Positions 1 to 64,000 of a stretch of 64,000 nucleotides of DNA are shown here, in pieces; the stretch's first letter is position 1; every line of letters starts with the position of its first letter. Where the stretch lies: NCBI GenBank assembly GCA_024235695.1, contig JACKLX010000018.1, forward strand, positions 1 to 64,000, given 5' to 3'. The notes under the pieces are model-generated. The model was not told where the DNA came from. It searched no databases and worked only from the letters and a program-made list of their open reading frames with translations. This stretch comes from Accumulibacter sp. (GTDB lineage: Bacteria > Pseudomonadota > Gammaproteobacteria > Burkholderiales > Rhodocyclaceae). The position numbers and the translations under genes are program-made.

Positions 1-3000
1 AGCCCCCGACATTCGTCGCGCCGGCATCCGACTGGCTGACGATCTGCCAGCTTTCGAGCTGGCCCTGCCTGATCACCGTCGAACGGTCGTCGGCGTTCTC
101 GACGCTCTCCCAGCCGGTCCTGAACAGGTTCCGAGTCGTGCCCGCACCGTCGATGATCGTCAGCGTTGGCGCATCCGCCAGCGGCGTGACGATCAGTCGG
201 ACGGTGGCCACGGCAGACCGCCCCTGGCCGTCGTCGAGGACATAGGTGAAGGAGTCCTCGCCACTCCAGTTGGCATGCGGCGCGTAGATCAGGCGCTGGT
301 CGGCCGCACGGGTGAGAGTGCCATGCGCCGGGGAAGTATCGACGATCAGATCAAGCGTGTCGCCGTCGATGTCGTAGTCATTGCCGAGCAGATCGAGAGC
401 GATGCGACCGTCCTCGGGCAGGGTGGCGGCATCGTCGTTGGCGACCGGCACATCGTTCACCGCGTTGATCGTGATGCTCAGGACGCTCGCCGCGTTCAGC
501 TGGCCATCGCTGACCGTCCAGACGAAGCGGTCGTCGCCATGGAAATCTGCGTCTGGCCGGTAGATAAGCGTGCCGTCGGCGTTACGGACCAGCGTGCCGT
601 GTTGCGGGTCGCCGACGGTGAAGCTCAAGGCGTCGCCATCGACGTCGCTGGCGCTGAACCGAAGGTCGAGCGTGATCAGGCTGTCTTCATCGAGCGTGAC
701 GCGGCGTTCGACGATGGTCGGTGCGTCGTTGACCGGCGTGACGGAGAGCGTGACGACGGCGACGTTCGAATCGCTGCCGTCGTTGCTCAAGCGGTAGGTG
801 AAACGATCGTCGCCGTGCCAGTCGGGCAGCGGGTAGTAGGTGAAGCTGCCGTCGGCATTCGGCGTCACGTCACCGTGCGTCGGAAGATCGACGAGAAGCG
901 GCCAGACGCCAGTGTGATCGGCGCCGAGATCGTTGCCCATTACAGCGAGGATCACCGGGGTGTCTTCAGCGGTGGTCGCTTCGTCGTCGCGGGCCTCGCG
1001 TAGCAAGCCAGCCAACTGGAGCTGGCTGATCGTGATCTGGCTGCTGGTGGCAGCCGCGCCGCGTCCGAAGCCGATCAGGTCGAAAGAGAGGTTCGCCACC
1101 GTTCCGGCGGCGACAGCCGAGAGGTCGACCCGCACCGAGCGGCTGCCGTCCGCATTGCGACGCATTGCGACGCCGCCGGCGAGGTGCTCGCTACCGTCAG
1201 CCTGCAGGTTGAGGATCGCGTCGCTGTCGGCAAGGCCGATACCACCCAGCAGCGACAGACCGGTGCTGGCGTCGATGAGCGCTACCTCGAAGGCATCATC
1301 AGGGGAACCATTGACGTCATCGAGGGCGATATCGCTCAGGGTGAAGGACAGCATGAGGTCGTTGGCGCCGACTACGAAGGCCTGGTTGAGTCGGGTCTGC
1401 GTTGCGGCGCTTTCCCTGAGGGTTGCCGTGCCCTGGTCGAAATACACGTCGCCGGTGACCGACCAACCGACACCACCGGTGAAGGCGGGGTTAGCCAGGG
1501 CTGGATTGGCGACGGTATCGAACTGGATAGTGGCGCTACTGTTCCCCGTCTTCAAAGCGGTTGTGTCCGATGGGCGGAGCCGACCGGCACGCAGGCTGCC
1601 CAGGCTGCGGCTCAGTGGCAATGGCGCGCCGGGTGGCGTATTCGGGTCGTAGGGAACGGGAGCGGCGTCAGCGGAAAAGGTCAGGCCACGCAGGGCGGTG
1701 AGTTCAACGGAGGAGGGTAGCCGCCGGATCCCGGGAAGGAGAGTCGATGCCATGAGGTCGTGGCTGTCGACGGTATGGCCCAGGCCCGCAACATGGCCGT
1801 ACTCGTGCAGGAGGACGGTCAGCAGGTCCATTCGGCCTTCGGCCTCGGAGCCGGGCCTGGCGATCCACTCCAGAGGGTTGCTGGTGGGAAGGAACTCGGT
1901 GTTGTCGGACGGGGTGAGGTCGATGAACCAGCCGTAGCCGGCAGCGGTGGGGGAGAGGGTGATTGTGAAATTTTGCCCTTGCGAATTGGCCTGCGCCAAT
2001 GCGGCAGTCGGTAGATGGGCAAACGAATTTGGCGATCTGACATCATCCCGAAAGTCGAGTTTCATGAGTGAAGAAAGCTCACTGCGAGGAGTCGGCACGG
2101 GCCACCAGTCCGGATCCGGACAATTTGTGCTATATGGGTTAGAAGCCGGACTAGAATAGTAGCTCGAATTCACCTTAATAAAATATACTACTGCAATCTT
2201 GTATCCAGCGATGTCCGCTAAGAAAGCAACCTTATCCTCGCCAGAATAGCCAGGTCTTGGATAGTATCTAATTTCTTTTCCAGGAGACAAGTCGTTGCTT
2301 AAACTGCCGTGCATCGGCGGTTGAAGAATAATAACTTCAGCATTCTCATAGTCTAGGTGCAATAGCTGTGAATGTGAGCCGTCCCAAAAAATATTGTTAG
2401 CCATGTCTCGAGGTGATAATGATGGATACATCAGTTCTGCATTCCCCTCTATTTGCTCACTGGTCGGGCTCAAATAACATACTGCGATGGTCCCGAACAA
2501 CCCCTGATGTTGCACCATCGTTTGATTGGCTTGCATAACAGTTGGAGCTGTTTGTGTTGTTTGTGGCGGTGGGTTGGGTAGGTCCATTAGCGACATCTTC
2601 GGTTCTCCTGAAGGAGCGTTTGCTACACTATTAGAATATCCCGTTGGAGTCGAGCGCTCCCTGGTTGTTGTAACCTGCGACTTGCTTTGTGCTAATAGAT
2701 TCTGTATGAGAGGTGGTTCTACCCCTTGCAGATTTGGCGTTCTTAGGGTGATTCCAAATTTTGTGTTGTACCCTTTTGAGTTGTTGCTTGTGATGCCAAT
2801 AGCTTGGAGCGCAAAACCCATATTTCCAAAGGCGTTTTCGCTGTAGATTTCATTGTTGACTTGGTACCATGTCTGGACACGGGCATTGTCGACACTACCC
2901 TTTACGCCCTGCGCCGTGCGCCTGAAATTCTGTTCATCCGATGCGCTTGCTCGGTCTGTCACGGAGTTAAGGTCGCCGTATACCGGCGCGGCGCCATATC

Positions 3001-6000
3001 GCCAATACCACGCTCCCATACGAGCCGCAAGGTCGCGATCTGTGTCTGGGAGATCAGGATAGCTGACCAAGTCGTAATTAGTACCATAGATCTCATTCAA
3101 GCCAGGGATTCGCTCACCCCCAGCATTGCCTCGCGTGCCGCCATCAGCAGCTCTTTGGTATCCACCCATGCGTGTGATTTGCAGGACTCCTCTTCCACGG
3201 TATCTGTACCCATCACCCGACACTTCGCCGCGATTACCATCAAAGCCGGCGTAAGCATAATTAGCCTGCCTTTCCCCGCGGGAGTTGCCATTGCCCAAGG
3301 TGCCGTCCAAGTATCCATTATATACCGCCATTTGAATCGGGTCGCCTAGATCTAAGCGTCTGAAATTGCCCACTCTTTGAAGCGCCGGATGATTCCATCC
3401 GGTTTGCTCTGTAAGCCAATTTTGGTCCAGGCCAAGCGTCTCGGCACGAACATTCGCCAAGAATGCCGCTACTCTCTTAGGTGTGCTGATGTCGAATGTC
3501 GTCATTGCTTCATTGAGCGGTGCAACCCAAGAAGTCATATTATTTGCCGTTGAATCCATAATCGCAGCCAAGGTCTCGGCAGTGAGTTTCGCGCCAATTC
3601 CAGCATTATTCTTGCCGACCCCGCCCAACAGCAAGTTACTGCCATTCACCATTCCGCCGCCCTGTGTACCGTCGCCAAAAAGTGCTCTTTGAATGGTTCG
3701 TCGTTGTTTCGGCGTGCTGGCGGAACGGATTTGGCCCAAGTTCTCGTCCAAAGATCCATTTCCACCAGTGGCATCCGTACGGACAGACGCATAAACCGCA
3801 AGAAAATCGCGTAATGCTTCTGTCTGATTGTTCGTGCCTTGTGAATTGGATAGCGGTTCTTTCGGGCTGTCAATTCCGTGACGTCGATTGGGATTGTTAA
3901 GAAGGCCGGATAAGGCAACTGCATTGCTGTAATCCCACGAGCCAGTATTCAACGTGCTGCTTATCCCCCCGCGATCGGCTCGCAAGCCAAACAGCCATTC
4001 ATTTCCATCGATTCTCTTTTGGTTTCTCTTTGACACGTAAGCTGTGTTGATTCCCAAGTTGAGCATTACGCCCAACGAGCCAGTTCCGTTAAACCACAGC
4101 GGGTTCGGTCTGCCTTGGGCAGTCGCAGCGGCCTGCGCCGAAACCATGAGATCAAACACCCAACTCGTACCCATGGCCTCGGTTGGCTTCGCCGCCTCGG
4201 TCTTGTTCTCCCAGCCAAGGAGTTTCTGCGATCCCGAGGGAAAGAAGTTAAGCCAGTGCGGTGCGTTGTAGGCGTTAAGCCAAGCCACATCGTTGGTCGA
4301 CAGCTTGATGGGCGCCATTGGCTTCGTGGTCGTCTTGCTTTTTCCGTTGACCGTGATTTTTTCGGTGACGGTGGCGGTATAGTCCGTCTTGCCTTCAACA
4401 ATCTGGTCGAATTGCCTCAGGGCGATGTGCTCTGCGTCGTCGATCGTGCCATTGACCGTAATTTCCCCGGTGTTTACCTTCGATAAGCCAAAGCCGAGGT
4501 ACTTCAAGCGCTGCTCCACGCGCCACACGTCGAGAGGGTCGTTCCGAGCGCCTTTCTGTGCGCTGAGTGTTGCCGTGACTTCGAAGCCGTGATACCCAGG
4601 ATTGCTCAGCGGCCGATCGCCGAAGAAGACGGTGTCAGGCGCTTTCGTGTAGTCGACGACGCGCAGTTTCAGGAGCAGGCTTTTCTCGGGGTTGTTCTTG
4701 TCGAATCCCTTGATCGTAATCGAGATGTCTCCAGGCAGCAGATTTTTCCCCATGCGCAGGCGATCGACGTCGACGGTTGGCGCCAGGAAGATCACGCCGC
4801 TGTTGCTCAAGGTTTTCTTGCCCAGGTCGCTATTGACCGCTTGCAGGCCCTTGTAGGTCTTCTCGCTCGCTGCTTGCACCGAACTGAAACCGTCCTCACG
4901 CTCTGCGGTCAACAGGTCGCCATTACCGTCCCTGACAAGCTGCGCCGCGCCGCTGACCTCGAGGTTGTCCCAATTGACGCTGAGGTCCGTGTCCTTCAGC
5001 TCGGCCAGGGTGCTGGCGTACTGGTCACGGATCAGCTTGAAGAGATCGACGCGGGCGATGTCGCCGTAGTTGAACTCCGGTACCTTGTGATCCGTGTCGG
5101 GCTCGATGGCAGTCTTGAGAGAGGATCCGCCGTCGTCGATCGGCGCCGAGAACGTCACCGAATCCGGTTTGAGCAACTGGCTGCTGGCCATCCCGAATAT
5201 CCATCCCGAAGTCAGCTGACTGCTGACAGCGAGATCATGCTTGACGGGCGTGACTAGTTGCGTCGTGACGCCATTGACGCGCTCGCGGTCGACCGGCAGC
5301 GGTCGTGGCGACGCCTGTCTGGCGAGCGAATTCCTTTCGGCAGCGGCAATCAGCTGTTCCACATCCCATACCAGCAGGCCGGCGGGCGGCGGGGATTGAC
5401 CTATCGTCGGCCAGTAGCGAATGTCGGTCCACAGCGTCTTGCCGGCGTTGGTCACCTGCAAGCGGGAGAAGTTTGCGTCGATGATCGGCGAGGTTGCGCC
5501 GAGGTATTCGGGTGCTGCGCCAAAGGGGTCCTTGACGATACCGATCTTGCCACCCTTTTGTCGGGCAAGCCCCTGCGGGTCGTCAAGGCCGGTGAGCGGA
5601 TCGACGAAATCGAAGAAATAATCGGCAACCAGCGCGTAGTCGATACCCTTGCGGGTAACGATGACCGCGGGTGACTGTGCCCGCTGGATATTCAGCTGGT
5701 AACTGCCATCGAGTGTGCTGACGCCGGACACGGTAGCGGACATCGCGATCTGCCTGAAGACGGGCGCTGCTTTGAAGCGGCCGGTATCGCTCAGTGCGAT
5801 ACTCAGGGTGGCGAGTCCTGCGTTGTGATCCAGGGCGTCGCTGAGCACCAGGCGCAGTGTGTTGTCCTTGATTCCGGCAGACGAAATGAACTGCGGCCCC
5901 TTGCCTTGCTGGCCAGGAAAATCGACATTCAGAAAGGCATCGGCGCCGCTCGTCGCGAGATGGCCGCTTCTCTCGACGAGTTGGTCGAGGTCGAGGATGA

Positions 6001-9000
6001 AGACATGGCCGCCGTCGGGCTGGCTGCGCCCGCTTGAAATGCTCAGTGGCTGTATGCTGGCGGTTACCGCGAGATAGGAATGGACGCCATGGGTGACAGC
6101 CAGGTCGATGTAGCCGTAGGGCGCGTTTCGCCCGCTCACTGCCGGTGGCAGATCGATTTGCTGGACGGCGAGGAAGTTGGCGTCGGTTTCGTCGATGTTG
6201 ACGCGCAGCAGGCGGAAGCGGCCGGCAGGGTCGTAATGACCGCCTTCGGCGACGTAGAGTGACTGTCCGGAGACCGCCAGGCTGCTGACGTTGGCCGTTC
6301 CGACGCTGAAGCTCGCAGCGAGCTTCAGCGTCGCCGTATCGACGACATGAATGTCGCCGTTCATGCCGGCGACGAACATCAGGCGGTTATCGAGGCTGAA
6401 GGCGATCTGGTCGGTCTTGCTGCCGCTGACGATCACGGGATTGCCGCGCGCATCGCGATATTCGATCTCCGTAACCAACTGGTCGTTCCTGAAAATCCGG
6501 ATCGCCGTATCGTGAGTGAGGACGCCGAAATCGGTCTGGCTTTCGATCGTGGTGCCAACGGCGTCACCGTTGGCAAGCCAACGGCTGGCGCCCGCAACGG
6601 CGGGGTCGAGGGTCTGCAGCATGCGCTGAACCGTCAGCACGTGCAGGCCCATGGCAATCTGCTCGGGAACGTCGAGGTCCAGCGTCATGCTGGTGGAGCC
6701 GGCGGCAATGGGTTCGAGATCTACCAGCTTTTGCCACAGGCGCATGCCGTCGTGCCGGTCTTGTCGGTCGTCTTGCCAAGCGGCGGAGCTGGCCTTGCCC
6801 TGCTGGTCCACGCTCAGGTTCTCCGGCGAGATCCAGACCCTGAGTGCCGCGGCCTGTGCCGGCATGCCGGCGGCGATTTCGGGCTGGATCTGCTCCAGGC
6901 TAAGCCGCAGCTTGCCTGACGCCAAGGTCTGGACAGCGGTGATCCGCGGTGAGCTCGCGTCGTGCACGGTTGCCGATCCGGCGCCAGCTGGCGACACGAT
7001 GGTCAAGGTGAGGTCGCCATTGCTGACACTCTTCTGTATTGGCAGCACCTGGTAGACGCCGCCGAAGCTCATGCTGATGGCGAACAGCTCGGACATGCCG
7101 GCCAGAGTGCCGACGATCCCGGCAGCCGCGCCGGCCGCTGACAGCCCGCTGTCGGCGAGACCACCCGAGATCGAGATGGCCAGCGAATTCATCATCAGGG
7201 CGAAAACGTTCACGCCGGAACCCTGCAGCTTTACCGCGCCGGTCTGGCTGTCGACCGTGGTCTTGACGCAAACCAGATCGCCGGACGCATTGACGCCGCC
7301 ATAGGGTGGGCTGGCGGTGCGGGCGACGAACTGTCCGTGGTCATCGAGGCCGACGAAGCCGTTGTCGACGATCCACCACGTGGCCTGCATTGCGCCGCTG
7401 ACGTCGGGCGCCGTAGCGCGACGCAGGAAGAGGACTTCGTCGCCGACCTGGACGCCGGCATCGTCCTGCAACGTGATCGCCAGTTGCACGGGTACGCTGG
7501 TCGCGTTTTCGCCGAGATCGAGGTTGAACGCCGCAAGGGTCTGCAGGATTGCTGGTTCCGGTGCCGCCATTCCCGTTTCGACCGCGAGCGTAGCGAGGCC
7601 AATACGACGTATCGAGACCACCGCATCCCCGGTCAACGCTCCCGCGCCGATCATCACCGTCTCGCCGGTCGCCGCCCGGACGACGCCGCCGTCTTCGGCG
7701 GCGATCGTGATCCCTGGCGGGGTGGCGGTTGCGGGGTCGTCGTCGGTCAGCTGTGCGGCCTGCACGCCGAGACGAATGTCGGTCTGGCCGATGGCCTGTT
7801 GGCTGACGCCGCCGTATCCGTCGACCAGGCTTGCCAGATGAACGATCGACAGCGTGACCTCGCCGGCCCGCAGCGCGGTGATCAGACCCTCGTCGCTGAC
7901 CTTGGCGACGCTCGCGTCGGAAACGAGGTAGCGCGTGCCGCTGTACACCGCCGGTGCGGCCGGGATGAGAACGTCAAAGCTGTTGCCGGTGTCCGGGTCG
8001 ACATAGGTTTCGAGTGCCTCGGGCGTACCGGCGAAGACCGTCTGTCTGGCGGTGTGGATGTCGATCAGCTGCTCGCTGTCGGGGTCGATCCGATGCACCT
8101 TCAACTGTCGCGTGTCGCCGGGTGTCAGAGTGAGCGTGCCCGGATAGACCTCCGGTACGATCGGCACGGCCCGGTCGCTGGCGTAATCGTCCTCGTCCGG
8201 GTCGGCATCGAGGTCGAAGGGCAGGGGCGCTGCCTGCACGTTCAGCGCTGCCGCCGCCTGGATCAAGCGTCCGTCGGTGTCGACGCGGGTGACGACGAGC
8301 AGCGCCGGACCGGCGCTGATGGCGTGGACCAGGTCGCGCGCGTCGTCGACCAGCAGCGGCGTCGGTGCGGTGCCGCCGAGGGCCGCGAGGTCGGCGCTGC
8401 GAAGCGTCAGGTACGCGGCGTCGGTGACGACGACTCCCTGTTCGTCGTCGAAGTCGGCGGTGGCCTGAAAGCGGCTGAACTGGCCGGTCGCCAGCGTCGC
8501 CAGCGGCGCGAGGTGCAACTGCCGCAGCCTGGCGTCGCTGACCTTGATCTTCAGTTCGATGGCGGCGCCAGCGGCGTAGCCGTCGTCGGGCTGGATGGTC
8601 AGCGTCGCTTCGCCGTTGTAGCCCGATTCCGGGACGAAGGTGACGGTCTGACCATCGCCTGCCAGTCTGGCGTTGCCGTGGCTGCTGTCGAGGAGGCGCC
8701 AGAACAGCGGCTCGCCTTCGAGGTCTTCGGCGACCCCCGCCAGCACCGTGTCGGTGGCGAGATCGACGTGCGTGGCGAGCGGAGCAACCGTGCCCGTGGC
8801 CGCGGGCGCCTGGTTTGCCCGAAAGCCGGTATTGGCATAGAGAATCTGGCGGTCGAGGCGGCTGATCTGGCCGTCGCCATCGATGTCGGCGAGCGCATCG
8901 TGCGCGGCGTCGGCTGCCTGCCATGCCTGGCTGTCGGCGCCGTCGACCAGACCATCGTCGTTGAGGTCGCCGGCGACGCTGAGCCGCAGCTCGGCGTTGC

Positions 9001-12000
9001 CGCTGCCGCTGAGGCGAAGCAGCTTGACACCGGCTTCGCTGACGCGCAGCAGCCGCGTCACCCGGCCATTTGCCGTCGCCGTGCCGACGATCTGCGCGCC
9101 TTCGACTTGCAGGTCCGCGGCGGCCGGAAGCGTCGTTTCGAGTGCCAGGATCACCGCGCCGTGGGCGCCTGCACTGCGTGCCGTCGAGGCGATTTCGCTG
9201 TCGCGAATCGTGAACGCCAGCGTGACGCCTTGTCCGGCATTCAGGTCGCCACGCCAGCGGCCGCCGCTGCCCCAGGTCACCACCGCGCCGAGCCGGGCGC
9301 TGGGCGGCTCGCTGACCGGCTGGCCGGCAGCGGTGTAGGCGAGGGGAGTGCCGGGATCGGCACCGTCGAGATGGCGGACCAGGATCAGCCGGCCGGCGCT
9401 GTCGTAGCGGTAAGCGATGGCTACTGCCTGGCCGCCGGCATGGCCAGCACCGGCTTCGGGAGTGGTGATGCGGACAATGCGTCCGGAGCTGTCACGCAGA
9501 AAATCGACGCGCTCGCTGAAGTCGCCGCTGACCGCCGCGATGCCGGCGTCCGAGACCAGCCAGCTCTCGCCGTCCGCGAAAGTGACGCGCTGGATGGCGC
9601 CCGCCGCGTCGAGTGTGTAGCGAGTGCCGTCGGGCGCCGTCAGCGTGTAGGCCGTGGGTACCCACGGCAGACCGCTGATCTGCTCGTAAAGGCGGTCGCC
9701 CTGGCGCTGGACGTTGTCCGGCGTCAGGTGGCCTGCCGTCGCATGGGCCTGCAGCGTCCAGCCCTGGTCGGCGGCGAAGTGCGGGTGCCAGACCTGCGGC
9801 GCCGCGGCTTCGTTGCCGAGGCGTTCGCTTTGCAGGACGAGGGTGAAGGAGAGATTGCTCAGGCCGGCGTCGCCGTCGCCCGGGTCGGTCGGGGCGCTCA
9901 GCCAGACGCGGGCGCCGTCGGACCATGGCGCCGTGGCGCCGTTCTCGAGGGTGGCTGGCTGGTCGCTGCCGAGGCGGCTGGCGAGCAGTGGCAGCGACCA
10001 GTTGCCGAAGTCCTGGCCGGTGCTGTCCGGGGCGCCGGCGTTCGCCTCGCGCCACTGCCGAGTGAGTGCCAGGCGATGTCCGGCAAGGGTCACGCTGGCG
10101 TCGGTTTGCCGCTCGCTGGCGAAGGTCTTGTCGGGCGTATCGATGACGATCGTGGCGGCGATATCGCTGCTGCGGCCGGCGAGATCCCAGGCGGTCAGGC
10201 GCAGCCGGTAGATGCCATTGTCGAACTGGCGCGGGTCGAGGTCGGCCAGCGCGATCGTCTGTGCGACCGTGCTCGCCGGGAAGTCGGCGTCGGCAAGGGT
10301 TTGCCAGGGCCCGCCGGCGGTTGGCGCGATCTGCAGGCGCCAGCCCATCAACTGCGCTTCGCCGAGCTGCGCGGCGAGCGTCGTGCGGGTCACGACCTCG
10401 AGCGGTCGATCGCCGGCACCAGCCAGCGTGCCGCTCCAGGCGAGTTGTGGGGCGACGGTGTCGGTCGGGTCCTTGACGCGCAGCGAATGGAGGCGGGTGC
10501 TGACGAAGCCGTCGCGGTCGCTGGCGGTGACCCGCAGGTCGATCAGTCCCGGGCGCGTCGGCAGCAGCTTCAGCCGCCCGGCGGCGTCGAGCGCAAGGCT
10601 TTGCCAGGCGTTCCCTTCACCTTCGCGCATCTCGACAGCCAGCCGGGCGATGCCGCTCCAGGCTTCGGCGCGGACCGTGGCGACGACGGTCTGGCCGGGG
10701 AGCGCCGCTGCGCTGGGGGTGGTCGATACGACGATCTTCGGCGCGTTGTCGGCGGCGTCGGCGACGACGCGCAGTTCGAAGGTGGCGGAGTGGGTGCCAT
10801 TACCGGCGTGGCCGTCGCTGACCGAGGCGGTGACGGTGAAATCGCCAAGCTGCCCGGGTCCGGGTGTCCAGTTCAGGCGCTGACTGCGAACGTCATAGGT
10901 GGCACCTTCGGGAAGACCGCTGAAGCTGACGGCCAGCGCTGCGGTTTGCGCCACCCCGTCGGGATCGAAGACCGTGATGCCATCACCGGCAATGCCGAAC
11001 AGCACCGGGATGCTCAGGCTGTCACCGATGACCACCGCGTGCTTGCTGGCGCTGACCTGCGGCTGGCGATTGACGTCGAAGACGCGCACCTGCACGGTCT
11101 GCGTACTGGGCGCGCTGGCGCCACTGCCGCTGCCTTGGCGATCGCTGGCGCGGAAGCTGAAGGCGTAGGACTGGCTGTCGGCAACGCTGTTGTCGACGGT
11201 GTTGCGGTCGGGTGTCCATTCGAAACGGCCGCTGGCGGCGTTGAAGGCGACGCCGGCCGGCGTCGTCGGATCGTACACCAGGCTCAGCCGAACGGCGTCG
11301 CGGTCGGCGTCGGTAGCGACGACGGTGAAGGCCAGCGTCTCGCCCTCATCGATCAGTTGCAGCGGGATCGGCAGGATGCGCGGCGGCTGGTTGAGGTTGG
11401 CGACGGCAATCTCGATCGGGCGGCTGAACTCGGCCGTGCCGTCGCTGGCGGTGAGCGTCAGGCGCCACAGTCCCGGCGCCCGCGTGACGTCATTGCCGTC
11501 CTGCGCGGCGAAGGCGTCCGGCGTCCAGTGGAAAACGGCATGATCGTCGTCCGGCATGAAAACCATGCCACGCGGCAGCTGGTCGACCCGCCAGTCGAGG
11601 CGGTCGGCATCGCCGTCGCGGGCAAAGATTTCGAAATCGAGGGGCTCGCCTTCGCTGGCGTCGATGCGCAAGGCGTTGGCCCCACTATCGGCGACCGACT
11701 GGCCGTTGACCCGCAGGCCGAGCACTTCCGGCGCGGCGTTGTCGGCACGGACGACGATGCGCAGCGTCTGCCGGCTGACGTTGGCTATCGGCTGGTCGGG
11801 ACGGATGAAACCGGCACCCTGCGGCGGCAGGCCACTGTCGGTGACGATCAGCTCGACGTCGCGGCTACCGACGTCGGCAGCGGTCGGCGTCCAGTGCAGC
11901 GTCGCGTGTCCGTACTGCGCGGTCGGCGTCAGGTCGGCGCCCAGGGGCAGGCCGCCGGTCGTCCAGTACAGCGGATCCTGATCGAGATCGCTGGCGATCA

Positions 12001-15000
12001 GGGCCACCGTCAGCGGTTGCCCGACCAGCGCGACGACCTGCCGCGGCGCGGCGATCTGCGGCGCTTCGCTGAGGCTGCGCACGCTGAGCACGAAGGATCG
12101 GGCTTCGCTGAGCAGCTGCGTGCTATCGCCGTCGCCGTCGTCGCTGGCGACCAGGGTGATGGCATGGTCGCCGCGGTCGCCGGCACCCGGCGCGAAACGG
12201 ATGGTGCCATTGATCTCGCCGATGGCCGCCTGCGTCTGCGTCGAGGTCGCGAAATGAGGCAGTCCGTTGATGGTGATCGACACCGCATTGCCGTCCGCGT
12301 CGGTGATGCTGAAGGGGATTTCGAGCACGTCACCGGCGTCGACGACGGCGTTGCCGGGGGCGACGATGTGCGGCGCGCGGTTGGCGTTGTTGACCACGAT
12401 CGGCACGATCAACTTGCTGACTGCCGCTGTTCCGGTGCCGTCGCCGTCGTCGGTGGCGGTGACGACGACCTGGTAGCTGCCGGCCTGCGTGTAGCCCGGC
12501 GTCCAGACGATCTCGATCGTTTCGGTATCGAAGGCGGCGCCGGCCGGCAAGCCGTCGACCTGGTAACTGACGGTCGGCGCGGTCGTTTCCGGGTGGATCG
12601 CTGCGGCGTCGGGGCGTGGGCGGATGGGCGCCTCGTATTCCGGGTTGTCGGGATCGAAAGCGAAGACACTGATGCGCAGCGGCTGGCCTTCGAGCAGCTG
12701 CCAGCTCTCGGCGGCGTCGAAGAGCGGCGCACCGTTGGCGTTGGCAACCTCGATGACGACGTCGCGGCTGACGGTGCGGCGGCTCGTTTCGCCGGCGAGC
12801 GTCGTCCAGGTGGCGACGGCGGTGATCGGCACGCGGTAGCTGCCGTGCTGGTCAAAACCCGGCGTCCACGCGAGTCGGCCGCTCTGCGGGTCGAGCGTCG
12901 CGCCGCCGGGCAGCCAGCGCGCGCCGTATTCGAGGCTCAGCGTCGTGCCGTCGGGCGATCTGCTACCGGCCGCCATTCCCGCGACGCTGGCGGCGAGCTG
13001 CAGCGTCCACGGCTCCCCTTCGCGCAGGCTCTGCGGGGCAACGGCTGCCAGCGTCGGTGGCGCGAAGCCCTGCTCGACGGTGATCGCGAATGCCGCGCTG
13101 GACGTCGTCTTGCCGTCGCTGGCGATAAGGGTGATGCCGTCCCAGACCCCTGCCTGGTGATAAGCCGGCGTCCAGCTCAGGATACCGCTGGCGGCGTCGA
13201 AGCTGGCGCCGGGCGGCAGCTTGCGGATGGTCAGCGTCAGCCGGTCGCCGTCGGCGTCGGCGGCGAATAACGGCAGGGACAGCGCTTCGCCCTCGACGAT
13301 TGCGATGTCGTCGACGCCGTCGATGACCGGCGCGTGGTTGCCGCCGACGACCGGCAGGCGGAAGCTGCGCAGGGCGGCGCCGCCGCGGCTGTCCTGAACG
13401 CGAACGACAAGGCGGCTGTCGGCGTCGGCGCCGGCCGTCGGCGTCCAGTTGAGCGTCGCCAGCGCATGTGCGCCGTCGGCCGCCGAAGCGATGGTCGGCG
13501 ACGGCGTCAGCGTCACGCCGGTCGGCGCGTCGAGCAATTGCCACCAGAAGCGTGCGCCATCGCTGTCGACGGCTTCGACGGTGGCGCTCCACGCCTGGCC
13601 GACGGTCGCCGGTGGCAGGCGATCATCGCCGTCGGGCAGCCCGGCGACCGCCAGCGTCGGCGGCGCATTGTCCTGCGGCAAGGCATAGACGCCGTGCCCC
13701 AGGTTGGCTTTGAGCAGGTCGGCAAGGCCGGCGCGCAGTGCCAGCGGGCTGGTCGGCGTCAGCCGCACGGTCTGCCCGCCGATCGTCGCGCCGACGGCCA
13801 GTTTGCCGCCGAGGGTCTGCAGCACATTGCCGAGATCGATGGTCCACAACTCGGCCTGCGCCGCATCGCCGCGCTGTGCATCGGCAATGGCGCCGGCGAA
13901 GTAGCGGCCAGGGTCGAGCAGCAGCACCAGTGGTCCGCGGATTTCTTCGCTGCCGACGTTGGTGACGCTGACGTCGTAGCTGAGCTCGCCGGTGGCGCGG
14001 TTGGCACGCGTCTCGCTGAAGTCGAGCTGCAGCTCGCTGCTGACGTCGACCAGCGCCGTGAAGCCGCTCGCGTAGCTGCCCGGCAGCGGCATTTCGCCCG
14101 CACTCTGCAGGCTGCCGGCGATCGTCAGTTCGTACTGGCCGGCTGGCAGACCGCCGACGTCGAGCCACGCCGTTCGCGCTGCCGCGTCCCAGTCGATCGC
14201 CGCCGGGTGGGTCTGCGCGCCGGCGCTGACGCCGACCGCGGTGAGCGTGAAGTTGGCCGGATCGAGAACGCTGCGCGGGTCGCCGCCGACGGCGCTGCCG
14301 AGAAGGCCGTCGGAGCCTAGCCACATCGCCTGGTCGAAGACGACACCGATCTGATTGACCGGCAGCGCCACCAGCGCGCCATCCGGGATGGTGATCGCCT
14401 TGACCCGCGGCGCAGCTTGCGGCGCGATCTCGTCGATGTGCGTCGTCTGCGCGACCAGGATGCGGCCGTCGGCGGTGGCGACGACGGCCGCGCCGCGGCT
14501 GCCACCGCTGGCGACCTGCAGCAGCCGTCGACTGGCGAGTTCGATCATCCACAGCGGCGACTCGTGCGGCGTGGCGACAGTGCCGTCGATCACCACGCGT
14601 TGGCGGGGCACACTCGAGGCGATCAGCAGTCCTTCGAGCGCCGTCGCGCTGGCGCCGAAGGCGATGCTGTCGATCTCCCCAGCGAGACGGAATTCGAGCT
14701 CGGCGCGGCCGGCCGAGCGGCCGCTGAGCGGCAGGCTGATGATCTCGCTGCTGGCCTGAAGCCTCGCGCCGACGACCTCGCTGCCGGTCCACTTGACGCC
14801 CCACAAGCGGCCGTCGGCAGCGAAAGCCAGGTCGCCGACGCGCTGATTGCTGAAATGCCGCCAGGCGCGCGCCGGATCGTTCGCGGCGGGGTCGAAAACC
14901 TCGATGCCGCGGCCGGACGAAACGTAGATCTCGCCGCTGCCAGGGTCGATCGCCAGCGCGTGCGTCAGCGGGTCGCCGCCGGGACCGAAGTGGCGGTCGA

Positions 15001-18000
15001 TGATCCGACCGCTGGCCGCGTCGACCTGCAGCAGTTCGGCGCCGCTCATCACCCACAGCTGGCCGAGGCGGTCGACCGCCAGGTCGACGATCGGTGCGTC
15101 AAGGGTGAACAGCAGCGTCGTCCGCGGGCTGCCGCCGTCGTCGTTGCTGGCGACCCGGAAGACCTGGTTGCGCGCTGCGCCGGCGCTGGCCAGGAAGCTG
15201 TGGTCGGGCATTTCGACCAGCGCCTGCGCGCCGATCGCCGCCTCGCTGGCCGCGTAGCCTTCGGCGAAACCGCGCAGGGTGAAGGGCGCGAGCACCGCAG
15301 TCAGATCGCCGGCCTGGTTGCTGGCCAGGTGTCCGGGCAGCAAGCGAGCTGCTTCGGCGAACAGCGCGTTGGCCGGATAGCTGCGGTCCGCTGCCGCGAG
15401 CGGCATCTCGGCGGTCGGCAGCAGGGTCTGCTCGACCCCGAGGGCGTCGAGAACCGCCTGGCGCGCGCCGTCGTCGGGAACGATGGCGTTGGCGACCGAA
15501 GCCGCCTCGCGATTGCCGGCGCGGTCGGTGGCGACGGCGAGGAATTCGTAACCCTTGCCGGCCTCGCCAGTGAACACCGCCTGGCCGATCGCCGGGTCGA
15601 CCTGTTGTTGCCAGATGCGGAAGCCACCACCGTCTTCGGCGACGTACACGGTTACCGACTTGACGCCGCTGCTAGGGTCCTCGGCGTGCCAGCGAAGGTC
15701 GAAAGTCGGCGCCCCCTGTGCGTCGTCGCCCAGCGCGCTGACCGTCAGCGTCGTCGTCGGCACATCGGCATCCAGCTGGGTGGTGCTGTGCTGGCTGTCG
15801 ATCGGCGGTGCCTGGTCGATCAGCAGCCGTACGCTGGCGACGATATCGACGCCGGACACAGCGTCGTCGCGAGCGCTGACCGTATAGCCGAGCGAACCGT
15901 TCGGCCGCTTGCCGCTGCCCTGGCCGGCGTCGCTGGCGAGCAGGCCGCGAGTCGCGTCGCGCAGCAGTTCGCCGGTCTGTGGATCGATCGCTTGCAGCAG
16001 CCAGGTGGCGATGCCGGTCGACACGTCGATACCGCCGCTGACGCGCAGGACGAAGCCCTTGCTGCCGCTGAAGTCGAAATCGCCCTGGAAACTGCCCCGG
16101 CCAGGCGGCAGATGGACGTTGATGTCGCCGATCCTGAGGTCGCCGAGGCGGAACGAGCGCGCGTCGAGGCTGGCGTCGAGCTGCGTCACCAGCCGCAGCT
16201 GGCCGACGGCGGCGTCGCCCGGGTTGCTGAAAGCGAACGCGTAGGGCAGTGCCGTTGCCGCTGGAACGTAGGTCTTGCCATCGCTGCCGAGCACCGCCTG
16301 CGGGCCCTGCACGGCGAGCAATGTAGCGGCAGCCGTCGACGCCGCTGCCTCGCCGGCGGCCTGTTGCAGATAGCGCGTGAGGTCGAGCGCCTGGCCCTGA
16401 ACGGGGTTGAAGTCGGCGTCGAGGACGCCGATGTGGCGCAGGTACTCGAGTTCGCTGCGGCCGCCGGCAAAGACGTTGAAATTGATGAAGCGTGTTTCCT
16501 GCGTCGCGTGGCGGTCGTAGTCGGCGCGTTCGGCCATCGCCGGTACCGGGATCTCGACGATGCCGGCCAGCGCCTGTCGCACTTCCACGTAGTCGATGCG
16601 GGCGGCCGCAGCCAGCGGGTCGCCGGCGTGGCTGGCGGTATCGCCGTACCACCGCTGGACGGTGGCGAAAAAGCCGAGCAGGTCGGCCTGTGTGCGATAG
16701 ACGTCGCCACCGCGGCCGAGCAGGATGCCGGTGGCCAGGGTGCTGTTGAGGCTGACGACCTTGGCATTGCTGCGGATCGGCGGTGCTTCGGCCAGCGGCC
16801 GCAGGACGCCTGCCGATTCGAGCGCGCCCAGCCAGCCGGCGACCCACTGGCCGAGGTCGGCGGCGAGCGTCGCCAGGCTCGCCGGTGCCGACGCGTCGGC
16901 GAGAATCGCCGCACGCAGCCGGGTCGCGTGCTCGACCTGCTCGGCGACGAATTCGTCGCGGCTCAGGGGCGTTGCTGCACCGGCGACGTTGAAGCGGAAG
17001 GGCATCGCCAGCGCTTCGATCGGCAGCAGGTGTTCGTCGGGCTCGGTGGAAAGGAACTTCTGCGCGAGACCGCCGGCGATCTGGTCGAGATCCTGCACGC
17101 CACCGTCGAGCAGTCCGCGCTCCCGCCATTCGGGGCGCAGGGCGTAGAGCTTGTCGCGCAGACCCTCGAAATCGTGGGCCAGCCACTCGGCCAGGCCGGG
17201 GTAGGTCTGGACGTTGAAGCTCATGCCGACGTAGCCACCGGCGGCAAGATCCAGCGCGTATCCGGGCACCAGGTTCACGCCGACGGTGTTCAGCGCGCTG
17301 TCGAGGCTTGCCCAGGGAATCTCCGGCCGCGCCGTGCCGCTGGTCGGCGTCGGGCCGTAGGCTTGCGTGTTGCCGGCGGCGTCGAGTATGGCGCCGTCGG
17401 GGTGGCCACCGACGCTGCTGCCGACGACCAGGTAGGGCAGCGCGATGCCGTTGAGCACTTGCTCGCTGTAGCCGAGTTCCGGGACGCCGAGGTCGAATCG
17501 CACGTAAGCTGTGTCGAGGTTGCTCAGGCTCTGCAACGCGACGCTGTAGAGGCCCGTTTCACCGGCAGCGAGGCTGCGCGGGCCGCCGATGCCGATCGTC
17601 ACGTCGGCCTCCATGCCGCGCTCGACGAGGAAGCGCTGTGCTTCGGTGACGCGCTGGCCGTCGGGATTGATTACCGTCAGGTCGTAGAGACCGAGCGGCA
17701 CGGTTCGCAGGTCGAATACCGCACGGATGTGCGTGGCGTCGAGCACCTGCCAGCGATCGGCTTCGGCCTCGAACACGCCCGGGCGCGTCAGCTTGACCAG
17801 CGCGCCGGGCTTGAAGTGTGCCCCCTTGATGTCGACGCTGAGCCAGCGCTGGTCGTCGCCGCCGCTGCCGCCGCGATCGGGGTTGATGCGGGTGATCGAC
17901 AGCGGCAGCAGATCGGCGCGCAGTGTCACCGACGAGCCGCTCGCGCCTTGCCGCGAGCGAACCAGGAGGTAGTAGTCGCCAGCCTGCGTGCTCGGCAGCC

Positions 18001-21000
18001 AGACCTCCTGGTCGGTCGATAGCGGCCGGTCGTAGGCAGCGTCGAAGGCATAGCCGCTGGGCACTTCGCCGTAGCGCAGATAAAGCTCGTTGCTGCCGTC
18101 CTCGGCATCGTCATCGAGGTTCACGCGCAGTGTTTCGCCGGCGGCGACAGCAATCCTGTAGAGACGCTCCTGGCCGGCGGACAGGGTGGTGCGCAGCGGC
18201 GCGCCGACGTACATCTCCGGCACGCCGACCTGCAGTGTCGCGGCCGACGCACTGCGGTTGTTGGCCTCGCCGGGTGGCAGGCTGAGGCCGGCGGGCGTGT
18301 AGACGATGCTGCCTTCGAAGACCTCGTTGTACACATCGGGACGGACGATCAGTCGCCAGCTGCCGTCCTTCAGCGGCGGCAGCGTGACCTCCAGCGTCGC
18401 GTCGTAACTGGCATTCGCGCCCAGACCAGCCGCAGCCCCCGCAGCCGCCCGGTGTTCGACCTTGCCGAGCAGCAGGTCGCCAAGATCCCAGCTGTCGTCG
18501 GCGGAGAGATAGACGGCATCGGTCCAGCTGCCGTGCGCCGGGTTGCTCGAGGCATTGCTGACCGAGTAGTCGATGCGGATCGGATCGCCGACGCTGGCGC
18601 GGGCGGGGACAACGACCTGACTGACGACCAGATCGGCCGGCGGCGGCGTCTCGATCAGCAGTGGCTGCGCGGCGGCAGTGGCGTTGTTCTGTTCGCGGCC
18701 GAACTCGCGCACCCGGCCGTACTCGCCGCCGCCCCAGGCACGTGCCGGGTCGCTGACGACGAAGACGTAGTAGGCGCCGGCGAGCCCTTGCGGGGCGCTG
18801 ACGCTGAGGCTGGCGTCGTAGCTGCCGCCGGCGGCCAAGCCGCCGGCGTGTGCGAGGTAGCCGAGATAGCTATCCTGCTTGAGGTCCAGGAAGCGGTCGC
18901 GGGAAAGGTAGACCAGGTCGTACCAGCCCTGCTGATCGACAGGCGTGTCACCGCCGCCGTTTAGCACGCGGTAGCTGACGGTGAACGCCTGTCCCGCCAG
19001 CAGCGAATCGGGCGCGATCACCTCGGCGACCTGCAGATCAGGCGGCGACGCCAGGCTGATCGCCAGTGGCGCCGACGACAGGTTGTTGCCCTCGTCGGCG
19101 AATTCGGCTACCGACCCGGTGCCGTCGCCATAACGTGTCAGTGTCGACAGACCGTCGCGGATGCTGCTCCGTTCGCTGGACAAGGGGTCGCGGAAGATTG
19201 CGCTGTCGGCCTGGACCAGGACGTGGAAAGGGCCGTCGATCGATTCGGGCAGGGTGACGCTCGCCGACGCGCTATAGGACTCGCCCGGCTTGAGCGTCTT
19301 CGCTTGTCCGTTCGCCAGCATTTGTATGTTGGTCGCTGCCAGCAGGTGGTCGCTGTAGTCGAGCGAAGCGTCGCGCGAAAGGTATACGCCGTCGAGCCAG
19401 TGGCTGGTGCGCGTTTCGCGGCTGCCGCGATTGCTGACCGTCCAGCTGACCGTCAACAGCTGCCCGGACCGGGCCTGCGGTTCGGAAACGACGACATCGT
19501 CGATCTGCAGGTCGGCCTCGCGGTAACTGATCGGCAGCGCGGCGCGGCCGAGGTTGTTGTCGTTGCTGGCGCCTTCGAAGACGCTGCCCGGCGCGCCGTT
19601 GGTACCGGCGTACCAGGCAAGGGCACCGGCCAGGTCGCCACTCGGCCACAGTTCCTGCCGGGCGCGGCGCATCCTCGGGTCGCCGCTGTCGGCCTCGGCG
19701 TCGGTGATGACATAGACGAAGTACGAACCATCGGCACCGGCCGGCAGGTGCAGCCTGGCGGCGGCGGTATAGCTGGCGTTGGCGGCAAGGCCGCCGACGT
19801 TGGCGTGCACCACGCTGCCCAGTGCGATCGCGCGTTCGGCGATGAAGGTCGGGTCGCGGCTGAGGTAGATGGCGTCGACCCAGCTGCGCGTGCCCGCCCA
19901 GACGGCGCTGCCGAAATTGCTGACCGTCCAGCTGACGGTCGTTTCCTCGCCCGAGACGTTGCTCGGCTCGGTGCGGATGTCGGTGACTCGCAGGTCAGCC
20001 GCCGGCCCGCCGACCAGTGACGCGCTGGCGCGAGCGTTGTTGTCTTCGTTCGACTCATCGACGCGCGCGTCGGCGTCGCTGCGGACGATCAGATGGCGGC
20101 CGCTGACCGACGGCGCGAGCTGCAGCGTCTGGCTGACCTTGTAGCGCTCGCCGAAAGCGAGCGCCCGGGTCTGCTGCAGGTCGGCGAGATGCCAGATCTG
20201 ACGGGCGGCGTGCCAGTCGGCGTTGTCGGTCAGGTACACCGAGTCGGTCCAGCTGCCTGCAAAAGCGTCGCCGCGGTTCTCGACGCTGTAGCTGAAGCTG
20301 TAGCTGCCGCCGGCGTTGGCCGTGTCCGGTGCGACGACCTCGCTGACCGCCAGGTCGGGTGGTGCGATGCCGAGAACGCTGATCGGCCGCGCCTGGTAGT
20401 TGTTGTTGTCGACCTGGCTCGGGTCGTCGGGGTTGATCTGCGTGGCCAGCGTATCTTCGAGGATCACGTCGTAGCTGTCGCTCCAGACGGTGACGAAGTA
20501 TTCGCCGGAGGCAAGTGCATCGGGCAGCGTCACTCGCACGTCGCCGAGGTAGCTTTCGCCGACGGCGAGCTGGCCGACGTGGGTGAACGAGCCGAGCAGG
20601 ATGTCGCCCTTGTGAGCCGCTGGCCGTCGTCGGTCGCGCGCCAGCCAGATGGTGTCGGTCCAGCGGTCGAGCGCCGCCGATTCGCCGCGCGTCGTCTGGC
20701 TGCCGTGGTTGGTCACCTGATAGCGCACTTCGATGCTGGCGCCGTGCACGCCCTGGTCCGGGGCAACGACCTGGCTGGTCACGAGGTCGGCGAAGGCGAC
20801 CGGATCGACGGTGAAGCGCGTCGCGAGCGCGTTGTTCGCTTCGTTCGGGTACTCGTCGACCTTGAAGTTGCCGTCGGCGACGACGATCAGGTAGGCGTCG
20901 CCGCGGCTGCGGATCGGGATGTCGAGTGGCGCGCTGTCGCTGGCGTAGCTCTCGCCGGGCGCCAGCGCACCGGCGTTGGCCACTTCGCCGAGCAGCCGGT

Positions 21001-24000
21001 CGTCGGCACTGAGCGTGGCGTCGAGCGACAGGTAGATCCTGTCGGTCCAGTGGCCGCTGGCTACGGCGGCGCCGAGGTTGGCGATGGTGTAGCGGATGGC
21101 GGTCGCCGTGCCGGCGCTGACGTGCTCGGCGACGATGGCCGCGGTGACGCGCAGGTCGGGTCGTTCGTCGAGGCCGATGGTGGTCGTTGCGGCGGCGACC
21201 TCGGCGTTGTTCTGGCGCGCCGCGCCGTGCTCGTAGACCTGCTCGCCGGCGCTGCCGAGATTGCTGTTGCTGATTACCTTGAGCCGATAGACGCCTTCGA
21301 TCTTCTGCGGCAGGCGGAGCTGTTCGCTGCGCGTGTAGCGCATCCCGGCCGCGAGCCCGCGGTCGTTGCTGAAGCTGCCGAGGGCGATGGCGCTGCCACT
21401 GCCGCTCGCCGGCACCAGCCAGATGCTGTCGACCCAGATGCCGACGGCGTCGGCGTCGCCCTGATTGACGACCGTCCACGAGACGTCGACCAGCGCCCCT
21501 TCCTGCGCGCTGACCGGCGCGGTGACGGTCTCGACGCGCAGGTCGGGCGAACGCGACAGTTGTACCGGCAGTGCCGGCGAGCTGGCGCTGTTGTTGTCGG
21601 CGAAGACGAACTCGAAGGGGCCGCCGGTGCGGACATTGAGGTAGTGCGTGCCGTCGATTCCCTCGGGCAGGGTCAGCTCGACACGACGGCTGTAGCGGTC
21701 GCCGACCGCGAGCTGACCGATGTGCCTGGCCTGGCCGAGCTGCGCGACGACGTCGCTGCCGTCGGCGTTGCGGCTCAGCCAGATCTGATCCGACCACTCA
21801 CCGCTGTCGGTGCTGCCGATGCCGTCGTTGACCACTTCCCAGGTCAAGCTCAGTGGTCGTCCGCTGGCCGGAGCTCCCTCGGTGCCAAGCGACGTGATCC
21901 GCAGATCGGCGTAAGGCACCGGCATCACGTCGACGGTGTGCGCGAGGCGGCCGACGTTGTTCGCCTCGGAGTGGTTCTCGAACACCTCGTCGCGCGCGTC
22001 GCCGACGACGAACAACCGGAAACGCCCGCTGGTGCGCGCTGCGAGAACGATCTGCTCGCTGCGGCTGTACGATTCGCCACTTGCCAGCGCGCCGCTGTGG
22101 CGGTACTCGCCGAGCAGCTGGTCGTCGGCGTTACCCGCGATGTCGTCGCGCGACAGCAGCACGCGGTCGGTCCAGCTGCTGAAAAGGCCGGCGCCGGTTC
22201 CCTGGTTGCTGACCGTCCACGCCACGGTCAACGTCGCCGGGTCGGCGATCAGCGTGTCGCTGGCGCTAATCGCACCGACCAGCAGATCGGCGTAGGGCGC
22301 GAGGTCTATGGTGACGGTAGCGAGCGAGCGGTTGTTGTGACGGTCACCGTCGTCGAGCGCATTGCCGCTGTCGCTGACGACGATCAGCTCGTAATCGCCG
22401 GCATAGTCGAGCGGAATCGCCAGTTCGGCGCTGGCGTCATAGCTTTCACCGCTCGCCAGTGGGCCGCTGTGGGTGAGCTCGGCGAACTTGTGCAGGACAC
22501 CGGCACGCGCCAGGAAAACCTCGTCGGTCCAGTTGCCGAGAGCGACGCCGCCCTGGTTGCTCACCTGCCATTCGACGTGCAGGGCAGCGCCCGAAGACGC
22601 CGTTGCCGCCGTCTTGATGGCGGCCAGCGACAGGTCGGTGCGGGCGACCTGCAGCGGCTGGACCGCCCGCGACTGGTTGTTGCTCTCGGCGCCGCGTTCG
22701 TAGATGCTGTCGTCGCTGTCGGTCCGCACCAGCCAGCGCCACTGGCCCTCAGGCAGCGACGACGGCAGCGTCAAGTTGGCGCTACGCCTGACGCTCGCGG
22801 CGGCGGCCAATGCCGTCGTGTTGAAGACGCTGGCCAGTTCGTGCAGCGCGCCGCTGGCGTCCTCGAGGTAGATCCGATCGCGCCAGGCACTGGTCGTCGG
22901 CGCCGCTCCGGCGTTGGTCAGCAGGTAGCTGACGGTCGCCGGGTCGCCCGGACGCAGCGCAGCGGGTCCGAGGACGTCGCCAACCGTCAGGTCGGCGGTC
23001 GGCGTCAGGCTGATGGCCAGCGGTGTCGTGCTGGCGAGTGTGTTGTTGGCGGTCAGGCCGCTCTCTCCGACACGGCGATCGCGGTTGGTTTCGACGACAA
23101 CGAAGAAGTCGCCGGCGAGGTCGCGCGGCAGTTGCAGCGTTGCCTGCCCGCGATAGCCCAGGCCCGGTGCAAGGGCGCCGTGGTGGGCCAGCGAACCGGC
23201 GAGAATCAGGTCGTCGCTGCTCGGCGTGGCGTCGGACGAAAGCAGGATGCGGTCGTTCCATTGCGCTTGACGGGTCGTCGCGTTGCCGACGTTGAGCACC
23301 TCCCAGGCGATCGTCAGCTCGTCGCCGCTGCGCGCGCCGGTCGGCGCGTTGACCGCGATCAGCGCCAGATCGACGATTGGCGCGAGCAGGTCGACCCCGG
23401 TCGAGCTCTCGACGTTGTCGGCTCCGGGGTCGGGCTCGGCCTCGCCAGCGCTGTCGGTGCGAACGGCCAGCGTATAGCGTCCGGCGGCCGCCAGCGGCAA
23501 CGGCACCGACAACTGCTGCGTATAGCTCTCGCCGACGTGCAGACCGCCCTGATGGCGTGCGCTGCCGACGATCAGGTCATCGGCATTGCCGATCAGGGCG
23601 TCGCTGCTGAAGATGATCTGGTCGGTCCAGCTGCCGCCGCCGTCCACGCTGCCGTGGTTGTCGACGCTCCAGCGAATCTCGGCGAACTCGCCGCCGACGA
23701 CGCTGGCCGGAACGCTCAGTGCGCCGACGCGCAGGTCGGGATAGGCGCGGGCCGCCGAAGTGATCTCGACGCTCGCGCGGTTGTTGTTCTCCGCGTTGCC
23801 GCTGCCGTTGGTCTCGAATACGCTACCGACGCCGGCGCGGTTCCGGTCGACGGTGACGCTTATCTCGATCCGGCCGCTGCCCCTGAGTCCCTCGGGCAGG
23901 GTGAAGTCGAAGCGGCGCTGACGGCTCTCGCCCGCTTGCAGCGGCCTGCCGGGCGTGCCGCCGACGCTCGCCAGCGGGTCGAAGGCGAGTTCGGCATCGA

Positions 24001-27000
24001 GAATGAGCTGGCCGGTATCGAGATTGCTGACCTTGATCGACTCCATCAAAACGGCGTCGGTCGCGCTGTCGCCTTCGTTGGCGTCGTCCCAGAAGACCTT
24101 GAGTACGCCACCGGCCGCGATCGGCGTCGCGCCGGCCGGTTCGACGCGCAGCTTCCTGACCAACAGGTCGGGCCCGGTGACGCGGAATATCTCGGCCGTA
24201 TTGTTGCTCTCGGCAGTGCCGCCGGGGTTGGCTTCGGCGAGTTGTGAGGCGGCGTCGACGGTGACCTGCAGCGAAAAACGACCGGCTGCCGCGACGCCCT
24301 GTGGCCAGAGGAACAGGGCAGTGCCCGAGCGGCTGGCTCCGGCAGCCAGGGTCGCGCCGCCGGGCAGGTCGATCGTCGTCACGATACTGCCGGTGTCGAG
24401 ATTGCGCAGTTCCAGGCGCTCGCTCCACGCCTCTCGGACCGGGCTGTTGCCAAGGTTGCGGGTGAGCCAGCTGGCGCTGACAGACTGGCCGGGCTGCAAC
24501 GGACCGTCGGGAGTCAGCGTCAGTCCGTCTACCACCAGGTCGACGTGCGGCGCGAGGTCGATGGTCAGCAGTGCCTGCAACTGGTTGTTGGCCCGGCTGC
24601 GGTCGGCGAGCGCCAGGTCGGCGTCGGTGACGACGAGCAGTTGATAAGCGCCGATGGAGTCGATCGGCACCTGCAGGTCAGCGCTGGCGTCATAGCTCGC
24701 ACCGGCCGCCAGCGGCCCGCTGTGCACGATCTCGGCAAGCTCCTGTTGCAGGCCCTTGCCGATCAGGTAGACGCGGTCTGTCCAGCTGCCTCGCGCCACG
24801 GCGCCGTCATTGCGAACGCTCCACTCGACGTGCATCGGCGAGCCCGACTGGACCCGACCGGGGTAGTCGACGCGCTCGATCGCCAGGTCGCTGCGCGCGA
24901 CACGAACGCTCGCCGCCGAGACGGCGCGGTTGTTGTTTGCGACTGGCTCGGCAATCGCGTCGTCGGCGTCGACCATCACCAGCCAGCGGAAATCGCCTTC
25001 GACGGCGCTGGCGGGCACGGTGAACTGCAGGCTGCGCGCCGTGCTGCCACCCGCCGTGAGCGGCGCGGCGTTGCGCACGCTCGCCACCTCGAGCAGCCCG
25101 GCACTGCCCTGGTCGAGATAGATGCGGTCTTGCCAGGGCGTGGTGGCGTCGAGGGTGCCCAGGTTGCGGGTAATGTAGCTGACGGTGCCGCCCTCGCCGG
25201 GTTGCACCGCGGTCGGTCCGAAAACGTCGTCGACCGCGAGATCGGCTGCCGCTGCCGGATCGATCCGCAGTCGCGCCTGGCTGGCGGCACTGTTGTTGGC
25301 GCGGCGGCCGCTCTCGGAGAGTCGGCCTTCGGCGTCGGCAATGACGATCGCGAAGTAGTCGCCGGCGAGCACCGCCGGCAGCGTCACGTCGGCTTCGGCA
25401 AGATAGCTCTGGCCCGGCTGCAGCACGCCGGCGTGCGTCACGGCAGCGGCGACGATCAGGTCGCCGGCGTCGGCAATGGCGTCCAGCGAGAGCACGATGC
25501 GATCGTTCCACAGCGCCAGGTCGCTGGTCGTCTCGCCGTCGTTGCGGACCAGCCAGCCGACGCGGATCGTTTCGCCGCCGCGCGCGGTAGCGGGTACCGT
25601 GATCTGCTCGACCGTCAGGTCGGCGGCGGCGGCGAGCAGTTCGAAGCCAGTGGCGGTGGCGTTGTCGTTGCGGCTATCCGGCTCGATCACGTTGTCGCCG
25701 CTGTCGGCGCGAACGCCGAGGAAATACCGCCCCGGTGCAAGTGGCGGCAGCGAGATGCTGGCGCTGTGGGTGTAGCTCTCGCCGCTCCTGAGGCCGCCGG
25801 CATGTCCGAGATTGCCGACGACGATGTCGTCGGCGTTACCGACGAGTGCGTCGCGAGTGATGACCAGTTGGTCGTTCCACGTGGCGCTGGTGTCAAGCGG
25901 ACCGTGGTTGGTGACGCGCCAGTCGACGGTCAGCGTGTCGCCGGCGAGTACGCTGGCCGGCAGGGCGAACAGCTCGACCCGCAGGTCGGCATAGACGGCG
26001 CCCGCCGATACCGCATGGACGCTGGCGCCGTTGTTGCTCTCCGCGTCGCCGGCGGCGTTGGTCTCGAACAGCGAGCCGAATCCTTCTCGATCCTGGTCGA
26101 CGGTCACGGCGATTTCGATATGGCCGGTGCCGGCGATGCCGTCGGGCAGGCGAAAGCTGAAGCTGCGCTGGCGGTAGTCGCCGGCCCGGATCGGACCGTT
26201 GGACCGGCCTGCCTCGAACGTCAGCGGATCGTAGCGCTGGCTGGTATCGAGCAAGACCAGCGAACGATCGAGATTGCTGACCACGATGTGCTCGTCGAAA
26301 GCGGTCGCTGTCGCGCTGGCGCCCGGGTTCCAGTCTTCCCAGCGGATCGTCACGGTATCTCCGGCGGCCATGGCGGTGGTGTCAACTCGCAGGTTCCTGA
26401 CCTGCAGGTCAGGGCCGACGACGAGGAACGCCTCGGCTGGATGAAAGCTCTCGTCGGCGCTGGCCGGCGTGTCGCCGGCAATGACCCGCAGCGCGAAGCG
26501 GCCGGTAGCGGCAGCGCCGCCCGGCCAGCTGATCTTTGCACTGCGCGTGCGACGGCTGTCGACCGCCAGCGCTCCGTCGCCCAGGCGATCGTTCAGGACG
26601 ATGCTGGCGACCACTACCCGGGTCGACACGTTGCGCACTTCGAGGCGCTCGCTCCAGCCGGCGGCGGCAGCCTGCGTTCCGCGATTGACCGTTTCCCAGC
26701 TCACGGTGACCGCAGCGCCGGGATCGAAAGTCGCCGCCGGGTCAAGGGCCAGCTTTTCGACGTGAAGTTCGCTGTAGGGTGCGCGAACGACGTCGATGTC
26801 GGCGGCCATGGCGTTGTTGCGTTCGTTGGCGCCATCGACACTGCTTTCGCGGACAACGTCATCGGCGTCGGCCATGACGATGACGCGCAAGCGGCCGGCA
26901 GCGCTGCCACCGGCGGGCAGGGTGAGGAGGTGACTGCGGTGCTGCAAGTCACCGGCGGCGATCTCGCCACTACCGCCAGCCGCCTGGTCATGGGCAAGCA

Positions 27001-30000
27001 AAACGTCGGTGACGACCTGGCCGCTGTCGAGATTGCGGATGACGATCCGATCGTGCCAATTGCCGGCGCTGGGCAGCGCGCCACGATTCTCGATCTGCCA
27101 GTCAATGCGCAGTGTCTGGCCGGTCTGCAGGCCAGCCGTCGGGGTCAGGGCGAGATTGCTGACGACGAGGTCAGGCGCCGGCCCGCTGAGGAAGGTATCG
27201 AAGACGACGGCCACTGTCGGTGGCAGCCTGATCAGCTTGAAAGAAACCAGCGCCGGGTCGCCGCTGGCAGCGTCGAGACTGTCGAGGAGCAGGGTGTAGC
27301 TGCCGCTGAGCGATAAGGTCGCCGTTTCCTGGTCGCTGCCGACGAAGCTGTGGCGATAGATGGGCTGACCGGACTGCGCGTCGTGATGATCGAAGGCGAC
27401 GCTCGCCAAACCCATTGGCGTTGGCCCGAACAGCGAGCGTCCCAGCGGGTCGAGCAGCTGCCACCCTGGCACGCTGCGGACAGCGCCAGAGGTCGAGGTG
27501 TCGCCGACGAGTTGAAGTCCGTCGAGGAAGTAGCGCTCACCGGCAAGGGCGTCGAAGCGGAAGACCTGCGCGCCGCCGGCGGGCGTCAGGCGAGTACTTA
27601 ACGGCGCGCCCGGCGCAATGCTCGTCGCGCCGAGCGGATCGACGACGCGAAACGACGCCGTTTCGGTCTGGCTGCCGGCGTTGTCGATCGCCAGCGTGTA
27701 ATCGCCGGCCGCCAAACGGCCGGCAAAATCGCCGCCGGTGGACCCTTGCCGCTTCATCGCTTGCGCAAAGACGCTATCGCCCGTCGGCCCGTCGAGTCGC
27801 CAGCGGAGCCCGCTGCTCGCGACCAGACTGTCGAAGACCAGCACCGTCGGCTGATCGAGGTGCAGCGCATAACGTGCCTGCTCGCCCACCGCCAGTGGCG
27901 CGACGATCGTGGCGTTGCGAAGCAGTTCCTGGGCGGCAAAGGCGCTGGTCGGCGGTGTGTGCAGAGTGAAGCGGTAGCTCGCGGCGCCTTGCCGGCCGCC
28001 GTTGTCGATCAGCAGCAGGTAGTCGCCGGCGGTCAGCGGCAGCGGCGCGCCATCGCTGCGGAGGTCGCCAGCCGCCACTTCGACGCCGTAAGGCGAGAGC
28101 AGTCGCCAGTGCAGACCGCTGGCCGAAGCCGGGTCGCCGGCGAAGACGAAGCTGACGCCGTCGGTGACGCTGAAGTGGTAGGCCGCCATGCCACTGTCAC
28201 CACTGCCGCTGGCGATGGAACCGTTGATGGCCGTTCCCGGCGTCACCCTGGTGGCGGCGCTGAGGTCATGCAGCACGAAGCTCAGCGGCCGCGCGTTCGC
28301 CCGGCCGTAGGCATCGCGCAGTTCGAGGGTGTACGTTGCTGGCGTGGGCAGGACGATTGCCTGGCGGGTGTCGCCGAAGTAGTCGGCGGCGTGGACACGC
28401 CAGGCCGCCGCGTCCTGTCCGGCCCGCACTTCGACGTGCGCGTCGAAGTCGGCGCTCAGCGGCGTCAGCCAGAGCGCGCCGGGTGCCGGCGCCGCGAACC
28501 GGTACGAGGCGCGGCCGTGGCCGTCGAGCGCGGTCGTGATCACGCGCTCGAGTGCCAGCAGTGGCGCGGTGATCGCGCTGGTCGACAGGCGGAAGTCGTA
28601 GCTGCGCGTCGAAGCGCCGCCAGTGCTGCCGGTGTCGTCATCAAGGAGCAGGGTGTAGCTGCCGCTGCGGGGCAGCGCCGCGACCTGACCCGAGCCCTCG
28701 CCGTTGGCGATCGTCTGGCCGAACTCGTCGACCAGCCACCAGCGGCCGTCGTTGCCGGAATTCCCGTCGAGCGTCAGTGCGTCACCGGCTTCGGCGTGAA
28801 AGGCGAACAGCGTCGCCTCGCCTGCAACGCGTTGGCCGCTCGTCGGGACGCCCAGGTTCAGGGCTTGCGCCTGCGCCAGATCGAGCAGCCGCAAGTTCAA
28901 CTCGTCGAGGCCGCCGGTACTGGACATGGCCCTTTCCGCGTCGATTTCGAGCAGATAGCTGCCGGCCGGCAGTTCGACGATCGGCAGGTCGCTGGCCGCC
29001 GTGCCGCTGCCCGGCAAGCGGCCCTCAGCAAGCGACTGCCCGGCGCGCGAGATTCGCCAGGCGAAGTCGCCGCCGCTGGCGGAACTGCCGCGGTCGATCA
29101 GGACGCGCGTTGCCGTCGGCACGCTGAACTGGTACGACGCGTGTGTGCTGTTGGCAAAGGCTTCGCTACGAAGTCGTTGGCCGAGGGTGACGTCCTGCGG
29201 CATCTGCACGGCGAAGCGGAAGGTCGCCGGCCCGGCCAGCGCGGACGTCGGTGTGGTTTCAAGGGCCAGAAAATAGGCGCCGCTGGTCGTCAGCATCGGC
29301 AGACGGGCCGGATCGGTCAGCGCAGCCGACGCGACCCAGTTGCCGTCGCGATCGAAAAGCTGCCACCAGCCGTCCAGGCCGCCCGGATCGATCGGCTGAT
29401 AGTCGAGGCGCGTTCCGGCGACGAGGTCGGCGCGGTAGAGGAGCGTTTCGCCGGGCCGCAGGACGCTCGCGACCTCGGTGTTCAAAGCCACCGTCGGGGC
29501 AGCGGCAAGGTCCAGAAAGCGCAGCGCGTAAGGAGTGCCCGCGGTTGCCGCCTGCTGCGCGTGAACTTCGATGCGATACTCGCCGGCGGCAAGTTCGAAC
29601 GGTTCGCCCGCGTACGCTTGCGCCGAGTACGCGGTGATCCGCCGGAGCAGTTCACTGCCGCGAAAGAGCAGCACTTGCGCCGGCGCGTCGAGCTCCATCA
29701 GGTCGAGGACGAGGCGCTTGCTTTCGGTCAGTGTCAGCTGGTAGGCATCATCCGGGCCGCTCGCGGCAAGTAGCCCGCGAATTTCGGCACCGAGACTAAT
29801 CGGCTGGCCCGCCGGCTCGACGAACAGCGTCGAGGGGCCGAAGTGGTCCTGACCGCGAACGAAATACCAGCGGCCGGTCAGCGAAGGAACGAAGCGAACG
29901 ACGTCGCTGCCGGCAAGCCGTTGCGCAAACGAGAAATCGGGCCGGTAGATCGACCACTCGCCGTACCGATTGGCCTGCAACAGGTACTCGTCGCCAGCCG

Positions 30001-33000
30001 CCAGATCGACCTGGTAGAGCAGGGCGCCGGAGTCACCGAAGCTCTTCCCGGCGTCTACCTGTTGAGCATCGTCGCTGCCGTCGATGCGGAAAGTCATGCT
30101 GTTGCCCGATCCGTAATGGACCGAGACTTCGAGCGTGTAGGTGCCAGCTGGCAGAGTCAGCGGCGTGGTGGCCGTTTCGAAGTCATTCCAGTAGCCGTGG
30201 TCGCCGGTCAGCATTCCGGCGGCGTCGCGCAGCAGCCAGTGCGCCCACCACGGCGACGCTCCGCCGCCGGTGCGGCCGCCAAGAACAGCCAGGCCAGGCT
30301 CGGTCAGCGTGAAGCGATAGGCTCGAGGCGCGCCGGAAAGCGTGTCACCGACGTCGGTGCCGAGGGCGATCGGCGTGCTGGCGACGGTCGGCCGACCCTG
30401 CTGCGCGAGCAGCGTCGCGGCGATCGCGTAGTCCACCGGTGCGTCAAGCCAGCGTTCCGCGAACACGGCCACGGTGTAGATTCCCGATTCGTCGAGCGTG
30501 CGACGCAAGGGGCCGCCAGCGACCGAATCGCCGCTGAGCAGTTGCCCGAAGGGGTCGAAGAGGTACAGGGCGACCTCATCGCCATCAAAGTCGCTGCCGC
30601 CAGCGCTGCCACCGGCCGCACTGCCGACCTCGATGGCGACGGTGTCGCCGGCGCTTGCCGACAGGCGATAGACCTGCGTCAGGTGGTCGCCGGGCGCCAG
30701 CGTTGCGTCGACCGGCACGGCGAGCGTCAGGCCGGGCTGGTCGATACGCACGGCGTTCAACAGGCGAAAGCTGAAGTCGACCGGCGAATCGCCGCCGCTT
30801 GGCGTCGACGAGGCGTAAAGGCGCAAGCCGTACTCGCCGGGCCGCAGGTCCACCAGGGGGGCATCCCGGTCGCCGAGGTAGGAGTTGGCCAGCTGCCGGC
30901 CCGAGGCGTCGACGAGCTGATAATCGACGTCCCAGACCTGCGAGAGCGCGTCGACCAGGATCTGGCTACGCTCGCTGACCGAGAACGCCAGGCGGCTCTC
31001 GTAAGCGGACGATGCGTCGAGGCTGACCGCGATCGATTCGTCGAGCTTTACCGTGCGCACGGCCTGTCCGCCGCTGGCGACCAGTTCGATGCGCGCGGAC
31101 AGCGGCGGACTGCCGGCGAGCACCGTCGGTCGCTTGAGTTCGAGCGTGTAGGGCCGCTCGTAGAGCCGTGTCTGCAGTTGCGTCCGGCTTGCGGTGGCGC
31201 TACTGCTCCCCTGTTCGACCAGCGTCCGGTCGGCGTCAAAGAGCAGCCACCTGATCTCCTCGCCGAGGTCGGTGTCGATTTCGAGCTGCGGCCGTGTTCC
31301 CGCCAGCGAGTGATCGAGGCGAAAGGCCCTGAGCTGCTCGCCGGCGGCAAAGCCGAGCATCGTTTCGCCTGCGGCGAGTGTTGGCGCCTGACCGAGATCG
31401 AGCAGCAGGAAGCTGAACGCCGCGTCGCCGGGGCCGTCCGAGGACACGTCGAAAGTGTAGCGGCCACTGTCGACCAAGGCGAGGTAGGGGAATTCAGCCT
31501 CTCGGTCGCTGCCGTCAGACGCCAGCTCGGCAAGGCTGATCCAGTCGTCGCTGTCGGGCGGCGCGCCGAGTGGCCGGAGTCGCCACTTGATCCGGGTGTC
31601 CGAGCCCTGGTCGTGGATCTGCAGCGACATGCCGACGGCTACGTCGAGCAAATGGCTGCGGATCGGTTCGGCGTCGACCAGCCGGCCGGCGACGATGTCG
31701 CCGACAAGCACCGTCATTGGCGACCAATCGACGTCGAAGTCGATAGCTCCAGGCGTGTCATCGCCACCCGACACCACCAGGAAATGCTGTCCGACGGCGA
31801 GGTCGCGCAGCTCGAACAAGCGCTGGCCAGCGCTGTTGTTGCCGCCGTCGATCGGCTTGCCGACAGCGTCATACAGCGCCCACTGCACGGCCGAGCCACC
31901 GGCGACATCGAACTGCAGGCGGTAGCTGCCGGCTGTGCCGACGTCGTGGCGGTAGACCACGACGTCGCGACCGTTCCCGAGTTGTCCGTGCCGAGTGCTC
32001 GCCGTCAGCGCGCTGGCTGTCTCGCCGGCGAGCAGCCGCAGCGCGAACTCGGCGTTGTCGGCCGTTGCTTCGATGGTCAGCTCGTAGTCGCCGGCGCGAA
32101 CCAGCCAATCGTAGGCGTCCGGGTTGGCTGATCGCTGAACGTCGGGCCACCAGCCGGCCGTCGCGGCGATCGTCGAGTCGCCGCCAGCTGGCAGCAGACG
32201 CCAGCGAACATCGCGTGATCCGACATCGTGGATCCAGGCGTGCGCCGGCAGCGGCTCGCTGAACGGCGCAGTGATGCGGTAGCTGACGCGATCGCCGGCG
32301 ACGGCCAACGCCGCGATCAGCGTCTCACCCGGCCGTGCCTGCAAGGCGGTGGACTGGCGGGCGGTCAACGCAAAGCTCAACAGCGCGCTGGCACTGCTCG
32401 GGCCATCGACCACCAGCAGACGCTCGCCGCCGTTGCCGCCGCTTGCCTCGGCCGGGTCGGCGAGATCGACCACCGGCAGGGCGTATTCGCCGAGGGCCGC
32501 GCCGTTCGGATCGAAAACGGCGAGCACGCCGCGCTCGCCGTTGCTGGCGACGGCGTCGATGCTCCGGCGGCCGCCAGCTTGCGTGGCGGCGACTCGGACA
32601 AGGCTGGCGCCGGCGATCCGCTCGAGTGTGCCGAAGCTTTGCTGGTCGAGCGGCAGCGTCGTTGCGGTCGCGAAGTCGAGCAAGCGGAAGGCGTAGGCGC
32701 CCAGTTCGTCGGGCCGGTCGGCTTGCACCGCGAGGGTGTAGGCACCGGCATCGAGAACCAGCAGCGTGTTGCCGTCGCAGCTGCCCGAACTGATCGGCGA
32801 GCGATCGGCGCCGCGCAGTGTCCAGCGGTTGCCGGCGCCGGTGAGTCCGTCGACAAGCAGGCGGGTCGGCCGGTCGAGTGAAAATCGCCACTCGTCGGCG
32901 AGGCCGGTGACTTGCGTGCGGCCGCGCGCCTCGTCGCCGATCGGCAGTGGCGAGACGCGGGGAGTGGCCAGCGTCGCCGAATAGTTCAGCGTCAGCGGCA

Positions 33001-36000
33001 GGTCGCTGTCACCCCTGCCGACGACAATCAACAGGTGAGCGCCGTCGCGTTCGAGAGTGATGCCGATCGGCGACGCCGCGACCGCAGCGGCGCTCAGCAG
33101 GCGTCGCGGATCGTCGGCGGCGATGATCTGTACCGACGCCATGCCACCGGCAAGACTCTCGAAGTCGAGTTCCAGACGGTCGCCGACGTGGCCGTCGACG
33201 GCGAACAGCCGGATGCTGTTGCCGGGGTCGAGGAGCAGCGAGCGTGCCGCCCCGAGCGGCAGCGCTTCGGCATGGTGCGTGTCGAGCAGGCGAAAGCGGA
33301 AGTCGCCGGTCGCTGCGAAATCCGGCGTGACGCGCAGGCGATAGCTGCCGGCGGCGTCGAGGAGAATCGGCCTGACGATGCCGGCGCCGCCAAAGACGTC
33401 CTCCTTGCCGAGCAGGCCGGTCGGCCCAACGAGTTGCCAGCTCAAATCGTCGCGGTCGGTCAGCGCGTCGAAAACGATCGTCGTCGGTGAGTCGATCGAG
33501 AAGCTGTATTCGCGAACCTGGCCTGGCTGGTCGATACGGTCGGCGACGTCGGCGACCGTGGCAAGCCCGACATTCAGGGTGATCGCCTGGCGGTGAATCA
33601 GCAGGCGCCGAACGACGAACTCGTAGCTGTCGCTGGCCGCGTCGATGTGGCGGCCGTCGATCACCAGGCTGTAGTTGCCGGCCGGCAGCGCGAAGGAATC
33701 GCTGCCCCGCGACATGGTGCCGCTGGCGATCGCTCGGCCGAAGCTGTCCAGCAAGCGCCAGTCGCCGTCGCGCGTCGGCGACGCGGTCGGCACGAACAGC
33801 AACTCGCTGTCCTCGTCAAGCTCGAATGAATACGCCTGCGCTCGGCTTGCCGGGGCAAGCGTCGCGGCGACGACGGTCTCGAAGGCGAGCGCCGGCAGGG
33901 TGGCGACGTCGAGGAGTGCGAAGCTGAAGTCGCCGCTTGCCAGCGCCTGGCTGGCGACGGTGAACCAGTAGTTGCCTGCCGGCAGCGCCAGCTGCTGCGA
34001 GTGCGCGTTTGCGAAGGCCTGTGGCGGTCCCTCGAGGCCGCGTGGGCCGCTGAGCGTCCAGAAAAAATCGTCTGGCCTGGCAGCGTCACCGGTATCGACC
34101 AGCAACGAGGTCGGGGCGGCCAGCGTTAAGCCGTAGCTGACCGACTCTCCGGGCCGTTCGATCCGGCCGACGACGTCCTCGTCCAGTGTCAGTGGCAGCG
34201 TTCGCGAAGTCGCTAGCGCGAAAGCGAAGGCGATCTGGCGCGGCGTGTTGTCGGGCTGGCCGCCGCCGAAATCCGGAAATACCGCCAGCAGGTACTCGCC
34301 GCTGACCGGCAGCGTCGTTTCATTGGCGTCCTCGCCGAGTGTCGCGATGCGGCGGCCGTAGGGATCCCACAACTGCCACGACAGGCGCTGGTTGACGCCG
34401 CCGGCGCGAGCGAGTTTGACCAGTACGCCGCGATCGCCGGCGCTGGCCTCGAAACGGTAGAGGCGGGTCTCGCCAGCAGCGATCGTTTCCTCGACCGTGC
34501 TTGCCGAGCGCAGGTCGGTCGCCGCATTGGCGGCGTGGGCAGCATCGGCATTGAGCACGCGGAAGCGGTAATCGGCGCCGTCCTGGCTCGCGGTGTCGAG
34601 GGTCAGCAGATAGCGGCCGGGCGGCAGGCGAAAGACCTGGCCGGTGTCGCCGCGGAAGGGACGCCATCCTTGCACCGTGCCGAGCGGACCGGTGAGCATC
34701 CAGCGCGATTCGGGACCGCTCAGCGCATCGAAGACGAGGGTCGCCGCCTGATCGAGCGTGAACGCGTACTCGGCGACGCTGCCCGGGCCGGCGGCGCTGG
34801 CGCTGATCGGACGGTTGAAGTCGAGCGCCGAGCTGACCTTCTTCGGCTCGGTCAAGGTGAAGCTGACGTTCGATCGGCCGTTGGCGCCGTCGGCACCATC
34901 GTTGAGCAGCGTATGGCTGCCCGTCGTGGCGATCTCGAAACGCGTTGTCAGGAACTGGCCCGGGACAATCGAAGCGACCGAGACCTGCCGCCCAAAGGGG
35001 TCGAACAGGCGCCAGACGCCACCTGCCGAATCTGCGGCCTGCAGCAGCAGCGCGCTGCCGGCGCTGGCGGCGATGCGGTAGCCGTTCGTCGCCGCGGTCG
35101 GCGAACGCGTCGTGTTCACCATCTGGCCGCGGGCAATTTCCGGAAAACTCGCGGCATCGAGCAGGCGCAGGGCGTAGGCGCCGCCGCCGAAAACGTTTGC
35201 CCCCGGTGCCGCGCCTTCGACCGTCAAGGCGTAGTCGCCCGGCGGCAGGGTCAACAGCGGCTTGCGTGCGGCGCCGTCGTTGCTGTACAGCGTCTGCCGA
35301 TCGACTTCGCTGCCGCGTGGCCCGAGCAAGGACCAGACAGCGCTACTGGCGCCGGCCTGGCTGTCGATCACCAGCTGGCTTTCGCGGGCCAGCGTAAAGC
35401 GATAGCTGCGACTGGCAGCGCTGCCGGGCAGCAGGCCGGCGACGACCGCGCCGAGCGGCAAGGCTTCGCCGATGGGCAGGCTGGCAGGTGTCAGGTGGCC
35501 AACGACATCGAGCTGCAGTTCGTAGCTGATCGGTGTCAGCGCGTCGGCATATCCTTCGATCAGCAGGGTGTAGGCGCCGTCGGCGGTCAGCAGCCTGACC
35601 TCCGGGACCGAGCCCTGCACGGGCAGCGCCGTGGCACCGGCACCACTCACGTCGCGGCCGAAGCGATCGACCAGACGCCAGCTTGCGCCGCCACTGGCGC
35701 CGGTGACACCCTTGCCCTGCAGCGCGACCTGATCGCCAGCGGTGGCATTGAGGCGGTAGGCGTGTGTGCTGTTGCCGGGCTTAAGGGTACCGCTGACGCT
35801 GGTACCCAGGGACAGCGCCGGTGCCGCCGCGAGGTCGAGCAGGCGGAAGGCAAAATCGCCGGTGGCGCTGGCCACGCCTCGCACGCCCAGCCGATAGGCG
35901 CCCGCCGGCAGCGTCAATACGCTGAAGCCGGCGTTGCCGTCGCTGTGGTCGAAGCGCCGGTCGACGATCTCGCGGCCGCGCGGTCCGGTCAGTGACCAGA

Positions 36001-37579: not shown

Positions 37580-37671
37580 GGCCATTCCCCCCTCGCATCG
37601 CGACGCGCAATGCCAACGGAAAAATCCACTTTGCTCAGCGGCCAGGAGTGGCCACGGGACTGACTGCGAGT

Positions 37672-37721
37672 GCTACGATCGGCTACGATTCGCTACGGTT
37701 GGCTACGATTGGCTACGATTG
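37672..37721. repeat. 10-bp tandem repeat x5 (GCTACGATTG)
   Basis: Five consecutive units read gctacgatcg, gctacgattc, gctacggttg, gctacgattg, gctacgattg. They lie about 95 bp upstream of the giant gene's start, probably within its 5' leader. Possible roles are a regulator-binding array or a slippage-prone phase-variation tract; no direct evidence favours either. Confidence 0.9.
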
Positions 37722-37830
37722 GATCGGTTCTGAAGGGGATGGTCACGAACGCGGCACTGCAGCGCTTGCCGCCTGTCTGTGGTGACTGACGGTAATCTTT
37801 GTGTCGGGTCTCGTGGCCCGGTATTGTGGC

Positions 37831-37866
37831 AAGAGCGGTGTCAAGAGCGGTGTCAAGAGCGGTGTT
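37831..37866. repeat. 12-bp tandem repeat x3 (AAGAGCGGTGTC)
   Basis: Three head-to-tail copies of aagagcggtgtc; the third ends in t instead of c. They are located between the giant gene and the HTH regulator. They may be repeated operator sites. Confidence 0.9.
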
Positions 37867-37933
37867 CGGGACGTCAAGCCGCGGTGTACCAGGCGGCTCC
37901 GCGTCTCGCTTTCCGGCTACGTTGTTCGGCCCG

Positions 37934-37962
37934 ATTTTCCGCAAGATGTTGCGAGATGTCAA
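37934..37962 (-). promoter_or_regulatory. Candidate promoter for the giant gene
   Basis: On the minus strand there is a perfect TTGACA (37957-37962), a 17-bp spacer and GAAAAT (37934-37939). The resulting leader would be about 350 nt and would include both tandem arrays. The -10 matches only four of six positions. Confidence 0.4.
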
Positions 37963-38009
37963 CAGTTTCTTGCGACTTCGATTTCCCTGGTTTTTCCGAC
38001 AAGGCAGGA

Positions 38010-38504
38010 ATGACTGAAACCTCCGCAAACAAGGGCGCGCAGATCAATGGGCCAGCGCCGGATTCGACCCCCGCTCAACGGCATGCGGTCGACAGCGAGG
38101 CCGGTGCACTTGCCGCACGCTTGAAAGCGATCATCGGCGAGGAGTCGGTGTCGTCCTTTGCACGCAGGTGCCGCCTGGCGGAGTCGGTGCTGCGAACCTA
38201 TCTCAGGGACGGGCGGATGCCACCGCTGGACAAGGCGTCGGTGATTGCCGCGGCAGCTGGCGTCAGCGTCGACTGGCTGGCGACCGGGCGAGGCGCGCGT
38301 GTTGCCGCGCAAGGCAGCGCAGAATATCGGATAGACGGCTTGGCAACGACGACTTCTCCCCGGGCGCTGGCGCTTGACACTTCCCTCCTGGAACGTATCG
38401 TCAAGACGGTTCTGCACGAGCAGGGCGCGCAGGCCTCGGCAGAACAGGTCGCAGCCATCATCGTCGACCGCTACCAGCGCGCGCTTGATCGGCGTGCGCC
38501 CTGA
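38010..38504 (+). CDS. CI/XRE-like helix-turn-helix regulator
   Basis: A 164-residue protein whose middle part (about residues 28-88) is a phage-repressor-type HTH: LAARLKAIIG, FARRCRLAESVLRTYLRDGRMP, then AAAAGVSVDWLATGRG. The last motif is the hallmark of the CI-repressor-like HTH family. The C-terminal 75 residues look like a short helical oligomerisation region (LLERIVKTVLHEQG..., IIVDRYQRAL). Start at ATG 38010 is chosen because AAGG/CAGGA lies just upstream and the open frame before it is repeat-derived. It is divergent from the giant surface-protein gene across a repeat-bearing region, so it may control that gene (inference). Confidence 0.8.
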   Translation: MTETSANKGAQINGPAPDSTPAQRHAVDSEAGALAARLKAIIGEESVSSFARRCRLAESVLRTYLRDGRMPPLDKASVIAAAAGVSVDWLATGRGARVAAQGSAEYRIDGLATTTSPRALALDTSLLERIVKTVLHEQGAQASAEQVAAIIVDRYQRALDRRAP

Positions 38505-38991
38505 ACGACGCCCTCACGTCGGTCAGCAGTTGCCCCGGCGGGTTACCGATGCGGTCGCCGCCATAGGCGGATCACCCACCACATCGCGGCAGGCCATTGT
38601 GGCGACCAGATCGGCGCCCTTGCGCGATCAGGCGGCGGTAACTCTGGGCTCGGCTGCACGGGCGTCAGGCGTTGCGTCGTCTACGGAAACGTCAAACGCG
38701 GAAGCGACCGCAGCGTCTCCCAGGTCGTCGGTGGTCGGGCACGGGCGCCCTCGCGCTTGCGACGGCGGAGAATCGCCCGTTTGCCTGCTCGCTCGCGAGA
38801 AATCCGACCTCCGACCAGCGCCTCGAGTCGGGTCGGGGCGGCGGGGCCGAGTCCTTTCCCTTGCCTCCCGACATGTTGGCAAGCGATCATCGGCGACAGG
38901 TCGCTGGCGTCCCTTGCGCGCCGGCTTCGCCGAAACAGGTCGGTGCTATGATCGTCGGTCTCGACCAGTGCGCCCGCGATCGGCATGAGCC
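38505..38991. other. 487-bp gene-poor gap
   Basis: Several overlapping open frames exist on both strands, but none has coherent domain content. The only recognisable content is a short decayed HTH copy near its right end, listed separately. No tRNA-like or strong terminator structure was seen. Confidence 0.5.
38878..38951 (+). pseudogene. Decayed partial copy of the adjacent HTH domain
   Basis: The frame WQAIIGDRSLASLARRLRR followed by NRSVL and TGA aligns with LKAIIGEESVSSFARRCRL followed by AESVL of the intact HTH protein at 38,010. DNA similarity is visible too, both beginning atcatcggcga and ending gtcggtgct. The copy stops exactly where the recognition helix should continue, so it is a remnant of a duplicated regulator gene. 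Confidence 0.5.
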
Positions 38992-39597
38992 ATGAATTAC
39001 ACCTTTGCCTCGGCGACCATCCTGCTGATCCTGATCACCGATCCGATCGGCAACATCCCGATCTTCGCCAACGCGCTGCGCCACGTAGCCCCCGCGCGCC
39101 GACCCTGGGTGATCCTGCGCGAGGTGCTGATCGCCTTTGTCCTGCTGTTGACCTTCATGTTCGTCGGCGACGGCTTCCTGCGGCTGATGAACCTCAGCGA
39201 GCTGTCGCTGCAGATCGGCGGCGGCGTGATCCTGTTTCTGATCGCGCTGCGCATGATCTTCCCGCAGCCCGGCGCTGTGGATACCCCCGAGACCGCCGGC
39301 GAGCCGCTGATCGTGCCGCTGGCGGTGCCGGCGATCGCCGGGCCGTCGGCGCTGGCGACGGTGCTGCTGCTGGTTTCGCAGGCGCCCGACCGGCGACTGG
39401 AATGGATAGGTGCGCTGTGCATCACGATGGCCTTCAGCGCCGTCGTGCTGGTGCTCGCCGAGCGCATTCAGCGGGTCGCCGGCGAGCGTTTCGTGGTCGC
39501 TCTCGAACGCCTGATGGGGCTGGTGCTGGTCGCGGTGGCGATCGAAATGATGCTGCGCGGGATCAAGACCTTCGTCCTGCAACTGTCCGGCAGCTGA
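38992..39597 (+). CDS. MarC/YhgN-family integral membrane protein
   Basis: 201 residues with about six hydrophobic segments. The N-terminus (TILLILITDPIGNIPIF) and the central PLAVPAIAGPSALATVLLL are the conserved signatures of the MarC family (YhgN/UPF0056 branch). The segment RLMGLVLVAVAIEMMLRGI closes the family pattern. The protein acts in the inner membrane; its transport function is not established in any member I know. Length is normal for the family. The ribosome site is weak and the start is chosen by homology to family N-termini. Confidence 0.85.
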   Translation: MNYTFASATILLILITDPIGNIPIFANALRHVAPARRPWVILREVLIAFVLLLTFMFVGDGFLRLMNLSELSLQIGGGVILFLIALRMIFPQPGAVDTPETAGEPLIVPLAVPAIAGPSALATVLLLVSQAPDRRLEWIGALCITMAFSAVVLVLAERIQRVAGERFVVALERLMGLVLVAVAIEMMLRGIKTFVLQLSGS

Positions 39598-39879
39598 GTT
39601 TCCGGACGGAAGGAGAATGCCCTTGCTGTCTGCCGCTCCGGCAAGGAAGCCGTTGGCACGCTGCCTTGCCGGTCGATTGCAACGAGTCCGCCGTCCGGTG
39701 TCGTGATCTGTCGTCGTGCAGCCTGGTGATGACCGAACACCTCGAGAGCGTTCGGGAAACTCGCCGCCACGGCGCACCAATCTCGCTTTTCCGGTGCGCC
39801 GGAGTCGGCTCGGAGATGCGGCAAACGGTCGTGACCTTGATGATCACGGCTGTCTCGAAAGTTGATGGGGGTTAGCTCA

Positions 39880-41061
39880 ATGACCGCCTCGCATCCTCCT
39901 GGCGAAACCCGCGCGGCCTGGTTATTGGCGGGGGTCGAGTTCTTCTTCGCGCTGAGCTGGGTGGTGTACGTCATCTTCCTGCCGGAATTGCTGGCGCGTG
40001 GCGGGATCGACAAGCGCTACCTGCCGTGGATTCTTGCCGCCGACCAGTTGATCTTTGCCTTCGCCGACTGGTCGATCGGCGTCGCCGTCGACCGGGCGCG
40101 CTCGGCGCTGCGCCGGATCGGGCCGATGCTGGTGCTGCTGTCGGCGATTTCCGCCGTGGCGATGCTGCTGCTGCCCTGGCTGGCGGCGACGCCGCTGCTC
40201 TTCCTGCTGGCGGTCGGCGTCTGGGTGGCGACGTCGTCTGCCTTGCGGGCGCCGCCGTACGTGCTGCTGTCGCGCTACGCCGGCCGCGCCGGCTTGCCGC
40301 GCCTGGCCGGCATCCAGTTGCTTGGTCTGGCGGTGGCGTCGGCACTGGCGCCTTATCTGGCGATGCTGCTCAAGGGCGTCGATCCGTCGCTGCCCTTTGC
40401 GCTCAGCGCGCTGGCGGTCGGTGTGTCGGCGCTGGCCCTGGTGCTTGTCGAGCGCGGCCTGCCGGCGGGCGAAGCGGCCGCGGCTGGCGCGCAAACGACG
40501 GCGCGGGTGGGCGGCGTGGCGAACGCCTCGTGGGTCTTCCTGCTGCTGCTCGCCTTGCTGCTCGGCTTCGGGCAACAGATCCACACGACGATCAATTCGG
40601 CGCCGCAGTTCAAGCGGCTGGCCGATCCGGCGCTGCTGCCCTGGCTGTTGCCGGTGTTCTGGGTTGGTTTCAGCTTCGGCTTGCTGACCGTCGGTCGCTT
40701 GATCCGCGAGCGTGGCGAGGTGGAAGTGCTACGCCTGGCGTGTGCGCTGGGCGCGCTGACCCTGGCGGGCGCGGTGCTGGCTGTCTCGCTGCCGGCCCTG
40801 GTCGCCAGCCAGTTGGTCGCTGGCGTCTTCTGGGCGGCCATCCTTTGCGCGTCGATCGGGCTGGCGGGTAGGCGCGGCTATCCCCTGCAGACCGGACGCA
40901 ATACCGGCGCCCTGATGGCGACGCTGGCGGTGGCGACGTTCGGGCGCCTCGGGCTGACCGCGTCGGGCGGCGCTGCCGCCGGCGTCGTGCTGGTCGACTG
41001 GCTGCCGGTGGTCCTGTGGTGCGTGGTGGCGCTGTTGCTGTGGCGGTCGCGCGCGGCGTAG
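39880..41061 (+). CDS. MFS-type multi-pass membrane transporter
   Basis: 393 residues with about 11-12 hydrophobic segments. It begins MTASHPPGETRAAWLLAGV and ends in a hydrophobic helix plus a short basic tail (LLWRSRAA). The pattern of two six-helix halves separated by a polar Ala-rich loop (GLPAGEAAAAGAQTTARVGG) fits the major facilitator superfamily. The substrate cannot be inferred. ATG 39880 is preferred because GGGGG lies about eight bases upstream; ATG 39865 lies within that site. It converges with nnrS, leaving only 37 bp between them. Confidence 0.75.
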   Translation: MTASHPPGETRAAWLLAGVEFFFALSWVVYVIFLPELLARGGIDKRYLPWILAADQLIFAFADWSIGVAVDRARSALRRIGPMLVLLSAISAVAMLLLPWLAATPLLFLLAVGVWVATSSALRAPPYVLLSRYAGRAGLPRLAGIQLLGLAVASALAPYLAMLLKGVDPSLPFALSALAVGVSALALVLVERGLPAGEAAAAGAQTTARVGGVANASWVFLLLLALLLGFGQQIHTTINSAPQFKRLADPALLPWLLPVFWVGFSFGLLTVGRLIRERGEVEVLRLACALGALTLAGAVLAVSLPALVASQLVAGVFWAAILCASIGLAGRRGYPLQTGRNTGALMATLAVATFGRLGLTASGGAAAGVVLVDWLPVVLWCVVALLLWRSRAA

Positions 41062-41098
41062 CGTGGCGTAGCGTCGAACAGCCAGCGGCGCCGCTTGT

Positions 41099-42259
41099 TC
41101 AGTGCTCCTTGCCGTCGACGCGTGGCTGCACCAGATAGGGGATGTAGCGCCAGGCGAGGATCGCAAAACACGCGAACCAGCAGGCGGCGGCGAGCCTGAT
41201 CCACTGCAGGTAGTTCGCCGGGTCGATCTGCGGCACGACGATGCGGATCACGAAACCGGCGATCATGATCCACAGCACGGTCTTGTCGAGCCGGTCGAAG
41301 ACGACTTTTCGGCCGGTGTGGCCGTTGACGATGCGGATCAGCATCGCCGGGATGATCAGCCCCATCGCCCCGAAGGTGAACACGTGCATCGGCACCGAGC
41401 CGATCCACGCCGGTTGCGCGAGATGGTCGAGGAACTGCAGCAGCAGCTGCGCGACGATCGCCAGGTAGCCGAGATACATGATGCCGATATCGAGCCGGCG
41501 CATCGCCAGTTGCGGTTTCCAGAAGGCAAAGCGGCCGAGCAGCAGCAGTGCCAGCAGCAGGCCGATCCACGCCGACAGCGACGTCGACAGCGGGCTGACG
41601 AAGACCAGCAGCAGCGCCAGCAGCTTGATCGCGGTATCGAGTACCGCGTGCCGCAGAATCTCGGCGTGCATGGCGTTGCGCATGAACTGCGTCAGCGTTC
41701 GTTCGAGCATCACCAGGAATGCCACCCGGAACAGGGCCATGCTCATGGCGGCGCCGGCGTGGAAATGCGGCTCGCTGAGCAGCAGGTTCTTGGCGACCAG
41801 GAACAGCGGCAGGATGATCAGGAAGAAGTAGTTGTCGCGAAAGGAATCGCTCTGCCGGTGGCGGACCAGTGACCACAGCAGCATGGCGACGATCGACGCC
41901 AGGAAGAGATTGCTGGCGACGCGGAAGAGAACCGGCGGCAGCTCGCCGGCGAACCACATGCCGGCGCGTTCGAGCAGCCAGGCGCCGACCAGGACGATCA
42001 GGGCGACGCCGTGGTAGCCACGGATCTTCACCCAGTTCTTGGTCGCGGTCAGCAGGAAGCCGCCCATCACCGCCCAGCCGAAACCGAAGAACATTTCGTG
42101 CGCGTGCCACTGGCTGGGCGAGAACGGTGCCGTTGGCGGCGCCAGCGTACCGGCGAAGAGCAGTGCCCAAAGCACCGGCAGGGCAAGGCCCGACAGGCAG
42201 GCGAGGGCGAAGAAGGGTCGGAAACCGACCAGCCAGAGGGCTTGCTTGGCGAATTGCAT
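41099..42259 (-). CDS. nnrS: NnrS family haem/copper membrane protein
   Basis: 386 residues with about 12 membrane segments. The N-terminus ALWLVGFRPFFALACLSGL and the motif WHAHEMFFGFGWAVMGGFLL followed by TATKNW are diagnostic for NnrS. Further His residues (EPHFHAG, MHVFTFGAMG) could be the metal ligands of the family. NnrS proteins are induced in denitrifiers and ease nitric-oxide stress. Start at 42259 gives the standard NnrS N-terminus (MQFAKQALWLV); the longer open frame upstream is Arg/Pro-rich and overlaps the neighbouring pseudouridine synthase. No other denitrification gene is adjacent. Confidence 0.88.
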   Translation of the reverse strand: MQFAKQALWLVGFRPFFALACLSGLALPVLWALLFAGTLAPPTAPFSPSQWHAHEMFFGFGWAVMGGFLLTATKNWVKIRGYHGVALIVLVGAWLLERAGMWFAGELPPVLFRVASNLFLASIVAMLLWSLVRHRQSDSFRDNYFFLIILPLFLVAKNLLLSEPHFHAGAAMSMALFRVAFLVMLERTLTQFMRNAMHAEILRHAVLDTAIKLLALLLVFVSPLSTSLSAWIGLLLALLLLGRFAFWKPQLAMRRLDIGIMYLGYLAIVAQLLLQFLDHLAQPAWIGSVPMHVFTFGAMGLIIPAMLIRIVNGHTGRKVVFDRLDKTVLWIMIAGFVIRIVVPQIDPANYLQWIRLAAACWFACFAILAWRYIPYLVQPRVDGKEH

Positions 42260-42365
42260 GGGCGGGGGCCTGGGTGACGTTGTTGGTGTGTGCGTGGCGA
42301 GGCGGCGCGTCGTCGGTGTTTGCCAAGCGGGGATTTTCGCGCGTCGCGTCGCGCCTGGCTTTGAT

Positions 42366-43070
42366 CTAGAACGGTGCCGGCGACAGAAAACGCCGGCGCT
42401 CGCCGCTCTCCGGGTGGGCGAATGCCAGCTCGTCGGCGTGCAGCAGCAGGCGCGCGGCGGTGGTCGCGCTGGCAGTGTCGCCGTACAGCGCGTCGCCGAC
42501 AATCGGGTGGCCAATCGCCTGCAGGTGGACGCGCAACTGGTGCGTTCGTCCGGTTTCGGGGATCAGGGCCAGCCGCGAGGTGTTGCTGGCCGGATCGTGG
42601 CCGAGCACCCGGTAGCGGCTGCGCGAGGGCTTGCCGGCGAGCGGATCGACTTTCTGGCGCGGACGGCGCGGCCAGTCGGCGCTCAGTGGCAGATCGATCT
42701 CGCCGCTGCTCGCCGGCAGCTTGCCGGCGACGACCGCCAGGTAGCGCTTGTCGATCTGGCGTCTGGCGAAGGCGATGCTCAAGCGTCGCTGCATTTCCCT
42801 GCCGCGTGCCAGGACCAGCAGACCGGAGGTGTGCATGTCGAGACGGTGAACGGTCAGGGCATCGGCGAACGCCGCCTGCAGCCGCCGCTCGAGGCAGTCC
42901 TGCTTGTCGTCGCCGCGCCCGGGTACCGAAAGCAGTCCGGCCGGCTTGTTGACCACCAACACGGCGTGGTCGACGTAAACGATGCACGCGACGATGCACG
43001 CGACCGGCGCGATCAGCGCTTGCCGATCGCGCGGGTTCGCCTGGGGTGGGGCGGGGAAGGGCGCAGTCAT
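42366..43070 (-). CDS. RluA-family pseudouridine synthase
   Basis: 234 residues. VVNKPAGLLSVPGR is the family motif I, and HRLDMHTSGLLVLA contains the catalytic Asp of the HRLD motif. Later ETGRTHQLRVHLQAIGHPIVGD is the RluA-type motif III. The short N-terminus lacks an S4 domain, as in RluA (23S rRNA 746 and tRNA 32), so this is an RluA-like rather than RluC/D-like enzyme; the exact target is uncertain. Start 43070 (MTAPFPAPPQ) is provisional because no strong ribosome site is visible. A 12-bp duplication just inside the gene encodes VACIVACIV. Confidence 0.85.
   Translation of the reverse strand: MTAPFPAPPQANPRDRQALIAPVACIVACIVYVDHAVLVVNKPAGLLSVPGRGDDKQDCLERRLQAAFADALTVHRLDMHTSGLLVLARGREMQRRLSIAFARRQIDKRYLAVVAGKLPASSGEIDLPLSADWPRRPRQKVDPLAGKPSRSRYRVLGHDPASNTSRLALIPETGRTHQLRVHLQAIGHPIVGDALYGDTASATTAARLLLHADELAFAHPESGERRRFLSPAPF
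42980..43003. repeat. 12-bp tandem duplication inside the pseudouridine synthase gene
   Basis: Two adjacent copies of cgatgcacgcga (a 12-bp period) lie near the gene start and give the peptide repeat VACI-VACI immediately before the conserved VYVDHAVLVVNKPAG. The insertion is in frame and probably tolerated as an N-terminal extension. Confidence 0.75.
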
Positions 43071-43262
43071 GGTCGGGTTGATCAGCGGAGAGTATGCGGG
43101 GTGGGAGCCAGTTTGCAGCCAGCCGGTGGCGCCATTGTCGCGCCATTTGCCTGCGCCGGGCGGCGGGTGGCAAATCAAGTAGACTGCGGGGCTTGCGCGC
43201 CAGGCGGCGCTGCCAAGGCGACGCCGCCCTGGCGCCCGATGAACAGAATCCGGGAGACCCAC

Positions 43263-44090
43263 GTGACGACCACCGTTCCCCAGTTGACGACCATTACCAT
43301 CGAGCTCAACGAGAACATCGCCGAGATCCGGCTCAACCGGCCGGAGCGCTCGAACGCGATCAACGAAGCGATGTGGCACGAGCTGCGCAGCGCCTTTGCC
43401 TGGGCCGATGCGACGCCCGAGGTACGCGTCGCGATGCTCAGCGGCGCCGGGCTGAACTTCTGCTCCGGTATCGATCTGGCGATGCTCGCCGGCGTCGGCA
43501 GGGCGGTCGCACATGCCGACCCGGCGCGCAGCCACGAGGCGCTGCGGCGCGTGATTCTCGACCTGCAGGATTGCCTGACGAGCGTCGAGCGCTGCCGCAA
43601 GCCGGTGCTGGCCGCGATCCAGGGCGCCTGCATCGGCGGTGCGATCGATCTCGTGAGCTGTTGCGACATGCGCTACGCCACCGCCGACGCGCATTTTGCG
43701 GTGCGTGAAATCGACGTCGGGATGACCGCCGACGTCGGTACGCTGCAGCGTCTGCCGCGACTGGTTGCCGACGGCGTCGCCCGTGAGATGGCGTATACCG
43801 GTCGCGCCGTCGATGGCTTCGAGGCGAAGCTGATCGGCCTGGTCAACCAGCTGTTCGAGAGTCCCGAGGCGCTGCTCGAAGGCGTCCGCCAGATCGCCCG
43901 GACGATCGCCGCCAAATCACCGCTGGCGATTCGCGGCAGCAAGGAGATGCTCAACTACGGACGTGACCATTCGGTCGCTGACGGCCTCGACCACGTCGCG
44001 ACCTGGAACGCGGCGATGCTGATGTCGGCCGATCTCGAGGAGGCGATGACCGCGATGCGCGAGAAGCGGGCGCCGCGTTTCGGCGACTGA
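43263..44090 (+). CDS. Crotonase-family delta3,5-delta2,4-dienoyl-CoA isomerase-type protein
   Basis: 275 residues from a GTG start chosen because GGGAGA lies six bases upstream; an ATG 24 bases earlier lacks such a site. Crotonase signatures include LSGAGLNFCSGIDLAML (oxyanion hole) and GACIGGAIDLVSCCDMRYA. The segment REIDVGMTADVGTLQRLPRL keeps the Glu and Asp acid/base pair used by mammalian ECH1-type dienoyl-CoA isomerases, and SRDHSVA/YVASWN-like elements (GRDHSVADGLDHVATWNAAML) also match that branch. It would act in beta-oxidation of unsaturated acyl-CoAs. No other fatty-acid gene is adjacent. Confidence 0.85.
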   Translation: MTTTVPQLTTITIELNENIAEIRLNRPERSNAINEAMWHELRSAFAWADATPEVRVAMLSGAGLNFCSGIDLAMLAGVGRAVAHADPARSHEALRRVILDLQDCLTSVERCRKPVLAAIQGACIGGAIDLVSCCDMRYATADAHFAVREIDVGMTADVGTLQRLPRLVADGVAREMAYTGRAVDGFEAKLIGLVNQLFESPEALLEGVRQIARTIAAKSPLAIRGSKEMLNYGRDHSVADGLDHVATWNAAMLMSADLEEAMTAMREKRAPRFGD

Positions 44091-44110
44091 ACGGCGCCGG
44101 TTCGTCGTCA

Positions 44111-45049
44111 ATGGAGACGCTCGCCGATCACGTCGGTCTGGCCGCGCCACTGTTTGTTCTGGTGCTCGTCGGCTACCTGTTGATGCGCGCCTGCGGCTGG
44201 CCGCAGGCCATGTCCGAGAACCTGACGCGCTTCGTCTTCTCGGTTGCCCTGCCGGCGATGCTGTTCCGCATGATGAGCGATTTCTCGCAGTTGCCGCCGG
44301 TGGATGCGCGGCTGCTGATCGCCTTCTTCGGCGGTTGCCTGATCGTTTTCGTGATCGGTCGCCTGGTTGCCTGGCGGCTGTTTGCGCTCGACGGCACCGG
44401 CCAGTCGGTGTTCGCGCTCGGCGGCGTGTTCTCGAACAACGTGCTGCTCGGGCTGCCACTGGCCAAGCTCGCCCTTGGCGAGGCGGCCGTGCCGTCGGTG
44501 GCGCTGGTGCTGGTGTTCAATGCGCTGATCCTGTGGACGCTGGTCAGCGTGTCGATCGAGTGGGCGCGCCACGGCAGCTTTTCGCTGCAGGGTTTCGCCA
44601 AGATGGCGCGCGGCGTGCTGACCAATCCGATCGTCGCCGGCATCGTCTCCGGTGCGCTGTTCGGGCTCGCCGGCTGGCCGCTGCCGACGCTGGTCGCACA
44701 GCCGCTGGCGATGGTCGCGCAGGCAGCGCCGCCGCTGGCACTGATCGTGCTGGGCATGGGATTGGCCGAATACGGCGTGCGCACCGGTTGGCGGATCAGC
44801 GTTGCCATCTGCTTCCTGAAGTTGGTCGTGCAGCCGCTGGTGGTCTGGCTGCTGGCGCGGCTGATCGGCCTGCCGCCAATGGAAACGCGGGTGGTGGTAC
44901 TGCTGGCCTCGCTGGCGGTCGGCGCCAACGTCTACCTGATGTCGCGGCAGTTCAACACGCTCGAGGGGCCGGTGGCGAGCAGCCTGGTGCTGTCGACCGT
45001 GCTGGCGGCATTGAGCACGCCGCTGGCGATGACGCTGACCGGCGGCTGA
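44111..45049 (+). CDS. AEC (auxin efflux carrier) family transporter
   Basis: 312 residues with about ten membrane segments. GYLLMRACGWPQAMSENLTR followed by FVFSVALPAMLF, then GGVFSNNVLLGLPLAKLALG, are conserved AEC/MdcF-type motifs with the discontinuous NN helix. Family members in bacteria export or import dicarboxylates such as malonate or malate; the substrate here is unknown. The start follows the crotonase gene by 20 bases, suggesting co-transcription. It converges with folE. Confidence 0.82.
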   Translation: METLADHVGLAAPLFVLVLVGYLLMRACGWPQAMSENLTRFVFSVALPAMLFRMMSDFSQLPPVDARLLIAFFGGCLIVFVIGRLVAWRLFALDGTGQSVFALGGVFSNNVLLGLPLAKLALGEAAVPSVALVLVFNALILWTLVSVSIEWARHGSFSLQGFAKMARGVLTNPIVAGIVSGALFGLAGWPLPTLVAQPLAMVAQAAPPLALIVLGMGLAEYGVRTGWRISVAICFLKLVVQPLVVWLLARLIGLPPMETRVVVLLASLAVGANVYLMSRQFNTLEGPVASSLVLSTVLAALSTPLAMTLTGG

Positions 45050-45063
45050 GCGATTCCTGCCGG

Positions 45064-45708
45064 TCAGTCGCCACGGCGACCGCCGGCGATGGCGCGCAGA
45101 AACTCGTTGCGCGCCTGCGGCGAGTGCTCGAATTCGCCGACGAAGGACTGGGTGATCACCCGTTCGTCGCCACGCCGGTCCTCGCCGAGCAGCAGGCACA
45201 GCTGCTCGGCTTCGACGACGCAGGCGGCGCCGCGTGCCATGCCGTGCTGCATCAGCGCTTCGGCGATGTCACGCGTCATCCACTCCTGATAGGTGAAGCG
45301 ATGGCCGATGGCGTCCACCAGTCGGGCGATGCGGCCGAAGCCGTGCAGACGCCCGCCAGGCAGGTAGGCGACGTGGGCCAGGCCGCGAAATGGCACCAGG
45401 TGGTGCGGGCAGACGCCATGCACGGCGATGCCCCGAACGACCACCAGGTCGGCGCGTGGGTCGGCAAAGCCTTCGCCGAGCGCTGCGGCGGGATCGAGGT
45501 CGTAGCCGCCGAGCAGCCGCCGTTGCCAGAGCTCGCGGACGCGCTGCGCGGTTCGCCCCATGTGCGTACCATCGCCGGCGATGCCGCAGGCGCCGAGCAG
45601 ATCGCCGACGGCACGTTCGAAAGCGTCGGCGTCGAACGGCCGCTGGCGCGGGATGCCGATCTCGCAGCTGCGCTGGCTGGGGTGGTCGTGGCTGCTGCCG
45701 TCGGACAT
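45064..45708 (-). CDS. folE: GTP cyclohydrolase I, divergent form
   Basis: About 214 residues. It converts GTP to dihydroneopterin triphosphate for folate/pterin synthesis. VHGVCPHHLVPF contains the zinc-binding Cys and the catalytic His pair; the second zinc Cys is in EAEQLC. RTAQRVRELW and GFGRIARLVD match the family's N- and mid-core, and HSPQARNEFLRAI is the usual C-terminus. Oddities: CPHH replaces the common CEHH, and the usual His before the second Cys is Gln. Start 45708 (MSDGSSHDH) is a choice; an in-frame ATG pair lies 13 codons upstream. Neither has a clear ribosome site. Confidence 0.8.
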   Translation of the reverse strand: MSDGSSHDHPSQRSCEIGIPRQRPFDADAFERAVGDLLGACGIAGDGTHMGRTAQRVRELWQRRLLGGYDLDPAAALGEGFADPRADLVVVRGIAVHGVCPHHLVPFRGLAHVAYLPGGRLHGFGRIARLVDAIGHRFTYQEWMTRDIAEALMQHGMARGAACVVEAEQLCLLLGEDRRGDERVITQSFVGEFEHSPQARNEFLRAIAGGRRGD

Positions 45709-45928
45709 GGCGTGGTTCCGGTTGGCGTTTTCGGGATCAGTCATCATACACGTGGTGGTGGTGCACACTGGCCGGCGCGGCGCCGCAGTGTGGCTCCGGA
45801 ATTGCGATTTCCTTGCGCGCGGCAAGCCATGAGGGCGTCGGATGAGCGATAATGGCGAGCTCGTGGGGATTGCGGTGATCCCTTGGCGGGCAGGCCGAGG
45901 ACGCCGGCCCGGGTCGGGAAGGATTTGC

Positions 45929-47173
45929 ATGAAGAGCGTTGACGATTTCCGCTTGCAGTTCGGCAAGAAGGAACTGGTGCCGATCGTGATTGGCGGCATG
46001 GGCGTCGATATTTCGACGGCCGAACTGGCGCTCGAAGCGGCACGGCTGGGTGGCATCGGGCATATCTCCGACGCGATGGTCAATACCGTTGCCGATCGGC
46101 GGTTCAACGCCAAGTTCGTCAAGGACAAGCTCAAGCAGTACAAATTCAACGTCGCCAATCCCGACAAGTCGGTCGTTCGCTTCGATCTCGGGCAGCTCGC
46201 CGAGGCCACCCGGATGCACGTCGGCCGGACCATGGAGGCGAAGCGCGGCGATGGCCTGATCTTCGTCAACTGCATGGAAAAGCTGACCATGAACTCGCCG
46301 CGCGAGACGCTGCGGGTGCGCATGCAGGGGGCGCTGGACGCCGGCGTCGATGGCATCACGCTGGCAGCCGGATTGCACCTCGGCTCGTTCGCGCTGATCG
46401 AGGATCATCCGCGTTTCCGTGATGCCAAGCTGGGCATCATCGTCTCGTCGCTGCGCGCACTGCAACTGTTTCTGCGCAAGACGGCGCGCTGCGGCCGGTT
46501 GCCCGACTACGTCGTGGTCGAGGGGCCGCTGGCCGGTGGCCACCTCGGTTTCGGCATGGACTGGGCGGAATACGATCTGGCGACCATCTTTGCCGAGATC
46601 CATCGCTACCTGCAGGCCGAGCAACTGGCGATTCCGCTGATCCCCGCCGGCGGCATCTTCACCGGCAGCGACGCCGTCGCCTTTCTCGAGCAGGGTGCGG
46701 CCGCCGTGCAGGTGGCGACGCGGTTTACCGTGTCGCGCGAGTGTGGCCTGCCCGAAGACGTCAAGCAGCGCTATTTCGAGGCGACCGAGGATCAGATCGA
46801 AGTCAATCAGATCTCGCCGACCGGCTATCCGATGCGCATGCTGAGCAACAGCCCGGCGATCGGCGACGGTATTCGACCCAATTGCGAGGCCTACGGCTAT
46901 CTGCTCGACAGCAGCGGCAGTTGCTCGTACATCAGCGCCTACAACCGCGAGGTCGAAGCCAATCCGGGCGTCAAGCGCATCTCGGTCAGGGACAAGACCT
47001 GCCTGTGTACGCAGATGCGCAACTTCGACTGCTGGACCTGCGGTCATTACGCCTATCGCCTCAAGGATACTTCTCGCCGCTTGCCCGACGGCAGCTATCA
47101 GTTGCTGACCGCCGAGCATATTTTCTGCGACTATCAGTTCAGCACCGACGGCAAGATCCGGCCGGCCGAATAG
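45929..47173 (+). CDS. Nitronate monooxygenase-like FMN enzyme with Cys-rich tail
   Basis: 414 residues from ATG 45929, with GGGAAGGA seven bases upstream. PIVIGGMGVDISTAELALEA is the start of an NMO/2-nitropropane-dioxygenase-type TIM barrel. VVVEGPLAGGHLGFGMDW includes the family's GGH, and IPLIPAGGIFTGSDAVAFLE followed by GAAAVQVATRF forms the FMN phosphate site. The C-terminal 80 residues are extra and contain CLCTQMRNFDCWTC, a C-x-C and C-x2-C arrangement that could bind an iron-sulfur cluster or zinc. Physiological substrate unknown; an ACP-reductase-like role is possible. Confidence 0.78.
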   Translation: MKSVDDFRLQFGKKELVPIVIGGMGVDISTAELALEAARLGGIGHISDAMVNTVADRRFNAKFVKDKLKQYKFNVANPDKSVVRFDLGQLAEATRMHVGRTMEAKRGDGLIFVNCMEKLTMNSPRETLRVRMQGALDAGVDGITLAAGLHLGSFALIEDHPRFRDAKLGIIVSSLRALQLFLRKTARCGRLPDYVVVEGPLAGGHLGFGMDWAEYDLATIFAEIHRYLQAEQLAIPLIPAGGIFTGSDAVAFLEQGAAAVQVATRFTVSRECGLPEDVKQRYFEATEDQIEVNQISPTGYPMRMLSNSPAIGDGIRPNCEAYGYLLDSSGSCSYISAYNREVEANPGVKRISVRDKTCLCTQMRNFDCWTCGHYAYRLKDTSRRLPDGSYQLLTAEHIFCDYQFSTDGKIRPAE

Positions 47174-47233
47174 GCGCGGCAGCCGGCGCGCTGACTTTTG
47201 TTTCCTGCCGCCCGAGCGAAAGGGCATTAGCCG

Positions 47234-48079
47234 ATGCTCAGCTATCGTCACGCCTTCCACGCCGGCAACCACGCCGATGTGCTCAAGCACCTGGTGCTGG
47301 TGCAACTGAGCCGCTACCTTGGCCGCAAGGAAAAGGCCTTCTGGTACATCGATACGCACGCCGGTGCGGGCTCCTATGCGCTCGATTCGGCGCCGGCAAC
47401 GCGGCTCGCCGAACACCGGCAGGGCATCGCCCGGCTGTGGGGGCGCAAGGACCTGCCGCCGGCGGTCGCCGATTATCTCGAGCTGGTGCGCGGGATCAAT
47501 CCGGGCGCTACGCTGCAGGTCTACCCCGGCTCGCCCGATTTCGCCTTGTCGACGATGCGTGCGCAGGATCGGCTGCGCCTTTTCGAACTGCACAGCCGCG
47601 ACGTGCTGCGTCTGCGCGAGCACTTCGAACGCTTTGGCACGCGGGCGATCGTCGAGCATGGCGACGGCTTTGCCGGCCTCAAGGCCTTGTTGCCGCCGCC
47701 ACCACGGCGTGCGCTGGTATTGATCGACCCGGCCTACGAGGAAAAACACGACTACGAGCGGGTCATCCACGCCCTCAAGGATTGCCTGCAGCGCTTCCCC
47801 GGCGGCACCTACCTGCTGTGGTATCCGCAGCTGACGCGCCTCGAGGCGCACGAGCTGCCGCCGCGCCTGAAGCGCTTGCCGACGAGCAGCTGGCTGCAGG
47901 TCACGCTGCGCGTCAGAACGCCTGCGGCCGATGGCTTCGGGATGCACGGCAGCGGTCTTTTCATCATCAATCCGCCGTGGACGCTGCAAACGACGTTGGC
48001 GGAAGTGATGCCGTGGCTGGTCGAGGCGCTGCGAATCGACGAGGGCGCCGGCTTCACGATCGACAGCCAGGTGGCGTGA
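47234..48079 (+). CDS. rlmJ: 23S rRNA (adenine2030-N6)-methyltransferase
   Basis: 281 residues. The N-terminus MLSYRHAFHAGNHADVLKH is the RlmJ signature. IDTHAGAGSY is the SAM-binding motif I, and FIINPPWTL is the N6-adenine methyltransferase (D/N)PPW motif. LIDPAYEEKHDYERV is another conserved RlmJ element. Length equals that of known RlmJ (about 280). It modifies A2030 of 23S rRNA. It stands alone between the flavoprotein and a convergent MazG-like gene. Confidence 0.93.
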   Translation: MLSYRHAFHAGNHADVLKHLVLVQLSRYLGRKEKAFWYIDTHAGAGSYALDSAPATRLAEHRQGIARLWGRKDLPPAVADYLELVRGINPGATLQVYPGSPDFALSTMRAQDRLRLFELHSRDVLRLREHFERFGTRAIVEHGDGFAGLKALLPPPPRRALVLIDPAYEEKHDYERVIHALKDCLQRFPGGTYLLWYPQLTRLEAHELPPRLKRLPTSSWLQVTLRVRTPAADGFGMHGSGLFIINPPWTLQTTLAEVMPWLVEALRIDEGAGFTIDSQVA

Positions 48080-48134
48080 ATGGTGTTGGTGATGGTGCTG
48101 GTCCGTTAGCCGGGGCGGCGCCGATGACGGCCGA

Positions 48135-48512
48135 TCACGATTCCCGGTCGGCCTTGTCCACGGTCGCTGGCGCGTACTTGCGGCTTGAGCCGTAGCTGAC
48201 TTCGACCGGGTATTTGGCGGCGTTCTTGAGCAGCTTGGCGCGCGCCGCGTCTTCGAGGTCGATGCCGGCATTTTCGGCGATCAGCAGCAGGTAGATCAGG
48301 ACGTCGGCACATTCGTCACGCAGTGCTTCCTGCGCTTCGCCACTGGCGACCATTGCCGCCATGTCGGTGTCGCTTTTCCACTGCGTCAGCTCGAGCAGCT
48401 CGCCGGCTTCGAGATTCAGCGAAACAATCAGGTTGCGCAGGCTGTGGAACTGCGCCCAGTTGCGCTGGTCGCGGAACTCGAGGACCTGCGCGGTCAGCGC
48501 CGCAAAGGCCAT
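48135..48512 (-). CDS. MazG-like nucleotide pyrophosphohydrolase (RS21-C6 type)
   Basis: 125 residues. RNWAQFHSLRNLIVSLNLE followed by AGELLEL and ALRDECADVLIYLLLIAENA give the all-alpha NTP pyrophosphatase pattern, with metal-binding E..ELLE and DE.ADVL motifs. Members of this clade hydrolyse dCTP or modified dNTPs (house-cleaning). A TTG at 48524 would overlap the upstream CitE-like gene's stop; I choose ATG 48512, four codons in. The near-overlap suggests translational coupling with that gene. Confidence 0.85.
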   Translation of the reverse strand: MAFAALTAQVLEFRDQRNWAQFHSLRNLIVSLNLEAGELLELTQWKSDTDMAAMVASGEAQEALRDECADVLIYLLLIAENAGIDLEDAARAKLLKNAAKYPVEVSYGSSRKYAPATVDKADRES

Positions 48513-48516
48513 CGGC

Positions 48517-49500
48517 TCAGCCAAAGAAACGGTGCTCTGCCGGCTCCGGCAGGCGCATGCCGGTGGCGTGGGCGCGGCCGAGCAGTTCCCAGTAGTAGCG
48601 GTACGAAGCGCGGTCGTGCAGCAGTCCCTGATGCCTGATCGGTCCCCAGTCGCCGTCCTGCGCGGCGATCAGGATGGCCGCCGCCTGATCGACCTCGGAG
48701 AAGTCGGGACGCATCGCTTCGACGATCGGCATGATCTGGTTGGGATGAATGCTCCACATCCGCAGGTAGCCGAATTCGTTGCGCGCGCGCCGGGCGTCGT
48801 CAGCGATCACCGCGAGGTCACGCAGCTCGGTGGTGACGTTGTGCGACGGTACGGCGCCGTTGGCCAGTGCGGCCGCGGCAATTTCGCACTTGGCGCGGAC
48901 GACCAGCGGGTGCTCGAACTGCCCCGGGCTGCGCATCGCCGATGCCGGGATGGCACCGTGGTGGCCGCTGACAAAATCCATCAGGCCGAAATCGAGCGAT
49001 TCCACGTCGGGCAGGGCGGCGATCTCCCAGACGTCGCGCAAGGCGCCGTAGGTTTCGATCAGTACGTGTGCCGGAATCCGGCGGTCGAGGCCGGCAGCGG
49101 CGGTGGCGCGGCGCAAAGCGTCGAGCTGAATGCGCACCTCCTCGCCGCTGCTCGGCTTCGGCAGCGTCACGAAAGCCAGGCGCTGGCCGGCACCGGCGAC
49201 GACGATCTCGATATCCTGTTGCCAGCCGGGGTGAGCGATGTCATGGACGCGGACACCCATGCGCAGGTGCCGATTGCTGCTGCCCATGATCATCTCGACG
49301 ACCATCTCGGCGTGCTCGCGATCGGCGCCCGCCGGCGCACCGTCCTCGCAATCGCAGGTGATGTCGAAGATCGGGCCCAGCTCGTTCTGCAGTTGCAGGG
49401 CCTTGGTGATGAGCTTTTCGGAGCCGGCGTAGTGGTCGACGGCGGGGATCATGGGAAACGGCTTTTCGCCGGCGAAAAGGACCTGGCTGGGATGGCGCAT
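48517..49500 (-). CDS. CitE-like HpcH/HpaI-family CoA-ester lyase
   Basis: 327 residues. ITCDCEDGAPAG carries the acidic motif that binds Mg2+ in CitE-type lyases. LPKPSSGEEVRIQLDALRRA, HVLIETYGALRDVWEIAA and MWSIHPNQIMPIVEAM fit the TIM-barrel CoA-ester lyase family. Likely substrates are (methyl)malyl- or citramalyl-CoA-type esters; specificity is not determinable. It lies downstream of mdh on the same strand, separated by a terminator, so it has a link to C4-acid metabolism but probably its own expression. Confidence 0.82.
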   Translation of the reverse strand: MRHPSQVLFAGEKPFPMIPAVDHYAGSEKLITKALQLQNELGPIFDITCDCEDGAPAGADREHAEMVVEMIMGSSNRHLRMGVRVHDIAHPGWQQDIEIVVAGAGQRLAFVTLPKPSSGEEVRIQLDALRRATAAAGLDRRIPAHVLIETYGALRDVWEIAALPDVESLDFGLMDFVSGHHGAIPASAMRSPGQFEHPLVVRAKCEIAAAALANGAVPSHNVTTELRDLAVIADDARRARNEFGYLRMWSIHPNQIMPIVEAMRPDFSEVDQAAAILIAAQDGDWGPIRHQGLLHDRASYRYYWELLGRAHATGMRLPEPAEHRFFG

Positions 49501-49556
49501 GCGGTTTTCGGCGTGTCTGCTGTTGGCGGAGGCGGTATTTTACCGCGCTGGCGGCG

Positions 49557-49585
49557 AAAAAAAAGCCGCGGACTCGCCGCGGCTT
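49557..49585 (-). terminator. Rho-independent terminator of mdh
   Basis: Read on the minus strand: AAGCCGCGG, loop CGAGT, CCGCGGCTT, then a run of T. A perfect 9-bp stem with a U-tract directly after mdh. Confidence 0.88.
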
Positions 49586-49601
49586 GCCGACGCTCGCCTG
49601 A

Positions 49602-50588
49602 CTACAGCATGGCTTTGACGGCTTCTGCTTCGTCGGTCAGTTCCTTGAGCGTCTTGTTGAGCTTCTCGCGCGAGTAGCCGTCGATCTCGAGTCCCTGGAT
49701 GATCTTGAACGAGCCGCCCTTGCACTCGCAGGGAAAGCCGAAAACGATGCCGGCCGGGATGTCGTACGAGCCGTCCGAGGGGACGCCCATGGTTACCCAC
49801 TCGTCGGAACCGAGCACCCAGTCGTGCATGTGGTCGATGGCGGCATTGGCTGCAGAAGCGGCCGAGGAAAGGCCGCGGGCGTCGATGATTGCCGCGCCAC
49901 GCTTGCCGACCGTCGGCAGGAAGACGTCGTTGTTCCACACCGGATCGTTGATCAGCGCCTGGACGTTGTCGCCGTTCGACGTGCAGTTGCGGTAGTCGGC
50001 GTACATCGTCGGCGAGTGGTTGCCCCAGACGACCAGTTGCTTGAAACTGGCGACCGGCCGGCCGGTCTTCACGGCGAGCTGCGACAGGGCGCGGTTGTGA
50101 TCCAGGCGCAGCATGCCATGATAGTTGGCCGGGTTGGTGCGGCCGACTTTTTTCGCTGCCGCGCCGGCGATCAGCGCGTTGGTGTTGCAGGGGTTGCCGA
50201 CAACCAGGACGCGCACGTCTTCCTTGGCATTTTCGGCGATTGCCTTGCCCTGAACGGTGAAGATCGCGCCGTTGGCGGTCAGCAGGTCGGCCCGCTCCAT
50301 GCCCGGCCCGCGCGGACGTGCGCCGACCAGCAGGCAGCAGTCGGCGTCCTTGAAGGCGGCATTGGGGTCGTCGGTGGCGAACATCCCGGCAAGCAGCGGG
50401 AACGCGCAGTCCTCGAGTTCCATGATCACGCCCTGGCAGGCCTTCTGAGCCTGGGGCAGGTCGAGCAGCTGGAGGATCACCGGCTGATCCTTGCCGAGCA
50501 TTTCTCCGGAAGCGATCCGGAAAAGCAGGCTGTAACCGATTTGGCCGGCGGCGCCGGTGACGGCAACGCGCATGGGGGCTTTGGACAT
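49602..50588 (-). CDS. mdh: Malate dehydrogenase (NAD-dependent)
   Basis: 328 residues; oxidises malate to oxaloacetate in the cytosolic TCA cycle. [19 protein letters not shown] is the NAD-binding motif. [28 protein letters not shown] (with the catalytic Asp/Arg region) and [13 protein letters not shown] (catalytic His) are all present, as in the cytosolic-type MDH of Betaproteobacteria. Start 50588 is supported by AGGAG about eight bases upstream; the longer open frame is intergenic. It is divergent from gntR and followed by a strong terminator. Confidence 0.96.
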
Positions 50589-50757
50589 GATACGGCTCCT
50601 GTGGTCAGTGATAGCACGAATTGTTGAGCGGAAACGAAGCGGTAAAGCCAACGACAAGTTGCAACGCAAGGGTGACCAGGGCGGGCAGACGATTCACTGG
50701 TGACAATCGATTCCGTCGCGGTGGCCAGCGCGGTGCAGCCTGCGGCAAACCGCAGAA

Positions 50758-50787
50758 ATGATAAGACCCGAAGACGCGAAATGTCAA
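50758..50787 (-). promoter_or_regulatory. Predicted sigma-70 promoter of mdh
   Basis: On the minus strand, TTGACA (50782-50787), an 18-bp spacer and TATCAT (50758-50763). Perfect -35 and a five-of-six -10. It gives a leader of about 160 nt before mdh. Confidence 0.55.
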
Positions 50788-50790
50788 ATC

Positions 50791-50823
50791 TATCTTATGT
50801 CTTATATATGATATTTATAAGAT
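50791..50823. promoter_or_regulatory. AT-rich inverted repeat between mdh and gntR (candidate operator)
   Basis: ATCTTAT (50792-50798) and ATAAGAT (50817-50823) flank an AT-rich centre that also repeats TCTTAT (50793-50798 and 50800-50806 region). It sits just upstream of the mdh -35 and about 46 bp before gntR, in strikingly AT-rich sequence. Binding by the GntR protein is inference. Confidence 0.4.
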
Positions 50824-50868
50824 GAACAGGATGGACGTGCGAAGCAAACTGTGCTGAAATGATCGTCC

Positions 50869-51606
50869 ATGAAGCGCTCTTCGTCATTGCATTCGCCGAC
50901 CTTCAGTCCGCTGTACCGGCAGATCAAGGAATTGATCATGGGCAATCTGGAGTCGGGTGAATGGGGTCCGGGCGATCCGATCCCGAGTGAGTCCGAGCTG
51001 GCAAGCCGCTTTGGCGTCAGTCAGGGAACGGTCCGCAAGGCGATCGACGAGATGGCCGCAGAGAACCTCCTGGTGCGGCAGCAGGGCAAGGGAACCTTTG
51101 TCGCGACCCACAAGGATCCCGGCTCCGCTTTTCGCTTTCTGCGTCTGGTGCCCAATGATGGCGTGTTACGGGTTTCCCGGAGCATACCGCTGGAATGCTG
51201 GCGAGCGAAGGCGGGTCCGGATGTTGCACGCACGCTTGCGCTCGAGCCCGGGGCGCCGATCACCATTGTCAGACGGTTGCTGAAACTGGGCGACGAGCCG
51301 GTTGTTTTCGATGAGATCTATCTTTCCAGCGAACTGTTCCCGGACCTGTCGCTGGAGGTTCTCGGGACGGGCGAGTCGCTCTATGGCCTGTTCGAAGCCC
51401 GTTACGGTGTTTGCATGGTTCGTGCTGATGAGCGTTTGCGTGCCGTGTCGGCCGACCGGGTAAGCGCCGATCTGCTGCAGGTTGCGGAAGGAAGCCCGCT
51501 GTTGCTTGTCGAGCGAGTGACTTTCACCTTTGGGCAGAGGCCGGTCGAGTGGCGCAGGGGGTTCTATTCGACGCGCAACCATCACTATCGCAACCAGCTG
51601 GGATGA
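50869..51606 (+). CDS. GntR/HutC-family transcriptional regulator of the TCA cluster
   Basis: 245 residues. N-terminal winged helix: LYRQIKELIMGNLESGEW, IPSESELASRFGVSQGTVRK and GKGTFVA match the GntR DNA-binding domain. The C-terminal half (ITIVRRLLKLGDEPVVFDEI, ERVTFTFGQRPVEWRRGFY) is the HutC-type (UTRA) effector domain. Position between divergent mdh and the sdh operon is conserved in Betaproteobacteria, so control of TCA genes by a small organic acid is likely (inference). Start at ATG 50869 gives a normal N-terminus. Confidence 0.88.
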   Translation: MKRSSSLHSPTFSPLYRQIKELIMGNLESGEWGPGDPIPSESELASRFGVSQGTVRKAIDEMAAENLLVRQQGKGTFVATHKDPGSAFRFLRLVPNDGVLRVSRSIPLECWRAKAGPDVARTLALEPGAPITIVRRLLKLGDEPVVFDEIYLSSELFPDLSLEVLGTGESLYGLFEARYGVCMVRADERLRAVSADRVSADLLQVAEGSPLLLVERVTFTFGQRPVEWRRGFYSTRNHHYRNQLG

Positions 51607-51610
51607 AGCT

Positions 51611-51630
51611 CCCGAAACGGTCGTTTCGGG
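51611..51630 (+). terminator. Hairpin after gntR
   Basis: CCCGAAAC, loop GGTC, GTTTCGGG: an 8-bp perfect stem just after the stop codon. There is no T-run, so it may be a weak terminator or a 3'-end stabiliser. Confidence 0.4.
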
Positions 51631-51654
51631 TGGTTCGGGGGCGCCTGAATAGAT

Positions 51655-51660
51655 TATAAT
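51655..51660 (+). promoter_or_regulatory. Candidate -10 of the sdh operon promoter
   Basis: A perfect TATAAT lies 69 bases upstream of sdhC in an AT-rich patch. The -35 region is not close to consensus, so activation by a regulator is possible. Confidence 0.45.
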
Positions 51661-51728
51661 CGGGCGTGGTATTAGGAAGAACGCATGCGATGTGCATGCC
51701 GGTGTATCTCACATGAGGGATGACGTTC

Positions 51729-52121
51729 ATGGCAGAAATGGCAATCAAGAAAAAGCGTCCAAAGAATCTGGACTTGCCCACGATCAGGCTACCGCTTCCG
51801 GGTATTCTGTCGATCATTCACCGCATCAGCGGGGCTGTGCTCTTCCTGTTGCTGCCGTTCTTGTTATGGCTGTTCGAAAGCAGCCTGGAGTCGGCGGAGA
51901 CCTTCGCCAGCTTCAGGGGGGTGGTCGACAATGCGTTGGTGAAGATCATCCTGCTCGGTTTGATCTGGTTCTACATGCACCACTTCTGCGCCGGCATTCG
52001 CTATCTTCTGCTTGATCTGCACATCGGGGTTGACCTCAAGTCGGCGCTTCTTTCGAGCAAGATCGTTTTCGGCGTGAGCATCGCCCTGACCCTGATCGTT
52101 GGAGTACAAGTGCTATGGTAA
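51729..52121 (+). CDS. sdhC: Succinate dehydrogenase cytochrome b556 subunit
   Basis: 130 residues with three membrane helices. LPGILSIIHRISGAVLFLLL contains the conserved S-x-x-H-R-x-(S/T)-G quinone-site motif, and HHFCAGIRYLLLDLHIG carries the haem-ligand His region (H..AG.R.L..D). Start 51729 is preferred over ATG 51720 because GAGGGA lies eight bases upstream. First gene of the sdhCDABE operon; overlaps sdhD by seven bases. Confidence 0.95.
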   Translation: MAEMAIKKKRPKNLDLPTIRLPLPGILSIIHRISGAVLFLLLPFLLWLFESSLESAETFASFRGVVDNALVKIILLGLIWFYMHHFCAGIRYLLLDLHIGVDLKSALLSSKIVFGVSIALTLIVGVQVLW

Positions 52122-52462
52122 ATCGCATTCTTGTCGGGGCTCATTACGGCCTCAAGGACTGGGTCATCCAGCGTGCCACGGCCATTGTCATGGCGGTTTA
52201 CACGGTCATATTTCTGGTCGTCGTCGGAGCCGTCGGCCCCGACTCGCTCGCCACCTGGCGCGGTGTCTTTGCCAATGGTTTCATGAAGTTCGCGACTTTT
52301 CTGTTCTTCGTCAGCCTCTTCTACCACGCCTGGATCGGCGTCCGGGATATCTGGATGGACTACATCAAGCCGGATGGTCTGCGCTTGCTGCTGATGATTG
52401 CAACGGCGATGGTGCTGGTCGGTTACGCCGGCTGGGCGATTCAGATTCTGTGGAGAACGTAA
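52115..52462 (+). CDS. sdhD: Succinate dehydrogenase membrane anchor subunit
   Basis: 115 residues with three membrane helices. Together with SdhC it holds haem b and the ubiquinone site. GLKDWVIQRATAIVMAVYT and the conserved H-x(10)-D pattern (FYHAWIGVRDIWMDYI) match SdhD. It overlaps sdhC and abuts sdhA with no spacer. Confidence 0.94.
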   Translation: MVNRILVGAHYGLKDWVIQRATAIVMAVYTVIFLVVVGAVGPDSLATWRGVFANGFMKFATFLFFVSLFYHAWIGVRDIWMDYIKPDGLRLLLMIATAMVLVGYAGWAIQILWRT

Positions 52463-54247
52463 GTGAGCAAGCAAAGCATACCGGTACGTAAATTCGATGC
52501 TGTGATCGTTGGCGCAGGAGGTTCCGGGCTGCGCGCGGCGATTCAGCTTTCCGAGGGCGGTCTGAAGACTGCCGTGCTGTCAAAGGTCTTCCCGACCCGG
52601 TCGCACACCGTTGCGGCGCAAGGCGGCGTGTCGGCCTCGCTGGGCAACTCCGAGGAGGATCACTGGCACTGGCACATGTACGACACCGTCAAGGGTTCCG
52701 ACTGGCTTGGTGACCAGGACGCGATCGAGTACATGTGTCGCAAGGCACCCGAAGTGGTCGTCGAACTCGAGCATTTTGGCATGCCGTTTGACCGAACCGA
52801 CGAAGGCAAAATCTATCAGCGTCCCTTTGGTGGGCACATGTCGAATTTCGGCGAGAAACCGGTGCGCCGTGCCTGTGCCGCCGCCGACCGTACCGGCCAC
52901 GCGATGCTGCACGCGCTGTATCAGCGGAATGTGCGTGCCAACACCCAGTTCTTCGTTGAATGGATGGCGCTGGATCTGATTCGTGACGAGTCGGGCCAGG
53001 TGCTCGGTGTCATCGCGCTGGAAATGGAAACCGGCGAAGTGGTCGCCTTCCACGCCAAGGCAACGATTTTCGCGACCGGTGGTGCCGGCCGTATCTACTA
53101 TTCGTCGACCAACGCATTCATCAATACCGGCGACGGTCTCGGCATGGCGGCGCGCGCCGGCATCCCGCTTGAGGACATGGAGTTCTGGCAGTTTCACCCG
53201 ACCGGCGTTGCTGGCGCCGGCGTGCTGATTACCGAAGGTGTGCGCGGGGAGGGCGGTATCCTGCGCAATTCCGACAACGAGCGTTTCATGGAACGTTATG
53301 CGCCGAACGCCAAGGATCTGGCTTCGCGTGACGTTGTTTCCCGCGCCATGGTCACCGAAATCAATGAGGGACGCGGTTGCGGACCCAACAAGGATTTCGT
53401 CCTGCTGGACATCACGCACCTGGACCCGGCAACGATCATGAAACGCCTGCCGGGAATCCGCGAGATTTCCATCCAGTTCGCGGGTATCGACCCGATTCAG
53501 GCGCCGATCCCGGTCGTGCCGACCTGCCACTATCAGATGGGCGGAATTCCGACCAATTTCAAGGGGCAGGTGGTTTCGGCTGACGGAGCGCCGGTCAAGG
53601 GCTTCTATGCGGCTGGTGAAGTGGCTTGTGCCTCGGTGCATGGCGCGAACCGGCTGGGGACCAACTCCCTGCTCGATTTGCTGGTGTTCGGCAAGTCCTC
53701 CGGGGATTCGGTGATCGAGGATGTGGCGTCGGGAGATGTCACGCACAGGGATTTGCCGGCGGACTTCGCGGAGTTCACGCTGGCACGCCTGAATCGCCTC
53801 AATACACAGACCGGTGGCAGCAACGTCAACGAGACCCGTCTCGATCTGCAACGCACGATGCAGAAGCACTGTGGTGTCTTTCGTTTCAAGGATATGCTGG
53901 CCGAAGGTGTCGACAAGATCGTCGAGATCGAGAAGGCGGTGGCGCGGACCGAGATCAAGGACAAGTCGCAGGTCTGGAACACGGCGCGCGTCGAGGCGCT
54001 GGAACTTGACAACCTGATCGAAGTGGCCAAGGCGACGCTGGTTTCGGCGGAGGCGCGCAAGGAATCGCGCGGTGCCCACGTCCGGGACGACGCCCCGGAC
54101 ACGCCCGAGAATCCCAACGGACGAGACGATGTCAACTGGCACAAGCACACGCTCTGGCAGCGCGAGGGTAGCAGTCTCAGCTACAAGCCGGTGACCATGA
54201 CCCCGCTGACCGTCGAAACCATTGCGCTGAAGACGCGCTCCTACTGA
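52463..54247 (+). CDS. sdhA: Succinate dehydrogenase flavoprotein subunit
   Basis: 594 residues from a GTG start, with GGAGA a few bases upstream and immediately after the sdhD stop. AVIVGAGGSGLRAAIQLSEG is the FAD motif. RSHTVAAQGGVSASLGN contains the His of the covalent FAD link. HPTGVAGAGVLITEGVRGEGG forms the substrate site, and CHYQMGGIPTNFKGQV and the Arg/His catalytic region near the capping domain are intact. Length is standard. It oxidises succinate to fumarate at the inner membrane. Confidence 0.97.
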   Translation: MSKQSIPVRKFDAVIVGAGGSGLRAAIQLSEGGLKTAVLSKVFPTRSHTVAAQGGVSASLGNSEEDHWHWHMYDTVKGSDWLGDQDAIEYMCRKAPEVVVELEHFGMPFDRTDEGKIYQRPFGGHMSNFGEKPVRRACAAADRTGHAMLHALYQRNVRANTQFFVEWMALDLIRDESGQVLGVIALEMETGEVVAFHAKATIFATGGAGRIYYSSTNAFINTGDGLGMAARAGIPLEDMEFWQFHPTGVAGAGVLITEGVRGEGGILRNSDNERFMERYAPNAKDLASRDVVSRAMVTEINEGRGCGPNKDFVLLDITHLDPATIMKRLPGIREISIQFAGIDPIQAPIPVVPTCHYQMGGIPTNFKGQVVSADGAPVKGFYAAGEVACASVHGANRLGTNSLLDLLVFGKSSGDSVIEDVASGDVTHRDLPADFAEFTLARLNRLNTQTGGSNVNETRLDLQRTMQKHCGVFRFKDMLAEGVDKIVEIEKAVARTEIKDKSQVWNTARVEALELDNLIEVAKATLVSAEARKESRGAHVRDDAPDTPENPNGRDDVNWHKHTLWQREGSSLSYKPVTMTPLTVETIALKTRSY

Positions 54248-54272
54248 TCGTCTGCCACGGAGTCAAAAAATT

Positions 54273-54986
54273 ATGGCCACCAGTACCATGGAGTTCAAGA
54301 TTTACCGCTACGATCCTGACAAGGACGATGCGCCTTACATGCAGGACATGGCAGTCGAGGTCGATTTCGCGATCGATCGCAAGTTGCTCGACGTGCTTAC
54401 TCGCCTGAAAGCGGGTGACGACACGCTGTCCTATCGCCGATCATGCCGCGAAGGTATCTGCGGCTCGGACGCGATGAATATCAATGGCAAGAACGGCCTC
54501 GCCTGTCTTACCGACATCAAGGATCTCAAGCAGCCGGTCGTGCTCCGTCCGCTGCCCGGCCTGCCGGTGATCCGCGACCTGATCGTCGACATGACGCAGT
54601 TTTTCAAGCAGTACCATTCGGTCAAGCCCTATCTGATCAACGAAAGTCCGCGTCCGGAACGCGAACGGCTGCAGTCGCCCGAGGAGCGAGACGAACTCAA
54701 CGGTCTCTACGAGTGCATCCTGTGCGCTTGCTGCTCGACCTCGTGCCCGTCATTCTGGTGGAATCCGGACAAGTTCGTCGGCCCGGCGGGCCTGTTGAAC
54801 GCCTATCGCTTCATTGCCGACACCCGCGACGAGGCGACCAACGAACGTCTGGACGACCTTGAGGATCCGTATCGGCTGTTCCGTTGCCATTCGATCATGA
54901 ACTGCGTCGATGTCTGTCCGAAGAACCTGAATCCGACCGAGGCAATAGGGAAGATCAAGGAAATGATGGTTCGTCGGGCGATCTGA
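54273..54986 (+). CDS. sdhB: Succinate dehydrogenase iron-sulfur subunit
   Basis: 237 residues. SCREGICGSDAMNINGKNG with a following Cys (GLAC) ligates the [2Fe-2S] cluster. CILCACCSTSCPSFWW and CHSIMNCVDVCPKNLNP ligate [4Fe-4S] and [3Fe-4S]. It passes electrons from SdhA to quinone. The stop overlaps the sdhE start (TGATG). An internal ATG at 54288 is also possible, but the start used gives the common MATSTMEFKIYRY-type N-terminus. Confidence 0.97.
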   Translation: MATSTMEFKIYRYDPDKDDAPYMQDMAVEVDFAIDRKLLDVLTRLKAGDDTLSYRRSCREGICGSDAMNINGKNGLACLTDIKDLKQPVVLRPLPGLPVIRDLIVDMTQFFKQYHSVKPYLINESPRPERERLQSPEERDELNGLYECILCACCSTSCPSFWWNPDKFVGPAGLLNAYRFIADTRDEATNERLDDLEDPYRLFRCHSIMNCVDVCPKNLNPTEAIGKIKEMMVRRAI

Positions 54987-55240
54987 TGGAAGGACGCGAG
55001 AGAATCAACCGCCTGCGCTGGCGCTGCACCCGCCGCGCCATGCTGGAGATGGACCTGCTGCTCGGGGAGTTCCTTGATCGCATCTACCCGACACTTGGTC
55101 CAGCGCAGGCGGACGCTTTTGTCGTTCTCGCCGATATGGAGGATCTTGAGCTGTGGCCGCTGATCAACGGCAGCAGCGAGTGCGCAGATTCTGTACAGGC
55201 CGAAGTCGTTGCGCTCTTGCGCAACGTAAGAGTTAAGTAA
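54986..55240 (+). CDS. sdhE: SDH assembly factor (FAD assembly), YgfY family
   Basis: 84 residues, small and helical, starting [20 protein letters not shown]. The family attaches FAD covalently to SdhA. The conserved R-G-x-x-E motif appears here as RAMLE, with Ala for the Gly. [20 protein letters not shown] and ELWPLING follow the family pattern (DLWPLI.G). Start overlaps the sdhB stop codon, so translational coupling is expected. A terminator follows. Confidence 0.9.
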
Positions 55241-55245
55241 GGAAG

Positions 55246-55269
55246 CTGCCCTAGTCTGGCGGTTTTTTT
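55246..55269 (+). terminator. Rho-independent terminator after sdhE
   Basis: CTGCC, loop CTAGTCT, GGCGG (one G-U pair), then seven T. It would separate the sdh operon from gltA. Confidence 0.7.
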
Positions 55270-55310
55270 GTTCCATGCTGTGCCCTCAACACCTGAACGG
55301 GGATAAACCA

Positions 55311-56606
55311 ATGACGACCGACCGCAAAGCAATTCTGAATATCGAAGGGCGCGACCCCGTCGAGTTTCCGATCATGACGCCCACCCACGGCAATGATTGC
55401 ATCGACATTCGCACCCTGGGGGCCAAAACCGGCTTATTCACCTATGATTCCGGCTACCTGTCGACGGCGAGTTGCAGATCGAAGATCACGTTCATCGACG
55501 GTGACAAGGGCGAGCTTCTGTACCGCGGCTATCCGATCGAGCAACTGGCGCAAAGCTGCAATTTCCTCGAAGTCGCCTATCTGCTGTGGAATGGCGAGTT
55601 GCCGACGCCTGCCGAGAAAGTCGGTTTCGAAAAGAACATCAAGCAGCACACCATGGTGCATGAGCAACTGGTGAAGTTCTACCAGGGTTTTCGTCGCGAC
55701 GCTCACCCGATGGCCATCCTGGTCGGCGTGGTCGGCGCTCTTTCCGCCTTCTACCATGAGGCCGAGGATTTCTCCGATCTCGAGCACCAGAACATCAGCT
55801 TCAACCGGATTGTCGCCAAGCTGCCGACGATCGTCGCCATGGCCTACAAATACCATGTCGGCGAGCCGTTCATGTACCCCCGTAACGATCTCGATTACAC
55901 CGCGAACTTCATGCACATGATGTTCGGGACCCCGTGCGAGGAGTACAAGCCGAATCCGGTGCTGGTGCACGCGCTGGACACCATCTTCACGCTGCACGCC
56001 GATCACGAGCAGAACGCATCGACTTCGACCGTACGTCTTTCCGGTTCTTCCGGTGCCAATCCCTACGCCTGCATCTCGGCGGGTATCGCCTGCCTGTGGG
56101 GTCCGGCGCACGGTGGCGCCAACGAGGCCTGTCTGCAGATGCTTGAGGAGATCCACGATGTTTCGCGTGTCGCCGAGTACATCAAGCGCGCCAAGGACAA
56201 GAATGATTCCTTCAAGCTGATGGGCTTCGGGCATCGGGTGTACAAGAATTTCGATCCGCGCGCCAAGCTGATGAGAAAGGTCTGCAACGACGTCCTGCAG
56301 GAACTCGGCCTGGAGAATGACCGCCTGTTCAAGCTGGCGATGGAGCTTGAGAGGATCGCCCTCGAGGATGAATATTTCATCGAGAAGAAACTTTATCCGA
56401 ATGTTGATTTCTACTCAGGTATCGTCCAGAAGGCGCTTGGCATCCCGACCTCGATGTTCACCTGCATCTTTGCGCTGGCGCGCACGGTGGGCTGGATGAC
56501 GCAATGGGAGGAGATGATCAACGATCCGGAGTACAAGATCGGCCGTCCGCGTCAGCTCTACATGGGGGCATCAAGGCGTGACGTGATCCCGGCCGCTCAG
56601 CGCTAG
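55311..56606 (+). CDS. gltA: Citrate synthase (type II)
   Basis: 431 residues; condenses oxaloacetate and acetyl-CoA. [36 protein letters not shown] (with catalytic His) and [17 protein letters not shown] (second His and Arg) are present. Length and the small N-terminal beta domain are as in Gram-negative hexameric, NADH-sensitive enzymes. Start ATG 55311 has ACGGGGAT upstream. Flanked by terminators on both sides, so it is likely a separate transcript. Confidence 0.97.
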
Positions 56607-56623
56607 GCCTGAGCGACTGCGAG

Positions 56624-56650
56624 GGGCGGCGACGGTAGCCGCCCTTTTTT
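56624..56650 (+). terminator. Rho-independent terminator of gltA
   Basis: GGGCGGC, loop GACGGTA, GCCGCCC, then TTTTTT. Perfect 7-bp GC stem with U-tract. Confidence 0.92.
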
Positions 56651-56716
56651 CATGCTGTGGCCTTCTGCCACAGGTTTTCGCTATCCGAACCAGGACCGTG
56701 ACGACAGGTAACTGCC

Positions 56717-59557
<2,841 letters not shown>

Positions 59558-59569
59558 AACGGAGAGAAC

Positions 59570-60832
59570 ATGATCATCGACGTCAAAGTTCCACAGCTCT
59601 CGGAATCAGTCGCTGAGGCGACGCTGGTTTCGTGGCACAAGAAGGCCGGCGAAGCGGTCGCCCGGGATGAGAATCTGATCGACATCGAGACCGACAAGGT
59701 GGTTCTCGAACTGCCGGCCCCGGACGGCGGCGTATTGGTCGAAGTCGTCAAGGGCGATGGCGATACCGTTGTTGCGGGTGAAGTGATTGCGCGCATCGAC
59801 ACCACGGCGCAGGCGGGTGCTGTGGTGGCGCCAGCGACGACAGCGCCGCCAGCGAAAGCGCCAGCCGCGAAAGTGGCGGCCACCGCGGCTGATGCCGCCA
59901 TGCCGGCGGCCCGCAAGATCCTTGAAGAGAAGGGCATTGCCGCCAGCGACGTAGTCGGTACCGGCCGTGGCGGACGGGTCAGCAAGGCCGATGCCGTGGC
60001 TGCCGAGATCCCCGCTGTCAGGCCGGTGGCCGCTACCGTGGGCGCAGCCGTCGCGCCGGCGGCCGTTGCCGCGCCGCCGACGTCCGCTCCCGCACTTGCC
60101 ACTGCGCCGGCGGTGACGGTGGCGCTCGGCGACCGGCCCGAGCAGCGTGTGCCGATGTCTCGTCTGCGTGCTCGCGTGGCCGAGCGTTTGCTGCAGTCGC
60201 AGGCGAACAATGCCATTCTCACCACCTTCAACGAGGTGAACATGGGCCCGGTCATGGCGTTGCGCAAGCAGTACGGCGAACGCTTCGAAAAGGCACACGG
60301 CGTCCGTCTCGGCTTCATGGGCTTCTTTGTCAAGGCCGCCGTCGCGGCACTGCAGAAGTTCCCGATCATCAACTCCTCGGTCGATGGCAGTGACATTGTC
60401 TATCACGGCTACATCGATATTGGTATCGCGGTTGGCAGTCCGCGCGGTCTGGTCGTGCCCATCCTGCGCGATGCCGACCAGATGAGCATCGCCGACATCG
60501 AGAAGAAGATCGGCGAGTTTGGTGCCAAGGCCAAGGACGGCAAACTGTCGATGGAAGACCTGACCGGCGGTACCTTCTCGATCTCCAACGGCGGCGTTTT
60601 CGGTTCGATGCTGTCGACGCCGATCATCAACCCGCCGCAATCGGCGATCCTCGGTATTCACGCCACCAAGGACCGTCCGGTCGTGGAGAACGGGCAGGTC
60701 GTCATCCGCCCGATCAACTATCTGGCGATGTCGTACGACCACCGTATCGTCGATGGCCGTGAAGCGGTCCTCGGCCTGGTGACCATGAAGGAGGCGCTGG
60801 AAGATCCGGCCCGCCTGCTACTCGGCGTCTAA
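59570..60832 (+). CDS. sucB: Dihydrolipoyl succinyltransferase (E2 of 2-oxoglutarate dehydrogenase)
   Basis: 420 residues. One lipoyl domain ([13 protein letters not shown] with the lipoyl-Lys), an Ala/Pro-rich linker, a peripheral-subunit-binding segment ([20 protein letters not shown]), another Ala-rich linker and the acyltransferase core. The catalytic motif [12 protein letters not shown] carries His and Asp. A GGAGAGA ribosome site is just upstream. Core of the complex with SucA and Lpd. Confidence 0.97.
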
Positions 60833-60845
60833 CCTCTCATCACCG

Positions 60846-60889
60846 AGGCACGACATCGCAGAGTTTCACGCTGTGCGAAGTTCGTGCCT
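60846..60889 (+). promoter_or_regulatory. Nested stem-loop between sucB and lpdA
   Basis: Outer arms AGGCACGA (60846-60853) and TCGTGCCT (60882-60889) enclose inner arms TCGCA (60856-60860) and TGCGA (60874-60878). It could be an RNA processing or stabilising site or part of an intergenic repeat. It lacks a U-tract adequate for a terminator. Confidence 0.5.
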
Positions 60890-60921
60890 TTGTGTCTCTG
60901 CGGCTGGAAAGGGAATCTATC

Positions 60922-62358
60922 ATGTCCAAGCAATTTGACGTTCTCGTCGTCGGCGGTGGGCCCGGTGGCTATATCGCAGCTATCCGGGCAGCGCAGCTGG
61001 GTTTCAATGTGGCCTGTTGCGAATCCAATGCCTATGCCGACCCGAAGGGCGAACCTCGCCTTGGTGGCACCTGCCTGAACGTTGGCTGTATTCCGTCAAA
61101 GGCCCTGCTGCATACTTCACATCTCTTCGAGGAAGCATCGCACGGGTTTGCCGCACAGGGTATCGGAATCGGGACGCCGACCATTGATGTTGCCAAGATG
61201 GTGGGCCGTAAGAATGGTATCGTCAAACAGCTCACCACCGGTATCAAGGGGCTCTTCAAGAAGAACAAGGTCACCCTGATCAACGGTCACGGTGCGTTTG
61301 TCGGCCGCAAAGGTGCGACGGGCAGCGAGGTGTGGCAGCTCAAGGTTGGCGACAGCGTTGTCGAGGCGAAGCAGGTGATTGTCGCCACCGGCTCCAGAGC
61401 ACGTCACCTGCCCGGCGTTCCGGTCGATAACGAAATCGTTTGCGACAACGTCGGCGCGCTCGATATCGACGCCGTGCCGAAGCGGCTGGCGGTCATCGGC
61501 GCCGGCGTGATCGGTCTCGAAATGGGTAGCGTCTGGCGCCGTCTGGGTGCCGAGGTGACGATGCTCGAAGCGCTACCCGAGTTCCTGTCGCTGGCCGACG
61601 TCGAGATCGCCAAGGAAGCGGCCAAGCTGTTCAGCAAACAGGGCCTGCAGATCATTACCGGCATCGAGATCGGCGACGTCAAGGTCTCCCAGAAAGGCGT
61701 TTCGATCGACTATACCGACAAGGACGGCAAGGAGCTGAAGCTCGATGCCGATCGCCTGATCGTCTCGATCGGCCGCATTCCGAATACCGAGGGCCTCGAC
61801 GCCGACAAGGTTGACCTGAAACTCAACGAGCGCGGTCAGATTGAAGTCGATTCGCATTGCCGCACGAATCTCCCCGGCGTGTGGGCGGTCGGCGACGTGG
61901 TCGCTGGTCCGATGCTTGCACACAAGGCGATGGAGGAAGGCGTGATGGTCGCCGAGATCATCGCGGGTCAGGCCGGACACTGCAATTTCGACACCATTCC
62001 CTGGGTGATCTACACCCATCCGGAAATCGCCTGGGTGGGCAAGACCGCGCAGCAGCTGAAGGCGGAAGGCGTCGCCGTCAAGGTCGGCAAGATTCCCTTT
62101 GCGGCCAACGGCCGTGCGCTGGGGATGGGCGATCCGGACGGTTTCGTCAAGATCCTCGCTTGCGCCAAGAGCGACCGCATTCTCGGCGTGCACATCATCG
62201 GCCCGAACGCTTCCGAACTGATCTCCGAGGGCGTCGTGGCGATGGAGTTCGGCGCGGCGTCCGAGGATCTCGCGCGCATCTGCCACGCCCATCCGACGCT
62301 GTCGGAAGTAGTGCATGAAGCAGCGCTGGCCTGCGACAAGAGGCCGCTGCACTTCTAA
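60922..62358 (+). CDS. lpdA: Dihydrolipoamide dehydrogenase (E3)
   Basis: 478 residues; FAD/NAD disulfide oxidoreductase that reoxidises lipoyl groups. [19 protein letters not shown] binds [19 protein letters not shown] holds the redox Cys pair. [20 protein letters not shown] binds [18 protein letters not shown] contains the catalytic His-Glu dyad. Start 60922 has GAAAGGGAA eight bases upstream. Last gene of the suc operon. Confidence 0.97.
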
Positions 62359-62361
62359 GCG

Positions 62362-62396
62362 CGCGACGCCAGGCCGCTGCCAGGCCTGGCGTCGCG
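62362..62396 (+). terminator. Strong hairpin after lpdA
   Basis: A perfect 14-bp stem (cgcgacgccaggcc / ggcctggcgtcgcg) with a 7-base loop lies four bases past the lpdA stop. No T-run follows, so it is either a Rho-aided terminator or a 3' protector. Confidence 0.65.
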
Positions 62397-62456
62397 AGCC
62401 TGGCCGCCGGAGCCGTCGTGGCCATGACGGCGAGCAAGGCAAAGGAGGGCAGAGCC

Positions 62457-63200
62457 ATGACTCTCGATGACGCTGGCGTGATTGAAAGGGCCGTACGACA
62501 GGTGCGCGAGCGCAGGGCAGGCGAGGCGCGAGCAGAACAGGTCGCGCGTGCGCTGCCGGCCGCGCAGCCGTTGCCCGCTCGCCGTCGTACCGATCACCCG
62601 CGAACGTGCCGACCCGAGCCGGCGCCGCAGGGTCGCTCGCGGTGGCCGTACCTGAGCAACATCGTGTCCGCGTTGCTGGGTGCCGGCTTGATGTACGCGG
62701 CGCTGGAGGCCGTACGGTCAAGCCCTGGCAGGTCGGTGACGATAGTCGCCGCCGAGCGGGCCGCGGTTTCACGCCGGCCAGTAGCGCCGCTCGAGCGGAC
62801 CGGGGAGGCGATCGCTTCGGTACCGGCGCCGGACCTCGATAGCGAGGCTCGAAACGCCGTCGAGAACTGGCGTAGCGCGTGGTCCGGACGCGACATCGAG
62901 CGGTATCTGGCCAGTTACAGCGAGGACTTCGTGCCACCAAACGGTGGTTCGCGCGATGCCTGGGCAGAGGCGCGGCGAAAGAACTTCGCGCGCCGCAGCG
63001 ATATCGCGGTTGACGTCCGGGGGCTGACGGTCGACGCCGAGAGCGACGATCGGCTCAAGGTCTACTTTCAGCAGGACTACGCGTCGGGAGCCTATCGGGA
63101 GACCGGCCAGTGGAAGACGCTGGTCCTGCAGCGCGAAGACGGTGCCTGGCTGATCGTCTCCGAGACACAGACCGGTCCCGGGCAATCCTCCGGGAACTGA
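62457..63200 (+). CDS. Membrane-anchored NTF2-like domain protein
   Basis: 247 residues from ATG 62457, with AAGGAGGG eight bases upstream. An Arg-rich cytoplasmic N-terminus is followed by one membrane helix (LSNIVSALLGAGLMYAAL, about residues 60-82). The C-terminal 120 residues begin AVENWRSAWSGRDIERYLAS followed by YSEDFVPP, and end QWKTLVLQREDGAWLIVSE: the shape of an NTF2/SnoaL-like domain, close to the Cds6-type domain found at the end of some L,D-transpeptidases. Probable periplasmic binding or wall-associated role; no enzymatic residues identified. Confidence 0.7.
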   Translation: MTLDDAGVIERAVRQVRERRAGEARAEQVARALPAAQPLPARRRTDHPRTCRPEPAPQGRSRWPYLSNIVSALLGAGLMYAALEAVRSSPGRSVTIVAAERAAVSRRPVAPLERTGEAIASVPAPDLDSEARNAVENWRSAWSGRDIERYLASYSEDFVPPNGGSRDAWAEARRKNFARRSDIAVDVRGLTVDAESDDRLKVYFQQDYASGAYRETGQWKTLVLQREDGAWLIVSETQTGPGQSSGN

Positions 63201-63339
63201 TCCGCCGCTCGACGGCCCGGCTGACCGCGACGCGGCACCGCCGGGCACAATCCGGAGTCGTCGCGGCGGCGTCAGCCATCGGGCGCTGATGCCGGCGCCC
63301 GCCAGCAGAGATCCGGGCGGAGGCGAAAGCAGCCTGGCG

Positions 63340-63972
63340 CTAATCGCCACAGAAGGGGTTGCTGCGTCGCTCGGCACCGAAGGTCGACATCGGTCCGTGT
63401 CCCGGCAGGAAAGCGACGTCGTCGCCAAGCGGCCACAGCCGCTGGCGGATCGACGAAACCAGCGTATCGAAGTCGCCTTTCGGGAAATCGGTGCGACCGA
63501 TCGATCCCTGGAACAGCACGTCGCCGACGATCGCCAGACGGTCGTCCTTGCTGAAGAAGACGACGTGTCCGGGCGTGTGGCCGGGGCAGTGCAGAACGTC
63601 CAGTTCGACATCGCCGACATGCACGGTATCGCCCTGCTCGAGCCAGCGGTCGGGGGTGAACGCGCGCACGTCCGGAAAGCCGAACATGCGGCTTTGCGCC
63701 GGCATGCCTTCGATCCAGAACTGATCGTCGCGCTGTGGCCCCTCGATCGGCAGGGATAGACGTGCCGACAACTCGGCGACGGCGCCCGCATGGTCGATGT
63801 GACCATGGGTGACCAGGATCTTCTCGAGGATCACTCCGTTTTTCTCGACGGCATGCAGAATGCGAGCGATGTCGCCACCGGGATCGACAACCGCCCCGCG
63901 CCTGCTTGGCTCGCACCACAACAGACTGCAGTTCTGGGCAAAGGGAGTCACCGGAATGATCTGGTATTTCAT
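63340..63972 (-). CDS. Glyoxalase II-like metallo-beta-lactamase-fold hydrolase
   Basis: 210 residues. THGHIDHAGA is the metal-binding THxHxDH motif. HCPGHTPGHVVFF, GDVLFQGSIGRTDFP (with bridging Asp) and FLPGHGPMSTFGAERRSNPF complete the pattern of YcbL/GloB-like hydrolases. It probably hydrolyses S-lactoylglutathione or a similar thioester. Start 63972 (MKYQIIPVTPFAQNC) matches family N-termini; the open frame extends seven codons further. Convergent with the NTF2-like gene across 139 bp. Confidence 0.88.
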   Translation of the reverse strand: MKYQIIPVTPFAQNCSLLWCEPSRRGAVVDPGGDIARILHAVEKNGVILEKILVTHGHIDHAGAVAELSARLSLPIEGPQRDDQFWIEGMPAQSRMFGFPDVRAFTPDRWLEQGDTVHVGDVELDVLHCPGHTPGHVVFFSKDDRLAIVGDVLFQGSIGRTDFPKGDFDTLVSSIRQRLWPLGDDVAFLPGHGPMSTFGAERRSNPFCGD

Positions 63973-64000
63973 GGTCGAGAGTGGCCGGGGCATCGGCTGC

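Follow-up and report, generated by a model that had tools for sequence, protein, structure and literature searches.

A giant LEPR-XLL gene of Accumulibacter sp. with a variable GH19 endolysin-type module, and the PqqD-M50/HlyD/SecA-like gene set found with such genes

In this study, a stretch of 64,000 nucleotides (the window) from an Accumulibacter sp. genome (3.83 Mb, 32 contigs, 83.7% complete) was analyzed. On the minus strand, a stop-free frame of 12,528 codons ran from an ATG at position 37585 to base 2; its 5' end was complete and its 3' end was cut by the contig end. A second in-frame ATG (MAM...) was located at 37579, 6 bases after the first. The protein as read had 12,528 residues, a mass of 1.32 MDa, a pI of 4.6, and four cysteines. 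Since base 1 of the window is the first base of contig C18, the C-terminus of the giant is missing and its stop codon is unreadable here. The missing end was estimated at about 450–700 codons from the alignment to two orthologs (G017 and G011), and the complete giant probably has about 13,000 residues. In 100 first-order Markov surrogates, the longest stop-free run was 623 aa, with a mean of 440. The GC contents of the three codon positions in the giant frame were 0.685, 0.509, and 0.822. The highest 18-residue hydropathy mean within the first 120 residues was 1.48, at residue 65, behind the LEPR motif. The upstream genes that were scanned were ordinary (MFS, NnrS, pseudouridine synthase, Mem_trans, and nitronate monooxygenase), and a putative TCA-cycle block was located further upstream.

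Sixty relatives were searched, of which 27 belong to the genus of the window. Residues 6651–7250 of the giant were matched in 18 of 61 genomes. Relatives of a 770-aa piece were found at 16 loci in a named genome collection; 15 were from Accumulibacter, with one isolate contributing two, and the 16th, with 38% identity, was from Dyella sp. OK004. Stretches from nine relatives and from contig C6 of the same genome were read, and eight orthologous loci were compared. Two orthologs, both from Candidatus Accumulibacter, were open throughout, with 12,769 (G017:C14) and 12,896 codons (G022:C55) from stop to stop. The orthologs of G025 (10,117) and G018 (10,295) were open but shorter, most of the PPC part being unmatched, and the G005 frame ran past the end of its stretch. 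The other three of the eight (G011, G015, and G001) were each split into two frames, which were left unmended. The giant showed a pN of 0.234 and a pS of 0.484 against G017 over 12,339 aligned codons, and 0.237 and 0.484 against G022 over 12,064. In both comparisons pN was about half of pS, which indicates purifying selection.

The three split loci could point to an assembly or annotation artefact in which several smaller genes were fused. The two full-length intact orthologs, the conserved order along the gene, and the purifying selection argue against this explanation, which is largely refuted already and scarcely credible. Because two orthologs are intact, the sequence comparison identifies the frame as one real gene. 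The original prediction of a single gene longer than 37.5 kb, encoding more than 12,500 residues, was thereby confirmed.

The features of the window are listed in Table 1. With the LEPR-XLL model NF012209, whose cut-off is 17 bits, one search scored 26.0 and another 33.7 bits. The giant thus has an N-terminal motif over the curated cut-off on a very long, repeat-rich protein, as in the LEPR-XLL family. PF04151 matched the first 2,500 residues with a whole-piece E of 6.6e-12, with no individual stretch passing alone, and PF07705 had five and six stretches above threshold in two overlapping pieces of the giant. Matrixin PF00413 scored 26.6 bits against a cut-off of 24, and the zinc motif HExxHxxGxxH was present. 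The sequence had been read beforehand as a series of consecutive known folds that included domains of a wall- and protein-cutting kind. Family and structure searches agreed with this for the repeats and for the C-terminal hydrolase-type domains, namely the GH19 endolysin fold and the matrixin. The propellers of that reading were weakly supported, by a PF25174 match with E = 2.3e-5 that scored 24 bits where the cut-off is 305. The type I cellulosomal dockerin model reached 18.9 bits on the giant against a cut-off of 22.9. Internal cohesin-dockerin knitting was considered and rejected: cohesin was strong only in C6:4230-8228 and weak in locus L059, and the dockerin of the giant was below the cut-off.

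Table 1. Features of the giant gene in the window (positions in the 64,000-nucleotide stretch)
Feature	Position	Residues	Strand	Remark
LEPR-XLL motif (NF012209)	37355..37420	56-77	minus	behind basic N-terminus
PPC-like beta-sandwich repeats	27236..37333	~85-3450	minus	PF04151; limits by eye
CARDB repeats	18206..27193	~3465-6460	minus	PF07705; limits by eye
Ig-like He_PIG / Big_9 repeats	10736..13648	~7980-8950	minus	limits by eye
YD-repeat (RHS-like) match	9560..9640	9316-9342	minus	20.7 bits, cut-off 15.8; no stretch passes alone
Dockerin-like calcium-loop pair	8840..8974	9538-9582	minus	PF00404 E 0.0017, below cut-off
Weak beta-propeller match	6239..6487	10367-10449	minus	PF25174
Low-GC3 variable module	1886..4288	~11100-11900	minus	same place in orthologs
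GH19 endolysin-type domain	2876..3589	~11333-11570	minus	motif Glu and GRG kept
Matrixin-type metalloprotease core	1739..1852	11912-11949	minus	HEYGHVAGLGH
Tandem-95 / cadherin-like repeats	176..988	~12200-12470	minus	limits by eye

The GH19 block was compared with known structures. A sequence search of the structure database returned the endolysins 8p8e (E 2.9e-12), 9eoi (3.9e-8), and 4ok7 (5.1e-8); the Pfam scan of the giant gave no GH19 match. The predicted model of residues 10981–11620 was poor overall, with a mean pLDDT of 50.7, but had model residues 351–600 at 50–90 and mostly above 60. Three PDB chains matched this model at E ≤ 0.001, all of them endolysins, and the TM-score of 9eoi was 0.76 by target. 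By predicted model and sequence matches, the block has an endolysin-type fold. The domain was matched by 464 phage records, all with less than 60% identity. Besides the window, 13 loci were examined for the GRG motif, which 11 of them kept, and the Glu and GRG columns were invariant in an alignment of 12 GH19-type rows. With its motifs kept, the domain is probably a phage-type wall-cutting enzyme. Fold and motifs are those of the phage GH19 endolysins (8p8e, 9eoi, 4ok7), whereas the domain of the window lies inside a chain some 13,000 residues long. Two loci, L059 (Ca. A. meliphilus) and L068 (Dyella), were without the GH19 motif and had instead His/Asp motifs that by eye resemble a LAS-type peptidase. 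For a LAS (M15/M74-like) peptidase in this slot, neither Pfam nor PDB gave a match, and the model pLDDT was 34. The idea that an ancestral peptidase of this type decayed once GH19 had been gained likewise lacked Pfam, PDB, and model support and was kept as a lead only.

The composition and divergence of the module were also investigated. GC3 was 0.82 over the whole giant gene and 0.42–0.65 in the variable module; between residues 11,100 and 11,900 it was about 0.5, down from about 0.85. The dip recurred at the corresponding place in the examined orthologs and was less strong in G025 and G018. Among the window, G017, and G022, protein identity fell from 69–75% to 41–48% in the block and was 48–60% after it. 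The pS among these three was 0.73–0.77 in the block against 0.38–0.56 elsewhere; against G025 and G018 it was 0.65 in the block and 0.48–0.55 elsewhere. The observed/randomised difference at fourfold sites of identical residues was 0.88–0.93 in the block and 0.63–0.85 elsewhere. By this measure the block is the most saturated part even after control for base composition, though less strikingly. The raised pS is partly due to base composition, so synonymous divergence was discarded as a proof of block replacement. The GH19 block was probably replaced by recombination, and the variable module suggests an exchangeable enzyme slot.

The ends of the giants share a short C-terminal tail, IDW...W..FL, in which I-D, F, and W were invariant in an alignment of 14 tails. 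In eight genomes, 17 tail matches (E ≤ 1e-8) and 18 LEPR motifs over the cut-off were found, all in the same five genomes, with tail and LEPR counts of 4 and 5, 3 and 3, 3 and 3, 4 and 4, and 3 and 3. Neither mark was found in the remaining three of the eight. The query alignment itself included seven of these 17 tails, whose matches are therefore built in; the other ten lay outside it. LEPR motif and tail stood together without interruption on ten frames of the five genomes, which also counts against the fusion of smaller genes. The remaining tail and LEPR counts agree in number only, with broken frames and contig ends, and two tails and two LEPR motifs of G022 were not on one frame. Among the 61 genomes, the tail was found at E ≤ 0.01 in at least 16 of 24 LEPR-positive relatives, and all tail-bearing genomes were LEPR-positive among the matches listed.

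The genome of the window contained four long LEPR giants and pieces of another, which together measured about 152 kb, or about 4% of the assembly. Of two long giant frames on contig C6, one had 12,187 codons and the other, which was interrupted close to its end, 9,505. Contig C24 had one of 12,593 codons, and on contig C4 a frame of 115 codons contained a LEPR motif. Contig C6 began with an orphan giant end in two frames (C6:1-3759 and 4182-8228) with a tail at 8016; its best relatives were giants of G016, with 64% and 54% identity. The orphan, which may belong to the window giant or to another one, was left unassigned, since its cadherin stretch would add about 2,600 codons against the 450–700 predicted by the orthologs. 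No exact overlap of at least 20 bases was found between the window end and the first 400 bases of the orphan end.

Between the two giants of C6 were a HlyD+GAF gene (621 aa) and a PqqD+M50 gene (715 aa), the HlyD-like arm of the latter protein being a weak match. Together with a short SecA-like ATPase, and often a second HlyD (HlyD2), HlyD-GAF and PqqD-M50-HlyD form a gene set whose distribution was investigated. The set of this genome is on a different contig from the window giant. In the 61 genomes, the strong matches had best E values ≤ 1.9e-160 for PqqD-M50, ≤ 1.0e-87 for HlyD-GAF, and ≤ 2.4e-138 for the SecA-like protein. A SecA-like gene cut by a contig end (G023) was counted; weak PqqD-M50 matches in LEPR-negative G007, G048, and G051, a weak HlyD in G007, and an 899-codon SecA in G054 were excluded. 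All three genes occurred in the same 22 genomes, which were all among the 24 LEPR-positive ones, while none of the 37 LEPR-negative genomes was included (Fisher p 1.2e-14, genomes of one genus not being independent). Outside the genus, the set was present in 4 of 4 LEPR-positive and 0 of 29 LEPR-negative genomes (Fisher p 2.4e-5). Two LEPR-positive genomes without the set, one in 820 contigs (G012) and one with LEPR in a 235-aa frame (G019), count against the set being the exporter. In G010, which has no LEPR, a SecA-like relic with two stops remained.

The association was also investigated in a class-wide sample of 377 genomes at least 95% complete, with the genome of the window kept apart; 29 had LEPR at E ≤ 0.001. 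PqqD-M50 was found at E ≤ 1e-40 in 25 of the 29 LEPR-positive and 19 of the 348 LEPR-negative genomes, and at E ≤ 1e-100 in 21 and 8, respectively. It was absent in four LEPR-positive genomes, and four more had distant matches only. In 13 of the 21, PqqD-M50 and LEPR were on one contig, with the set at most about 12 kb from the LEPR frame; in the other eight they were on different contigs. The SecA-like protein was found at E ≤ 1e-124 in 21 of the 377 genomes (16 LEPR-positive and 5 LEPR-negative, with four proteins of about 900 codons left out), all of which also had PqqD-M50 at E ≤ 1e-100. Seven LEPR-negative loci with strong PqqD-M50 were read; four had all four genes, and no LEPR-type start was found in frames of at least 900 aa at these seven.

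Gene order was read in 26 stretches with the set or part of it, which were chosen mostly for a LEPR gene on the contig and are therefore no measure of linkage. All four genes were present in 16, and in 14 of these the order was HlyD-GAF, PqqD-M50, SecA-like, and HlyD2 on one strand; the exceptions were a different order in G030 and HlyD2 on the opposite strand in G046. The SecA-like gene was missing at that place in G123, G303, G226, and G331 and was found elsewhere in the first two. In G002 and G020, the LEPR gene comes after HlyD2. In the genome of the window, a giant stands between PqqD-M50 and the SecA-like gene, and a duplicated PqqD-M50 end adjoins the latter. The distances of three set proteins correlated at 0.96 over 24 loci, which is due in part to shared ancestry.

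Besides a long SecA at C5:149871, this genome had the SecA-like gene at C6:85591-87381. In the tree, nine long SecAs were separated from 25 SecA-like proteins with a support of 1.000. Two SecA-like proteins were scanned; DEAD, preprotein, and P-loop domains were present, and the wing/scaffold model was unmatched. SecA2 models on the SecA-like protein of a relative (L086) stayed at 475 against 930 bits (TIGR03714) and 565 against 1085 bits (TIGR04397), and L085 was also below.

PqqD-type domains bind leader peptides, and PqqD-M50 resembles the RiPP intramembrane proteases, at E = 1.7e-43 and below the cut-off (149 bits against 300 for NF041824). The set might then mature or export a small RiPP-like peptide and stand near the giants by chance or through shared regulation, which would suit its presence in some genomes without detected LEPR. 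To our knowledge, a SecA motor would be unusual for peptide export. In addition, a LEPR motif was within the stretch in 11 of the 26, nine by pattern plus G002 and G020, though the stretches were partly chosen for LEPR. A peptide as the substrate is thus very unlikely.

Gram-negative giant adhesins usually use type I secretion, and the giant could be an adhesin of this kind, similar to LapA or SiiE, exported by an unlinked ABC/HlyD/TolC system, with the PqqD-M50/SecA set as a neighbour that has another job. The HlyD-type adaptors of the set would fit, as would the published Vibrio LEPR giant, which has RTX domains according to the available text of its description (PMC10868602). RTX nonapeptides numbered 0 in the window protein, whose C-terminus is missing, and 0 in two complete orthologs; among 19 long frames including that of the window, 16 had none and three had one each. 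Ten selected neighbouring frames, six upstream in the window and four behind the G017 ortholog, contained no secretion gene, one of the ten matching nothing. The SecA/PqqD set, in turn, tracks LEPR across the class. These results make ordinary type I secretion unlikely and turn against it as the export route first proposed for this protein.

A secreted, surface- or matrix-bound LEPR-XLL giant with an enzyme slot, exported by a dedicated SecA/PqqD-M50/HlyD machine and acting as scaffold and carrier of cutting enzymes, is the reading we consider fairly likely. The dedicated SecA-driven route is inferred because the set co-occurs with LEPR genes and many giants share the tail. Beta-sandwich repeats would make up most of a long acidic stalk of about 11,000 residues, almost without cysteine. 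Near its far end would be the exchangeable slot, here with a phage-type GH19 lysozyme, followed by the matrixin-type protease, the cadherin-like repeats, and, by analogy and beyond the contig end, the conserved tail. LEPR-XLL and the tail would serve as targeting signals, and the membrane protein PqqD-M50-HlyD may recognise one of them through its PqqD-like domain. The short SecA-like ATPase would push the chain through the inner membrane, and the HlyD-type adaptors would bridge to a postulated outer-membrane channel. Outside the cell, the giant may scaffold the granule matrix, and its enzymes may cut the walls of neighbouring cells or their matrix. A possible secreted matrix scaffold was part of the original prediction and would fit the domain content.

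A wider proposal, which we put forward tentatively, is an as yet undescribed pathway of Gram-negatives that takes LEPR-XLL giants as its substrates. In it, a short second SecA would be the motor, PqqD-M50-HlyD would read LEPR and perhaps cut behind it, and HlyD adaptors would span the periplasm. In Accumulibacter, it would deliver megadalton stalks, whose slot would have been re-loaded with phage-type lysozymes by recombination. Type I secretion is the main known way by which Gram-negative bacteria bring proteins of at least 10,000 residues through both membranes. If the SecA-based set follows LEPR across the class, it would be a testable second answer to this problem. LEPR is not tied to one exporter, because RTX domains occur in the published LEPR giant of Vibrio in the available text (PMC10868602).

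The outside function, whether matrix scaffold, antagonism, or both, was considered from the domain content and the biology of granule-forming Accumulibacter, a main phosphate-accumulating organism in wastewater plants. The giant could be mainly a weapon of predation or antagonism, with the stalk exposing its neighbours to a wall hydrolase and a protease. The phage-type GH19 in a fast-changing slot is consistent with this, and Omnitrophota giants are proposed to act in predation in the accessible part of PMC10066038. Repeat domains make up most of the length of the window giant, which argues against a role mainly as a weapon. Accumulibacter is a granule-forming commoner and is not known as a predator, and a weapon in place of a scaffold is rather unlikely. 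Giant genes of predatory bacteria are also the subject of a preprint. In Accumulibacter, such giants could help to build granules or act in antagonism.

Giants as such are already known from Omnitrophota (PMC10066038), a huge-protein survey (PMC11573180), and lactic acid bacteria (PMC12863079), as far as the available parts of these papers go. The open-licence literature yielded two papers that mention LEPR-XLL, no paper on Accumulibacter giant proteins, and none joining PqqD, M50/HlyD, and SecA, which is weak evidence of absence; the abstract, passages, and section 3.3 of an Accumulibacter secretome paper (PMC12019908) named no such giants. NF012209 (LEPR-8K) proteins are likewise very long, rich in repeats, and marked by LEPR-XLL at the N-terminus, whereas the model is a 24-position motif, with exporter, tail, and enzyme slot outside it. 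The sole published description found of a LEPR protein, that from Vibrio (PMC10868602), differs in its RTX and serralysin domains, in the text available.

LapA, SiiE, and MpAFP are giant adhesins with type I secretion, huge Ig-like repeat stalks, and a role in adhesion or biofilm. The stalk of the window giant is of the same kind, but the giant lacks RTX, and the associated set has a SecA-like ATPase and PqqD-M50 rather than an ABC exporter. In the accessory Sec system (SecA2/SecY2, serine-rich repeat adhesins), a second SecA is likewise encoded near a large adhesin gene, according to the available part of PMC12863079. The system here differs in being Gram-negative, in its SecA-like protein of about 670 aa without a wing/scaffold match, and in its HlyD and PqqD-M50 partners. 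The accessible text of PMC10066038 describes giant ORFs of Omnitrophota (e.g., 39,678 aa) as surface proteins proposed for attachment or predation, poorly conserved and with few annotated domains, whereas the LEPR giants are conserved within the genus and have assignable domains. Apilactobacillus kunkeei also has several giants per genome (Giant1–5), at up to 6% there against about 4% of the assembly here; unlike the LEPR giants, they are Gram-positive, with helical repeats in Giant1–3 and a cluster without nearby transport genes (PMC12863079, available parts). Within Accumulibacter, the variable GH19 slot could serve as a natural experiment in how giants acquire enzymes.

The end of a related giant in Dyella sp. 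OK004 contained a matrixin domain, cadherin repeats and a similar C-terminal tail, and their order was conserved. It is possible that the giant has passed between lineages as distant as Dyella sp. OK004 and Accumulibacter. The SecA-like protein of Accumulibacter genome G002 (locus L082) clustered with that of another genus, G030 (locus L070), with a support of 0.976; other Accumulibacter copies fell outside this group. On this sequence comparison, the G002 and G030 proteins represent a second version of the gene set, which may have moved. Genome G010, which carried a SecA-like relic, had no LEPR matches, and the system has apparently been lost there.

Features located in the compared loci
Feature	Location	Genome or context	Remarks
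Giant end	L068:2-17956	Dyella sp. OK004	Related to window family, 38% identity
SecA-like gene relic	G010:C1:2223591-2224133 (within L113)	One-contig Accumulibacter genome	Two stops
SapC-family gene	L088:150-1004 (-)		PF07277, E 4.5e-67
End of another giant	L014:4182-8228	Start of own contig C6	Big_9-type and cohesin stretches
Extra copy of PqqD-M50 C-terminal piece	L018:4996-5376	Own C6, ~85,000	Adjoins SecA-like gene
LEPR motif in 115-codon frame	L094	Start of own contig C4	Near contig end
Response regulator, GGDEF/EAL domains	L082:3878-5686		Close to gene set
Response regulator, counterpart of L082 one	L070:7716-9542		Close to gene set

In the window's own genome, the PqqD-M50 duplicate gave the impression that the gene set had been split by the insertion of a giant gene. 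The LEPR frame on C4 adjoined a stretch resembling a transposase helper and is possibly the start of an interrupted giant. The giant end on C6 had seven stretches of Big_9 type, along with two that matched cohesin (PF00963, E 9.5e-15). This cohesin, together with dockerin-like pieces in the giant family, hints at calcium-dependent knitting together of giants.

A SapC-family gene repeatedly adjoined giants or the gene set (L088, L072, L073, L078 and L085), the last four copies being assigned by similarity to that of L088. Its product is a possible additional component. The response regulators, whose GGDEF/EAL domains were tested in one of the two genomes (L082), suggest cyclic-di-GMP control.
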